DNA from: Henricia sp. BOLD:AAB3569
Taxonomy: Eukaryota; Echinodermata; Asteroidea; Spinulosida; Echinasteridae
NCBI GenBank assembly: GCA_037783545.1
Contig: JBBELK010000319.1
Span: forward strand, 1-64,000
DNA length: 64,000 nt
Direction: 5' to 3'
Part shown: positions 1 to 64,000 of the stretch, piece after piece
How positions within the stretch are numbered: the stretch's first letter is position 1
How the letters are laid out: each line of letters begins with the position of its first letter
The notes under the pieces: generated by a model
Seen by the model: the letters and a program-made list of their open reading frames with translations, nothing else
What the model was told of the DNA's origin: nothing
Databases searched by the model: none
Position numbers and translations under genes: made by a program

Positions 1-362
1 TGTGTCCAGTCGCATGTCCAGTCGCATGAAAGTTTCTTACTGCAGAACTGCACCAAATTCAACTCTGATTTGTCCACAATATTTATAAGTAGTTGACAAA
101 AGAGAGACTATTTATACAGGTATGAAACAAAGTTGAACATAAGTATGAAAATTCGAACAGAAATGTTTGTTCCGAGAGTCCGGAGAATGGGACTCAGCGA
201 GCGCGTGCTAGTATTGCAAACTACGGTGGATGTTAATTTTGCACTTCTTTAGTAAATTACGGGATATTTTGATGATTTTTTTCACAACGACCATCAAAAA
301 AGTATTGTCAATGCTGCTACATCACTAAATCATGTAAACAGTAGGCCGGTGTGTACCTTTAA
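1..362. mobile_element. TTAA-flanked DNA element, right part, cut by window start
   Basis: Bases 238-362 are an inverted copy of 57923-58060, and 30-220 an inverted copy of about 58370-58545. The element ends in GTGTACCTTTAA, with TTAA at 359-362. This is the same terminus as the elements at 10893-12212 and 57923-58774. Only the right part lies in the window. Confidence 0.7.
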
Positions 363-970
363 GGATCATTATCACCAGTAACAAGGAGTGTTTGCCAATT
401 TAGCGATCACCGACTTGCACGAATACTTTTTCGTATTTTCGTTTACATCCCTGCTACTTGTTTTTCCAAGTCCCACAACTCCGAAAAAAATAAAATCTCA
501 TCGAAGCATCAGACATACTCCTGAATGTAAACATCATTCAGTTGATCATTAAATGGCACTGTAAACTGTAAATATATAAAAGGGATAACTTAAATTAAGC
601 TTTTTAAAAATTAAAATTCATGCCGATTGGGCTAGCAAAGGAGCTCTTCCCACTTGTACATTTCGGTTGGCATATTTGCCCAGGCTGTCCTACTATGGGG
701 CGAACGATATACACTTCGCAAACTAACATCGATGATATCCGTTCATCGAAATTATTTACCTTGCAGATGCGGCATTCATTTTTTTACAGGAGAACTTCAC
801 TTTAAAAAAAAAGTGTTGGGGTTTTGATTGGGTTCTTTTTCTCTCGCCGAGGCCTGCGCCCAATTTCATACAGCTGTTTAACAGCCCATTTTTAGATTTT
901 GAAGGGAAAAAAAGACATTTTTGTGTCAAATTTCAAATTTTCTTATAAATTAGTTTGGAGAACTGCCGAA
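363..970. other. No gene recognised
   Basis: AT-rich sequence with only short chance reading frames. About 850-890 resembles one end of the element at 22512-22789 (CAATTTCAT..CAGCTGTTTAACAGC), so it is probably a decayed copy. Confidence 0.4.
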
Positions 971-973
971 ATC

Positions 974-1503
974 TGAAACAACCAAACTTGGGATAATTTT
1001 TCTCTCATCCCAAGTTTGATTTATTTTATTTTAATTTTTGTATATAAGAACAAGGAATTTAACCTGCTGAAAATCGAATACGAACTTCACAAAGAATGGC
1101 TATAGGCGGCGCCATTTTGTCCGGAAACTGGGCAAAGATGACGTTTTCGCGGACAACTCCTTCGTGTACTCCTTTTGCAGTACGGAGCTCTGCAAAATGT
1201 CGTCATCCCGTGATAATTATCTCAGGAAGACGACATCCTGAATGTAGGACAAATGTGGCGATATTTTGCACTGAATATGTCGTCATCCTACGATAAATTT
1301 TCTCAGGATCTAAACAAGTCGGATGGCACTCCGTAGTACTGCAAACAGAGTACACAAAGTTGTCCGCGAAAACGTCATTCTTTGCCCAGTTTCTGAAACA
1401 AAATGGTGGCGCCCACAGCCATTCTTTGTGAAGTTCGTATTCGATTTTGAGCGGATCAAATTCCTTGTTAAAACTAAATAGGTTATTCATCGTGATAATT
1501 CCG
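974..1503. mobile_element. Foldback element, copy 1
   Basis: The arms at 1051-1170 and 1350-1470 are reverse complements; both carry CGAACTTCACAAAG and its complement. A short hairpin at 984-1018 (AAACTTGGGAT / ATCCCAAGTTT) precedes the arms. A second copy in the same orientation is at 9169-9690. No transposase is visible. Confidence 0.7.
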
Positions 1504-1518
1504 TTAACCGAACGTCAT

Positions 1519-1670
1519 GCGGGGGTGGAGGGGGAGGGCGGGTGTGAGGGGGAGCGGGGAGGGCAGGCGGGGGGTTCCGGGGGGGGGGGGGGGGGGGGGG
1601 GGGGGAGGTGGTGCGAGGGGGGGGGGGGGGGGGGGGCGGGGTTGAGGGGGGGGGGGGCGGGGCGGGCGAT
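1519..1670 (+). repeat. G-rich tract
   Basis: Nearly pure purine sequence with several G runs longer than 15. It is likely to form G-quadruplexes and to be mis-sized in assembly. The polyproline and polyglycine frames across it are artefacts. Confidence 0.85.
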
Positions 1671-2465
1671 ACAGAAATGACTCCTAACAAAAATCTAGCT
1701 CGTTCGGAACAAATTTTGGCAGTTTTCCAAGCTAGTTTTTTTGAAAAATTGATTTTTCCTCAACATCTGAACATTTCAAAATTCCATATTTCATTCCCTG
1801 GTCAAGGTCAAATCCTATTGGTTATTAGAAAACATTTCCTCCAAACATTACAAACTGCAATTTTGAAAAAAAATCTGAATCATAAAAGTTTTGGCCGAAA
1901 AATGTCATAAATGTCATAAATGTCATAATGTTTAGCATTTTTTCCTCAAAAAAGGCCAAACATTATTAATTTTATTTATTTATTTTTGTTTTTTGTTAAT
2001 GTCTCAAAATGACACATAACGAAAGGTTGCTTGTTTGGAACCTATGTTGGCAGTTTTTAAAGCTAAGTTCTCAGTAAAAAGAAACTTTTTTGCTCAAAAC
2101 ATAAAATTTCCAACGTCATAATTCATCATTCCCTGGTTGATGGGCATGGGCAATTTTATCTGCAATTTTAAGGAAAATCTAAATCATAAAATATTTGGCC
2201 AAAAATGATAAATTTCACAATATCTCAGAAATGACTCCTAACGAACATTTATCTCGTTTTCGAAATTTCATGTCATTCCGTGGTTGGGCATTTATGGTCG
2301 TCTATAAGTTCTAAACAACATTGTTTTGATTTGTGTAGAAAATCTAAATCGTAAAATGATTCATAAGGGGTTAATCAAACATTTCCCCCAAAATTGGCAA
2401 CAAAATTAGTTGAAAATATAGCTCCTTTGGAACCTATTTCGGCAATTTTCCAAGCATTACAGACC
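1670..2465. repeat. Degenerate tandem repeat, about 3-4 units
   Basis: Similar phrases recur at about 1675, 2010, 2225 and 2405: GAAATGACTCCTAACGAA, then GTTCGGAACAAATTTTGGCA, then TTTTCCAAGC. This suggests units of 200-300 bp that have diverged strongly. Confidence 0.5.
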
Positions 2466-2665
2466 AAACACGGAAAGTCAGACTTGGACAAGTGTACGCC
2501 TTACCGTGAGTATTTGGCGGACCTCCAGCAATTCGAAATATTTATCGATTTTGTTCGTTGTCTCATTTAAAAGCGAATAACTTTTGTTTCCAGAAAAAAA
2601 TATCAATTCAGGAAACAAAATTGAGGTGCCACACCCAAAACGCACGGACAGTACATATTTTTGAG
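2462..2665. repeat. Interspersed repeat (GGAAGTCAGACTTGG family)
   Basis: Contains CAAACACGGAAAGTCAGACT, a TTGTCTCATTTAAAA segment and GGTGCCACACCCAAAACGCA. Related copies are at 15985-16215, 22140-22500 (inverted), 40860-41110 and 50060-50290. The family probably includes the CAAAGTATGATGTTTT segment seen in the later copies. Confidence 0.6.
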
Positions 2666-2689
2666 ATGGTAGTAATTTAGCGTAAATGT

Positions 2690-2943
2690 CAGTGTCACGT
2701 GCATGTATAATATTTCTTGTGATGTTGTTCTTCTGTAACCATTAGTTTTGTCCAATTGTGCGAGTGTTGATGTTTTGCGAATTTTTGATGTTGTAGTTGT
2801 ATCTTATTCCAGTTTGTTTGTGATTGTAAAGTTGTTTAACTTAATATATTGTTTTATGAGTGTGTGCAGGGCCCCGATGGAAACCAGTTTTTGTAAAGTT
2901 TGGGCACACCCTGGGCAAATAAATGGAATACATAAATAGACAC
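2690..2943 (+). mobile_element. Non-LTR retrotransposon 3' end
   Basis: The stretch GGGCCCCGATGGAAACCAG, then GGGCACACCCTGGGCAAATA and an AATAAATGGAAT tail, matches the 3' untranslated part of the LINE at 23050-24550 (GACCCCGATGGAAATAAG). No reverse transcriptase is left here, so this looks like a 5'-truncated insertion. Confidence 0.6.
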
Positions 2944-4677
2944 TTTCAATGACACACTGCTGGTTCATTCCATGTCAAATCAACCAGTGGTCCCCATGTG
3001 ATCCTCTCAGATTTTGATGAAATTTCATAAGAATGATTGAGTGTGGCCCAAATGAACACATACCAAAAAGTAAAATCATACTCCATGTGGTTTTCGAGAT
3101 ATAGCCAGTTGAAATTTGGTCGAAAGGGCCATTTTGTGCGCGCGCGAGTCGCGAAAAGTGATTTTTTTGTGATATTAAACTGAGATGCCGAAACTGTCTA
3201 ACAGTTTCGGCATCTCAGTTTAATGGTACGTGTTTGCAGACGTATCCGTGTGACATAATACTAATTTGGTGTAAACAAGTCGAGATTAATTTTATACGTA
3301 CCGCTCCCGTGTCAAACGGCTCCCATACGTTGTCCTACGTGTGGCTGATCCGTATCACGTACGAGGAGACCGCATAAAGTGATGACGTCAAAGCTGAAAA
3401 TGGTACGGATACGTATACGCGCGCGGATTTTGAGCTTGCCGAAACTGTCTATATTCCGACATTGAAAGCTCATAGTTCAGTCTTTGTACCAGGTAGAGAG
3501 CTCAAATTTGGTATTCTAGCTTACTTCTTGGCAACATTCTTTAATCTGCACTCAATTTAACTGTATCTCCTTTATTTTTCTAGTTATGGTCACCCAAAGT
3601 AGGCACTTTATTTTTTGGGTAACCCTGTGCCCACATGAGGGGTCAAATGAATCCTATATTCCCTAGGTATTATCTATGGGTGCATTCCTATACCCATAAG
3701 CAATTATAAGCTCACCAATGCATTAATTAAGAAATGGCATGGGCCCAACGTTGGCTCCAGCCAGAAAAAGGTCAAAAAGACCCCTCCCGTCTTGACCCCA
3801 GTTGACCCCGCGATCAATTGAATTTGTTTTTGAAATTTACACCAGTTAAACATATATATATTATATCTACTTCTGCACCAAATTTCAGCTTTGGCACTCA
3901 ACTCCTTTATGGTGTGGTGGCAACTTAAGAAATATACGTTTTCCGCAAATGTTGTTTCTCAAACTTATATATTGATCATGAAATGAATAGTATTCCAAGG
4001 CCTACAGTGTATGCATGAGCACATGTGTTTATATGTCTGATTCTCTCACTTAATGCCTCTGCTACAAAATGCCTCTGGAGTGGTGTATTGAAGTACTGTC
4101 CTGTCAATGTGTTATGTTTTGAGAGGCAACTCGGGGAACTGACTGACTACATAAATATATGCATTGACATTTGTAGTGTCTGCATGTGACACACAAGTAG
4201 TATTGTTCTAGAATGTAGTGTCTACATGGGCTATTTCACAATAAGTGGTCATTTGAGTAAATTACAGTATAACCCATCCTGGATAACTTTATCAGTGCAA
4301 ATACATGTTATGAGTGATTTTATATGATAGGTAATAAGGACAAGCTACAGAACTATTTTTACATAATTCTACGAGTTATTCGTTTTGAATTTCTCTATTT
4401 ACATGCACTTTTAACACCATTTCAGTTTTACATTAGTTTTAAGTGGAATCATTTGTTGATGATGCATTATTGTGGTGAATTTGGTGATCAATCATGGATA
4501 TATAGTGTTCAACAATATTGTGAAACTTGGGTTGGTGTAATTCGGTCGAAAAATGTTAATTTTATGAACATTTCAAAATAAAGTGGATTTCCCGTTAAAT
4601 AAAAAATAGTAATGTCCTCTCCAGGACAAGGTATTCATGACAATGGAATAGTTTGGAAATATGTACTCACAAGCATG

Positions 4678-5921
4678 CACTGTAAAAATTAAGTAGTCAT
4701 TTTGCACCAAACATTAGTCAAAAATTTGCCCTTTGTGCAGCTGCTTTGAGGCAGCTCTTTGTGCACCATACGTGTAACTTATGTTGAGGTACTAGTAGTT
4801 AGTTCGATTAGTAGAACAGCTGAGTGGCGTGATATTCTTTTTGGCGCTGAAAAACGTAACAGCGTACATACGTACGTGACGTGTATACACAGTGTTTAGC
4901 AGCGACAGATGCAGCCACGGCGACAGATCAGACTCAAAAGAGGTAGGGATTTCGTCCATAATTACCTGATTTACGTCCTTCAATCTCGGTAACTTTATGG
5001 CGTGGACTGTACTGAGAACTATAAGGCAGCGGCAACGTACGGATAATTTAGCAAACTGCAGGATTGTGCATTGAATCCCGCGAGTCAAAATCGCGCAGCT
5101 AGGCTATAGGCTATGTGCATATGCCTAGGCGCCCTACGTACGTTTGTACCGTGTACATGTACTGTGACTACAACTTGCATACAAACGTACGTACGTGGAG
5201 TGAGAATGTCTGTCTGCAGTACATGTTTTACATGTATGTTGACAAACAAAGCGATCATGTTTAGTATCGTATGACGAATGTATACGTTCTACATTGCAAA
5301 AGGTTTCTTCATACGTCGAGTAACATGTAACTCGAACGTTGAATGGAATTTGCCTCACAAAATGGCTGTGTTACTCGTGTTAATATTTTTCACAATTTGT
5401 TTCAAAAAAATAATTAGGCCTAGGCCTATTAATATGCGTGTACGTACGTACGTATACTCGTTACAGTGCTTTGCTTTATTGTTCTCAGTACATGTACATA
5501 AATTAAAATCCATGCTATTAAAGTTACGTTGAAAGAGGTAAATCGGGCGAAAGCCCTACCTTACGAGTCTGATCTGTCGTCATTCGGTGGAATACGCTGC
5601 TTATCGCTGGGTGTCGAAATGTCAGACTCGGACTAATTTAGGGTACAAAGACTAATTAAAAGACGAATTATTTTTCGGAATTGACTAATTAAATTTGTTG
5701 AATGACTAATTAATTTTTTTGGAAGACTAATTAAATTTGGTAAATGACTAATCACCCGAAAGATTAGGCAAATTAGACCATTTTTTAAGAATAATTATTA
5801 TTAGTCATTGCACACATGTAATGACTAACCTTTCGACTGGGTGACTAAATAAAGATTAGTCAAATTATACCATGAAATGACTAATTTTTTTTCGTCAATT
5901 GACTACTTAATTTTTACAGTG
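4678..5921. mobile_element. Terminal-inverted-repeat element nested in the foldback
   Basis: The ends are CACTGTAAAAATTAAGTAGT and its complement at 5900-5921. The interior has GTAC-rich stretches and, at the right, a TGACTAATT cluster. No transposase was recognised and no target duplication is clear. Confidence 0.55.
5632..5910. repeat. Irregular cluster of GACTAAT words
   Basis: The words GACTAATT, GACTAA and their complement ATTAGTC occur about a dozen times at uneven spacing. The spacing is too irregular for a simple minisatellite. It lies just inside the right end of the 4678-5921 element. Confidence 0.6.
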
Positions 5922-6939
5922 TGTTTGTATCATCTACAGGACACATTTGATGGAGTAAATATGACAATTTGATCGTGGGAGAGATTTGAGTAAATATTAT
6001 CAAGATCATATTCAGGGTTGTGGAAAATCCGTAAAAAATTTGTCCTCTCCAGGACAGCAGTTAATTGTAATATAACATGTCAACCATGATTGAAATATTT
6101 TATGTTATGTTTGTAAAATTAACAGTACCATTCCTTCTAACAAGACATTGCATGGCATTACCATTTCAACATTTAGTCTGGCCATTATATTGTGATATTC
6201 TTTGTTTAACAAAATGTCCTCTCCAGACAACCAATTACAAATCATTATTTCATTGGAAAAAATAAACATGTTAATCATAATGCCACGCTCTGATATTTTA
6301 GGAATTATTAGTATACATCCTGAAGTTTTTAGATCAACAGAGTTTTTGTGAGTTGGACAAGTTTGAAATTTGACCCCCATTTGCCAATGAGACTGAAAGT
6401 GTACACTTATTGTGAAATAGCCCACATGTGACACACATGCGCATGATATTGTTCTAGCATATCATGAGGGAAAGCTTCAAGGGGACTGGAGTTAGAAGGT
6501 TAAAACCAGAGAGCAATAAGTACTGGCAGATTTGTATTGTGTGGTTTAATCCATGTTTCAAGTGAAACTCTACCACATTACTAGGGTATGGTTCCAAATT
6601 GTGTTGTGTGTAATTATGGGAGATTCTGCGGCACTTTGAGGTACCAGCCTATAGGAGGGTTAACTGAAGTGATTATTTATTGTAGTGGAATACATGCATC
6701 ATCAACCCATTTCTAAAAACAATAATAAAAACAAACTTTTCCTGATGAATTTTAGTGTTGAGTATACTTTTTTTCTAGCTGGGAAAAATAAATTACACAA
6801 GCTTCAAACTTGAAATACACTGTATGATATTAATTTACTGTACGGATTTTTTTTAAATGAGCGAAAAACGTCCAATATTCAAATTGCCACCACACCATGA
6901 AGGAGTTGAGAGCCAAAGCTGAAATTTGGTGTATAAGTA

Positions 6940-7563
6940 CACTCGACCAAAAAAGTTCTGTCACCAGTAAGACATTTGTAGATATTTATTATGAAATTGG
7001 ATTTAATGTAGGAAAATAATATATCAAATTTTAGCTGAACATATCACTCAAAGGAATAGAGCTTAACGGAGTCCATTATGGCAAGCTTCACGGAACAGTA
7101 ATGCAACAAAGGAGTGTGGGGTCAGAATGAAAAACACCAAAAAACAACGATGTCAACTTTATTGCACTCAAGCAAGGGGAGTTACAGTTCAGTATTTTGC
7201 TTCCACCATACCTAATGCAATGGCACGATTCAGATTGGACAATTTAACCATTTTGATTTGGATGTTTTTGACTTTTGACAAGACATTGATCAATCCAAAC
7301 TCACTCAAAAATTTCCTAATTGTCTACACACAAATTGCCCAAATCACAAGTTGCATTGTTCTTTGGTGTTTTTCATTCTGACCCCACACTCCTTTGTTGC
7401 ATTCCTGTTCAGTGAAGCTTGCCATCATGATCTCTCTTCAGCTCTATTCCTTTGAGGGATATGTTCAGCTAAAATTTGATATATTATTTTCCTACATTAA
7501 ATCCAATTTAATAATAAATATCTATAAATGCCTTACTGGTGACATAACTGTTTTGGTCGAGTG
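6940..7563. mobile_element. Foldback element with about 200 bp arms
   Basis: It starts CACTCGACCAAAA and ends in the complement TTTTGGTCGAGTG. The arms carry GGAGTGTGGGGTCAGAATGA and its complement. It is inserted in the right arm of the 2962-8402 element. Confidence 0.7.
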
Positions 7564-7572
7564 TAGATATAG

Positions 7573-7747
7573 TACAGTAAACTCCCGTTATAACACCCCC
7601 TGATATAAAGCTCTTCCTGATATAAAGCTCCTTTTTCCAAGTTCCAGCCATTTTTCCCTGCATTGTGTATGCATTGGCTATAGCGCTCTCTGGATATAAA
7701 GCTCAAACTATTCCAGTCCCTTGAAGAGCGCTATAATGGGAGTTTAC
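7573..7747. mobile_element. MITE with TAAACTCCCGTTATAAC ends
   Basis: The left end AGTAAACTCCCGTTATAAC pairs with GCTATAATGGGAGTTTACT at the right. The phrase GATATAAAGCTC occurs three times inside. It looks like a short non-autonomous element. Confidence 0.55.
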
Positions 7748-8402
7748 TTATGTTTAACTGGTGTAAATTTCAAATAAAATTCAATTGATCGTGGGGTCAA
7801 CCGGGGTCAAGACGGGAGAAGTCTTTTTGACCTTTTTCCTGGCTGGAGCCAACTTTAGGCCCATGCCATTTCTTAATTAATGCATTGGTGTGCTTATAAT
7901 TGCTTACGGGTATAGACATGCACCTATAGATAGTACCTAGGAAATATATTATTTATTTGACCCCTCATATGTGGGCACAGGGTAACCCCAACAATCACAG
8001 AAACAAATTTCGGCTGAATAAAGTGCCTACTTTGGGTGACCATAACTAGAAAAACGAAGGAGATGCAGTTAAATTGAGTGCAGATTCAAGAATTTTGCCA
8101 AGAACTTAGCTAGCATACCAAATTTGAGCTCTCTACCTGGTATATGGACTGAGCTATGAGCTTTCAAAGTCGGAAAATATCACAAAAATCACTTTTCGCG
8201 ACTCGCGCGCGCACAAAATGGTCCTCTCGACCAAATTTCAACTGGCCATATCTCGAAAACGACATGGAGTATGTTTTTACTTTTTTGTATGTGTTCATTT
8301 GGGCCACACTCAATCATTCTAAGACTGATGAAATTTCATCAAAATCTGAGAGGGTCACCTGGGAACTTTTCAGAAAATTTGTTGATTTGACGCGGAATGA
8401 CC

Positions 8403-9168
8403 CTGCTGAAGAAATTATTTGGTAAAGAGTTCCCAAATTTTTGCAATATTCCCCGACTATAGACCGTATCGAATAGCCGCCATTTCGTGGGGCACCTTTT
8501 GTTACTTAAAGTTAAACCGTTTAACAATGGAAGCACAATTATGTGGGACCATGCATGTCATCAAGGAACAAAGAAAATGCCCCACGAAATTGTGGCTATT
8601 CGATTATGTGAAGTCCACAACGACTCTGGAATAATCAGCAGACGTATATTGTTGCAAGCATTGCATGCTGGTACATGTAGTTTCAAGTTTTAATCTTCCT
8701 TAATACAATAGCAGCACTGAACAAGAGCACTAAAAGAATACAAAACGGTTTTACGTCATCTTCGATTCACAAATCTACATTATAGGCCAAGCAAGAAACA
8801 GCTGAAGTCTTACTTAATTTTCCATTACCTTATGACTATTGCACACTCCCAGACAAGAAACGGAAATGCCTTGATTTCATATTTTCAATTATATAGCTGA
8901 CCGGTGTTCCGGGGTTTAAATATTGTACCTCCAGAAGGAAATCCTGGACACCATACTGAATATCCCGATTAAGAAGGTACCACACCCAAGTGCGCTCTAC
9001 AAGTATGTGTATAACCTGACCGTAGGGAAGTACATGTACATTTGCATGGTTGCGTCTGTTAAAGGGGAATTACACCCAAGAAACGAACGACATTGTGCTG
9101 AACAAGTGTAACTCGTACATTATTGTTTATCAACACACCGGTATGGTGCGTGATCACCATTGAAATGA
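8403..9168. other. No gene recognised
   Basis: Contains a pair of similar stretches around 8470-8500 and 8575-8600 (GCCGCCATTTCGTGGGGC and complement-like GCCCCACGAAATTGTGGC), probably arms of a small foldback. No coding signal was found. Confidence 0.4.
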
Positions 9169-9690
9169 AACAACCAAACTTGGGATATTTTTCTCTCATC
9201 CCAAGTTTGATTTTGTTTATTTTTTTGTTTTTAATATAAGAACAAGGAATTTGACCTGCTGAAAATCAAATACGAACTTCACAAAGCATGGCTATAGGCG
9301 GCGCCAATTTGTCCGGAAACTGGGCAAATATGACGTTTTCGCGGACAACTCCTTCGCGTACTCCTTTTGCAGTACGGACCTCTGCAAATAGTCGTCATCC
9401 CGTGATAATTATCTCAGGCAGACGACATCCTGAATGTAGGACAAATGTGGCGATATTTTGCACTGAATATATCCTACGACAAATTCTCAGGATCTAAACA
9501 AGTCGGATAGCACTTCCAGAGCTCCATAGTACTGCAGTGTACACAAAGTTGTCCGCGAAAACGCCATTCTTTGCCCAGTTTCTGAAACAAAATGGTGGCG
9601 CCCACAGCCATTCTTTGTGAAGTTCGTATTCGACTTTGAGCGGATCAAATTCCTTGTTAAAACTAAATAGATTATTCATCGTGGTAATCG
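9169..9690. mobile_element. Foldback element, copy 2
   Basis: Direct copy of 974-1503: the same hairpin leader, CGAACTTCACAAAG arms and central TGTCGTC-like segment, with small deletions. The two copies lie 8.2 kb apart. Confidence 0.7.
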
Positions 9691-9749
9691 GAATAAACAA
9701 ATATTCTGCTGTCTCACGATGTTCTTTGTATAAAAATAATGTACGAGTC

Positions 9750-10056
9750 AAGGCGGATACACACTATCGCGGAAAAATCACACTTTCGCGCTGCGCTCAC
9801 CGCATTGCATGAGCTCCCAATCGCCGATTATTCCAAAATAGAAAATTCCACTCTGGTAACTTGGGGCTTCTCTGATACCTCATTGGCTGCGCGTTGGAAA
9901 GGTCAGCGCACCGCGGTCAAAGTTCAACAGATTTGAACTTTGACCCAGCTCAAAACGTTTTGCGCGTCGCGATAGGCCGCGCACAAGCGGCAAACCAGTT
10001 TGTGTACAAACCAATGGAACAGTGTGATTTTTCCGCGATAGTGTGAACTCCCCTTT
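9750..10056. mobile_element. MITE with CACACTATCGCGG ends
   Basis: About 24 bp inverted termini (CACTATCGCGGAAAAATCAC) face each other at 9760-9784 and 10021-10045. The core is about 250 bp and has no coding sequence. Confidence 0.75.
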
Positions 10057-10059
10057 ACT

Positions 10060-10467
10060 TTTGTTTATTTGGTATAATTCCCCTTTCCTATGTGGCTAAA
10101 TTAAAAGAAACTTGAAAACCACAAAAGTAAAATGTTGCGCATACAGTATCTCTCAAAATGTGCGAGTATTGAAGGCCTTTTTTGGTTCATTTGCAACCCC
10201 TCTAAAATCCATCTCAGTGAGCTTTTACGGAAAACGGTAAGTGATTATGACAATGGTAAAGCCCAAAAAAGAACCCTGTTTAGCGTTAGCGCGCGTCACT
10301 TTCAACACTGCTCGTCAAAGCTTTTCATCTTCTCAAAAACACACACAAAATGTATATCGTTAGCGCGCGCGTCACTTTCAACCCTGCGGTTGTTTTGTTT
10401 TGAGTATTTCGATTAAAAACATGCCTGTTGGCTTCATGTCAACTTGACTTTATTGCTTGGAATCCAC
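10060..10467. other. No gene recognised
   Basis: Unique sequence with a loose repeat of GTTAGCGCGCGTCACTTTCA at about 10283 and 10360. No conserved protein was recognised. Confidence 0.4.
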
Positions 10468-10586
10468 TTAAAGGCACATGCTCGTCAGCAATGCGCGCGC
10501 GCCAAATTCGTGCCACAAAATACGCAGCTCTATAGCAAAGGCACGAATTTAGCGCACGCACATTGCTGACGAGCATGTGCCTTTAA
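10468..10586. mobile_element. 119 bp palindromic MITE on TTAA
   Basis: TTAA at 10468-10471 and 10583-10586 bound a near-perfect palindrome starting AGGCACATGCTCGTCAGCAA. The TTAA targets are those expected of piggyBac-type (or Kolobok) transposition; the assignment is inferred. The sister copy is 12854-12992. Confidence 0.8.
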
Positions 10587-11270
10587 CAAGAAAAAAAGCA
10601 GAAACAAATAAGCCGCGTCACCGCGTCATTTTGGGAGACTTAAACTTACGCTAAACACAGTTCTTTTTTGTTGGCCTACCAATAATAGTACTCTACAAAG
10701 TTATTCCATCTGAGATGGTATAATTTTGATGACGATTGAAATCGAAGATACATGTTGCTTTAGAAATGAGTGTGCGCATTCATATTTTGTACATGTAATG
10801 TGTTCATGCATGTACTTTAAACACGCATGGATTTTCAGTTTCCAAACAACCTACTGCATTTATATATGTAGCTGAAATTTCTTGGAATTAGTTTAAAGGA
10901 ACACACTGGCTTACTGTTTACATAATGAAGGGATCTAGCATCATTGACAATACATTTTGAGTGGTCGTTGTGGAAAAAAATCATCAAATGTCACGTAATT
11001 AACTAGAAATGTTTAAAATTAACAAAAAGGCCAAATGCTGGACTATATACGCTTTACCAGCCTTTCGGCGCTGCATTATGTATCATGTGTTTTTAAATAA
11101 TGGTGGCGTTCGATACAGGTCGACACGTGTTTAACCTCGTTTCCTTGTTTTCCCCGACTCATAACACCTTGCATGATCCTCCCCAGGTCAGCGCTGACTC
11201 GAGGAAGCAACTCGAACGCAACTAGTTGGTTTCTTCGATCAACGCCCGCAATATTAAGCTTCTGCACCTG

Positions 11271-11381
11271 CAGCCATGACAGGGGGCAGGTTTTCTTATA
11301 TAAATGATGTAACAATAGAACCACAAAGCACCTACTCAGGCCTGACGCATGGTAACAATGTGACTGCCCCCTGTCATGGCC
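11271..11381. mobile_element. Small nested MITE
   Basis: GCAGCCATGACAGGGGGCAG and its complement CTGCCCCCTGTCATGGC enclose about 70 bp. It is nested in the 10893-12212 element. Confidence 0.6.
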
Positions 11382-11832
11382 GCCGTGCAAAGGCTCTATA
11401 CGGTGCTGGTTTTTCTTCGGATACTATTTATATCGCCGCAAAGACGTAACAATCTGAGAGTTCGATTGTCGTCAATATCAACACCCGGAAACCCTTCTGA
11501 TGAAACCTGTTGGCAGGTTTGTCTACAAACAATATGTGAAACCAACCGCGATTGACAAAAGCAACTCGCACTTTGCGCTGGTTTCTACGGCTGGAAATGA
11601 AACGAACTCCAAGACCACGTGATTTATCCGAACCAGAAATCTGGTTCGGATAAATCACGTGACCTTGATTTTTCGTAAAATTCTCAAAAACAGCATTTTT
11701 AGGATCTACTTAGTTTACTTCGGAAAGACTTTCATAATCATGTATGGGTTTATATACCTCATACATTGAGTCTCGTTAACTGATTGGTTAAAAGCAGATC
11801 ACCTGACATGGAATAGTTTAACCATTTCCGAC

Positions 11833-11945
11833 GGCAACTAAAAAAAGTACTATTGTTTGACCTTTGCGTCATAGGTCAAAGGATAGTACAATTTTGGGCA
11901 ACTGAAAAAGTACTATTGTTTGACCTCTGCGTCATAGGTCAAAAA
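11833..11945. repeat. Tandem duplication, about 60 bp unit
   Basis: Two copies of AAAAGTACTATTGTTTGACC followed by TGCGTCATAGGTCAAA. Confidence 0.7.
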
Positions 11946-11980
11946 TACCAATAATTTTGACACATAAAATCAATGTATGA

Positions 11981-12176
11981 GGTATATAAAACAAATATTG
12001 ACTGCTCTTTATTCGGGTTATGGAGCAAACTATCGTCCCTCGGTTATTTTGAGACGGCAGGCCTGCTATTTTCCCTCGGCCTACGGCCTCGGGAAAATAG
12101 CAGGCCTGCCGTCTCAAAATAACCTCGGGACGATAGTTTGCACCATCACCCTCATGAGCAGTCAATATTTGTATAC
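11981..12176. mobile_element. About 195 bp near-perfect hairpin element
   Basis: The arms run from GTATATAAAACAAATATTGA to the complement TCAATATTTGTATAC. The centre is an almost perfect inverted repeat carrying GGCAGGCCTGCTATTTTCCC. It lies near the right end of the 10893-12212 element. Confidence 0.7.
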
Positions 12177-12853
12177 TATTTCGATCCCAACAAAGCCGGC
12201 GTGTTCCTTTAATGTAGGCTAACCCATCTTACATCAGACAAGTACTCCAAAGAATTACTAAACATACCTGTAAATGATACACTGGACATAGGCTTAAAGG
12301 CGATATCAGCTCATCTGATTAAACAGGCATAAAACTGACATTCAAAAATATGCACAGGGGGTACAAGAAAATATTTTAATGGCAGTGAGAGCAAATACAC
12401 AACTACATGCAAGTCACTGCAAAAAAAAGAAGGCCACATTGTACTGTACGTCAAGAACCCAGATTTTGTATGTTTGTCCTCCAACTTAATTTCCAATGAC
12501 AGGGGGAAATCTGCTGACAGTAAAGTCGACCAAGACACTACAGTACGGCAGGTGTTACATGCGTATAAGGAGAAATGTTCGAACGTGGTCACTGAATCAG
12601 TTCTCTAAAATGCAAGCCGTTAATTTGTTTGGGCTGGTGTATTTCTGGCCTCGTCTTTTGAACGAAGCTTGGGATACATGCGTCCCGCGTTGCTGTATGC
12701 ATTTCATAAAAAAACGGATTCAGAGGACACAGGAGGTAGACATGAAAATGATTGAAAATTACTTCTGTATGAAAAGATCTACAGAACTTCTCCGTATGCT
12801 GTGCAGGGGACATTGAGCACCTTTAAGACAACCATCCTTTAACGACGAATGCC

Positions 12854-12992
12854 TTAAAGGCACAGGCTCGTCAGCAATGCGCGCCCGCCAAATTCGTGCT
12901 CGAAACACGCAGCTCCATGCCTTTGCTATGGAGCTGCGTATTGCGTGCACACATTTGGCGGGCGCGCATTGCTGACGAGCCTGTGCCTTTAA
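12854..12992. mobile_element. 139 bp palindromic MITE on TTAA
   Basis: TTAA at 12854-12857 and 12989-12992. The termini AGGCACAGGCTCGTCAGCAA face each other. Same family as 10468-10586. Confidence 0.8.
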
Positions 12993-13029
12993 TCAAGTGT
13001 CCCGTTTTCGAAGATTATCCCAATCCATA

Positions 13030-13555
13030 CAATTATCATCATTTTCTCATCCAGGATCGAAAAGTGTACTGCGAGTTATTACGCATTAGGCAGGAATTTC
13101 CCAAGTAAGTCACGAGTTTGATACGAGCTTTCCGAACTCACTGCGAATCAGTTATGAGTGTGGCACGAGTTACCCGACTTTTTTGAGTGGGATTTGGCGC
13201 CAAACCATCTTGAATTGCACCGAGTCTTGCAACTCCTGCGCTACCGAGTCTTGCACTACTCGTATCGAACTCTACCCAAACTCGAGTGCATGGTACAGTT
13301 TGCTACGAGCTATACGAGTACACTACAAGTTATATACGAGTTGCATGTGTTTGCTCCGAATAGCACGAGTTGCTCACGAGTTGGCAACTAGTGGCCGAAA
13401 TTTTAAACATGTTTAACATTTTCGCCACGAGCTGCGCGCTGCTACGAGTTGTGCCCGAGTTACACGGATCATCCCGAGTTGTCCCCCGAGTTTCCCGAAT
13501 TCACCAACTCGTGAAGCTCCTGCCACTCGTGCCCGATATTTTTCCGTGAGAGGGC
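13030..13555. repeat. CGAGT-rich degenerate repeat
   Basis: The words CGAGTT, ACGAGT and ACTCG recur every 10-25 bp over about 500 bp. The overlapping frames here are products of this bias and resemble no protein known to me. Confidence 0.6.
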
Positions 13556-13565
13556 CTGTAATATA

Positions 13566-14120
13566 CTGAAACGCAAAAGAAACCTACCACTTGTTTAAAA
13601 TGTAATGAAATTGTAACAGTTCAAAATAAAACAAACCAACAATTGATAATTGAAACATTGGCATTTTATTGATGACATGTCAAGTTTATGACCAAGATAC
13701 ACCATCTCATCAGTTTGTTCTACAGTAAAGAACAGAAGAGGGTGCAATATCAGTCCCCTTTCAATAGCGTGTGGCCACCATTGATTTAGATACAGGCAGT
13801 GCATCGTCGGCGCATACTGCCTACCAGTCTTTGGATGTATTGCTGCTGGATTCTGTCCCATTTTGCACTGGCCTTTTTAAAGCCAACACCAAGACATCAC
13901 GTGCAGCTCATTACAATCATCCCATACTCCTTGGCTAATCACTGACAGTCAAAACAGCTGTGCCATGAAGTGACCATTGAAGGTTCAAGTGACCCCCAGA
14001 CACCGTTTGGTCCGACAGTGAGGACACTATTGTCCACAAATAAGTTCACACATTACTACACGCAGTGTTATTGTTGCTATTTAAAGGTTTAAAAGGTGGT
14101 AAGTTTCTTTTGCGTTTTAG
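13566..14120 (-). mobile_element. Tc1-type deletion derivative keeping the transposase 3' end
   Basis: A 555 bp element with termini CTGAAACGCAAAAGAAAC flanked by TA on both sides, as in Tc1/mariner transposition. It is an inverted relative of 43794-44346. The minus strand carries the end of a transposase, while the relative carries its beginning. Confidence 0.8.
13762..13860 (-). pseudogene. Tc1-like transposase C-terminal remnant
   Basis: Minus-strand translation from 13860 reads WDRIQQQYIQRLVGSMRRRC, then an in-frame stop, then INGGHTLL. This matches the Tc1/mariner C-terminal pattern W.(x)IPQ..I..LV.SM..RC....I...GGHT as I know the family. The stop and missing upstream domains make it non-functional. 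Confidence 0.75.
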
Positions 14121-14859
14121 TATAGAAGCTTCACAAATAAAAACCTTTCAAACGGGTTGCATTGTATACTGGGAACAACTGGGTGCTATGGACAATGTTA
14201 CTGTTACAAAATAAAGCAATACTTAGCCAAGGGTAGAATCATTATCACACCCAAATGGTGAACTGCTCAGGGATTCATATAATGAACAGTTTCCTCAATG
14301 ACCATGCTTGTATGCCCGATCCCTGGCGAACACCTAACAGCAAAACACTCTTATAGAATTCTACTGCAACAATTACAGAATTCAACTCAATTTTTCTGTA
14401 GATTATTTACACGTACATAGCATATTTTTGTCGCACCTCAAATGTATAATACAAATTTACGCCAACTGCCCACATTTACAGATCGCCACAAACGGCTATA
14501 AATGTCAAAAGCAGATCTTACAATGCAGAATTGAGAGTTATAACCTACATTATTGTACCATATAGGTTAGATTGCTGGGAGTACATATTCACCCGTTCAT
14601 ATTGTACACCCTCAAAGCTTAAATCCCTATAATCCCTAGTCGTGCTTTAACAAAATGACAAATTTACGAAATCTTAAGCAGCAATCGAAGAATCCCTTAA
14701 ATATTTCGTTTAATTAGAAGATGTCCGTACATGTATGATAAAAAATTAATACATACATAAAACAAATGAGTGTATAAGCCTGCCGACACTTGGTATTTCC
14801 AGCATTATTGCTCATTGAGTAATTCTTAAAGAATAGAGTAACTAAATTCACCATAATGC
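14121..14859. other. No gene recognised
   Basis: AT-rich unique sequence without a convincing frame or strong repeat structure. No promoter or RNA gene was recognised. Confidence 0.4.
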
Positions 14860-14995
14860 AGCACGATATGTGGCAAACGGACTCCCCCTACCATTGTTCC
14901 CCTATTGTATCTCAAACATCCAAGGAATTCCTTCCAGTTTTTAGGGGGATTGGTGCGTTAACAAAAGGGAAGTGTGTTGAGGTATAGGGGCGTTA

Positions 14996-15047
<52 letters not shown>

Positions 15048-15072
15048 GAGTCCCTCTGCCAATTATCGTGCT
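14860..15072. mobile_element. MITE with AGCACGATATGTGGCA ends and a poly-G core
   Basis: The ends AGCACGATATG and ATTATCGTGCT face each other. The inside has a CCCCCTACCATTGTTCCCCT segment shared with 15650-15815 and, inverted, with 17040-17176. The centre is a run of 48 G. Confidence 0.7.
14999..15046 (+). repeat. Uninterrupted run of 48 G
   Basis: A homopolymer inside the MITE at 14860-15072. Its exact length is uncertain in any assembly. Confidence 0.9.
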
Positions 15073-15509
15073 AGGTATAGAATTCACCATCATACTAAAT
15101 AGGCAAACATACTGGAGTTTCGCTAGTCTTGGTCCTAGAGGGCGCACTATTTCAGGAATATCTAACGCGTGCACATTTCAATATCGATCACCAAGGCTCT
15201 TGGGCCAAGACTAGAGTTTCGCAAGCAGTAAGCACGCCGGCTAGGTTGTGTGATATGTTACGTCTACGCGCAAAGATTTTTGAATACAAAAAGCTAACAA
15301 TCAAAGCTAAACTATTCTGGATCAACCATTGTCACCGATGTCAAGAACGCAAAACGGCCAAATAGCTGCTAACTATTATGGCTAGCCAAAACAATCTTCG
15401 CAATTGAAACTCTCTGCTGCTTGACAATGGCATATGTTGGTGATCTCTCTCTCTGCGGGATTTTAGCTTGAAGTTATATTGTCCGTGGTTCTCAGCAAAT
15501 TCGAATTGT

Positions 15510-15510
15510 T

Positions 15511-15546
<36 letters not shown>
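15510..15546 (+). repeat. (CT)n microsatellite
   Basis: About 15 CT units after a short T run. Confidence 0.95.
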
Positions 15547-15548
<2 letters not shown>

Positions 15549-15649
15549 AACGAAGTTTTAAAGGATTTACTTTATTTTAACGAAAATACTTTGTATTTTA
15601 GACCCCGTGAAAAACGCCGTTTTTATACATTTGGTGCAGGATATTAGAC

Positions 15650-15815
15650 CGAGTGACTCCCCCTCCATTGTTCCCCTATTGTGAGTAAAACATCCAAGGA
15701 ATTTCCTTTCAGGTTTTAGGGGGTGGGGTGGCGGTCGTACGTTAACAAAAGGGAAGAATGAGTTGAGGTATAGGGGCGGTAGGGGGAGGGAGTCACTCGG
15801 TATCATATGTGGCAG
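15650..15815. mobile_element. Relative of the AGCACGATATG MITE
   Basis: Shares CCATTGTTCCCCTATTGT, ACATCCAAGGAAT and GTTAACAAAAGGGAA with 14880-15000. Its ends are instead GAGTGACTCCCCCTCC and GGGAGGGAGTCACTC. Confidence 0.65.
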
Positions 15816-15984
15816 CATCCGACTTCCCGTCTGTAATGCGCAGTGTACAGCGCGCCCTCTAGACTAGTGATCTGTCAAATCCCTTTTCTTCTAGTCTCGG
15901 AAGACTTTCTGTGACAGAAACAAAAACAGAAGAAAAGAGATTAGATATGTCACCAGTCCATAGGGCGCGCTGTATGCTGCGCAT

Positions 15985-16215
15985 AACAGACCAAACACAG
16001 GAAGTCAGACTTGGGCAAGTCTACGCCTTGTCGTGAGTTGAATTATTGGCAGACCACCAATAATTCGAAATATTGACAGTAATTGTTCGATAACTAAACG
16101 TTGGTCGACTTTTTTCGTTGTCTCATTTAAAAACTTTTGTTTCTAGAAAAATATCAATTAAACAAAACTGTTTTTCGAGGTGCCACACCTAAAACGCACG
16201 GACAGTACATCTTAA
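15985..16215. repeat. Interspersed repeat (GGAAGTCAGACTTGG family)
   Basis: Matches 2462-2665 nearly along its length, including CCAATAATTCGAAATATT and the GGTGCCACACC end. A GCGCGCCCTCTAGACTAG segment precedes it (15849) with its inverted partner at 15962, so the repeat sits beside a foldback. Confidence 0.6.
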
Positions 16216-16357
16216 ACCCTAACTCCCTAGGGTGTATGTAGAATGATATTGATTTTGGAGGATTAAGGAGTGTTGGGGTTAATCAAAAGCTTTGATACAA
16301 AACACTATGGTCAGATGACTTCACAGGATTAGGTGAAAAGAAGGATGTGGTGGCATA

Positions 16358-16611
16358 ATAGACCTTGATCACGGTGCGGCCATCTTCCCTTTACTACTAT
16401 TAAAATGAACGTAACCAAAGCGAGGCTTGCAGAAAAAAGTTTTGAAATTGTTCATTGTGTGCATCACAATGGCACAGACGTTGCGCGATCCAAGAGAGCG
16501 CGTAGCCTTGTCCATGCGCGTGAGCTTGTCTTACGATGGTCGCTGGCAAAATTTAGGCGTCCGTATGACTACTGGCGCAGTGGCATCATTAGCGACCTCA
16601 CACCGTGATCT
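16358..16611. mobile_element. MITE with ATAGACCTTTATCACGG-type ends
   Basis: Starts ATAGACCTTGATCACGGTGC and ends in CACACCGTGATCTG. It matches 57477-57753, inverted. The internal AACGTAACCAAAGCGAGGCT is shared with the complement near 57690. Confidence 0.6.
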
Positions 16612-17039
16612 GTAATGCAGCTAGCGAATAGGCTGGTTACCGGAATATCTTGGTCTAAAAACCAGACTTGCACGCGCGAGGCTAAATCACTGCCTTGTTA
16701 TTTCTGTACACGACGTGTTTTATGGGCAGGGACTCTTTATGCTAATTTTTGAAAGAAGAGCACCGAGACGTAAAAGCTCATTGGTTAACGGTTGTTTTGA
16801 CAAAACAATACGGTGCTATTTGAAAAACAGGCGATTGTCCGTACGTATACCCAGTTGGTAAGTTCACAAACACGTCACACGAAAATACATATGAATGCGA
16901 GGGCGATCTTTTGGTATTCGTGAAAGTCATCCATTTGCAATTTGTCGGCTGCATAATTCAAACTACCGTTGATTTCATCAGTTGTAACTACGTGATGAGG
17001 TCGCCATATTGCTTCAGAGACATGATGGAGAGCATACCC

Positions 17040-17176
17040 AGCACGATATGCCCCCCCCCCCCACCCCCCTAAAAACTGAAAGGAATTCCTTTGAAATACC
17101 TCAAATGGATGTTTAAGACACAATAGGGGAACAATGGTGGGGCGAGGGAGAGAATCCCTCTGCCACATATCGTGCT
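17040..17176. mobile_element. AGCACGATATG MITE, inverted copy
   Basis: Perfect ends AGCACGATATG and CATATCGTGCT. The C-run core is the complement of the G-run core at 14860-15072. Confidence 0.75.
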
Positions 17177-17544
17177 GCATATGATGGAGAGATGTACACA
17201 TACACATACTGTACACTACAACACATGTACGACATACAAACGTTTATGCTTGCAAACCGGTCACACGCACTATTTGACCCGAGGGTCAAAATATCTCTTA
17301 TTGGAGCTCTTATTGGATGTTATGTCAGATATGAATATTTATAACCACTCGGGTTTCGCATAAGTAATTGCGTCGGATTTCCAACGCAGATATAAAGAAA
17401 CACATAACACGTCGTGTACAGAAAGAACAAGGCTGTGATTTAGCCTCGTGCGTGTAAGTCTGGTTTTCAGACGAAGATATTCCGGTAACCAGCCTATTCG
17501 CTGGCTACATATCACCGCTTGAGGCCGTTAATTGGCATATTTTC

Positions 17545-17640
17545 ACCCCCCCCACCCCCCCACCCCCACCTCCCCCACTTTCAAGTGGGAAAATCAGAGC
17601 CCCTTGCCTAGCCCCCGGCCCCCGGCCCCCACCCCCTATA
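17545..17640. repeat. C-rich low-complexity tract
   Basis: Runs of C broken by A, then CCCCCGGCCCCCGGCCCCCA. Confidence 0.85.
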
Positions 17641-17742
17641 TGTAGTCATACGGACGCATAGATTTTTTCCAGCGACCATCATAAGACAAGTTCACGCTCA
17701 CAGACTTTGACAAGGCTAGATAGAGAGCGGGCAGCATGGACA

Positions 17743-17834
17743 CACTATGAGCAAAAACATGTACATGTTCATTGTAACCCCATTGTTAGTAACAATGGTG
17801 TGTGCCCAATTTCCATTGTTAGATGTTCATAGTG
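17743..17834. mobile_element. 92 bp CACTA-type MITE, copy 1
   Basis: Ends CACTATGA and TCATAGTG, with a direct ACA on each side (17740-17742, 17835-17837). CACTA termini plus a 3 bp duplication are the signature of the CACTA/EnSpm superfamily. It is the reverse complement of 24110-24201, of equal length. Confidence 0.8.
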
Positions 17835-17844
17835 ACAGTGATTC

Positions 17845-17962
17845 TCAATCTCAACGGGAGATACACGCGCTATCGCGCAGACGCACTAATCGTACCCGAC
17901 ACGTACTATGGGGAACTAGAAAAAAAAAATTGGACGAACCGTGATAAAGGTCTATTACGGTG
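17845..17962. mobile_element. Partial copy of the 57477-57753 element
   Basis: Reads as the complement of 57477-57590: GATACACGCGCTATCGCGCA, then CGACACGTACTATGGGG, ending in CCGTGATAAAGGTCTAT. The other half is missing. Confidence 0.6.
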
Positions 17963-18058
17963 CAGCTTTTCATGCAGGTGTACGTGTACGCCAATGTTCC
18001 AAACTGCTCGCTAGCCAGCAGAGCCCATGTGTACACGTGAGATTGAGAAACTTATGTG

Positions 18059-18467
18059 GGTCTTTCCACAGTAACGGGGGTACATTTCTGTAACATTCAA
18101 GATCTTAGGTCCCACTTCAAATGTCTTAATTTTATCTCTAAATTATCAAGCTAAACTGAGGAAATAACTTTTTCACCAAAGAGTACGAAAAATAGTCCTA
18201 CAACATACATTTGTGAAAACCCCGTGCACAAATTGTCCTATTACGCATGTAACAAAGACGGAAAAAAATGTAACAAAATGGTCTGTCCACGTTACCTACG
18301 TAATAGGAAAATTTGTACACAAGCTTTTTAAAAATGTATGTTGTGGCAGCAATTTTGTTTACCTTTTTGGGCAAAAGTTATCTCCTGAGAACAAAACAAG
18401 GACATTTCTTTAATTCTGAGATAATTTAAAGACATCTGAAAGAAATTACTTATTTATTGGACAGACC
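18059..18467. mobile_element. GGTCTTTCC-ended element
   Basis: Starts GGTCTTTCCACAGTAACGGG and ends TTGGACAGACC. The terminus and early GTAACGGGG resemble the GGTCATTCC group (for example 49751-49990). The flanks TATGTG and CAAGTA give only a weak target duplication. Confidence 0.5.
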
Positions 18468-18469
18468 CA

Positions 18470-19267
18470 AGTACATGCACACTATAGAGGAATTTCAAAA
18501 TGTCATCGAAGACGACGGTCTCTGTGCTTTTCTTCGAGATGAAATTTGCAAATGAGAAGTGTGACGTAATACAATGTTGCACTCTTAAAGGATTAAGCGT
18601 GGCATGCACATGTACATTTAGTTCTCGAAATCAAGAATGTGGCTCAACTAGAGATATCTGCTTTGTATGTACATGTAGTATGTACATCAGGAGAAGGCTG
18701 TAGTTTACATATGTGCTATGTCACGTGATGTTAGACGAATCTTGCGAATGACATCTGAAGGCAGTTGCTCTCAGAAAATCCAAGCCTTAAAATTATGATG
18801 AATAGTGACCTATTGTGTCTTGCACTCTTGTGGTTTCTGGTTATCCTGTAATAGAGACAGAAAAAAATATGTCAAGAGACGGCCAGTATATGGGATATGT
18901 CGTCACCGTCATCACAAAGAGTGGCCAAATATCGCGCTTTCATCGATTGAGATTTTGGCCGAAAACGACTTATAATTGCACGTCCTACAACCTGATGAGG
19001 TCCATTCGTCGAAAATATAACGAGAAGTCTGATTACTGTAATTAGCCACGTGGACATATTTCACAAAAATAAATAAATACAAAATGAAATGAATATTTTT
19101 TAAGCTTGTACTTAAGTACCGTATCAATGTATGCATGTGCAATGAAGCTGGCAACAGCTTAAATGTACTGCTTCTATTTTGAAATATGTTTCTTGATGTT
19201 TCGAACAGTGTACATCTACATGTACATGAATGTCTTCTGTATATTTTGCCCTGCAAAATAATATATC
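18470..19267. other. No gene recognised; contains a repeat shared with 25200-25345
   Basis: About 19075-19265 (AAGCTTGTACTT, ATGTATGCATGTGCAAT, GTGTACATCTACATGTACAT, TTGCCCTGCA) is a direct copy of 25200-25345, the sequence just beyond the NAP1 3' end. The 152-codon minus frame over 18912-19370 shows no recognisable domain. Confidence 0.5.
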
Positions 19268-19487
19268 CGTTTTCACGAAGAGAAAAAATATCACTTTTCC
19301 TGTCTGAAGATGGAATTAACACAGGCGCGCTGGGGCAAAAACAGCGTCTCGCGTTTTTACAAAGAGACAAATCACAAAAGTTCCGTTTTCCGTTTTCACG
19401 AAGAGAAAAATATTACTTTGCCCGTCTGTGAAGATGGAATTCACACAGGCGTGCTGGGACAAAAAAAGCGTTTCGCGTTTCACGAAT
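19268..19487. repeat. Tandem duplication, about 120 bp unit
   Basis: Two copies of CCGTTTTCACGAAGAGAAAA followed by GAAGATGGAATT, ACACAGGCG and TCGCGTTT. Confidence 0.8.
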
Positions 19488-19489
19488 TT

Positions 19490-20222
19490 CCTTGGAAATT
19501 AATTACTACGATTTTAATGGTTAAATTAATATTTCATTGGTACAGATTTTAAATTCAGGATCCCTACTTTTCATATAGATCACATATTACTAAATATACC
19601 CTGAAGAAATGCGCAGAATTTAAGTTTCAAAAAGTGACCAACTTCAAACTCGATTTTCCCAAAAACACTTTCTGACGCTCTGCGGGCAATCATTGTGTCA
19701 CTTCGTGATTACGGTGACGATGTGTGTGCAAGAATTCAGTTTCTGCATGTAATGTCAAAATAGTAAAATACAACGGAGAATTATATGACGTTGTGCTAAC
19801 CTAGTGCAACTCGCACATTATTATTACAAGAAACACGATATATATGACCCACCGAAAAGCGGACACAAACTTTTTGAGGCGACACTGGAGAACCACACAG
19901 CGCGTCAAGTTGCGTGCCGCGCATGTACGACCTCGATACTTCTTCATTCGATCTTCATTAGCGGTCGCTTATGTGTACCGCTCTTCATTCGATCTTCGTT
20001 CGATCTTCGTTAAGTGATATGTGAACGCACGCTTCATTAACTAATGATTAACTAATCTCCGACGAAACAAGTAATTTCTCCAGTGAGAATGGGGTCAAAA
20101 AATACTAAAGCACTTTTCGACTTGCACGCATCAGAGCAAAACGCAAGAATATCGTCATGACGGTAATCGACAATAGCATAAGGCTAAAAGGCGGGAATGA
20201 CGTGTTTCAAAAGCCCAACGCT
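19490..20222. other. No gene recognised
   Basis: Contains a short tandem of CATTCGATCTTC around 19948-20010 and a foldback-like fragment at 19800-19870 (ACCGAAAAGCGGACACAAAC) related to 21385-21670. No protein signal was found. Confidence 0.4.
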
Positions 20223-20663
20223 AATGCATAGTTCCGAGTTTGCCTAGTTAGCCCCGCCCCCGTGGATATTGTCGCTATCGTCAAAAATGGCGGCACACTA
20301 CGCACAAAGCAATGGGACTTTCAACAGAAAGCACAGATTCAATGGAGAAAACTCAAAGGTATTCATGTTTCAGGGTCGACAGTTATCTTAGAACACACAG
20401 AGTAAAGGGCCAGTAATACAGGGATGTCATATCATGACATACGTGCTTTCGTACCTTTGAACAACGAAACGTCCGGCCTTGAAACAAAAAATTCACCCGG
20501 ATCATCGTATACAACACTGTACAAATTGTATGGGGCCGGCAGAACATATCGCGTGATCATGTTGTTGTGAGAAAGTGCACTTTGACCTATGTCAGTGACA
20601 TCTGCTAGCTCTGTTGTGATTGGTCGGCGGGTTCGATTGATTGACAGGTCGGAACTATGCATT
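20223..20663. mobile_element. AATGCATAGTTCCGA element, copy 1
   Basis: A 441 bp element with ends AATGCATAGTTCCGA and TCGGAACTATGCATT. It contains TCAGGGTCGACAGTTATCTT, a GATCATGTTGTTGTGAG segment and GTGATTGGTCGGCGGGTTCG. It is inverted relative to copies at 20874-21332 and 46738-47168. Confidence 0.8.
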
Positions 20664-20873
20664 GGTCTGCAACAGGGAGCATGCTACAGTGCATGCGCAG
20701 TTACTTAGATTACATAAAGCGTGTGTACACATTCTTTCTGACGACACAACGGGCTAAATGAAGTGAATATATACGTAGCCTCGAGCATGCTCTGATGTAC
20801 AGTGTATGACACTACGTACTCTGGTCAGTACAAGACATTTGTTCCGTACCTGGGTTACACTAACACCGCTTCT

Positions 20874-21332
20874 AATGCATCGTTTCGACCTGTCAATCAA
20901 CCGAACCCGCCGACCAATCACAACAGAGCTAGCGGATGTCACCCACCACATAGGTCAAAGTGCACTGTACGCTCACAACAACATGATCACGCGATATGTT
21001 CTGCCGGCCCCATACAATTTGTACAGTTCTGTATGCGACGATCCGGGTGAAATTTTGGTTTCAAGGCCGGTCGTTTCGTTGTTCAAAGGTACGAAAGCTA
21101 TATTTCGTGATGATATCCCTGTATTACTGGCCCTTTACTCAGTGTATTCTAAGATAACTGTCGACCCTGAAACATGAATACCTTTGAGTTTTCTTCAATG
21201 AATCTGTGCTTTCCGTTGAAAGTCCCATTGCTTTGTGCGTTGTGTGTCGCCATTTTTGACGATAGCGTGTGAGCCATAGCAACAATGTCCAAGGGGGCGG
21301 GGTTAACTGGGCAAAATCGGAACTATGCATTG
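20874..21332. mobile_element. AATGCATAGTTCCGA element, copy 2
   Basis: Inverted neighbour of 20223-20663 across a 210 bp spacer. The left end has decayed (AATGCATCGTTTCGA), and the right end TCGGAACTATGCATT is intact. The 123-codon frame across it is not a known protein. Confidence 0.8.
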
Positions 21333-21384
21333 GTCTAACTCCATGCATATGTTGCATACAAGTACAATTCGTACATTATTGTAA

Positions 21385-21670
21385 TGCAAAGAACAAAAAA
21401 AATATACCTACATGTACATGTACTGAAAAGCGGATACGAACTTCACAAAGAATGGGAATTGCAGCGATGCCTTGCAGTACGGGCGCAAAGAATGGCATTT
21501 TTGAGTACAATTTGTTGGTGTACTGCCATAGGAATGCATGAAGGACTTGCACGAAAGAATTGCACGTAAAGACATAGTGCGACGCATCATTAAAATTGCC
21601 CTTTGTGTAAAGTTTGTATCCGCTTTTCGGTAGGTATTTCTTGTTCTTTGCAATAAAGTAATTTATGAGT
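21385..21670. mobile_element. Foldback with GAAAAGCGGATACGAACTT arms
   Basis: The arms AAAGAACAAAAAAAATATACC / GGTATTTCTTGTTCTTTG and GCGGATACGAACTTCACAAA / TTTGTGTAAAGTTTGTATCC face each other. Distantly related to 974-1503. Confidence 0.6.
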
Positions 21671-22139
21671 TGCACTTGTTGAGCACACGGTCATTTGTTC
21701 CTTGGGTACATGTACCAGTACATGATTGGCAAACTGTTAAAAAACTGCGTTATTTCCACTCGTAATTAAAAGCTATGTCGAGAAAACTGCCTTGTGGACA
21801 TTTCAGCTACTAGATGCATGAACAATCCATGCATGTTTTTTTGTGTGTGAATGAATGGTAAAAAAGCCGTCTGCGGACAACTTGAGAATCTATGAGAATC
21901 CACACTTTTGTATCAATTGTAAGGAAGCCTTCGTGGCAATCCATCTACTGGTTTATCTGGCTTATTGTCCACGGGCGGATTTTGCTTTTGGTTAAGGGTG
22001 GGGTTGTGGCTCTTACCGTGTGCCCAAAACACGACATGCTAGGGAGCTCCGGAAAATTTTGATATTTAGGTGCTTTCTCCTGTAATCTAAGGCACTTTAG
22101 GGGCTTTTCAAAAGTTTCAGGAGAGGGATTTTTACTGCA

Positions 22140-22500
22140 ATATTTTATTTATTTCTTCATGTGTGCGTTTTGGGTGTTACCTCGAAAAAAAAAAGATTTA
22201 TTTCAAAATGATAATTTTCTAGAAACATAAAAGTTATTCGCTTTCAACGAAAACAAATGACCAACGTTGAGTTATCGAACAATTACTGTCAATATCGATA
22301 TATTGGCAGTCCGCCAATAATTCAAGGCTTAGATTTCCCCAAGTCTGACCTCCCATGCTCGGTCTGCAACGCGCAGCGCACAGTGGGCCCTTTCGGACCG
22401 GTGACCTGTCCAATCTGTTTTCTTCCGTTTCCTCAGTCTCCGAAAGTCTTCCGAGACAGGAGAAAATAGATTTGACAGGCCACTAGTCCAGAGGGCGCGC
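22140..22500. repeat. Interspersed repeat (GGAAGTCAGACTTGG family), inverted
   Basis: Carries the complement of the 2462-2665 repeat, then a block with TTTCTTCCG..CCGAGACAGGAGAAAA and AGAGGGCGCGCTG like 15850-15970. The 70-codon frame at 22257 lies wholly in the repeat. Confidence 0.55.
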
Positions 22501-22511
22501 TGCATAAAGAC

Positions 22512-22789
22512 CAGGGGCCAATTTCATGGAGCTGTTTAGCAGCCGATTTTGTGCTAACGGAGGCTCCGGCTATTTCATGGAGACCGTAACCTTAAACACT
22601 GGCGAACGTTTGCTAGCTTCAGAGGCAAATTTGCTAAACACTCAAGACGCAACAATGCCCGTTTCCAAGCACGCGCATGCTTAAGCACGCCGCGGCCGTG
22701 AAATAGCCTTAAAGTTAGCACACCTTTTCTGCTACAGTAAGCACACGTTTTCAGCTAGCGCTTAAGCAGCGCCATGAAATTGGCCCCTG
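22512..22789. mobile_element. MITE with CAGGGGCCAATTTCATG ends
   Basis: CAGGGGCCAATTTCATGGAG and CCATGAAATTGGCCCCTG face each other. The inside has TTAAGCACGC and GCTAGC repeats. Decayed ends of the same kind appear near 850 and 31800. Confidence 0.75.
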
Positions 22790-23403
22790 ACATTGGAAGT
22801 CAGACCTGGGCAAGTCTAGGCAAGGCGCAAAAACGGCCGTCTAAAATACAAAGTATGATGTTTTGTCGTTAAAATAAAGAAAATACTTCTAAATTTCGTT
22901 CGAAAAAGAAGAAAAAATCCAATTTGCTGAGAACCACGGACTGTATGTCTTTAAACATTAGTTCGCCGCTCAAGGGCGGGGTTGCAACCCCCCAACCTCC
23001 CTCCAGATCCATCACTGGTGTCTTCTCTGGACCATTAGGTGTTCGGTCCTTTAAATTATAATAAATATTTAGGCATAACACTCAACCAGAGTCAAACTGG
23101 TGAGAACATTGCAAACTTTGTGATTAAAAAGGCCGGTGCTAGATTGCAATTTCTTTATAGACATGTCAACTGCTTAAATTCGAGATCCCGTAAAACACTT
23201 TGCTCTGCTCTCATACAACGCCACTTTGATTATTGTTGTACATCCTGGTGTTCAGCATCCTGGTATTCATCAATTGAAAAAGAGGTTGCAAGTTACTCAA
23301 AATAAAATCGTTGGGTTTATTTTGAGTAAGGATTCAAGATCACATATTTGCCAAACAGAATTTAACAAGTTGGGTATACTATACTAACTTACACTGAACC
23401 ATG

Positions 23404-23404
<1 letters not shown>

Positions 23405-23439
<35 letters not shown>

Positions 23440-23767
23440 TCTTTCTGGTATTCATACCAAGGATTCCTCAATAGTGCTCATTGCACTGTCACTCGTAAGC
23501 GTGAGGAAACCCATGAAGAATTATAATTAGAAATGGCCAGAGACACCGGGGAATCCCCTTGCTCTACACGTAAGAATGCTCTGGGATCTTTAGAGTGCGT
23601 TACCATTACCTAACACACTGGACCAACGGCTTTACATCCCTTCCGAAGGATGGAGCAAGTGTGGTTGAGTGCCTTGCCCAAGGGCACAGGTACCGCAGCC
23701 GGATTCGAACCGCAAGTTTTCACCCATGATTGCAAGTCAATGGCCCTAACCACTCGGCCACGGTACC
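23405..23767 (-). mobile_element. tRNA-derived SINE inserted in the LINE
   Basis: The minus strand begins with a tRNA-like head: box A TGGCCGAGTGG (23750-23760) and box B GGTTCGAATCC (23701-23711). A body follows with GTGCCTTGCCCAAGGGCACA and CCAGAGACACCGGGGAATC. It ends in an ATT-type tail at the left (23407-23440). A second copy is at 25650-25881. Confidence 0.8.
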
Positions 23768-24007
23768 CCATAAAATTGTTCATGCGATGGCACCAGACTA
23801 CCTTTGTCAAACATTTAGGAAGGTTTCAAATGTGCATAATTATTATAATAGGGGTAGTTCCATAAATGTTGTAGTTCCAAGAATAAAAGGGCAAGAGTGC
23901 AATGCATTGTTTTTATACTGGAATTCGTGAATGGAATCTACTTCCTAACAGAGTCAAATGCCTCTTGGTCAAATTTGTAAATTGCCAAAAAATGTGTTCG
24001 GAACTTA

Positions 24008-24251
24008 TATTTAAACCTTAGGTTGCAATGAAACATCTCGGATTAAACCAACTAGATCAAACGAAACTACACTCCTCACAACGACGGGAATTGAACCCCA
24101 ATCGCCTGACACTATGAACATCTAACAATGGAAATTGGGCACACACCATTGTTACTAACAATGGGGTCACAATGAACATGTACATGTTTTTGCTCATAGT
24201 GTGATCGGGAGTCAGAGTACACATCCACTGCGCCAACTCTGTAGTGAAAAC
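24008..24251 (-). mobile_element. tRNA-derived SINE with a 16 bp target duplication
   Basis: Flanked by perfect direct repeats ATGTGTTCGGAACTTA (23992-24007, 24252-24267). The minus strand has box A-like TGGCGCAGTGG and box B GGTTCAATTCC. It is split by the 92 bp CACTA MITE at 24110-24201. Confidence 0.8.
24110..24201. mobile_element. 92 bp CACTA-type MITE, copy 2
   Basis: Ends CACTATGA and TCATAGTG with TGA duplicated on both sides (24107-24109, 24202-24204). Reverse complement of 17743-17834. Confidence 0.85.
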
Positions 24252-24420
24252 ATGTGTTCGGAACTTAGGCCTTTTTAGTCATTTTTACTAGTTATGCCAG
24301 TCATTTATATGTATTTGTTAGTGTTTATGAGTGTAACACCGTTTGTTTTTTTGCGTTAGGACCCCGATGGAAATAAGTCGTTATACTAACAGCTTTTTGT
24401 GTTATCCTTACCTTGTTTAT

Positions 24421-24550
24421 ATGTAGTAATATGTAGTAATATGTAGTAATATGTAGTAATATGTAGTAATATGTAGTAATATGTAGTAATATGTAGTAAT
24501 ATGTAGTAATATGTAGTAATATGTAGTAATATGTAGTAATATGTAGTAAA
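24421..24550 (+). repeat. Minisatellite, 13 units of ATGTAGTAAT
   Basis: Twelve identical 10 bp units plus a last one ending AAA. It sits at the 3' end of the LINE and may have grown from its tail. Confidence 0.95.
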
Positions 24551-24559
24551 TATTTGCAC

Positions 24560-25345
24560 GCTAGAAAGTAGATGCCAAGACCTCTTGTACAAATTCGGGA
24601 AGCAACTCTTGACATCAACAAGGTATCGTGATATGTTGCCCCAAAACCGATCGAGCGGTAGGCAACTGCGTTCAAGTAGTAATAATTCTATGTTACCCTT
24701 CTTAAAATGTCGTACGGAAAGATATAGCAAGTCAGCGATTCCCCCAATTGTAAAGATTTTGCGCTAATTTTGTAATCCGTTTGGCAAGCCCTAGTGATGA
24801 CAGCATGCGCCGGTTGCAGATGTGCACTTATCTTATTTCATGGAAAATGTATGATCTTCCGGATCCTTCATTTTGTGATGGTGCACCTGTGATTGTGAGC
24901 ATGTTGTGTCAGTGGGTAATGACCAAATGCTAGCTGTGAATTTGTGAGTACCGGTACATGTATTTTGTTTTTTTCCTCGTTTTAAATTGATATATTTTAA
25001 ATTTAAATAACATTTTAAATATGTTTGTAAAATGACCAATATTCAGCCTTTGGCTGCCATGTGTCATTATAATGGATATGAAAATAAACCAGTTATAATA
25101 TAATAATAATGTATTTTAGTTCGTATACTTGTGTTTGTGAACTATGTTTGTGAGCTATGTTTGTCTATTTTAGCAAAAATAAATAAATAAAAAATAAAAT
25201 GAATCTTTTCAAGCTTGTACTTAGAGTATCATATCAATGTATGCATGTGCAATAATTTTGAATTATGTTTTCTTAATGTTTCCAACAGTGTACATCTACA
25301 TGTACATGAATGTCTTCTATATTTTATTTTGCCCTGCATAATAAT
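24560..25345. other. No further exon recognised; repeat downstream of NAP1
   Basis: 25200-25345 is a direct copy of about 19075-19265. Everything left of 25367 was read on the minus strand for a terminal NAP1 exon and none was recognised. Confidence 0.4.
25323..25328 (-). promoter_or_regulatory. AATAAA polyadenylation signal candidate
   Basis: A minus-strand AATAAA lies about 39 bases beyond the in-frame TAG at 25369-25367 that ends the read-through form of the last NAP1 exon. It is inside a dispersed repeat, so its use is uncertain. Confidence 0.45.
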
Positions 25346-25366
25346 ATCAAATGTTGATGTGAGAAT

Positions 25367-28300
25367 CTACATGTTAACAGACTGACTTGAACTGACCTTG
25401 CTGGGATCATATTCTGGGTCATTTTCATCCTCCTCATCCCCTTCTTCACCTTCTGCATCCTGCAACATTCAAGAATTGTTATTAGTAAACATTTTAGGAT
25501 CGCTGCATTATGGTGATCATTATTTTTTCTTTTACATTTTTGTTTTTTAATGGGTTTAATGATCTTCGATTCGCAGCCTGTAGGCTGAACTACATGAAGC
25601 TTACAAGTATCTTCCACCTAAACATTGAGATACATACATGTAGGTGGGTGGCACACTGGCAGCTTATGGCCAGAGACACCGGGGAATCTCCTAACTCTCC
25701 ACGAAAGAATGCTCTGGGATCTTTTAAGTGTGTTACAGAACACACTGGACCGAAGGATGGAGCAAGTGCGTTTAAGTGCCTTGCTCAAGGGCACAGGTAC
25801 AACGGCCAGGTATTGAACCAGCAACACCAAGTTTTCACCCGAGTGTTATGAGTACAGTAACCACCCGGCCACGGTACCCCACATGACTGAAGCAATAAAA
25901 ACTGCAGCCGTAAAAGTTCAAAAATTTTCAAAAAAATGGTAATGCCATACATGAGAGATGACAGATGAAAGAAGATAGAGAAAAATTGTCATACAAAGAA
26001 AAACAGGAAATATACAGAACCGCAAAAGAAACGTCGCTTTTCAAAGGGTCATTCCATATGAATTCAACCAAATTCCATTAATCTTCCATCTTCCTTCATA
26101 TTCAGTTCAAATTTCTTGTGGGGGTACCCCTACATGTATAATGAACACACGCACAATTCTCGTTTGTAGAAGTTTTTGGAGGCCTATATCTTTGGAAATA
26201 ATCAAGGAACAAGGGTAATTTGGGCCCAGGCTTTCAGAATCTGTTGTCAAATCTGGTCTGTCTCCATTCATTTCTGTGTAATATTAGTCCCTAAAAGGAA
26301 TCTTTTCACGGGCGCGAATCTGAAATTCGATTTTAAGGGATAACCTGTCGGGTAATAGCATGCTATAGATGGCCAAAAATGGTGGATTCCTTTTATTTGA
26401 GAACAAGGCTGTCGGCAAAAGAAAAACTAACTGCACTAAACCTTTACTTGAGGAGTTACGGGCCTCTAAAAAGGGTACGTAAAGACATCACCGTGTAGTA
26501 CGGGCAGAGAAAACGATAAGAGGTTGGGCACAGGATTGTGAACTTGTTACGCATCAATGCTGTGAGCAAAACAATTTCGAGGGCTGCATGGTCTCCTGGC
26601 CAACGACAAATTTGCAAAAAAGGCCCTTCTTTCAGCCGGTACCCTTTTCAGAGGCCTGTAACTCCTATCCACCATTAATTAGTACCCATCTATAGCATGA
26701 CATTACTCGACAGGTGACCCCTGAAAATCAAATTTCAGATTTCCACCCATGAAAAGATTACTATTTTAGGGACTAATAACACAGAAATGAATAAAAACAG
26801 ACCCATACCTGCCAACATTGCAGAGTAAAACAAAAATCAGACTGTAGTGAAACTTGCAACGGTCGATTTGGTACGACGGTCAAGTTGACCTACATGTAGT
26901 ACTGCACCTGTTTCCATGCACACAACACATGCGGCGTGCGGGGAGTCAGGTCAAGTCGACCGTTCGGATTGTCTCGATTTGCAACACTTTTAACACTTAA
27001 ACATTGGAACAAATACGATAAAATCGGACTAGTTGGCAGGTATGCAGACCACGGGCGCGTTCAATAGCGCAATACATATATACTGACAATAAGTGGGCGT
27101 GGCACCCACATTTTGGTGGGCCATATCTTGGAGACCCTTAGGGGTTGAAGCCTAAAATGTTGCATGTGTTCATTATACATAAGTAGAGGTACCCTCACAA
27201 GAAATGTGAACCAAATCTGAGGGGGGTCACCATGGAGCATCTGGTTGAGTTCATGTGGAATGACCCCAAATGTTGATAAAACCTCAACAGAAATATGTCC
27301 TTAATTTTGAGTGTGCTTAATTTGACAACATGCTGTACCATTACACTGAAAGTTCACCTAAATGCCCAGCTGAATATTTCTTAAGATATGTTTAAAAGTG
27401 CCGTGTCGCGGGGCTCATGGGAAGGAGTAGCCTTGACCAAGTCTATGGCGTGAGCGACCTCTCGCGATAAACTGTAGCCAGCGACTAGGCTGGTTACCTG
27501 AATATCTTGGTCTGAAATCCAGACTTACACGCGCGAGGCTAAATCATAGCCTTGTTCTTTCTGTACACGTTGTGTTATATGTTTCTTTATATCTGTGTTG
27601 GAAATCCGACGCAATTACTTATGCGAAACCCGAGTGGTTATAAATATATTTATATCTGAGATAACATCCAATCAGAGTTCACTATTTCTATACCGTGCGG
27701 CGCCAAGTTGTAAACATGTCTGTACGTACACGCCATGTTGTTGTGTATGCATGCACAACGCATGGCGACTTCGCATCTGTTACAACTGAAGAAATAACGG
27801 TAGTTATTTCTTGAATTATGCAGCAGACAAATTGCAAACTTTCACGAAGACCAGAAGATAGCCCTCACATATTTTCTGTAAAGGTAGGCTCTATGACGCG
27901 TTTGTGAACTTACATGTACCAACTGGGTATACGTACGGAAAATCGGCTATTTTTCAAACAGCACCGTGTCGTTCTGTCTAAACAACCGTTAACCAATGAG
28001 CTTTTACGTCTCAGTGCTCTCTTTGAAAATTTAGCATAAACAGTCCCCGCCCATAAAACAAGTCGTGTACAGAAAGAACAAGGCTATGATTTCAGACCAA
28101 GATATTCCGGTAACCAGCCTAGTCGCTGGCTACAGTTTATGGCGAGAGGTCGCTCACGCCATAGACTTGGACAAGGCTAGGGAAGTAGTTCCGAATGGGT
28201 CACAACAAAAATGAAATGCACCTGCAACTCATGACAGCCATGGGTATAAAAGCCACCTCAAATCCAAAAGCTCAGGTCAGTTGTTGGGTGGATGCAGCAG

Positions 28301-31300
28301 CCATGCCACAAGTGAGTGCCAACCAACGTGAACAAGCCACTGGACGTTTGCATGCCGGGCAACGTCCCCAGATGATAGTAAATGTCTTCAACTGCACTGT
28401 ACGCACTATATACAGCATCTAAATATGCCGTTTTCAAAGTGAAGCTTCCATTATCCAGATTTAAGTGACGTCTCTTTTGCGGTTCATATCAGTATACATA
28501 CTGTGTACAATGTACTATTTTTAGGCCTAGATGCACAATCAACTTTCTTTTAACACGTTGACTGCCGAGCATAGTTTCACGGGGCGTTCCCACCAAGGGC
28601 ATTTCCATTTTCTACGAGTATACAGTACCGGCCAAAAGTTTGAGTACACCTGTTGAAAACTATGTTTAGTAACATTTTACAGCATTTTATGCCCAGTACA
28701 AAAAACACATTATGCAACCAATATATTCAATGCATGTCATAGAAATGTCCTTGAAACTTCAGAAATGTCTCCTTATCTTTCATTCCTCAAAGTAGCCACC
28801 TCTGGCTTCCTATTAAAAAAAGTAGCCTCTGAAGGTCACACAAATTTTAAGAAGTATACAATGAATACAATATTGTATTATGTAACAGATTATGTGTAAT
28901 AGGTCCTTTTGCATGTGTTCTGACTGTTCCCTTTGTACTAGGGCAATTCCCAAAATTAGGGGTCCAAAATGTTTGGTGTCCCAGTTACGTACGACACTCT
29001 CTGCTTCAAAAATCACCACTTATGACCACAAATTCTCAGTACTGGACTATGGCCTGTGATTATAAAGGGGAGCATCATTTTCTTCAATATTTTGTTTTCT
29101 GATTCCTGAAAAATATTCAAAACAAAAGACCATAAAGGCTTATAATTTGTTCCATGGTATTGGATAGGAGTTTGGTGTCCCGGGTTACCTACGCCAATGA
29201 ACATTGGCTGTAGAATGAGTTTGCATTAACCTTGGTGCCATATCTACACACAAACATTGAATGTGAGTGGCATTTGTTCAAATAAAAATAATTATTTTGT
29301 ACTGGGAAACCACTTTCAATCATTAAAAACACTTGAAAATCTTAAAAAGCATGTCACACTTTTGGACCCCTAATTTTGGGAATTACCCACTAGCTGAATG
29401 CACAGTATTGGTACCAGTCAGTTCTTGACCACTATCAGATACATTGTAGCTATCTAGTCTATTATTTGCTTTCTTGCATACACAACTGTTGTAAAATGGC
29501 AAAAGGACCTCGGTTGAGTAAAGAAAAGGGCAAGCTGTGATTACTCTACGAAATGAGGGTCAATCTTACAGACAAATTGCAAATATACATGTACTCTCCA
29601 ACAAAAGAAACTGTGCATGGTAAAAATTGCTGTATTTTTTCAAGAAGGTGGAAAATAAACACCAAATTCACAGACAATATTCTCTGACATTGTTAGAAAA
29701 AGGTTATGCACTCAAAACCTGCTCATGGCATAGTTAGGCATGCCTGGGTGTTGATTTCACAATAGGGGTCCTACAGGTTGTTATGTAACAGAATTCCATA
29801 AAGTTCAGGTCTCGTTAGCAAGCCGTATAAAAGGACTACCCAAAAGTCAATATTCTCTTTCATGCGCGTGTCATTGGCTCCATGAGGCGAAGATGCACAG
29901 CAGTGATTAATGCACAAGGGGGACACACTCGATATTGACTTTGTGACTTCAATATTAGACCGGCAGCCCAGAGGGTTTTGGTTAAACGAACGAGGTACCA
30001 ACAACCGAGGGCAGGAACATTTAGGAAGTGACCTAGTATTTGCAGATCCGGGCGTCTGCCGGGGTCCCTCTGCTGCGTTTGACCCCTGGGGACCCCCAAA
30101 GGGGGCCAAAAATTGTGCTGGATCAAACATTCGAGGTACCACATGAAACTAAGTTTAGATGAAAGAGCACATCACACAGAGTACGGAATGGCCCTTGCCA
30201 GACGAATCTTCTGCTGCAAAAGTCCCGCCAGACGCCCGCCAAAATCTCATTCCATATAATAAATGTAAGATACAACGGCCGTCGACAAACGAGTCCATTT
30301 GTTTTGAACGGGTAGCTTTGACATACGGCTGTTCTGTGTTTCATCCGGCGTAAATCTGGGAGCGCTGTGATTGACTATGTTGAGTGGAGTTCTCGGGTAC
30401 TGCATGGGTTGGCAAAAAAAATTGACACAGTATCCGTACCAAAATAAGAACTTTCTTATTTCAGCTTTTGTCCATTTGTTTGCGAATTCACTGACTCGAA
30501 GAAGAGGCAAGAACCGGGTGGGATTATGTACAGCGCAATATCTTCTTGATTGGTCACCATGGGTTACAATGTATGTACGTTAGTACCTACCTATAAATAC
30601 TATAGGCTACGTGTAAATGATTAAGTGTAAATTAAAGTGACTAAACTGTATCATTTTCCACCGTCAAAAGTTGCATCGGAGAAACTGACCACTGCTATAG
30701 GGCCTATCCAAATAAGCAAACACAACAAACGTTTTATCGATGATAAGCGCGGATTCTTGAACATTGATCCTTTTCGCGCGAAAAATAAATTAACAGAATA
30801 TTGTAATACACAAAATCAAGAGCATCCTTTCACTCCAAATTCCCTCCAAACCGCTTTCTGTGAAAGCGACGCGCGTCGAATTTACACACAAAAAGGCTGT
30901 GTGTGAATATCCACCCTCATTATTGGCCGTCTGAACATGCCCCGGAAACATGCCTATAAAATTAGATGAATTGGAGATGCACACTGATTATTTTCGCGTG
31001 TTCTGTATGCAAATTTGACGCGCGTTGCTTGACGAAAATGCGGGATGGAAGGAATTTGGAGTGCGGCATGGAATGAATTACAAAAGTCATGTATATGTAG
31101 ATGAATTGGATATGCACACTAAACTTTTGTCATGCACACTGAACTTTATTTACGCGTTCTGCATGCAAATTTGATGCGCGCTGCTTGAAGAAAATACGGC
31201 CAGGAATTTGGAGTGAAGCGACGCACAAGAATGTCCTGTTATTCTGGGATTTGCAGTGAGTCGGCTGATACAAATTCTCTGCGTGTAGCATTTTGTCGAG

Positions 31301-34300
31301 ATGCAGTGACGCGCGTCAAATTTACCCGCTTTTAAAGCCCGGCGCACACTTTGCGATTTATCGGCCTATCGGCCCACATGACCGGAAAAGTTTGGGCTGG
31401 AACTTCAGGCTGGTCTGACCGTACATGAACCGGGACAAAGAGATTTTTCTGTATCATCCGATGGTTTGGTAATAATCCGGTTTTTGGCCGGTAAATCACA
31501 AAGGTAAATCGTAAATCGGCGGGGTTTATATTGGGTGGATTCACACTTGAGCCTAAAGCGCGTCTCTTTGAAAAAATAAAGCCATAGGCCTATGGAGGGA
31601 AATTAGTCATTGAAAATCACAGATCTACACATTAATGTGCCAAGCACAGAATTTATTTACTTTTGTAAAATGAGTTACCAGCCAATTATTAGCCTATATG
31701 GCAAATTGGGTTTTTAGAAACATTAGCAAAATAGTGAAAAAAACAATCACATACTATTTTGGCTGGCGGGACATTTTTAGCAAAATAAAGCAAATACAAT
31801 ATTTTGTGCTAAACAGCGCCATGAAATTGGTTCCTGGTCACCAAAAAGCTCAACACTGGCGCATACATTACACGTCAAATGTCAGGCGTCGTACACCAAT
31901 TTTGACGTGCTGTGTGTATATTTCGATTCGGGACGCGCCTTGTTAGCCCGCGCCGCAATAGACGCACATGTAATATCTCTGTTTACAGCGCTCCCAGAAC
32001 ACAGAACAGCCGTATGTCAAATCTACCCGTTCAAAACAAATGGAATGAGATTTTGGCGGGCGTCTGGCGGGACGTTTGCAGCAGAAAATTCGTCTGGCAA
32101 GGGCCATTCCGTACTCTGTGCGATGTGCTCTTTCATCTAAACTTAGTTTCATGTGGTACCTCGAATGTTTGATCCAGCGCAATTTTTGGCCCCCTTTGGG
32201 GGTCCCCAGGGGTCAAACGCAGCAGAGGGACCCCGGCAGACACCCGGATCTGCAAATACTAGGTCACTTCCTAAATGTTCCTGCCCTCGGTTGTTGGTAC
32301 CTCGTTCGTTTAACCAAAACCCTCTGGGCTGCCGGTCTATATTGGCAAGTCAGTTTTCAGCAACCTCTGAGAACACGAAGAACACATTTTGTACATTTGA
32401 AAGATTTCATGGACTTTCATTAACATTTTATTCCAGCGAGTTATCTGCCATGGCTGAAAAAATACAGCAATTTTTATCATGCACAGTTTCTTTTGTTGGA
32501 GAGTATACATAGTTTTTAACAAGTGTACTCAAACGTTTGGACGGTATTGTACATATGTAGTCATAGTAGCAGAATCTGGTACACATGTTACTACGAGTAT
32601 ACTTGTAATCGGCAGTCAACGTGTTAACACTTACATCTTCTTCACCTTCCTCTTCATACTGGAATACAAAAAAATATATATTTTAGTACGACTGTGAGAA
32701 CAACTATTTAACATCGATATCTTAAAATAAAATTCGACTAATTTTGCATGATGTTTAACCCGTTCGGGTGTGGACAAAACGGACATACATGTATGACCAC
32801 ACTTCTGGTGGATTTATACCTTTTTGTATGACTGCCTTACACCGTATTGACAATCAACCAAAATAAAGTAAGGAAATATTTCGTCGGTCCAAACGATGTT
32901 AAGTGGAGGCAATTCTGCCCATTCACGACATGGTATGCACTACATGTATACCAAGTGCGTTTCCTGAGAATAATAATAAAAACGTTTGATAAATTAATTT
33001 CTACAAAGACCCAGAGGGGACATTTAAGTAGTGATTTTTTTGTTTTTTAATACGTACGTACGTGATAACAGTATGTAGGTACGTGATAATTATACGTGTA
33101 CATGTACGTACGTACCGTACGTGATAATAATACATACGCACGTGATAATAGTACGTACGTACATGATAATTTAATACGTACATGATAATTTAATACGTAC
33201 GTGATAATCTGTACATGTTTTAATCACATACGTACATGTATGTATTATTATCACGTACGTACACGTACGTATTATTATCACATACGCAAGTACTATTATC
33301 ACGTACGTATGTGATAATAATACGTACATACGTAATAAATTATCACGTACATACGTGATAATAATACATAGGTACATCATAAATTATCACGTACGTAAGT
33401 ATTAAAAAACAAAAAAAGCACAGTACTTAAATGTCCCCTCTGGGTCTTCGTAATTTTCGAAATTTTAGAAACCATCTTTTCTCATACCGGTACATGTGTA
33501 CATCATCTGTTTTTCCTTCAAAACTTGGCATCTAAGCCGTCCTTTTTATATAAGCCGTGCTAAAACTTTCATCACGCTTACCTCATCGTCCTCTATAGCT
33601 TCCCCTGTAAAGTACAACACCGCTCGTGGGATGATGCGTTCCCGGATAAAATGACCAATCTCAAAATCGGCACTTAGTAAATTCTCTGTTTCATCATCCT
33701 AAAGCAGAGACGAAATGAAGAAAACAACAGCAACATTTAGCCACAGTCAGTGCAGAGCATTTGTGAGACTCGCATCCCCTGCTTGGACATCCCCTAGATT
33801 ATCCATGTGGGAAATTCCACAGTTAGTAACGTTCAGGGGTGCCAGCGGCCCTTACCTTCAGGGCCAGAAAAACAAATCTACGGCCACTATCATAACTGGA
33901 CTCGCTAGCACAGTACACTGTACTGTTGACATGTACATGTATGTGATCTAACCACTGCTGTATGGATACAGCGCCCTCTATGTACTTCTGATCGATAGTC
34001 TGGTTTCGCGGTACTTTAGCCGTGAATGATTACAGCCGGGATACAGACATACTGCATGTGTGCAAATCATTGGGAAAACGTGCTACGTGCTGTACATACA
34101 TGTACATACACGACATGTTTCTTCCTCCATGCATGACATATCCGGATATCGTTGATCAGTAAGTGAGACAATTTTCCAAATTTTTTTTATACTTAAAAGG
34201 CAGTATACATGATTGGTATCTCGAAAATCAGAAATGTTCACAGATTTACGCCTAACTGACACAATATAAACATGATGATCGTAGAAAACCTCTCCTGAAA

Positions 34301-37300
34301 TGGTTTTGTCTAAAGTGCTATAGTCTTTGAGAAATGAGTAGTTTTTGTCTCATGAGACGAATATTCAATTCGCCCCAAAACCATTTTGCCCGAGTGCTAT
34401 TTCACCTCTAAACCACTTCGTACAAACACTACATCGCCCAAATGCCACTTCGCCCCAAAACCACTTCGTGCACAGGCCGTGGTTCAGGGCGAAGTGGTTT
34501 TGGGGCGAAATGACTGCAGACCCTTTTGACGGTTTTCTCAAAAGTTAGACGAAGTACGGAGCTGGTTTTTGCTCGGGTTGGTTTTAATCATGCATATCTT
34601 CAATCACACAGGGGGATAATATAAATTGTTGACTGGTGTGGTGTGGGATATGGAGTTTTAACACCCGAGGGAGCTCATAGCACCCTCGGCTTTGCCTCGG
34701 GTGCTATGAGCTCCCGAGGGTGTTAAAACCCATATCCCACACCACACCAGTCGACAATTGTTTTGTTATATCCCGTCTCATGGTCTCCGTACAGCATAAT
34801 AATATCGTTTATATTATTTGGAATGTTGAAATTGTAAAAACAATTCGTCTCTGCACTTTCGCTACCTGTGCGTGTGTAACATTGCGAAAGTAGCACGCGC
34901 ACAGCGTGTGGAATAATGCGATGTACGTGCGCCTCTAGCGGGCGTAACACGCGGTTTCTTTTACTAATGGAGCACGTTACGCGTGCTATGGACAGGGGCA
35001 AGAACACGCATAGTACGGCCGGGTGATATGAAGTTAAATTCGCATACGGCAGGGTGATATGAGTTGTTATCGCATGGACATGTGACCGTTCTGGACCAAT
35101 GAAACTGCAGTATACCAAGACGGGGTATAACAAAACTATTTGTAACAGTTTACCAATCATATACTGTAAAAGCCAATGTTTTCGCGTACAGATATTTTCG
35201 CGCATTTCAACATCACTGACATTTTCGCGAGTTGTTATTTTCGCGGATGGAAATAATGTTTTGTTTCAGGTATCGCCACAATATTTTCGCGGGTTGTTAT
35301 TTTCGCGGGCTCTGTCTGGTGCGCGAAATGCGCGAAAATTAAACCACCGCGAATATTTCAGCTTTTACAGTATACTATCTTTAAAGAGTTGCAAATATAT
35401 TCTCCTGATATTTCCGGTCGTTTATTTTGCCAGATTGTTTTTTCAAAAATAAGAAAAAGCTGTAATTCCGGCTATAGCCGGAAGACTGGCATGCCCGAAC
35501 GTTACACTATTACTGGATTTCTTTCGTCTGTTATATCAGCAAACTCACCACTTCAGCTCCTTCTTCTGGTGCTTTAGGCGGACTGAAGAAGTTAAAGAAG
35601 GAATCATTCTGCACTGTCTTGGTCACCATGCGCGTTGTTCCCTTCCCTTTGTGTTTCTGTTTCTTCTTGACCACCTTCATCGTCACATTCTTGCCTTTCT
35701 TCCAATCAATTGTACAGCTGCAAGATCAAATATTATTATATAAAATGAAGCTGTGAGCGCATTTCTGTTACTGTACGCCACTGTCGTGAGTTTTGTACGG
35801 ATCTGCATTTAGAATTCTGGAGTTTTTTTGTATTTTTTTTACCAAATTAAATTTAGTTAAACCATTCTTGATATTAGCAAACTTAATTTTGTGGAAAGTG
35901 GGCGGATTTTTGAGGGAAATTACGGGGTAAACAGATATGCAAACTTACGCACAAAGCACACACTAAACGGCACTGACAGTATGGTTTATAGCGCCCTCTG
36001 TTGGTGGAAAATGTCACACACTGTACAGTAACAAAAAATACTGTACAACAGTATCGATACTGCACAACCGACCGAGCTCGAAATGAAAAGAAAATGGCGA
36101 CGGCACAACCCAGATTTGCTACGATAGAAGACGATGAATACGATAACATCCTCCAAAATAGAGAAAGCGGAGCGACACGGAGAAGCACCACGAAAGCAGT
36201 GAACATTTTGAAGCTGTACTTGAGGGAAAAGGAATTGTCAGAGGACTTTGAAGACTTAAGCAAAATTGAACAGCAAGTTTGAATTTCGAGTTTTACCAGT
36301 AAATTATACTCCGTCTTGAAAATGTTCACTATTGCTTGTGGAACTTTCAACAATTTCGAATTTTAAATTATACTCTGAAAAATGTTCAAGTGTGTCAGCT
36401 TCATTTTATATAACAATAATAATATTGGATGTCTTTTCGGGTGATATGAGAATATACCGAACTCGCCTTAGGCTCGTTCGATATTTTCATGACTCGTGCG
36501 GTATATTCTCATATCACCCTCAAAGCCATCCAATATTATATAATTTTCAATCATTCACAATGAACGATTTCCTCTGTATCGCATCGCAAAATGCGACGCA
36601 TTTTTGACAATCTGCGATGCCACTTTTCAAAGTGCATCGCAGTTTTTGACTTGATTTAGCGATGCAATTTGCGACACATTTTTTTCAAAAATCTGGTCCT
36701 TATTCTTGCACTTCCAGATTAGTTTTGTTAATGTTAGTAAAAAATTAAAAATCGAAAAGATCAAGTAACCAGCAACTTCTCAAGGAACCAAATTCTAAAT
36801 GAACATGGGGCGCCAGATCTTTTCCTGTTGCAGCTCCTCGACTTTGGAATTCATTGCCACTTTAACTCAGATCATGCCACTGTATAACTAGGTTCAAATC
36901 ACTTCTAAAGACTTACTTGATGTCGCAAATTTTCAAGAATTAATTACATGTTGTTTACAGCGCCTTATATGTGCACTTTACAAATCTCATTATTTCTCTA
37001 TTTTATCCAATAGGGTGACACTTTTTGTGTAGACAGCCACGTTAGGGCGACCCGGTGGGTTAGGGCGACAATTTGGCGTAGCCCGAATATTTTGTTAGTC
37101 AAAAACCATTTTTTTAAGGTCAAAAACCATCTTTTTAAAATCGAGAACCATTTTTATTAGGTCTAGAACCCCCTCTGTTGGGTGTGGAACCATTTTTGGA
37201 AGCTTTGGGTAAAGAAATTTGGTGTCCAATCGATGTCTTTTAGCCGAAATTTCGGTGGTCGTCTGGCAAAGTCTTACCGGTGGGTCACCCCTTTGCGGCA

Positions 37301-38161
37301 TAAAGTGATATTATTTCTCTATTTTATCCAATGGGGCGACACTTTTTGCGTAGAGAGCCCTATTAGGGCGACGCGCTCTATTAGGGCGAGAATTTGGTGT
37401 AGCCCCAATATTTTCGAAGTCAAAATCCATTTTTTTCAAATCGAGAACCATTTTTATTAGGTCTAGGAACCATCTGTCTTAGGTCTGGAACCATTTAGGG
37501 AACCTCTGGGTAACAGAATTTTGGTGTCCAATCGATGTCTTTTAGCCGAAATTTCGGTGGTAGTTTGGTAAAGTCTTACCGGCGTGTCGTCTCTTTGGAG
37601 CATTAAGTGACATTCATAAATACCTTGGACAGTTTACGCATTCCTATTGGCTGAGAGCACGTCACGTGGGCAGTCTTAAATTAGCGATAAAGAATAGTGA
37701 TAATGTCCGGCTGGCTGTCCCACGTTTGTGCCGTAGTCAGCGCGTATATGGAAAACGCACATGCACAAAGAAACTGCACCCGCCTGAAAGCAAATACCCA
37801 GTCGTGTGCGTGTGCGAGCAACACGCCTGCGTTACTCGTAACGCGCGCGATCGAACAAAAACAACATCACGCACAGCTCGCAGCTGTACGAACGCCGTGT
37901 TGACACTAGACTGTAGGCATAGGAAAGTGAATGCAAAACGACGAGCTAATTTTGGTGAATTTTACCGATTTACACGTAAAGGTATTTATGAATGGGATTA
38001 AAAGTAGGTTTGGCCAATCTTAAACACCCGTTTAAAACCAGCTAGGGGTCCTGGGCACTGATAATGCCCTCGCCTGGTGGCTCGGGCATTATCAGTGCCC
38101 AGGACCCCTAGCTGGCTTTAAACGTGTGTTTAAGATTGGTCAAACCTACTTTTAACCCCTA

Positions 38162-38196
<35 letters not shown>

Positions 38197-41100
38197 CAAC
38201 AATTGGAGATTTCACACCCCTGAAAAGAAGTCTTTGCTCACCCTGAAGAGCTGATAATCTCAGGTCCTTCAAAGCTAAAAGGGTCACTTTCATCAGGCTC
38301 AGATCGCATCTGGTAACTCTTCGTCAGGACGGGATTGGAAAAGAAATCGTTGGCTGAAAAGTGAAACTCTAATGTAAAACCCTGGAAAGGCAAAAATGAA
38401 CATCGTTCAGTAATCAAGAAAATTGCTGAATTTCGAAAATATAACGCAGGAATTTAACTACATGTATGTACAACGTGTCTGTGTCCCTGGGCAAGCCACT
38501 TAATCCCAGTTGCCTCGTCAACTCAAGCGATATATGGGAAGCTGTTAAGGGGAATGCCGCAATCTAACTGCTGATAGGGTTGTGCGCCTGACCAGCAGCC
38601 ACCTAGTTGAAGCGAAATGGTTCTGGTGATTCCCTGATGGCAGCGGTAATAATGGTAACAGCGCCTTGAGCACCCTGCATGGTGAATATGTGCGCTATAC
38701 AAATCTAATCATCATCATCATCATCATTACACTGAGATTGAAATTCAGCAGCGCAATAGGAACTGTAAGCCTGCTGGAATTCAAGACGAAAAAGAAGTGT
38801 GTTGCTAAAATTCAGAACACTGATCTTTATATTGTTGATTTTAAAACAATTTTTTAATTGTTATCTGTTGCAAATCCATTTCATAAATTGAGCAAGAAGA
38901 CAAAATTTAACTAATATTGTCATTTTAGCATACCGCTAATAGCCATCTAACCCAGGCTTCATGTACTCTATATATCTAGAGAGGACAATAATCACACAAT
39001 TAATAGGTTTTTCTGAGGCATAAATGCATCTATGAGGCAACATTTTCTTCAGGTTAGAATCCCAGCGGGATTCGAACCGCGGACCTTCTGCTTAATGTGC
39101 AGACGCCCTACCAATTGAGCTATAAAGCCTAGCGTACATCGACAATGCAACTAGAAGCAACTCAACTGATCAATTGCTGTCGATGTGAGCATAGCGTGCA
39201 CATCAACAGCAACTGATCAGTTGCGCAACTAGCAGCAACTACATGTAGGAGCATCTAGCCAAGTCTACGTTAACAAAGCACGCACATGGACACGGCAACT
39301 AGGGTTTGCAACTGGAAGCAACACAACTGATCAGTTGCCGTCGATGTGTGCCTCGCGTATTTGGACGCACTCATGCAACTGACAGTTGGAAAATGCGAGT
39401 TCTGATTTCGACATTTTTGGAAAATATTGGTATGTATGTCCGTGATTAAATTGTATTGCCCATTTATCGGCGGATTTTTGCCGATACTGATTTATCGGCA
39501 AAAGCCAAATATCGGTTTTTAAGATATTTTAGCCACACTCATGAAAGCTACAGATAAGGCACTTTTTTGAAACTAAATTACATAAACTCCTAAAAAAACG
39601 TTCGGAAAGTCAAGTTAGACTGAAGATTTCTCTCTTGTTGCAAAATAATTTTCCTTGAATTTTATATCATTGGAAAGCCCTGTTATTCCTCTTTACGATG
39701 ATGTGTCATTTGTTATGATTAAGCAATTGGGGGATGTGCAGCACAGCTGAATACGGGGGCGGGTGGAAAGTGAAATGTCACAAAATGCATTGCTATTGTC
39801 AAAAAGTGCATTGACACATTCCCATCCTTCAAGCAAAAGGGGAATGCACTGCATGACAATAGCAGTGAATTGTGTGACATTTCACTTTTCACCCACCCCT
39901 GTATTCCGCTATACTGCACATCCCCAATTGATTAATCATAACAAATGACACATCACTGTCAAGAGGAATAACAGGGCTTTCCAATGATACCACATTCAAG
40001 GGAAATGATTTAGTAACAGAGATAAACCGTCAGTCAAACCTGACTTTCCGAACTTTTTTTGAGGAGTTTAGTTTTACACATTGGTGCAAAGACTGCCAGT
40101 CCCGGTCACGACCAGCTGTCTCCGGGAATAAGGCACACCCCCAACTTTTGATTTTTGCCGTGGTGAAAAAATTTGTGCCTTATACATGTACATGGGGGTT
40201 TATGGTTAGTTGCCAGAAAGTACATGTACAGGCAAACACTGATCAACCCCCTGTTCACCGTGTGAGGGCGCTGTTCAAAACAGATGCATTGAACTGACAT
40301 GACCGTTATCGATCACGGATTGGGTCGTCGATGCGATAAACTTGCGTGGTTAGTGAATGTTAATGGAGAGACTGGCCAGCAAAATATAATTGGTGACTTT
40401 ACACCTAATTTTTGAATGACTCAGCCGTACTTCTGAAGTGTTTTTAGAGGAGAAAATTGATTATTTTTGTCTGGGCGGCCGAGTTTTTCGTCCGGGCGCT
40501 AATGGTACCTTCTTTGATTTTGTCTGGGCGGCACGCCCGGACAAAACAGGTAGTGGAGAACATGGAACATTAGCATCGCAGGACAAAATTGACAGTAGTT
40601 GCAAGTGCGCATACATCGACCTTTTTAAGCAACTGATCAGTTGCTCCCAGTTGCCGCGAGTTGCCGGAAACAGTTGCAATGTCTATGTACATGTATGCTA
40701 GGCTTAAAGCCAACTGATGGTCTATCAATTTATCTCTAATTACTGGTAACGTTTTCTTATAAAAAGATACCGTATCTTGGGCAGAATCACTTCTATCTTT
40801 CATTACAGGTTTTGTTTTGGTCAAATGACTGCTTTAAAAATGTACTGTTCGTCTGTTGATATTTTTTTAGAAACATAAGTCATTCGTTTTCAAATGAGAC
40901 AACGAAAACAATTAATTTGTTAACAATTACTGTCAATATTTCAAATTATTATCAACTCACGGCAAGGTACTAAATCGGCTGCATAAAAACACCGTTTTTT
41001 ACAGGGTTGCTGATGTATAAAATACAAAGTATGATGTTTTTCCGTTAAAATAAAGTAAATGCTTTAAAAATTCGTTTGGAAAAAAACGAATTGAATTTGC

Positions 41101-44100
41101 TGAGAACCATGGACAATATACGTACCGGGATGCCAGTGGCTCTTACCTTCAGGGCCGGAAAAAAAATCAACTATCATAACTGCATGTATGTGTGCACATG
41201 GACTCGCAAGCACAGTATACTGTACAGTATGTACATTGACAGTGCAATGCAATGGATATGTCAGTATGTATGTGATCTAACCACTGCTGTATGGATACAG
41301 CGCCCTCTATATACTTCTGATCAATAGTCTGGTTTCGCGATACTTTAGCCGTGAATGATTATGGCCGGGATACAGACATATTGCATCCGTGCAAATCATT
41401 GGGAAAACGTGCTACGTGCGTGTACATACATGTACATAGGCTGTACATACTTGACATACCGGTACATGGCATATCCGGACATCGTTGATCAGTAAGTGAG
41501 ACAATTTTCCACATTTGTTTGGACTTGAAAATATATTATCCTTATATTTCCGGCCTCGAAAAAAGGCTTTGCCGGATTTCTTTTTTTTCAAAGTAAGAAA
41601 AAGCCGGAATTCCGGCTATAGCCGGAAGACTGGCATCCCTGTACGTAACTTTAAGATCCGAGTGTTTCCGGATCCGATTCCTTTTGGGCAATTCCGCAAA
41701 TACATGTAGGTGGACATGAGGAAAAGATAAAACCCCAACAATTTATTAGAAACTACTTAGGATGGTTAGAGTATGCCTTTAAGGTTGTAAATTTGTATAG
41801 GACACTTTGTATTGTCCGTTTTGTAGGTACATTGTGGTATCCACTTTTTTGTTATAAGTTGTAATGACAGAAAATGTAACGTCAGTCACATGTAACGTCA
41901 GTCACGCATATTTTCATGTGTACACATATACTGATGCAATATTTCTGACTCCAAATGGTGTGTTTGTTAGGTCCAACTCTTCTATTTTGAGGGGTAAAAT
42001 AACTATTTTGAATGTATCATTAGTTTGAGAAGAAATTGAAAATAAAGATGATTGATTTTTTTGCATGTCCTTTTTTTGTAACGTCAGTCACGCACATTTA
42101 ATGAGCTCCCCTGCATACAATATTGCATTAGTAAACAAAGTGACAGTTATTTTAACAGCTATGGGGGCTTAGCTATTCAGTTAGATAGAAGTTGGGGATC
42201 ACCCTTGATTAACCTGGGGAATACAGATTAATATGTCTTAAAACCTGTAACGTCAGTCACTACGTAATTGCCCTTTTTTATTAATCAAGCTTACCATTTG
42301 TGAACCCTCATGAAACTTAACTCTGACGTCCTCAAGGTGTCCAAGTATGGTTTCATCTTGGTCTTGTATCATGTCAGAAAGAATCTCCACATTCCTCATG
42401 ATCGTCAGCCAGAAATCAGGAATCCCAACAGGAGCTTCTACAATGGACAACCCAATTGTGGTGGTTCTTCAAATTGAATACTTACATGTACATGAACAAA
42501 TACAGGTACAGGGTTGAGCAATTTTGTTCAAGACCATCACCGTTAGGCCTGTGCATTTTCGAATAGTTTACTACAGTGAAACCTGCTCTTCAGGCCACCC
42601 CTATAAAGAGGCCACCTGTCTAAAGTGGCCACAATTGTTCGGTCCCAAACCAGTTTGTACACAAATTGCATGAAAAAGTACAGGTGGGCAATTCCCAAAA
42701 TTAGGGGTCCAAAAGTGTGACATGCTTTTTAAGATTTCGAAGTGTTTTTAATGATTGAAAGTGGTTTCCCAGTAGAAAATAATTATTATTTAAACAAATG
42801 CCACTCAAATTTAATGTTTGTGTGTAGATATAGCACCAAGGTTAATGCAAACTCATTCTATAGCAAATTTTCATTGGCGTAGGTAACCCGGGACACCAAA
42901 CTCCTATCCAATACCATGGAACAAATTATAAGCCTTTATGGTCTTTTTTGGGGGATATTTTTCAGGAATTAGAAAACAAAATATTGAAGAAAATGATGCT
43001 GCCCCCTATAATCACAGGCCACAGTCCATTACTGAGAATTTGTGGCTATAAGTGGTGATTTTTGAAGCAGAAAGTGTCGTACGTAACTGGGACACCAAAC
43101 ATTTTGGACCCCTAATTTTGGGAATTACCGAGGTACAGAGTTTAGCAATTTTGTTTAGGACCATCACCGTTAGGCCTGTGCATTTTCGAATAGTTTACTA
43201 TTCGAAAATCGGTTTCATTTTCGATCGAGAATTCGATATTCGATGCGTGCATTTTCCCCCTAAGATTTTGACAAAAAGTGTGTCCTGAAATCAATTGATT
43301 TTGGCACATCCGAACTCACAGCTCACAGGAATACAGCAGCCTTTTTATTGCCAAATTTGCAGCCTCAAAAAATTATCTGTGCTTAAATTATAGACTTCAT
43401 GTTGTAACTTGCATAGTAGTCTCTCGCCCGAAGAGGTTTTTGCACAAATTATCGTCAGCCCTTGTATACTGGACTTGTGGTTGGACGCAAATATGACATC
43501 AAAGCAGCCGTTTCGGCAAAGGAAAAAGGTTTTTTTTACTTCTTCCAAGCTGAAAGACAGGTTTGGAAGATACCGAATATTCGATTTGGTAAAATGCTAT
43601 TCGAATATACAATGGACGACCGAATATTCGAATATTCGATAAGCACAGCCTTAATCACTGTGGCAACTGACAAAATGGTTTTAGAACATGGGACAAACAA
43701 TGAAAGATACATGCACTGGGTTAAAAAGAAACTGCAAAAAAATGGTTTCCTCCGAGTGTTAATTGGCTGGTTTGCAATATTCGCATAATTATACTGAAAC
43801 GCAAAAGAAACTTACCTTTTAAACCTTTAAATAGCAACAATAACACTGCGTGTAGTAATGTGTGAACTTATTTGTGGACAATAGTGTCCTCACTGTCAGA
43901 CCAAACGGTGTCTGAAGGTCACTTGAACCTTCAATGGTCACTTCATGGCACAGCTGTTGAACAGCTGTTTTGACTGTCAGTGATTAGCCAAGGGGTATGG
44001 GATGATTGTAATGAGCTGCACGTGATGTCTTGATGTCGGCTTTAAAAAGGCCAGTGCAAAATGGGCATTTCAAGCAACATGCCACGATTTTCAGGGGGTC

Positions 44101-47100
44101 AACCCTAGGGCACGCTGCAAGGCGGATTGAGCTATCGTGAGGTGGCACGTTGTCTTGGCTGTTCACACCAGACGATATCGGCCATGGTGGACAGAGAAAC
44201 CCTCCACAACTCTGCAGATGACAGGCCTCGATCAGGGAGGTCAAGAGTCACCAATGTGTCAATTAGCAATTGTTGGTTTGTTTTATTTTGAACTGTTACA
44301 ATTTCATTACATTTTAAACAAGTGGTAAGTTTCTTTTGCGTTTCAGTATACTGAAATCATACAATTAGGTTGTCATTTTAATGGTGATTAGGCACCATGT
44401 GTATTGCGCTTGATGCTTTTACGTAATGGCGTTTAAAATTTAGATTTTTCAGTTTCAAATATTTGTTTTTAAAAATATGAAACGGATTGTAAAATCAAAA
44501 CTTACTCAAAAATGTGTATGTAAGTTTCAACTCTGCATTAATATTGTAAAACCCGACAGGTATATATGGATCATTCCATGAAGTTGAGGAACACGGTTTC
44601 CGTGTTACATCCACAACCATTTTTACTTTTTGTTTTGCCCTTGATAACCCCATGAATCAATACTATTCAGAAATTCAAGCTGTTGGATGAGAGAAATTTA
44701 AAACATTCTTTACTTGCAACAAAATCCTCATAGATTTAAATTTAGATGTGAACTAAATACAATTTTGTTCAAATGTAGGTGCGACATTTGGTGCTTTTTA
44801 GCAGATTTTCTTTAATCACACAGAAATTTAAGCTAGAATCCTGCAAATTCAAATTAAAAAGGATTGTTTAGTTTGAGAACTGTGTGTTAATTTCAAATCG
44901 AACATGAAAACATTTGTAGTTGGAGTGAAAGCAGTTGAACTGTATTGGTTTCCAAGTTACATCCACAACCACCACTTTGTTAGATAATTCAAAATGGCGG
45001 CACTTTGTCAACACTGAAGACTCCAAAATTACCCCCAAACAGTGTAAGCCACCACATCATGCAACATCGTTATATAAATGGTGATTCATTGCTCCCTTAT
45101 TAACCTTTTTTGTGGAAATGAAGAAATGTCACACTTTGTTCCTCAACTTCATGGAATGACCGATAAGTTAGTACACAGGTTCCCAGTCCCTATGGTGAAA
45201 TCGCTTGCGCGTACATGCACGTACACGAACGGAACTACTGGTAAGTTACACTGTACATGTAGAACATTTCTACCTAGACTCGGAGACTGTATGCATATTA
45301 TGAAGCTCACACAACTGTATTCTGTGACACAGAACATTATGTCACATATGACTAGGAAATTATTTCCCTTAATTTTGCATTGATTTTTCTTTCCACATTA
45401 CCTTCTTCCTTGTCTTCATCCAGCTTGGCTTTATCTTTCAAATCAACCTGAAAAAAATAATGTGCAGAGATACATGTAGTTTATGGCAGGGATCTATTGA
45501 AAGTGGAGTGTCAGGAGAAAAGCATCCTGAGATCTCAGGGAATTTCCACTCTGCAAAGCGACGTAACAATACCCTGAGGAAATACACTCACATTTGTGGT
45601 GTGAGCCGGCTGTTGTCTTGAGCCAACTCACGCCCCAGTCATTTTGATGTAATTAAATGAAATTAGTCGTGTTTTGGTCAAAATTCCAAATATCTATATT
45701 TTCTACAAATTTGTTTGAGTTTTTGTTCTTTGTCACGTTAATCATATCGATAATTCCTGCAACGTTTGTGTCTACTACGCATTTTTTTAACAAAATTAAT
45801 CAGAGGGATGCGGAACGAGTAACGTAATGTCCTGTTCAATAGAAATAGCGACCAATCGGCGTGCGCGTTGGATCGGACATGGACTGTGTTTACAAACTGC
45901 GCGCACGTGTGGCACTGGTAACAAGGTCGATCGTGGAAACACCGAACGCCACATATAACAAGCCTCATGATTGGTCTAGAGAGGCGACAAGATTTCTGTC
46001 GCTAGTCCCACCGCCAAATGGGGCCTTTTTCAACAGGGCCACTGTACGCAGGAGTGAGGGAGTGCGTTAAAGGGGCACTGTTGCAAGAGGATGGGAGAAA
46101 AGTAGCCTTGTCTATGTAGCAGGGATGCAAGTGGCTCTTACCTTCAGGGACGGGAAAAAAAATCGTACGAACGTGTGCACATCGACTTGCCAGAACATGT
46201 ACAGTATGTAGCCTACATATGTACATTGACAGTGTGCAATGTCACCACTGCTGTATGGATACAGCACCCTCTATACATGTAGTCTATGTACTTCTGATCA
46301 ATAGTCTGGTTTCGTGGTACTTTAGCCGTGAATGATTATGGCCGGGATACAGATATACTGCATGTGTGCAAATGATGTACATAGGCTGTACATACATGAC
46401 ATGTATGGCATATCCGGAGATCGTTGATCAGTTAGTGAGACAATTTTCAACGTTTTTTTGGACTTTGAAGAGTTGAAAATAATACATCCGGCCGTTTATT
46501 TTTCCGGCCTGGAAAAAAGGCTTTGCTGGATTTCTTTTTCCAAAATAAGAAAAACCGGAATTCCGGCTATAGCCGGAAGACTGGCATCCCTGACTTACAG
46601 CCAATGTGTTGAGTTTCTCTTCTGCTGTGTCTTCCTCTTCATCATCACTGCTCTCCCATTCACATTCCGAGTCTGTCGGCTCAACGGCACCAGTCACTAC
46701 TTCTTTCCTCTACAGAGAGAAAAACCAAGACAAGGTACAATGCATAGTTCCGATCTGTCAATCAATCCGAACCCGCCGACCAATCACAACAGAGCTAGCA
46801 GACAGCGCCCACATAGGTCAAAGTGCATTGCCACACAACAACATACAGTTTGTACAGTGTTGTATGCGGTGATCCGGGTGAATTTTCGGTTTCAAGGCCG
46901 GACGATTCGCTGTTCAAAGGTAAGAAAGCATGTATTTCATGATGATATGACATCCCTGTATTACTGGCTCTTTACTCAGTGTGTTCTAAGATAACTGTCG
47001 ACCCTGAAACATGAATACCTTTGAGTTTTCTCCAATGAATCTGTGTTTTCCGTTGAAAGTCCCATTGGTTTGTGCAGTGTGTGTGGACATTTTGAGGGAT

Positions 47101-50100
47101 AGCGTGTGAGGCATAGCAACAATATCCAAGGGGGCGGAGTTAACTGGGCAAACTCGGAACTATGCATTCTCTAATAAAAAGTGTGCTAAGGGGCCATTCT
47201 AAAAAATTCAATGCTAACAAATTTAATTTTTAAAAATATTTTTATTTAATATGCAGCGAAAATGTTATCCTGCTCCTCATATGGCAATACACACGCCGCA
47301 CGAACTGATCCGACCCACACACATGACATGCAAACATATCTCATACGATGTACACACATAAAAAAGGCCACCGCTCACATGTGCATGCTGTTTATGAATA
47401 CTAGACTTCACACCAGTCTCTCTACTATTCAAATTATATTGCACACATAGCTAATCATCATCATTAATTTATTTGCTACACATATGCGTACACATACAGC
47501 AGAATTATTGTGGTCATCGTGCTTTAAAAAAAGTAAAGATCCAAACAGTACAAAATATTGCACATTGAATTACACCATAAGAACATTGAATATTACATAT
47601 AATTCCTACAAAACAGTTACGAGATATCACAAAACAAGTTACGACTACTAAGGATTTGCACGCTCACTGGGCCAGGTCGCTAGAGATTGCTCGCACAGTT
47701 GCAGGAACACAACTTTTCCTTTGACGTTTAGAATGCACAGCTAGGGATCTATAGCGCCTACCAGACGGTAACAGTTGAAATAGGTGGTACCCAGGGTGAG
47801 ACTCGTCTGAAATAATACTCCGAGCTCGCTTAAGAACCCTTGTCTCATAAATGGACTGAATAGCCGGCAAATCGAGACCAATGCCGTCTTAACAACCCGA
47901 TTCATAATGCAGAGTGTGCAGTGCAAAGAAAATAATGATTACAAAAACGAAATTTTCCGGTCGTTATCCGGCCTAGACAAGAGGCTTTGCTGGATTTTTT
48001 TCCACAGTTTAAAAAAGCCCGAATTCCGGCTACAGCCGGAAGACTGGCATCCCTGTTTTATGGATGACGACGCAGGGACTGCTGGAGTGAATTTTGGCAA
48101 GGTCTCGATTACATCACAAAGTAAAATGTGCACCTCATTTAATTTGACCCACCTTTTCAAAGAGCGCTTCGTACATTTTGGCATATTTACACTCCAACTG
48201 GTGAACCTCTTCATAGAATTTTGCCTCCATCTGTGTGTACTTCACCTGGTAGTTCTTCAATGCTTTCACTCGTCTTTTGACAACTTTGGGAAAACTTATA
48301 CAGGGGGAACAAATTAAAAAGATTTATTAAAGATAATAATAATAACAGGTTCTTATATAGCGCCATTCCATAGATCATGGCCCTCAGGCAACAAACTCAA
48401 GCAGTGGGAAATAGTTGAGATTTGAAATGTTTCTTGAACGAAGAGGCAGTGACCTGTGTCCTAATGTCAAATGGTAGAGTGTTCCAGATTTTGGGTGTGG
48501 CGATGGTGAAGGATTTATCAGTGATGTTGTTTCTGGATCGTGGTTCAGATAGTAGCATGTTATCCCTACAGGACCGAAGCCCTGCAGCCGATTTCACGAA
48601 ACACTGCGCAACTTGCGCCATGGCGTAAGACTTGCGCCATAACTTTATGGCGTAGCTGCGCAATAAACCCAAGATCGATTTCACGAAACTCTCCTTAGCT
48701 GCGCAACGTTTATTTTCTCACTTCAGCACTTGTAACTTCTAGGACGAGGCTAATTTCTAGTTTATCAACGACTATTGGATGTTTGCGTTTGATAAAATAG
48801 TCATACATAAAACATACGTCGTTGTTTTTCACAAATGTTGCACTGTCATCATGGCTGCCGTCGCTCGGTCATCATGCGTCGCGTCGAAGATTTCACTGAT
48901 AAAGGCCGTTTTCTACTAACGGAAGGCTGGGGTTCAGTTCGTTGACGATACGGTAAATAAGCACGTGTAGCTAGCTGCATTATCGCCACTTTTCACTGTC
49001 CTACGACACATTTTTCCAACTTACGCCACCAAAAACCATTGCGCAAGTTACGCCACATTTTATGGCGTAAGTGGGCGTGTTGCGCCATATCCAAACGTGG
49101 CGCAACTTTCGTGAAACGCGCCGCAACTTATTGCGCAAGTTGCGCAATAGTTTATGGCGTAAGTGGACTTGCGCAATTGCGTAAAGTTTCGTGAAATCAG
49201 CTGCAGGACGGCTTGGTACACGGAGCTGTATACAGCGAAGGAGGTACTCGGGAGCAATTTGGTGAAGGCATTTGAAGACAGAGGGCAATCTTAAATTGGA
49301 TTCCGTGTCGGATGGGAAGCCAGTGAAGTTTGGCAAGTAAAAGCGGAACCGATTCACGCTTACTAACACCAAGTAAGAGTCGAGCTGCACGGTTCTGTAG
49401 TCGAGGTTACATTCTGTAATTCCGAAGAGCAAGGAATTCCCATAATCTACAATGTAGTCGGGATAAGACGAGAGCCCGAATTGCATGGTGACAAGCATTG
49501 AACGTGAGGTATCGACGGATTCGTGAAATGTTACAAAGTTGAAAATGAATACTGCGATTAAGGTTGAGAACATGTGATGACATCGACATCGAAGATTGAT
49601 TAAAAAGATTTATTTTAAAAACCTGGACATATTTTTGGCCTGAAGTGCATCTTACAAAGCATCGACTATTCAAGCTGTGGCTTGTTCATGCAGCGTGTAG
49701 GACTCAATTATACAAAGCATTCAGAGAACTCTTGCACTGTGCAGTTTATGGGTCTTTCTATAAATTAGGGGTCCAATGTTGGTGTCCCCCGTTACATTCT
49801 ACATATTGTTTTTGTAAATTGACACATTCTTTAAATACTTTCCATCTCAAAGAGTGAGTACATAAAGTACAATTAATAGGAAATGGTTTAAAAGCAATTT
49901 TAATGATTTTTGTACGAAAAACAACACATATCAGGTGTAACGGGGGACACCAAATGTCACACTTTTGGACCCCTAATTTATAGAAAGACCCTTATGGTTC
50001 AGAAAGTCTGCTGAGACAGACGAAAAGAGATTTGACAGGCAACCAGTCAAGATGGCGCGTTGCACGCACCGCACCAAACACGGGAAGTCATACAAACACG

Positions 50101-53100
50101 GCCAAACACGGGAAGTCATACTGGGCAAGTTTAGGCAATGCGCAAAAACTGCTGTATAAAAATGGCATTTTTCTCAGGGTTGCCGATGTCTAAAATACAA
50201 AGTATGATGTTTTGTCGATAAAATAAAGTATTTACTTTAAAAATTCGTTCAGATAACAAAAAATCAAATTTGCTGAGAACCGCTCTTATCTTTAAGACAT
50301 ACTGCATCCAAACAAACAGCAATTTTTGCTGCTCTAAACTTGTCTCTGAATAATAAACGTTAAGCAGCAAATACGGTACATGTATAGTTACCGTCTCTGT
50401 GAAATAGCTAGCCTTTTGGCAGGGCCTTATGGCTTTGGGGTTATTTTGTTTGGTAATTAAAATGTAAGACAATTGAGCGTAGTATACCAAGGCTGTGCAA
50501 ACGTTATGCCTTCTGTTTTGCCATAAGGCCTTTTCCGAACTGGCTACTGCTACATTATTCATTACATGCAAGCAGTTGACCCGAACTTGCAACGTCACAA
50601 CAACATTACCCACGCCCCACTCGACACGTAAAGATTTTGAAAACAAATCGAAAACAAACTGTCAACTGAGCCAATAAGCGCTAGGAACCCTTTTTGCACG
50701 CGAAGGTGTGATACAAGTCAAATTGTGATACAAGGAAAATCCGACCAATCACATTGCCTGCGGCATTGTGGACTGGTTCATTATCAATGTAGGTACGGCA
50801 CTTACATTTACTTCGAAAATACCCCATTGAACTCCCTGTAAATGTGTTTAAATTTGACAAATTGTTTCATTCAAGTTTTATACGGAACGAATATAATTTC
50901 CATTTGATTTGATTACTCTGCCGTTTAATTTGCGCAGTTAATTCAAAAGCGTAAGCATACCTCCCTTGTTTGTAGGAGCTCACGACGTAATTTGCACAGG
51001 GTGACCTGCATGTGACTGGCCGATTTCTGCTATCGAATTCGGTAGCGATTATAAAGAAAAACATAAGAATTGCCATGTTTGGCAAAATCTTGTTTGGTTC
51101 AGGCCAAACAAAATAAATGGTGCGTTTACGGTAACGGCCTAAAATAAATCGAGGTAGGTGTAGGTAGGAAAATAATTTTATTTTGTCATTTTTTTTTTAC
51201 ATTTTAGTTCATGCATTTGCGTGTTGTTTTGCAATGTTTGAAACTCACTATTAACACTATTAACCATGTTCATGTACAAGTGCAGAAAATGTTGGAAATT
51301 ATTGCAAATAGTGCTCATTTAAAATTATCAACTTGAAAATTGGCAATAAAAAGTTTGAGGTCGGCAATTTGACCTCAAATTCCAGGTAGGTCAGGTTACC
51401 GTAAACACACCATTTATTTTGTTTGGCCTCATCTGTTTGGTTACAGCACTATTGCTTACCTTTCAATGTATCCACTACGTTGTCCAACTAAATTATCCAA
51501 CTGGTCTTGAAGAGCAGCTAGTACCTTAGGGTTCTGCAGGGCTTGAGTCTTGAGCTCCACTGTAAGAGTTATAAATTAGGGGTTAAAAGTAAGTTTGGCC
51601 AATCTTAAACACACGTTTAAAGCCAGCTAGGGGTCCTGGGCACTGATAATGCCCGAGCCGCCAGGCGAGGGCATTATCAGTGCCCAGCAGCCGATTTCAC
51701 GAAAGAGTGCGCAGCTTGCGCAACTTTTGCAAAATGGCGCAAGCCCCATAGTTTGCGTGTAATTTTCACAGAAGCCTACGCAATAAAATGTTGCGCAAGG
51801 AGACTTACGCAGTGCATAAGGTTTCGTGAAATCGGCTGCAGGACCCCTAGCTGGTTTTAAACGGGTTGTTTAAGATTGGCCAAACCTACTTTTAATCCCA
51901 TTCATAAATACCTTTTCGTGTAAATCGGTAAAATTCACAAAATGAGCTCGTCGTTTTGCCATGTTTTGCATTCACTTTCCTATGCCTACAGTCTAGTGTC
52001 AACACGGCGTTCGTACAACTGCGAGCTGTGCGTGATGTTGTTTTTGTTCGATTGCGCGCGTTACGAGTAACGCAGGCGTGTTGCTCGCGCACACACACGA
52101 CTGGATATAAGTGCACAATTTGCTTTCAGGCGCGTGCAGTTTCTTTGTACATGTGCGTGTTCCATATACGCGCTGACTAGGGCACAAACGCGGGACAGCC
52201 AGCCGGGCATTATCACTATTCTTTATCGCTAATTTAAGACTGCCCACGTGACGTGCTCTCAGCCAATAGGGATGCGTAAACTGTCCAAGGTATTTATGAA
52301 TGAAATTTAAAACATTTTTAGGGAGCGAGACCAGATTTTTCATTCTAACCTAACAATCATATAAAATGCCGTACCTCCCAGAAATACTGAAAAAAACATG
52401 AAATATGCAATCCTCAATTTGGATACATGTGAAAGCAAAACCGTTCGTGTAATCACATGAATTACTGCACTTCTTTATGTAACCACATACATTAGGTTAT
52501 TGAACTTCGGGGAATTTTTGATGATATCCCTAGAAATATATGGGTCATTCCATAAATATGGGGGCCAAAGTGTGACAATTTGATGCATTTGTAAAAATGG
52601 CCTTTTCAAGTTACCAAAATATTTTGAAGAAATTTCCGTGCAATTTCTGAATAGTGTAGGATATTTAAAACAATTTCCAAACATGTCTTGGTGTCATAGT
52701 TTTGATAATATTCAAGAAAATTATTAACGACGTAAGTGTGGACACCAAGTCATTTTTAATTCTTACGATTACATGTACATTTCGACCAGGTTCTTTCTGG
52801 AAAAGGTAGCTTCTGGTTTTACCCACCTGTAGAACCTGTACCTTATAAATTCAAATTATATTATGAGCGAAATTTCAATAATTCTTCAATATAAATTTTA
52901 AAATGTCACACTTGCATTTAGAAGATCGCACCAGTTTATTGAATCGTTCTTGTCATGTTTTGGGTATTATTAACAGGCAAAGGTGTTGTTCGATTTACGA
53001 GGCCATATATTGTTCATATGCTGTTCAAAGATAACCGTTTTCTGAATGTATAAAAATCAACTCCGGAAGTGTCACGACGTAAAGGGAGACACTGGGTCCC

Positions 53101-53604
53101 GTATTTATGGAATGACCCATTATACGGAATGAGGGTGCAAAATTTCAGTATGGTATTGAGAAAAATATGATACATGATATGGTATCAATCTCAACATCCA
53201 TAGGGAAAATTTGGGCTTCAAAAATGTGATTTTGTCACACTCCTTTAAGGCGTTATCCATAAAACTTTTGGATATTAGGTTTTGAAACAAATGATCTGGC
53301 CTGATGCCAGAGAAACTACACATAGTAGCATGAAAATCTGTGTACATGCATGACATGTATAAAAACGCACTTTTTCCCCCGCAGCAAAATTCAGTTGGAG
53401 GCGCACCTTCTACATGTACCGGTACACGTAAACAGAAATTGGCCTCTGTCGGCATGGCCGTTAGTCTAATCACTGGGCAGCCCTATTGTATAAAGGCTTC
53501 TGATGATCACATGACTTACTGGTAGCTTTTTCGACTCCATCCACATCAGCTGTATCCCCCTGAGCTCCAGCATCAATGGTCACCACAGTATCATTGATAT
53601 CCAT
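25367..53604 (-). CDS. nap1l1: Nucleosome assembly protein 1-like histone chaperone (whole coding span, 11 exons)
   Basis: NAP1-family proteins bind H2A-H2B, shuttle them into the nucleus and help assemble nucleosomes. Coding exons, in order: 53604-53520, 51559-51460, 48294-48153, 46709-46599, 45447-45402, 42437-42295, 38381-38242, 35717-35549, 33698-33582, 32658-32635, 25459-25397 (or to 25367). Every border has AG/GT and the phases agree, giving 380 codons. Visible landmarks: an early dimer helix (about 30-109), GIPDFW (166-171), the YQMRSEPDESDPF block, CTIDWKKGKNVT (257-268), a basic KKKQKHKGKG (273-282) that may act in nuclear import, NDSFFNFFSPP, FEIGHFIRERIIPRAVLYFT, and an acidic tail. 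The length is close to the usual 390 residues. It may correspond to vertebrate NAP1L1 or NAP1L4; these cannot be separated here. The 3' end is uncertain. Confidence 0.95.
25397..25459 (-). CDS. nap1l1: NAP1 coding exon 11, acidic tail
   Basis: Acceptor TGTTGCAG. Residues 360-380 read DAEGEEGDEEDENDPEYDPS then K, the usual acidic NAP1 end. AAG|GTCAGT at 25397 is a usable donor to an unseen last exon. Without splicing the frame adds VSSSQSVNM and stops at 25367, with AATAAA shortly after. Confidence 0.85.
25650..25881 (-). mobile_element. tRNA-derived SINE, second copy
   Basis: Same family as 23405-23767: CCAGAGACACCGGGGAATC, GTGCCTTGCTCAAGGGCACA and a tRNA-like head with box A TGGCCGGGTGG. 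Box B has decayed to GGTTCAATACC. It lies in the last NAP1 intron. Confidence 0.75.
26047..27265. mobile_element. GGTCATTCC foldback element, 1.2 kb
   Basis: Ends GGTCATTCCATATGAATTCA and TGAGTTCATGTGGAATGACC. The arms carry TTCTTGTGGGGGTACCCCTA and the complementary TAGAGGTACCCTCACAAGAA. The flanks TCAAAG and CCAAAT share CAAA. Confidence 0.7.
27428..28179. mobile_element. Long-TIR element with TAGCCTTG ends
   Basis: About 120 bp inverted ends (TAGCCTTGACCAAGTCTATG; GGCTGGTTACCTGAATATCT) enclose sequence also found inverted in 16503-17718. No transposase was found. Confidence 0.7.
28320..28422 (+). pseudogene. Tc1-like transposase N-terminal remnant
   Basis: The frame reads NQREQATGRLHAGQRPQMIV, then NVFNCTVRTIYSI and a stop. 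The R..A.G.L.AG......V...F..S..TI pattern is the first helix-turn-helix of Tc1-type transposases. The rest is missing. Confidence 0.6.
28942..29387. mobile_element. GGCAATTCC element, GGTCATTCC group
   Basis: Starts GGCAATTCCCAAAATTAGGG and ends CCCTAATTTTGGGAATTACC. TACTAG and CACTAG flank it. It carries GGTGTCCCAGTTAC at the left and GTCACACTTTTGGACCCC at the right. An inverted copy is at 42687-43129. Confidence 0.8.
29496..29600 (+). pseudogene. Tc1-like transposase N-terminal remnant, frameshifted
   Basis: Reads MAKGPRLSKEKGK, then after a one-frame shift VITLRNEGQSYRQIAN. This is the start of a Tc1 transposase: basic leader, then the G.S.R.IA helix-turn-helix. The frameshift and stops make it dead. 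Confidence 0.75.
29951..32341. mobile_element. Long-TIR element with about 390 bp arms
   Basis: Ends AGACCGGCAGCCCAGAGGGT and its complement, with ATATT on each side. The arms at 29955-30365 and 31985-32341 are nearly identical inverted copies. The core is unique and carries a degenerate segment twice (ATTTGACGCGCGTTGCTTGA-like, 31010-31200). No transposase was seen. Confidence 0.75.
32635..32658 (-). CDS. nap1l1: NAP1 coding exon 10, 24 bp microexon
   Basis: Acceptor TATTCCAG, donor GAT|GTAAGT. It encodes YEEEGEED (residues 352-359), in phase 0 at both ends, so skipping would keep the frame. The TTAA of a large transposon (28550-32627) lies one base beyond the donor hexamer. Confidence 0.85.
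33007..33451. mobile_element. ACGT-rich palindromic element
   Basis: Ends AAGACCCAGAGGGGACATTT and AAATGTCCCCTCTGGGTCTT. The centre (33050-33400) is more than ten copies of TACGTACGTGATAATAAT in both orientations. It lies in the intron after exon 9. Confidence 0.8.
33582..33698 (-). CDS. nap1l1: NAP1 coding exon 9
   Basis: Acceptor GCTTTAG, donor GAG|GTAAGC. Residues 313-351 include LLSADFEIGHFIRERIIPRA and VLYFTGEAIEDDE, the conserved close of the NAP domain before the acidic tail. Confidence 0.95.
34365..34515. repeat. TTCGCCC repeat array
   Basis: Phrases CGCCCCAAAACCACTTCG and CGCCCAAATGCCACTTCG in tandem, followed by the complement GGGCGAAGTGGTTTTGGGGC. The same array is in 55128-55315. 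Confidence 0.75.
34617..35137. mobile_element. Palindromic insertion inside the nested TTAA element
   Basis: 34620-34770 is a strong hairpin around CACCCTCGGCTTTGCCTCGG. An outer inverted pair is TTGTTATATCCCGTCTCATG and CAAGACGGGGTATAACAA. The sister copy at 55411 lacks this block. Confidence 0.7.
35164..35370. mobile_element. TTTTCGCG-rich short element, copy 1
   Basis: Ends CTGTAAAAGCCAATGTTTTC and ATATTTCAGCTTTTACAG, with TATA on both sides. ATTTTCGCG or its complement occurs about seven times inside. The inverted copy is 62180-62400. Confidence 0.8.
35549..35717 (-). CDS. nap1l1: NAP1 coding exon 8
   Basis: Acceptor CTTGCAG, donor GTG|GTGAGT. Residues 256-312 include CTIDWKKGKNVTMK, the basic KKKQKHKGKG that may serve in nuclear import, MVTKTVQNDSFFNFFSPP and an acidic end. 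Confidence 0.95.
36094..36282 (+). CDS. KIAA1958/QRICH1-like (Crypton-derived) N-terminal domain, fragment
   Basis: An ATG in good context (AAAATGG) opens 62 codons: MATAQPRFATIEDDEYDNIL, then SGATRRSTTKAVNILKLYLR, then EKELSEDFEDLSKIEQQV and a stop. The pattern RF..I.(D/E)(D/E)....L......T(R/K)......A.....YL.EK recalls the N-terminal domain of KIAA1958/ZMYM/QRICH1-type proteins, which descend from Crypton tyrosine recombinases. I infer this by eye. No good donor precedes the stop and the recombinase part is missing, so it may be a gene relic, or a first exon interrupted by decay. It lies on the strand opposite NAP1, in intron 7. Confidence 0.45.
   Translation: MATAQPRFATIEDDEYDNILQNRESGATRRSTTKAVNILKLYLREKELSEDFEDLSKIEQQV
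36427..36531. mobile_element. 105 bp palindrome
   Basis: GGGTGATATGAGAATATACC and GGTATATTCTCATATCACCC face each other, with GGATGTCTTT and AAAGCCATCC outside. Confidence 0.7.
36990..37611 (+). repeat. Two-unit tandem repeat, about 300 bp
   Basis: Both units carry TTTCTCTATTTTATCCAAT, TTAGGGCGAC, TCGAGAACCATTTTTATTAG, TTGGTGTCCAATCGATGTCT and AGTCTTACCGG. Inside each, AACCATTTTT-like words repeat on a shorter scale. Confidence 0.85.
37612..38160. mobile_element. Repeat element pair, copy 1
   Basis: Inverted copy of 51576-52303. It has GTGACGTGCTCTCAGCCAAT-like sequence and a strong right-hand hairpin (CCAGCTAGGGGTCCTGGGCA and complement). The 111-codon frame here recurs in the other copy but resembles no protein I know. 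Confidence 0.75.
38162..38197 (+). repeat. (ATT)n microsatellite
   Basis: About 12 ATT units next to the 37612-38160 element. Confidence 0.95.
38242..38381 (-). CDS. nap1l1: NAP1 coding exon 7
   Basis: Acceptor CTTTCCAG, donor GG|GTGAGC. Residues 210-255 read GFTLEFHFSANDFFSNPVLT, then KSYQMRSEPDESDPFSFEGP. This is the beta-hairpin region of the histone-binding earmuff domain. Confidence 0.95.
38490..38727 (+). mobile_element. CR1/L2-type 3' end or related SINE
   Basis: CCTGGGCAAGCCACTTAATC, then GCGCCTTGAGCACCCTGCAT and GTGCGCTATACAAATCTAAT with an (ATC)n tail. The GCGCTATA(C/T)AAAT..(microsatellite) ending is characteristic of CR1/L2 LINE tails and SINEs that copy them. No coding part. 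Confidence 0.7.
39055..39125 (-). pseudogene. tRNA-like sequence, probably a SINE head
   Basis: The minus strand has box A TAGCTCAATTGG, a TCTGC/GCAGA anticodon stem and box B GGTTCGAATCC. The acceptor ends do not pair, the T stem is weak and position 33 is C rather than T, so it is not a working tRNA. Confidence 0.6.
39126..40704. mobile_element. PIF/Harbinger-like element with TAA duplication
   Basis: Ends AGCCTAGCGTACATCGACAA and GTCTATGTACATGTATGCTA..GGCT, with TAA on both sides. GCAACTGATCAGTTGC palindromes lie near each end. A TAA/TTA 3 bp duplication is typical of PIF/Harbinger; the assignment is inferred. A foldback is nested at 39540-40070. Confidence 0.65.
39540..40070. mobile_element. 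Foldback with about 230 bp arms
   Basis: The arms share TTGGAAAGCCCTGTTATTCC and its complement, TGACACATCA / TGATGTGTCA, and GTGAAATGTCACAAAATGCA / complement. It is nested in the 39126-40704 element. Confidence 0.75.
40860..41110. repeat. Interspersed repeat (GGAAGTCAGACTTGG family), partial
   Basis: Contains AAATACAAAGTATGATGTTT, GTTAAAATAAAGTAAATGCT and TTGCTGAGAACCATGGA, as at 22840-22940 and 50190-50290. Confidence 0.6.
41126..41641. mobile_element. CAGGGATGCCAG element, complete copy
   Basis: Ends CCGGGATGCCAG and CTGGCATCCCTG, with TACGTA on both sides (41120-41125, 41642-41647). It contains GGCTCTTACCTTCAGGGCCG, TGATCAATAGTCTGGTTTCG and CGGAATTCCGGCTATAGCCG. No transposase. Confidence 0.8.
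42295..42437 (-). CDS. nap1l1: NAP1 coding exon 6
   Basis: Acceptor ATTGTAG, donor ATG|GTAAGC. Residues 162-209 include GIPDFWLTIMRNVEILSDMI and DETILGHLEDVRVKF, the highly conserved start of the NAP alpha/beta earmuff domain. Confidence 0.95.
42512..43200 (+). repeat. Direct duplication flanking nested elements
   Basis: A block of about 60-80 bp (ACCATCACCGTTAGGCCTGT, CATTTTCGAATAGTTTACTA) occurs at 42512-42572 and 43138-43200. The first copy stops 28 bases into the element that is complete at 43173-43650. Between them lie a CTATAAAGAGGCCACCTGTC-type repeat (42573-42660) and the element 42687-43129. Confidence 0.7.
42687..43129. mobile_element. GGCAATTCC element, inverted copy of 28942-29387
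   Basis: Starts GGCAATTCCCAAAATTAGGG and ends CCCTAATTTTGGGAATTACC, with CAGGTG and GAGGTA flanks. Near-identical to the complement of 28942-29387. Confidence 0.8.
43173..43650. mobile_element. PIF/Harbinger-like MITE with TTA duplication
   Basis: Ends GGCCTGTGC and GCACAGCC, TTA on both sides (43170-43172, 43651-43653). The subterminal parts are rich in TTCGAATATTCG. Confidence 0.65.
43794..44346 (+). mobile_element. Tc1-type deletion derivative keeping the transposase 5' end
   Basis: Termini CTGAAACGCAAAAGAAACTT and its complement, TA on both sides. The outer parts match 13566-14120 inverted, but the middle holds the start of the transposase. It lies in NAP1 intron 5. Confidence 0.8.
44095..44260 (+). 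pseudogene. Tc1-like transposase N-terminal remnant
   Basis: The plus strand reads YREVARCLGCSHQTISAMVD, then ETLHNSADDRPRSGRSRVTN. The helix-turn-helix followed by the DRPRSGR.RVT linker is the standard start of Tc1/mariner transposases. The catalytic domain is missing. Confidence 0.8.
44578..45161. mobile_element. GGTCATTCC element, 0.58 kb
   Basis: Starts GGATCATTCCATGAAGTTGA and ends CTCAACTTCATGGAATGACC. It carries TTCCGTGTTACATCCACAAC at the left and GTCACACTTTGTTCC at the right, in the positions seen in the other family members. Confidence 0.75.
45165..46119. other. Intron sequence between exons 4 and 5 and part of a foldback
   Basis: Apart from exon 5 (45402-45447) I see no coding sequence. 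45975-46095 (CGCCAAATGGGGCCTTTTTC, GGCACTGTTGCAAGAGGATG) is an inverted relative of 56560-56670. Confidence 0.45.
45402..45447 (-). CDS. nap1l1: NAP1 coding exon 5
   Basis: A 46 bp exon with acceptor TTTTTTTCAG and donor G|GTAATG. Residues 147-161 read VDLKDKAKLDEDKEE, a charged linker of the kind seen in other NAP1 proteins. Confidence 0.88.
46120..46592. mobile_element. CAGGGATGCCAG element abutting an exon
   Basis: Starts CAGGGATGCAAGTGGCTCTT and ends AAGACTGGCATCCCTG. Same family as 41126-41641. Its last base is directly next to the GTAAGT of NAP1 exon 4. No target duplication is visible. Confidence 0.8.
46599..46709 (-). CDS. nap1l1: NAP1 coding exon 4
   Basis: Acceptor CTGTAG, donor GCT|GTAAGT. 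Residues 110-146 include AVEPTDSECEW and an acidic run SSDDEEED. The EPT..ECEW motif is typical of NAP1. A transposon (46120-46592) directly abuts the donor hexamer. Confidence 0.93.
46738..47168. mobile_element. AATGCATAGTTCCGA element, copy 3
   Basis: Same orientation as 20874-21332, about 430 bp, both ends intact. It begins 28 bases upstream of the exon 4 acceptor, on the intron side. Confidence 0.8.
47450..47935 (-). mobile_element. LINE 3' end with reverse transcriptase C-terminal remnant
   Basis: The minus strand reads AIQSIYETRVLKRARSIISD, then SHPGYHLFQLLPSGRRYRSL and then CVPATVRAI. The SHP....F.LLPSGRRYR block closes many non-LTR retrotransposon ORFs. An AATAAATTAATGATGATGAT tail ends it at 47450. 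It lies on the same strand as NAP1, in intron 3. Confidence 0.75.
47945..48056. mobile_element. CAGGGATGCCAG element, right-end fragment
   Basis: Matches the last 110 bp of 41126-41641, ending CCGGAAGACTGGCATCCCTG. Confidence 0.75.
48153..48294 (-). CDS. nap1l1: NAP1 coding exon 3
   Basis: Acceptor ATAAG, donor AAG|GTGGGT. Residues 62-109 read SFPKVVKRRVKALKNYQVKY, then TQMEAKFYEEVHQLECKYAK, then MYEALFEK. This is the most conserved part of the long NAP dimerisation helix. Confidence 0.95.
48330..49660 (-). mobile_element. LINE fragment with reverse transcriptase remnant
   Basis: In minus-strand order: SMSSHVLNLNRSIHFQLCNI, SRIRRYLTFNACHHAIRALV, VDYGNSLLFGITECNLDYRT, SVFKCLHQIAPEYL, then after an insertion SFTIATPKIWNTLPFDIRTQ. 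This is the thumb and C-terminal part of a CR1/L2/Jockey-type reverse transcriptase. The tail GGCGCTATATAAGAACC plus (TTA)n at 48330 is of CR1/L2 type. It has frameshifts and is split by 48582-49206. Confidence 0.8.
48582..49206. mobile_element. CAGCCGATTTCACGAAA element, long copy
   Basis: Ends CTGCAGCCGATTTCACGAAA and TTTCGTGAAATCAGCTGCAG. The inside is rich in TTGCGCAA/ATGGCGTAAG words in both orientations. It splits the reverse transcriptase remnant of the LINE. Confidence 0.8.
49751..49990. mobile_element. GGTCTTTC element, 240 bp, with target duplication
   Basis: Starts GGTCTTTCTATAAATTAGGG and ends CTAATTTATAGAAAGACC, flanked by TTTATG and CTTATG. It has TTGGTGTCCCCCGTTAC at the left and GTCACACTTTTGGACCCC at the right. 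Confidence 0.85.
50060..50290. repeat. Interspersed repeat (GGAAGTCAGACTTGG family)
   Basis: CAAACACGGGAAGTCATAC occurs twice, then ACAAAGTATGATGTTTTGTC and TTTGCTGAGAACCGCTC. The 171-codon minus frame from 50646 runs into this repeat and is not a recognised protein. Confidence 0.6.
50291..51101. other. No gene recognised
   Basis: Unique intron sequence of NAP1 intron 2. No repeat structure or protein signal stands out. Confidence 0.4.
51102..51428. mobile_element. MITE with GGCCAAACAAAATAAATGG ends
   Basis: Inverted ends of about 35 bp: GGCCAAACAAAATAAATGGT and ACCATTTATTTTGTTTGGCC, each followed inward by TTACGGTAAC-like sequence. It lies 32 bp from NAP1 exon 2. Confidence 0.8.
51460..51559 (-). 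CDS. nap1l1: NAP1 coding exon 2
   Basis: Acceptor CTTACAG, donor AG|GTAAGC. Residues 29-61 read MELKTQALQNPKVLAALQDQ, then LDNLVGQRSGYIE. The QNP.(V/I)LAALQ..LD.LV block is the conserved start of the NAP domain dimerisation helix. Confidence 0.93.
51576..52303. mobile_element. Repeat element pair, copy 2, with insertion
   Basis: Inverted copy of 37612-38160, lengthened by the 151 bp insertion at 51688-51838. It begins 17 bp from exon 2. Confidence 0.75.
51688..51838. mobile_element. 151 bp CAGCCGATTTCACGAAA MITE, dated by an empty site
   Basis: Starts CAGCCGATTTCACGAAAG and ends TTTCGTGAAATCGGCTG, with CAG duplicated on both sides. The other copy of the host repeat (38094-38107) has a single uninterrupted GTGCCCAGGACCCC, the empty site. 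Confidence 0.9.
52543..53117. mobile_element. GGTCATTCC element, 0.58 kb
   Basis: Starts GGTCATTCCATAAATATGGG and ends CGTATTTATGGAATGACC. The left end carries GCCAAAGTGTGACAA, the complement of the family's GTCACACTTTGG motif. It lies in NAP1 intron 1. Confidence 0.75.
53520..53604 (-). CDS. nap1l1: NAP1 coding exon 1
   Basis: Starts ATGGATATCAATGATACTG and encodes residues 1-28, MDINDTVVTIDAGAQGDTAD then VDGVEKAT, an acidic variable leader. The donor is A|GTAAGT, one base into codon 29. Upstream of the ATG is a pyrimidine-biased run ending TTGACAG, so the ATG probably lies just inside an exon whose 5' untranslated partner is further right. Confidence 0.85.
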
Positions 53605-53925
53605 GCTGTCAATGCAATGGTTAAATGACAAACATTTTTATCAATACAATGTACGAAGGGGGTTTGGGGGGTGTAGACACGATGTGCGTTACATTTGCGC
53701 GTTACATTTGAAAATAGCCTCGCTTATTATGCAAATATGATACATGTATACTGGTATCCTTTCCAAATCAAATAATTATCGCAGAAAAACATTACCTTTG
53801 TGAAGTCACAATATTTAGTTTATGAGAAATTGACATTATATTTACATTTACCGGTACATGTACTTCAAAAATTGTCCGACATGTACATTGTATATGACTG
53901 AATTGGCCATACAATATCAGCATTA

Positions 53926-54500
53926 GGGGCCGTCCATTGGGTACGTATGCACGGAGGGGGGGAGGGGGGTTGTTGACATTGCGTACACCATGCGTACGGG
54001 GGGTGGGGGGAGGGGGTAGGTCCAAGCCAATGCGTATGTACGCAAACCGAAAATTTATTTTTAGTAAATCGGTTAAGGATAGACAAGTTGACCATGGCTT
54101 CAGACCTTATGTACGAAACATATTAAGATAGGCCACACATTTTTCTCACACATCTCACATTTTTCTCACTCCTCAAATTAGGTTTTCCCATTAAATCTCC
54201 AGTTTAATGATGCTTGATGTGTCATTTTCAGTAAAAAAAAAAAACGCAAAAGAAATCTATACATTTTGTCATTTATTTCAGACTCGGTTGGCGACATGCG
54301 AATCGTACTACACGTAGTAGTACATGTAGCACTATACATGTAATACTAAACCATTTTTACCAATGCTGAGGTATATGGAATGCGTATGCGTACAGGGGGG
54401 AAAGGGGCGTTGGAGCCATTGCGTACGCCATGCGTACAGGGGGGGGAGGGGGAGTCTAAAAAGTCGGCATTTCATGCGTACGTACTTTATGGACGACCCC
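53926..54500. mobile_element. Element with GGGGCCGTCCAT ends
   Basis: GGGGCCGTCCATTGGGTACG faces CGTACTTTATGGACGACCCC. CATGCGTACGGGGGG-type blocks lie near both ends, so it may be two related MITEs in tandem. It lies upstream of the NAP1 start codon. Confidence 0.65.
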
Positions 54501-54940
54501 TTCCAACAGTGTACATGGTAACGCTCTACTGTACCGTATGCGCAAAATACATGGCGAGACAAAGCACATATATTCAAATGTTGACACCCCCTAAAACACC
54601 CCTCTAAACGTCATTTGTTATGAGAAAACTTATCATTCTACCCCTGGTTTTGTTCCAGAAATATAAACAGAAATGATGAATCTTTCATATTACCAGTACA
54701 TGTACATTGCACATTGTATGTGTCCCACTAAAGATGCATCTTTCAATATCCATGTTAAGTTTGGAAACTGTACAGTACATGTACAGTTGCAGTCCGACGT
54801 TTACATACGTACATGTACACCACTACCATCATCACCCAAAATGGTAAAACGGGACTACCCGAACCATTGCAAGGTGTGCAACCTATGTTTTAAGTACTGC
54901 AAGCACGTGAGGAATTCCACAAAATCACGACAACGCAAGT

Positions 54941-55470
54941 TTAAAGGCAGTATACATGTACATCATTGGTAATCTCGAAAATCAGAAATGTTCACAGATT
55001 TACGCCTAACTTACACAATATAAACATGATGACCGTAGAAAACCTCCACTGAAATGTTTTTTTCTGAAGTGCTATAGTCTTTGAGAAATGAGTAAAACAA
55101 TTAGTTTTCGTCCCATGAGACGAAAACTCAATTCGCCCCAAAACCATTTCACCCAAGTGCCATTTCGCCCCAAACCACTTCGCCCGAGTGCCATTTCGCC
55201 CCAAATTACTTCGCCCAAACACTACATTACCCAAATGCCACTTCGCCCCAAAACCACTTCGTGCACAGGCCGTGGTAAAGGGCGAAATGGTTCAGGGCGA
55301 AGTGGTTTTGGGACGAAATTACTGCAAACCCTTTTTTTACTGTATTTTCAGACGAAGTACGGAGCTGGTTTTTGCTCAGGTTGGTTTTAATCATGCATAT
55401 CTTCAATCAAACAGGGGGATAAAACTATTTGTAACAGTTTACCAATCATGTACATGTATACTGTCTTTAA
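54941..55470. mobile_element. TTAA element (AGGCAGTATACATG), uninterrupted copy
   Basis: TTAA at 54941-54944 and 55467-55470. Inverted ends AGGCAGTATACATGTACATC and ATGTACATGTATACTGTCT. The inside is the TTCGCCC array (55128-55315). It gives the empty-site reference for 34193-35384. Confidence 0.85.
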
Positions 55471-55859
55471 GCAAACCAGTTTTAACACAGTTGTACGTGA
55501 ACTTCCGACTACAACTGTATATACATGTAGCAGGAATCAAAATGGCTGAAAGACCAGTGAGCTAAAGAGCCCGAATCGGCAAGTATCGACCTTTAGTTAA
55601 CGTCGGCACTGCATAAAGAGCTTGTTAAGTACATGTATTCAATTTAAATAATCAATTAATCCAGAGCGTCCTTGGACGAAGAGCATTGTTATTAAAATAC
55701 GTTGAAGGTCCATATGTTTTCGAGTTGTCATTCATTTATTACAATATAGAGAGCCCGGTGCATAAAAGAAAGAACATTCTTGCAACTGCTTGGCTGTAGA
55801 TCTCAGCCAAACGATCCGCGGGAATATAAATTTATTGTCCGAGTACGGTATCACATCTC

Positions 55860-56525
55860 GGCTTCGTAGAGCGTAGCCCCGCGAGCAGTGCTTCGGGAAA
55901 CCCTCAGCCCGGTCGTCTAATGTACTCCAAATCTGTGGCAAACTCGCGCAAATAAAATTTGTCCCATGGCATGCATGGCTCTGATATTTGCTCAATCATG
56001 TCAATAGGTGCACTCATCCCAGTTTGCAAATATTTCGAAGAGTACGCATCGATCCGATGTCTAGTTTCGGTGAAATCGTGGGGAAAGTTTGAGACCCTCC
56101 CCGCGATGAAATACCGACTTTCACCATCATGACCATGCGCGAGAGCGGAGAGGTCAACACAATCTAGACTGGTTCGCTGTCCTCATATTTACTTCCCTTC
56201 ATCTTATGACGAAGGGAAGTAAATTGAGGATGTGGAACCAGTCTAGTGTTGACCTCTCCGCTCTTCTGCATTTGATTTTTGGTGAAAGTCGGTATTTCAA
56301 CGCACGGGGTCTCAAACTTTCCCCACGATTTCACCGAAACTAGACATCGGATCGATGCGTACTCTTCGGAATATTTGCAAGCTGGGGTGAGTGCATCTAT
56401 TGATCAAATATCAGAGCCATGGGACAAATTTCATTTGCGTGAGTTTGCCACAGATTTGGTGTATATTAGAAGACAGGGCTGAGGGTTTCCCGAAGCACTG
56501 CTCGCAGGGCTACGGAGAGCGCAGC
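55860..56525. repeat. Large palindrome, about 270 bp arms plus a hairpin centre
   Basis: The left arm (55860-56135) and right arm (56268-56525) are reverse complements; both carry TCGGATCGATGCGTACTCTT or its complement and GGGTTTCCCGAAGCACTGCT or its complement. The centre (56138-56266) is a second inverted repeat around TACTTCCCTTCATCTTATGA. A 67-codon frame (56279) on the right arm is mirrored by a broken frame on the left. Confidence 0.8.
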
Positions 56526-56730
56526 GTGAAGAGCGCCCTCAAGACCCGGTATGTTACACATGCATCCTCTTGCAACAGTGCTTCTTCAAAGCACTCTCCT
56601 ACTTGTGCGTCCTGAGGCCCTGTTGAAATTAGCCCCATTTCGTTGTGTCGCCGCTCTGGGCCAATCAGGTCGCTTGGCAGTACATGTACATTGCGGGCGT
56701 TCAAATACAAGCAAGCAGGTTGTACAGTAA

Positions 56731-57098
56731 GGCCCGCTTCAAACGTCGCGCTTATGCCATGTGATGTCAAATTAAATTCAACTTGGCACGACGTTGGCAC
56801 GACATTAGCACGGCAGTGGCTTCAAACGTCGAACTTAATTGCAAACTCCCAGTCGAGCTTAAATACATCTAACATGGCGGATGAGTATTGTGCACGTCAT
56901 GGACGTTGTACACGTGCGTTTTCCATTCTGTCCATTGTACGTCGCCATATTTATTATTTTGATGCACTTGTTTGTTGGTTATTTCTTTACTCACATAGGC
57001 ACTGCGAGCATGCGCATTCCTAGTTGTGAACAAAACTGTGGACCAACTTCAAATGGAATTTAATTCGACACGGCATAAGAGCGACGTTTGATGCGGGC
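56731..57098. mobile_element. MITE with GCCCGCTTCAAACGTCGC ends
   Basis: GGCCCGCTTCAAACGTCGCG faces GCGACGTTTGATGCGGGC, followed inward by CTTATGCC..GTGATGTCAAATTAAATTC and its complement. Confidence 0.7.
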
Positions 57099-57476
57099 AT
57101 AAGTTTACACAGTACAGTAACAGTGTATTACTCCGTAGCGCTGGCCGTGTCTTCATCGGCAATTGGCTGATATTTAAAGCATACAGGGAATCCGTTCACA
57201 TTTGTCATGCATCGCTGTTAATTTCAAAAACTGCGGAGTTTCGGCAAGAAGGGACAGTCATAAAGAACAAAACCCAATCCAAGTATAGAAATTGTTTATC
57301 TTCAGCATAACATGACAAAATTGATGAAATTATATTAAAATGGGTAATTGATTTAGCTTGCGTCGTGGAGAATGGGTGTTAATTAGGGTTTGTTTTGCCC
57401 ATCGAAATGACTCGTGTGCGTTCGCTAAACGTAACAGCCCCTTCACTTCACATATTTGCGTGTATTTCCTCAGGGG

Positions 57477-57753
57477 ATAGACCTTTATCACGGTGCGTCC
57501 ATTTTTGTCTTGATCCCCATGGTACGTGTCGGATACGATCAGTGCGTTTGCGCGATAGTGCGTGTATCTCCTGTTGCGCATCACTGTTTACGCTGAGCGC
57601 TCTCTTGATCACGCAACGCTTGTGCCATTGTGATGCACACAATGAACAATTTCAAAACAGGACCAAACTATTTTTTGTCTGCAAGGCTCGCTTTGGTTAC
57701 GTTCATTTTAATAGGAGAAAAGGGAAGATGGCCGCACCGTGATAAAGGTCTAT
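57477..57753. mobile_element. MITE with ATAGACCTTTATCACGGTGC ends
   Basis: Inverted ends of about 25 bp (ATAGACCTTTATCACGGTGC / GCACCGTGATAAAGGTCTAT). Related to 16358-16611 and 17845-17962. Confidence 0.8.
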
Positions 57754-57922
57754 TGTAGCGGTGCTTAGCAAAGTGGAAATTCCGTTAGATCTCAGGATGG
57801 AAAGTCTGGAGCAATTTTGCACAAAAGCCTTACCCTTCAGAACCTCCTTGGTCTGCCATATTTGTCAACAGCCTGCAACAAAAAACAATCACACGAGTAA
57901 AAAAACAAGACAAAAAAAAAGA

Positions 57923-58774
57923 TTAAAGGTACACACCAGCCTACTGTTTACATGATTTAGTGATGTAGCAGCATTGACAATACTTTTTTGATGGTCGTTG
58001 CGAAAAAAAATTCATCAAAATATCCCGTAATTTACTAAAGAAGTGCAAAAATAACGAAAACGGTCAAAAGACGGGTTATACGCTTTACCAGCCGTTGCAA
58101 CTACGCGAGAGCCTCACGACTTTGTCACAAACGATTCGCTCTTCTCCTGCTCAGGATATCTCAAATTTTCTGCTCACGATTTCACTGGACAGCCCGGACG
58201 ACCGAATAGGAATTTCCGTTTTCTTTTGAGGAGTTAGCATCATGTTTTTTCTTCACGAACGTACGTGCACCGAAGCAACACGCCCGTGTGTGTGTGTGTG
58301 TGTGTGCACTCAGGCAATTTGCCGTATACTGCGCGGGGCAAATTTCTACACTCCACGGTAGCCTGCCATAGCACGCCCTCGCTCCCGTTCTCCGGACTCT
58401 CGAAACAAACAGTTATGTTCGAAATTTCATACTTATGTTTAACTTTGTTTCATACCTGTATAAATAGTCTCTCTTTTGTGAATTACTTATAAATATTGGG
58501 GGGAAATCAGAGTTGAATTTGGTGCAGTTCTGCAGTAACAAACTTTTATACGGCTGGAAATACAACTAACTCACAAGACCACGTGACTTTTCGGAACCAG
58601 AATTTGGTTCTGAAAAGTCACGTGACCTTAGATTTTTCAAAAGTGCTCAAAAACGGCTAAATTTGACGGCGTCTTTTCAGGATATATCTAATTTACTCCC
58701 GAATGCGCTTCAGAATAATGTATGGGTCTATTTCGAGCCCAAAATAGCCCAACAAAGAAGTTGTGTTCCTTTAA
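57923..58774. mobile_element. TTAA-flanked DNA element, 0.85 kb
   Basis: TTAA at 57923-57926 and 58771-58774, termini AGGTACACACCAGCC and AGTTGTGTTCCT. Same family as 10893-12212 and 1-362. A palindrome around CACGTGACTTTTC lies at 58570-58625. A (GT)n run lies at 58289-58306. Confidence 0.8.
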
Positions 58775-59216
58775 CATTTGCTCATCACTTACATGTGTAC
58801 AGTACACAGTACATGTACAAGTAGGCTCACCTTCAGTCTCGCGCATTTCGACAAAACAAGAAATTTCTTTCAAGAAACCATGGTAAAGGGCCACGTGAGC
58901 GCGCATGAGAGCGTCACCATTGGCCACCCATACTCGCCTCGACGTTCTCCTTGGGTCACCGTCAACGCACCAACTGCACATTCGCAAAAAAACAAATCTA
59001 CGGTACCTCTCGCTTTGGGCTACATCTGGGAGCAAGTTCGATTGAGCGACTAGAGTCCATTGAGCGACTAGAGTCCTTCGAACAACGGTAGAGTCCCTTG
59101 AACGACGGATAATTTCCGTAGTTCAAGGGACGCTAGTCTTAATATATATTTTTCAATAATTGATGGCTAGATGCATGAATTTTTTTTTTCTCTCTCCCTC
59201 TCTTATTTAAATTTTT

Positions 59217-61320
59217 GGCTTTCCGCACTCCTGCGGAAAGCCTTTGAAACTGTTCTGATTTTTTTTTTTTTTTTTTTAGCTTTTTTTATTCTTCCGTCAA
59301 AACCCCATAGACAAAGCGCATGGTCTTTCGGCCTGGCAAAATGGTCACTTGCAAAGCTCGGATCATCATAAAACTTGGTCACAACAATCACCTCATAATG
59401 AAGTACTGCACAAATGTGTTTACATTTTGATGACGTCATCAGGTGTCAGATTACAAGCGTTTGAAATATATGGCCTTCAATATTGAAACTTCTGTAAAAA
59501 TTCAACCGTTTGAGATACAAACCTTATTCCTTCGGCAATGGTCATGACTATCCAAGGTCTAAATTTCATACACAGACATTGACCTTGAATCTTGCTTCCT
59601 ATTGGTCGAAAACGAGGCTGCCCCGTCATTTAAAACTGGTAGCAGATACAGAGATCGGGTCAAAAGTGTTAGTCTCAAGACCTCTTGGGCATTCCAAAAA
59701 TACCAAAAGTTAAGTCGTGACACGAAAGAGCGCCCTCTAGCGGCAAGTTTAAAAATGGCCAAAACCTATTTTGAAGAGATGTCTGTGGCGAAGTTCTTGC
59801 AAATTGGCCCAAAATTGGTGCATATGTTCACTGAGGGTCAGTGAACACGCCCATACCTTCAAAAGTTTGATGACGTCACCAGGTGTCAAATAACACTCAG
59901 TTGAACATGCGTTCTTCTAACGGTTATATCTAGAGAACGAAAAGGCCGATGGAGGTCAAATGTTGTGTTTTAGGTTTGTTGTGACTTGGTCTAATGCATA
60001 TTAGCAGCAAAATTTGGTGGCGTAACGATGACGTCATAAAATAAGCCCGTTTGTGCAGCATACATTAGCCAAGGTCGTTCACTTCCTCTAATGGGCGTAT
60101 GACCTTGAAACCTAGCAGGGACGTAGACTTGGTCATTAACATATAACATACCAAGTTACATTAGTGTGACGTCATTTGTTGATTTGTTATGAATTTTTGA
60201 ATCTGGCAACCTATACCACAGCATACACACAGTGCAGTATATACGAGTGTACATAAGCATGTACAATATGCATACATCTGCACTACCCCATTTCCCATAG
60301 ACAAAGCACATAGTCTATCTCGCTGCTAGAAGGGTCGCTTGCAAAGCTTGGATCATCATCAAACTTGGTCACAATAAGGAACCCATACTAAAGTACTATA
60401 CCAAAGAGGTTACATCTTGATGACGTCACCAGGGGTCAGATTACATGTGTCTGAAATTTAATGCCTTAACAATTCAAAAATCTGTAAAAATTCAACCGTT
60501 TGAGATATAAAAATTTGTGTTTCGGCAATGGTCATGACTATCCAATGTCGAAATTTCATGCAGAGACAATGACCTTGAATCTTGCTTCCTATTGGTCGAA
60601 AACGAGGCTGCGTTGTCATTTAAAACTGGTAGCAGATACCGAGATTGGGTCAACGTTGTTAGTCTCGGGACACCTTGGGCATTACAAAAATAGCAAAAGT
60701 TAAGTCGTCACACAAAAGAGCGCCCTCTAGCGGCGAGTTTAAAAATAACCAAAACGTATTTTGAAGAGATGTTTGCGGCGAAGGTTTTGCTAATTGGCCC
60801 AAAATTGGTGCAAGTGTTCACTGAGGGTCAGTGAACATGTCCATACCTTCAAAAGTTTGATGACGTCACCAGATGTCAAATTACACTCGGCTGAACATGC
60901 GTTCTTCTAACGGTTATATCTGAAGAACGAAAAGGCCGACGAAGGTCAAATTTTGTGTTTTAGGTTTGTTGTGACTTGTTCTAATGCATATTGTCAGCAA
61001 AATCTTGTGACGTCACGATGTCATCAAATAAGCGCGTTTGTGCAGCATACATTAGCAAAGGTCGTTTACTTCCTCCATTGGTCGTATGACCTTGAAACCT
61101 AGCAGGTGCATGGACCTGGTCATTAACATGTGACATACCAAGTTACATTAGTTTGACATGCATGATTTGTTGATTTATTATGAATTTTTAAATCTTGTCA
61201 CTGTGCATGTACATGTACATGTACGGTATGCATTTACATTGTACAAAGTGTAGATGTAGTATTATACAGCATGCAGTTTTACATGCATACAAGCATACAA
61301 AAAAAGAAAAGCGGAAAGCC
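59217..61320 (+). repeat. Two-unit tandem repeat, about 990 bp, with TGACGTCA sites
   Basis: Units start at about 59302 and 60295 with CCCATAGACAAAGC, and share TTGATGACGTCA, AAAATTCAACCGTTTGAGAT, GAGCGCCCTCTAGCGGC and CTTCTAACGGTTATATCT. The outer ends GGCTTTCCGC and GCGGAAAGCC are inverted, so the pair may be one transposon. Seven perfect TGACGTCA sites start at 59431, 59871, 60029, 60167, 60421, 60861 and 61008. Confidence 0.85.
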
Positions 61321-61771
61321 ATATGCTCTGTTATCAACAGACATACTTCTAGTTTTCTTTCTTTTTATTAAAACAGTTTTAACAAGTCTGAATCGAGACT
61401 CGTCGCAGTCTGCATATGCGCGCCAAGTTTACATGCAATCACGTACGCACAGAAGTGTCTTGGCGCGGACGAAAGTGTCATAGACTTGGACAAGTCTATT
61501 TACTGTCAATGGAGGGCGCTGTTTTCTTGCTTGGTAAAAACAAGATCGCCCATGCGTGCGCAGACAAAAAGCGGAAAATTAAATCTGCCACACTCAACAA
61601 AAAAGTGGAAACATTGAAAAAATAAACGCATTAAGAAAATTAAAAATGTGGAAATCTGCAGAAATGCGGAAATTTCACATGTACGGCATGAGTCTGTTTT
61701 AATTTAACTTGACAGCTGGACAATTTGGGGAGGCTTTCTAGCTGGCCCGAGACAATTTCAACTGTCATTTG
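61321..61771. other. No gene recognised
   Basis: Short frames only. No repeat partner was recognised. Confidence 0.4.
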
Positions 61772-62025
61772 AGTCATTCTATAAATTTGGGGTCCACTTT
61801 TTCTGTCCCCGTATACATAAAATATGTAAAATTTTGTATTTTATAAATTAAGGATATTCTTTAAATGCCTTCTATTTCAAAGAGTGATTACATAAAATAC
61901 AATTCCTACCTCCATGGTTTGAAGGCATTTTTAATGATACTTGTTTGGCAAATAGCAGTACGTATGTCAGGTGTAACGGGGACAGAAAAATGTCACACGT
62001 TGGACCCCAAATTTATAGAATGACC
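61772..62025. mobile_element. GGTCATTC element with perfect 6 bp target duplication
   Basis: AGTCATTCTATAAATTTGGG to CCAAATTTATAGAATGACC, flanked by CATTTG on both sides (61766-61771, 62026-62031). It carries TCTGTCCCCGTATAC at the left and GTCACACGTTGGACCCC at the right. Confidence 0.88.
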
Positions 62026-62179
62026 CATTTGGCCAACGGACCAGTGCTAATTTTAACGCTGTCATGCGTATTTGTTTTCAGCGAAATAAGGTAACACTAG
62101 ACAAGGTTACCTCGTCTCGAATTTGTTCATGTGGTGTAATCTTTTAGAGCCGAGGCTATGTATGAACATGAACACGCTA

Positions 62180-62400
62180 CTGTAAAAGCTGAAATATTCG
62201 CGGTGGTTTTATTTTCGCATATTTCGCGCACCAGACAGAGCCCGCGAAAATAACAACCCGCGAAAATATTGTTTGCAACAATTGTGGCGATCCCTGAAAC
62301 AAAACATAATTTCCATCCGCGAAAATAAGAACTCGCGAAAATGTCAGTGATGTTGAAATGCGCGAAAATATCTGTACGCGAAAATATTGGCTTTTATCTG
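62180..62400. mobile_element. TTTTCGCG-rich short element, copy 2
   Basis: Inverted copy of 35164-35370, from CTGTAAAAGCTGAAATATTC to AATATTGGCTTTTATCTG. Confidence 0.8.
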
Positions 62401-62544
62401 ACACACGTCTCAAAAAACTTCAAATCAAAATGTGTCATTTTTCTCCAATTCCCCCTGGGACTCACCCCAACCTTTTCAGGCATAACCACTTCGCAGGTCC
62501 TTGAGGGAAAAAACCACTAGCCACGATGAATATTTAGCCAACAA

Positions 62545-62706
62545 TTCCAGCGAAACAAACCGGTATGCTCACAGCCTAGCCGTTTTTGTCATCACGTCTG
62601 GTAACCAATGCGCATTGGTATTCCTTTGTACACAGACTAGGCAGTTGTTTTTGAACACAAGACAAAAACGGCTAGGCTGTGAGCATACCGGTTTGTTTCG
62701 CTGGAA
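62545..62706. mobile_element. Foldback MITE
   Basis: Arms of about 44 bp: TTCCAGCGAAACAAACCGGT and its complement, GCTCACAGCCTAGCCGTTTT and its complement. Confidence 0.8.
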
Positions 62707-63126
62707 CTTAAGTCATGTAAGTGCTCTGCCTCTGGTCTGATCATATTGAGGCAGTCTGTGAAAGTCAGACCCTCCGGATCTTCCGGATCTTTGTTAAAAA
62801 TTGATATTTAACAAACAGAAAGTACATACATGTAGTTTGACTTCTAAATACGCTTACATACCTTTTACCACCATGTATTGCACCAATTTGTAATCATACA
62901 CCACATCGACTATCCACAAAGTGAAATTTTTGAAGAAATAGGCGTAGGAAGTGCAGGACACTAAGAAAAAAGAAATCCACGCCGGATCTTTAAAAAATAA
63001 GGCCTGTACATGGCGGTAAAAGGTACCCCTAGAACTATGGGGGATATCTCCCCCATAGGTAATGTTGTTTTTTTCTAATATGGCGGCGCCTGAACTTTAA
63101 GATCGGACCGATACGGTTTCGGCTAG

Positions 63127-64000
63127 CGCAATAATCCGCTCCCCAATCGCCACCAAACTCCGTCTGATAGTTCTTGAGACACTCACCTTGCGTGTATATC
63201 TACGGAATTTCGGTACCATTTGTCCACTAAATTCTCCGAAAATAATGTTGGGAAATGAATGGTTACATGTACGCAGCTCTCATGTACATGTGTATGATGT
63301 GGTCGGTAGCTATAGACTGGTTTCCGTCCACATATTCCACATAGGAGAATTAAGCGTAGACTAGTTCCCGGTCTACATATTCCACACACACGCGTCGATG
63401 TACATCATCTCAAATTGTCGGAATCTTTTTATCTGCCCGTCAAGTGCGTGGGAAGTCGCGCAGCGGGTGTTTTAAATTGGAAAGGAAATCAGAAACATCC
63501 AAAAGCATAGGTCCTTACTAAATCGTTTCTCACCTCAATGGTATTACCTAAAATTCACTACAAAATTCAAACTGAAAAAAAAAAAACGTTTGAATTTTGA
63601 GTTTGAATTTTTTAGTGAATTTTAGGTAATACCATTGAGGTGAGAAACGATTTAGTATTAAGGACCTATGCTTTTGGATGTTTCTGATTTCCTTTCCAGT
63701 TTAAAACACCCGCTGCGCGACTTCCCACGCACTTGACGGGCAGATAAAAAGATTCCGACAGTTTGAGATGATGTACATCGACGCGTGTGTGTGGAATATG
63801 TAGACCGGGAACTAGTCTATAGCTACCGACCACATCATACACATGATGAGAGCTGCGTACATGTAACCATTCATTTCCCAACATTATTTTCGGAGAATTT
63901 AGTGGACAAATGGTACCGAAATTCTGTAGATACACGCAAGGTGAGTGTCTCAAGAACTATCAGACGGAGTTTGGTGGCGATTGGGCAGCGGATTATTGCG
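63127..64000. repeat. Large palindrome cut at the window end
   Basis: Starts CGCAATAATCCGC and ends GCGGATTATTGCG at the last base. The arms of about 400 bp are nearly identical inverted copies: CCAAACTCCGTCTGATAGTT and complement, CACTTGACGGGCAGATAAAA and complement. The left arm has an extra tandem copy of a roughly 50 bp block (63307-63395, GACTGGTTTCCGTCCACATA). The centre is near 63585. Confidence 0.85.

Follow-up and report, generated by a model that had tools for sequence, protein, structure and literature searches.

Sola-like MITEs and foldback elements with 4-bp target duplications in the Henricia genome, and a transposase-like gene in their longer relatives

The window analysed here is the whole stretch of 64,000 nucleotides at C319:1-64000 of the Henricia genome, and the genome was searched over 740.7 Mb in 2,104 contigs. 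The window contains eight elements with related inverted ends and a probable ninth (Table 1). Their true termini read 5'-GGGTCATTCC or variants of it, which we sort into types A to E. A scan of the window for inward paired ends gave eight pairs, corresponding to seven distinct elements and one cross-pair, whereas 50 shuffles that preserved dinucleotides gave 0.06 on average and never more than 1; the elements at 2962 and 18059 lie outside the scan rule. A first-pass annotation had noted matching inverted ends at nine places. Eight of these stand, far above chance, while the one at 18059–18467 is only probable, its TIR similarity being weak past the first 9 bases or so. The boundaries proposed there were mostly one base too far in, the true termini extending one base beyond them, and the start given as 44578 lies about 10 bp inside the real one at 44568.

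Table 1. Elements of the window, with their ends and 4-bp flanks.
Position	Strand	Element	Flanking sequence
2962..8403	.	5.4-kb foldback, type D ends (GGTTCATTCC / GGGTCATTCC)	TSD TGCT, 2958-2961 / 8404-8407
18058..18468	.	Probable member, GGGTCTTTCC / GGGTCTGTCC ends, palindromic interior	TSD ATGT/AAGT, one mismatch
26046..27266	.	1.2-kb type E non-autonomous element	TSD CAAA/CAAA
28941..29388	.	Type B MITE (GGGCAATTCCC / GGGTAATTCCC)	TSD ACTA/ACTA
42686..43130	.	Type B MITE, inverted copy of 28941-29388	TSD AGGT/AGGT
44568..45162	.	Type C MITE (GGATCATTCCATGAAGTTGAGG...)	ATAT/ATAA, one mismatch
49750..49991	.	Type A MITE, palindromic nearly end to end (67%)	TSD TTAT/TTAT
52542..53118	.	Type A (long subtype) MITE	ATAT/ATTA, two mismatches, no clean TSD
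61771..62026	.	Type A MITE, left end GAGTCATTC	TSD ATTT/ATTT

The name foldback, first applied to the whole set, suits the element at 2962–8403, whose long arms are about 85% self-complementary, whereas most of the 0.24–0.6 kb elements are MITEs with detected TIRs of mostly 23–29 bp (57 bp for the one at 61771). The two type B MITEs are 92–95% identical across two stretches. The right ends of the second type B copy (42686) and of the type C element terminate in G rather than C, and the type A element at 52542 sits inside another repeat. When the 4-bp flanks are read in the frame that begins with GGGTC, the two sides agree exactly at six of the nine places, with one mismatch at two and with two mismatches at one.

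These ends are abundant in the genome, where all counts of repeated ends are lower bounds. The type A end pattern GGTCATTCCATAAATTNGGGGNCCA, with up to two mismatches allowed, occurs at least 4,253 + 4,270 times (reversed control, 0), type C ends at least 215 + 213 times as exact matches, and the ends of types D and E jointly at least 110 + 88 times, also exact. An additional G precedes 2,255 of 2,330 exact genomic copies of one end, another base standing there in the remaining 75. In their common forms, types A, C, D and E differ by no more than one mismatch across the terminal 11 positions and have the same duplication length, whereas type B is mismatched to GGGTCATTCCA at two or three of the first 11 positions; type B and some type A ends have ATTAGGGGTCCAAAA in common. 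What similarity is seen between types lies at the ends. The Repbase rule for assigning non-autonomous elements, as given in PMC4455052, holds for the common A, C, D and E forms but not for type B alone. The initial grouping of the elements by their ends is thereby borne out, since they have both terminal bases and a single duplication length in common. A literature text search with GGGTCATTCC returned no transposon paper by title among the matches listed.

The target duplication had been described as about 6 bp long, with CATTTG, TTTATG/CTTATG, TACTAG/CACTAG and CTGCT as its clearest instances. We counted flanks in 42 distinct paired elements, that is, 47 pairs minus five removed before counting (one with AGCGATTCC ends, and four internal pairs from the palindromic L043 and L045). 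Type A places, type D copies with a transposase and the early contigs are over-represented in this sample, and the window elements at 2962 and 18059 are outside it, their flanks having been read by eye. Measured outside GGGTC...GACCC, an exact 4-bp duplication is present in 26 of the 42, whereas permuting right flanks among elements gave a mean of 3.0 and a maximum of 9 over 2,000 rounds; 11 further pairs have one mismatch and five have two or more. Exact agreement over 6 bp is found in only eight pairs, and this count rules out a 6-bp duplication as the general rule. The base touching the element in the earlier frame is G on the left in 39/42 and C on the right in 40/42, while the outer flank bases agree between sides in 21/42 and 23/42, the left outer base being C in 22 and the right outer base G in 23. 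Because the inner G/C is nearly fixed and the outer bases vary, we assign the G/C to the element and conclude that the target merely prefers C-NNNN-G, a preference that also accounts for the eight exact 6-bp cases. The sequences first listed as duplications are really a 4-bp duplication plus one inner base of the element, and all of them except CTGCT additionally take in one outer flanking base. The duplicated sequences themselves are varied (ATAT, ATTT, ACTT, ACCG, TGCT and others).

Related empty sites point to the same length. From 44 queries made by joining flanks, 11 insertions had a match spanning the junction, and in seven of these the match carries a single copy of the 4 bp. The seven are L030, L012, the window element at 61771 (a single ATTT at L028 9927-10000, 92% identity), L011 (four of five copies, the fifth ATTT), L002 1501-2007 (all eight copies read), L024 (three of four) and L010, which is weaker, at 75% identity and with a gap immediately beside the 4 bp. 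A type D element is among them (ACCG, 90% over 185 bp). The other four comparisons are unclear or mismatched: the window element at 52542, L007, the nested L002 1622-1857, and L022, where TTAT stands in one of four copies and TTAC in three.

A long copy carrying a transposase, named at the outset as a check on the group, does exist, as L046 and its relatives carry a transposase-like gene. Five long end pairs were taken from the genome for reading, and two of them, L029 and L030, hold fragments of one protein in both arms. L046 (contig C919) is about 5.2 kb long, has near-identical type D ends at about 412 and 5604 with outermost bases that deviate from the consensus, and has inverted arms of about 710 bp that are 97% identical. 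It contains three ORFs on one strand, of 124, 200 and 582 aa, the largest at L046:1533-3278 on the minus strand. Read by eye, an intron separates the first two ORFs and one in-frame stop the last two, so this copy is probably inactive. A genome search with the 582-aa ORF gave 80 matches at 27–100% identity with open frames of up to 908 aa, long frames of 784–908 aa lying on C760, C181/C559 and C499, and a search with a 199-aa piece gave 66. A third transposase-bearing copy lies at C611:844631. The arms of the window foldback at 2962–8403 match the long TIRs of L046 at 68–79% identity in seven stretches, and the type E element has short, weak similarity to the L046 ends (24 bp at 87.5%, 109 bp at 68%). 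A tblastn comparison at E<=1e-3 placed none of the L046 transposase pieces in the window, the foldback at 2962–8403 included.

The L046 protein has three candidate catalytic aspartates: D242 in LLDFAENYS, D325 in YYSDGAASQ and D366 in GKSPCDGLGG. D325 and D366 are invariant in a five-row alignment, and D242 is seen in L046 and L044 only. Two AlphaFold models were both poor (pLDDT 33 and 38). The second, of the core, predicts at low confidence the order β1–helix–β2–β3–helix–β4–helix–short strand–β5–helix (181–196), with the three aspartates after β1, after β4 and just before the helix at 181–196. In RNase H-like transposases, catalytic residues are expected after β1, after β4 and before the corresponding helix. 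The modelled placement plausibly fits an RNase H-like transposase, with a DDD triad as a candidate only. A PDB fold search with this model gave no match at E<=0.001; many of the 50 rows shown are RNase H-like (terminase nuclease, RNase H, Hermes, RuvC) and stand beside unrelated folds, which lends weak support.

None of Pfam, NCBIfam, PHROGs and PDB sequences produced a match that passed a curated threshold. All three L046 ORFs were without a match in Pfam, and nothing better than E 0.07 came from NCBIfam for two ORFs or from PHROGs and PDB sequences for the 582-aa ORF. The strongest sub-threshold match, at E 0.0013 and 18.9 bits where the cut-off is 40, paired Pfam BRWD_AD with the C-terminal piece of L030. 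Relatives were absent from searches of viral_contigs and plasmids, and none of 205 pattern matches in the prokaryotic genome_contigs was confirmed as one. Any likeness of the L046 protein to described proteins is treated as a lead only.

Several foldbacks appear to have arisen from copies of the L046 type. L043 contains two inverted 1.42-kb stretches (99% identical to each other) that correspond to the 3' half of L046 at 99.7 and 98.7%, and an identical pair of opposed matches, to residues 280–582 and 404–582, recurs on C158, C469, C697 and C1774, while the flanks of L043 and L045 differ. The pattern common to the four places, together with the unlike flanks of those two copies, is most simply explained by a single rearrangement that afterwards spread, and to judge from these identities this foldback family derives from an L046-type copy. 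A second set of opposed matches, at 59–73% identity to the L046 protein, lies on C82, C772, C1037, C64, C475, C366, C627, C288 and C888. The copy on C534 (L044 and L047) is a shorter relative, 98–100% identical to L046 over its parts, consistent with internal deletion from the L046 type.

The 4-bp duplications and the candidate DDD transposase fit a described superfamily, Sola, and we think it likely that the elements are mainly MITEs and foldbacks of Sola-type cut-and-paste transposons, a placement made by the duplication length, the candidate triad, the lack of Pfam matches and published descriptions. Bao 2009 and Yuan & Wessler 2011 are reportedly the sources on the Sola1, Sola2 and Sola3 transposases. 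According to PMC10741241, Sola elements have a DDD transposase, 4-bp TSDs, lengths of mostly 2–9 kb and TIRs of 11–1,124 bp; the three candidate aspartates, 5.2-kb length and long TIRs of L046 lie within these descriptions. The duplications are AT-rich, and in type A they often resemble the AWWT, for example ATAT or ATTT, that PMC3627910 gives for Sola2. Insect MITEs have likewise been assigned to Sola1–3. The published Sola2-Fanzor elements differ, having short TIRs of 12–21 bp in PMC3627910, compared with arms of about 710 bp in L046. The likeness is to the superfamily as described, at a level above Sola1, Sola2 and Sola3. Since the DDD triad is a candidate and neither of the two transposase-bearing copies read by eye (L046; L044 with L047) has a clean 4-bp duplication around it, we call the group Sola-like, with membership likely rather than proven.

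Other known systems share single features with these elements. The Drosophila foldback transposons Galileo, of the P superfamily, and Tetris also have long inverted arms; Galileo belongs to another superfamily, and some Henricia arms consist of an element's 3' half in inverted form, transposase code included. Ginger has a 4-bp TSD, and its integrase-like (rve) transposase does not appear among the three L046 ORFs in Pfam. Kolobok and piggyBac duplicate 4 bp as well, specifically TTAA according to PMC9587614, whereas the duplications here are varied, and neither was matched by the L046 ORFs in Pfam.

Four other readings deserve weighing. That types A to C are unrelated MITEs with converged ends, moved by different superfamilies, would agree with the position of the between-type similarity at the ends, with the divergence of type B and with the transposase search: GGGTCATTCYATAAATTTGGGGTCC is the end by which a type A carrier would be recognised, and comparison of the listed coordinates paired no type A end with a transposase among the matches listed. 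We consider convergence unlikely, however, given the near-identity of the common A, C, D and E ends over 11 positions with equal duplication length, which is what the Repbase rule given in PMC4455052 asks for, and given the ATTAGGGGTCCAAAA that type B has in common with some A ends. It is slightly less likely still that the L046 protein represents a distinct, undescribed superfamily of DDD transposases whose 4-bp duplication merely coincides with that of Sola. The empty results in Pfam, NCBIfam, PHROGs and PDB sequences would suit such a superfamily, as would the fact that Sola was brought in by its descriptions rather than its sequence, but AT-rich 4-bp duplications, a candidate triad, a length near 5 kb and long TIRs all match published Sola, and the Pfam result is weak evidence because Sola may have no Pfam model. 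Many genomic copies, known by coordinates and identities only, are 27–46% identical to the L046 protein, and there is a small chance of an unrecognised superfamily marked by 4-bp duplications within palindromic C-ATAT-G sites, thousands of GGGTCATTCC MITEs and recurrent mobile foldbacks made from their own 3' half.

Duplication length weighs on the remaining two. IS3EU and Dada elements make a 6-bp duplication, and the eight pairs exact over 6 bp might be taken for theirs; yet the outer positions agree in only about half of the pairs beside a nearly fixed inner base, the G is fixed in the great majority of genomic ends, and the eight cases follow from the C-NNNN-G preference, which makes a true 6-bp superfamily extremely improbable. 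Academ-type transposons are long elements of animals and may carry helicase or nuclease domains, neither of which was matched in Pfam by the three L046 ORFs. Bivalve Academ elements are of comparable length, with a mean of 5,565 bp in PMC10294476, but Academ duplicates 3 bp according to PMC5199201, whereas an exact 3-bp duplication is found here in 0/42 pairs in the GGGTC frame and 2/42 in the earlier frame; we hold Academ to be very unlikely.

Under the Sola-like reading, a DDD transposase from rare larger copies would bind the shared ends, excise the element and reinsert it with a 4-bp stagger, producing the 4-bp duplications, with C-ATAT-G-like sites preferred. For certain long foldbacks, the 3' half of the element, comprising one end and the transposase C-terminus, would have undergone inverted duplication and then spread. 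We infer that the L046-type protein mobilises these elements, by a mechanism that would be of the DDD kind, and that types A, B, C and E may be moved by it or by a sister transposase. The tie of types A, B and C to L046 consists of terminal bases and duplication length, and type A, the largest of the families counted, was paired with no transposase among the matches listed.

The proposal that this is an undescribed transposon group finds no support at the level of the superfamily, where the duplication length of 4 bp and the candidate DDD transposase agree with Sola, although the individual families may be unnamed so far. The group was hard to place because its duplication length had been misread as about 6 bp, and this boundary error, now corrected, is what made an ordinary group look new. 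It carries a lesson: where an inverted repeat starts with G and targets follow C-NNNN-G, a 4-bp duplication mimics one of 6 bp. The group looks like an already known and ordinary, though abundant, type of transposon. A candidate transposase is now linked to these abundant MITEs and foldbacks of Henricia, some of which offer what appears to be a clean example of foldbacks that arose when an element duplicated its own 3' half in inverted orientation and that afterwards spread.

Eight ends of type A, the most numerous counted end family of the Sola-like elements, lie on one strand and 2-7 kb apart in contig C6 of the assembly (1814130-1839975), an arrangement that suggests a tandem array that includes the type A element. 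The 236-bp element of L026, a locus in the genome, has ends unlike those of the GGGTC group and flanks that read TTGA/TTAA in the 4-bp GGGTC frame, and is possibly a member of a separate MITE family. Within the window, the two arms of an inverted repeat are 98% complementary and separated by 1.8 kb, and the AAACCACTTCGCCCC-like repeats also have an inverted form close by.

Repeats, elements and the protein segment discussed here
Feature	Location	Description
ATATGTAGTA	window 24419-24549	10-bp unit, 13 perfect copies
TACGTACGTGATAAT-type units	window 33046-33426	satellite-like imperfect array, inverted in part
AAACCACTTCGCCCC-like units	window 34410-34504 and 55123-55319	15-16-bp units; stretches related
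Inverted repeat	window 29956-30255 and 32040-32339	two 300-bp arms
MITE-like element	L026 3090-3325	236 bp, ends AGCGATTCCAAAG
Long G run	window 1579-1666	
Long G run	window 14999-15046	48 pure G
Transposase-like C-terminal part	L046 residues about 487-545	

In Pfam, the C-terminal stretch of the transposase-like ORFs of two long elements (L030 and L046) matched only below threshold: BRWD_AD at E 0.0013 and a chromo-like domain at E 0.029. The structure predicted for this stretch consists mainly of strands. This segment is possibly a small Tudor/chromo-like chromatin-reading domain.
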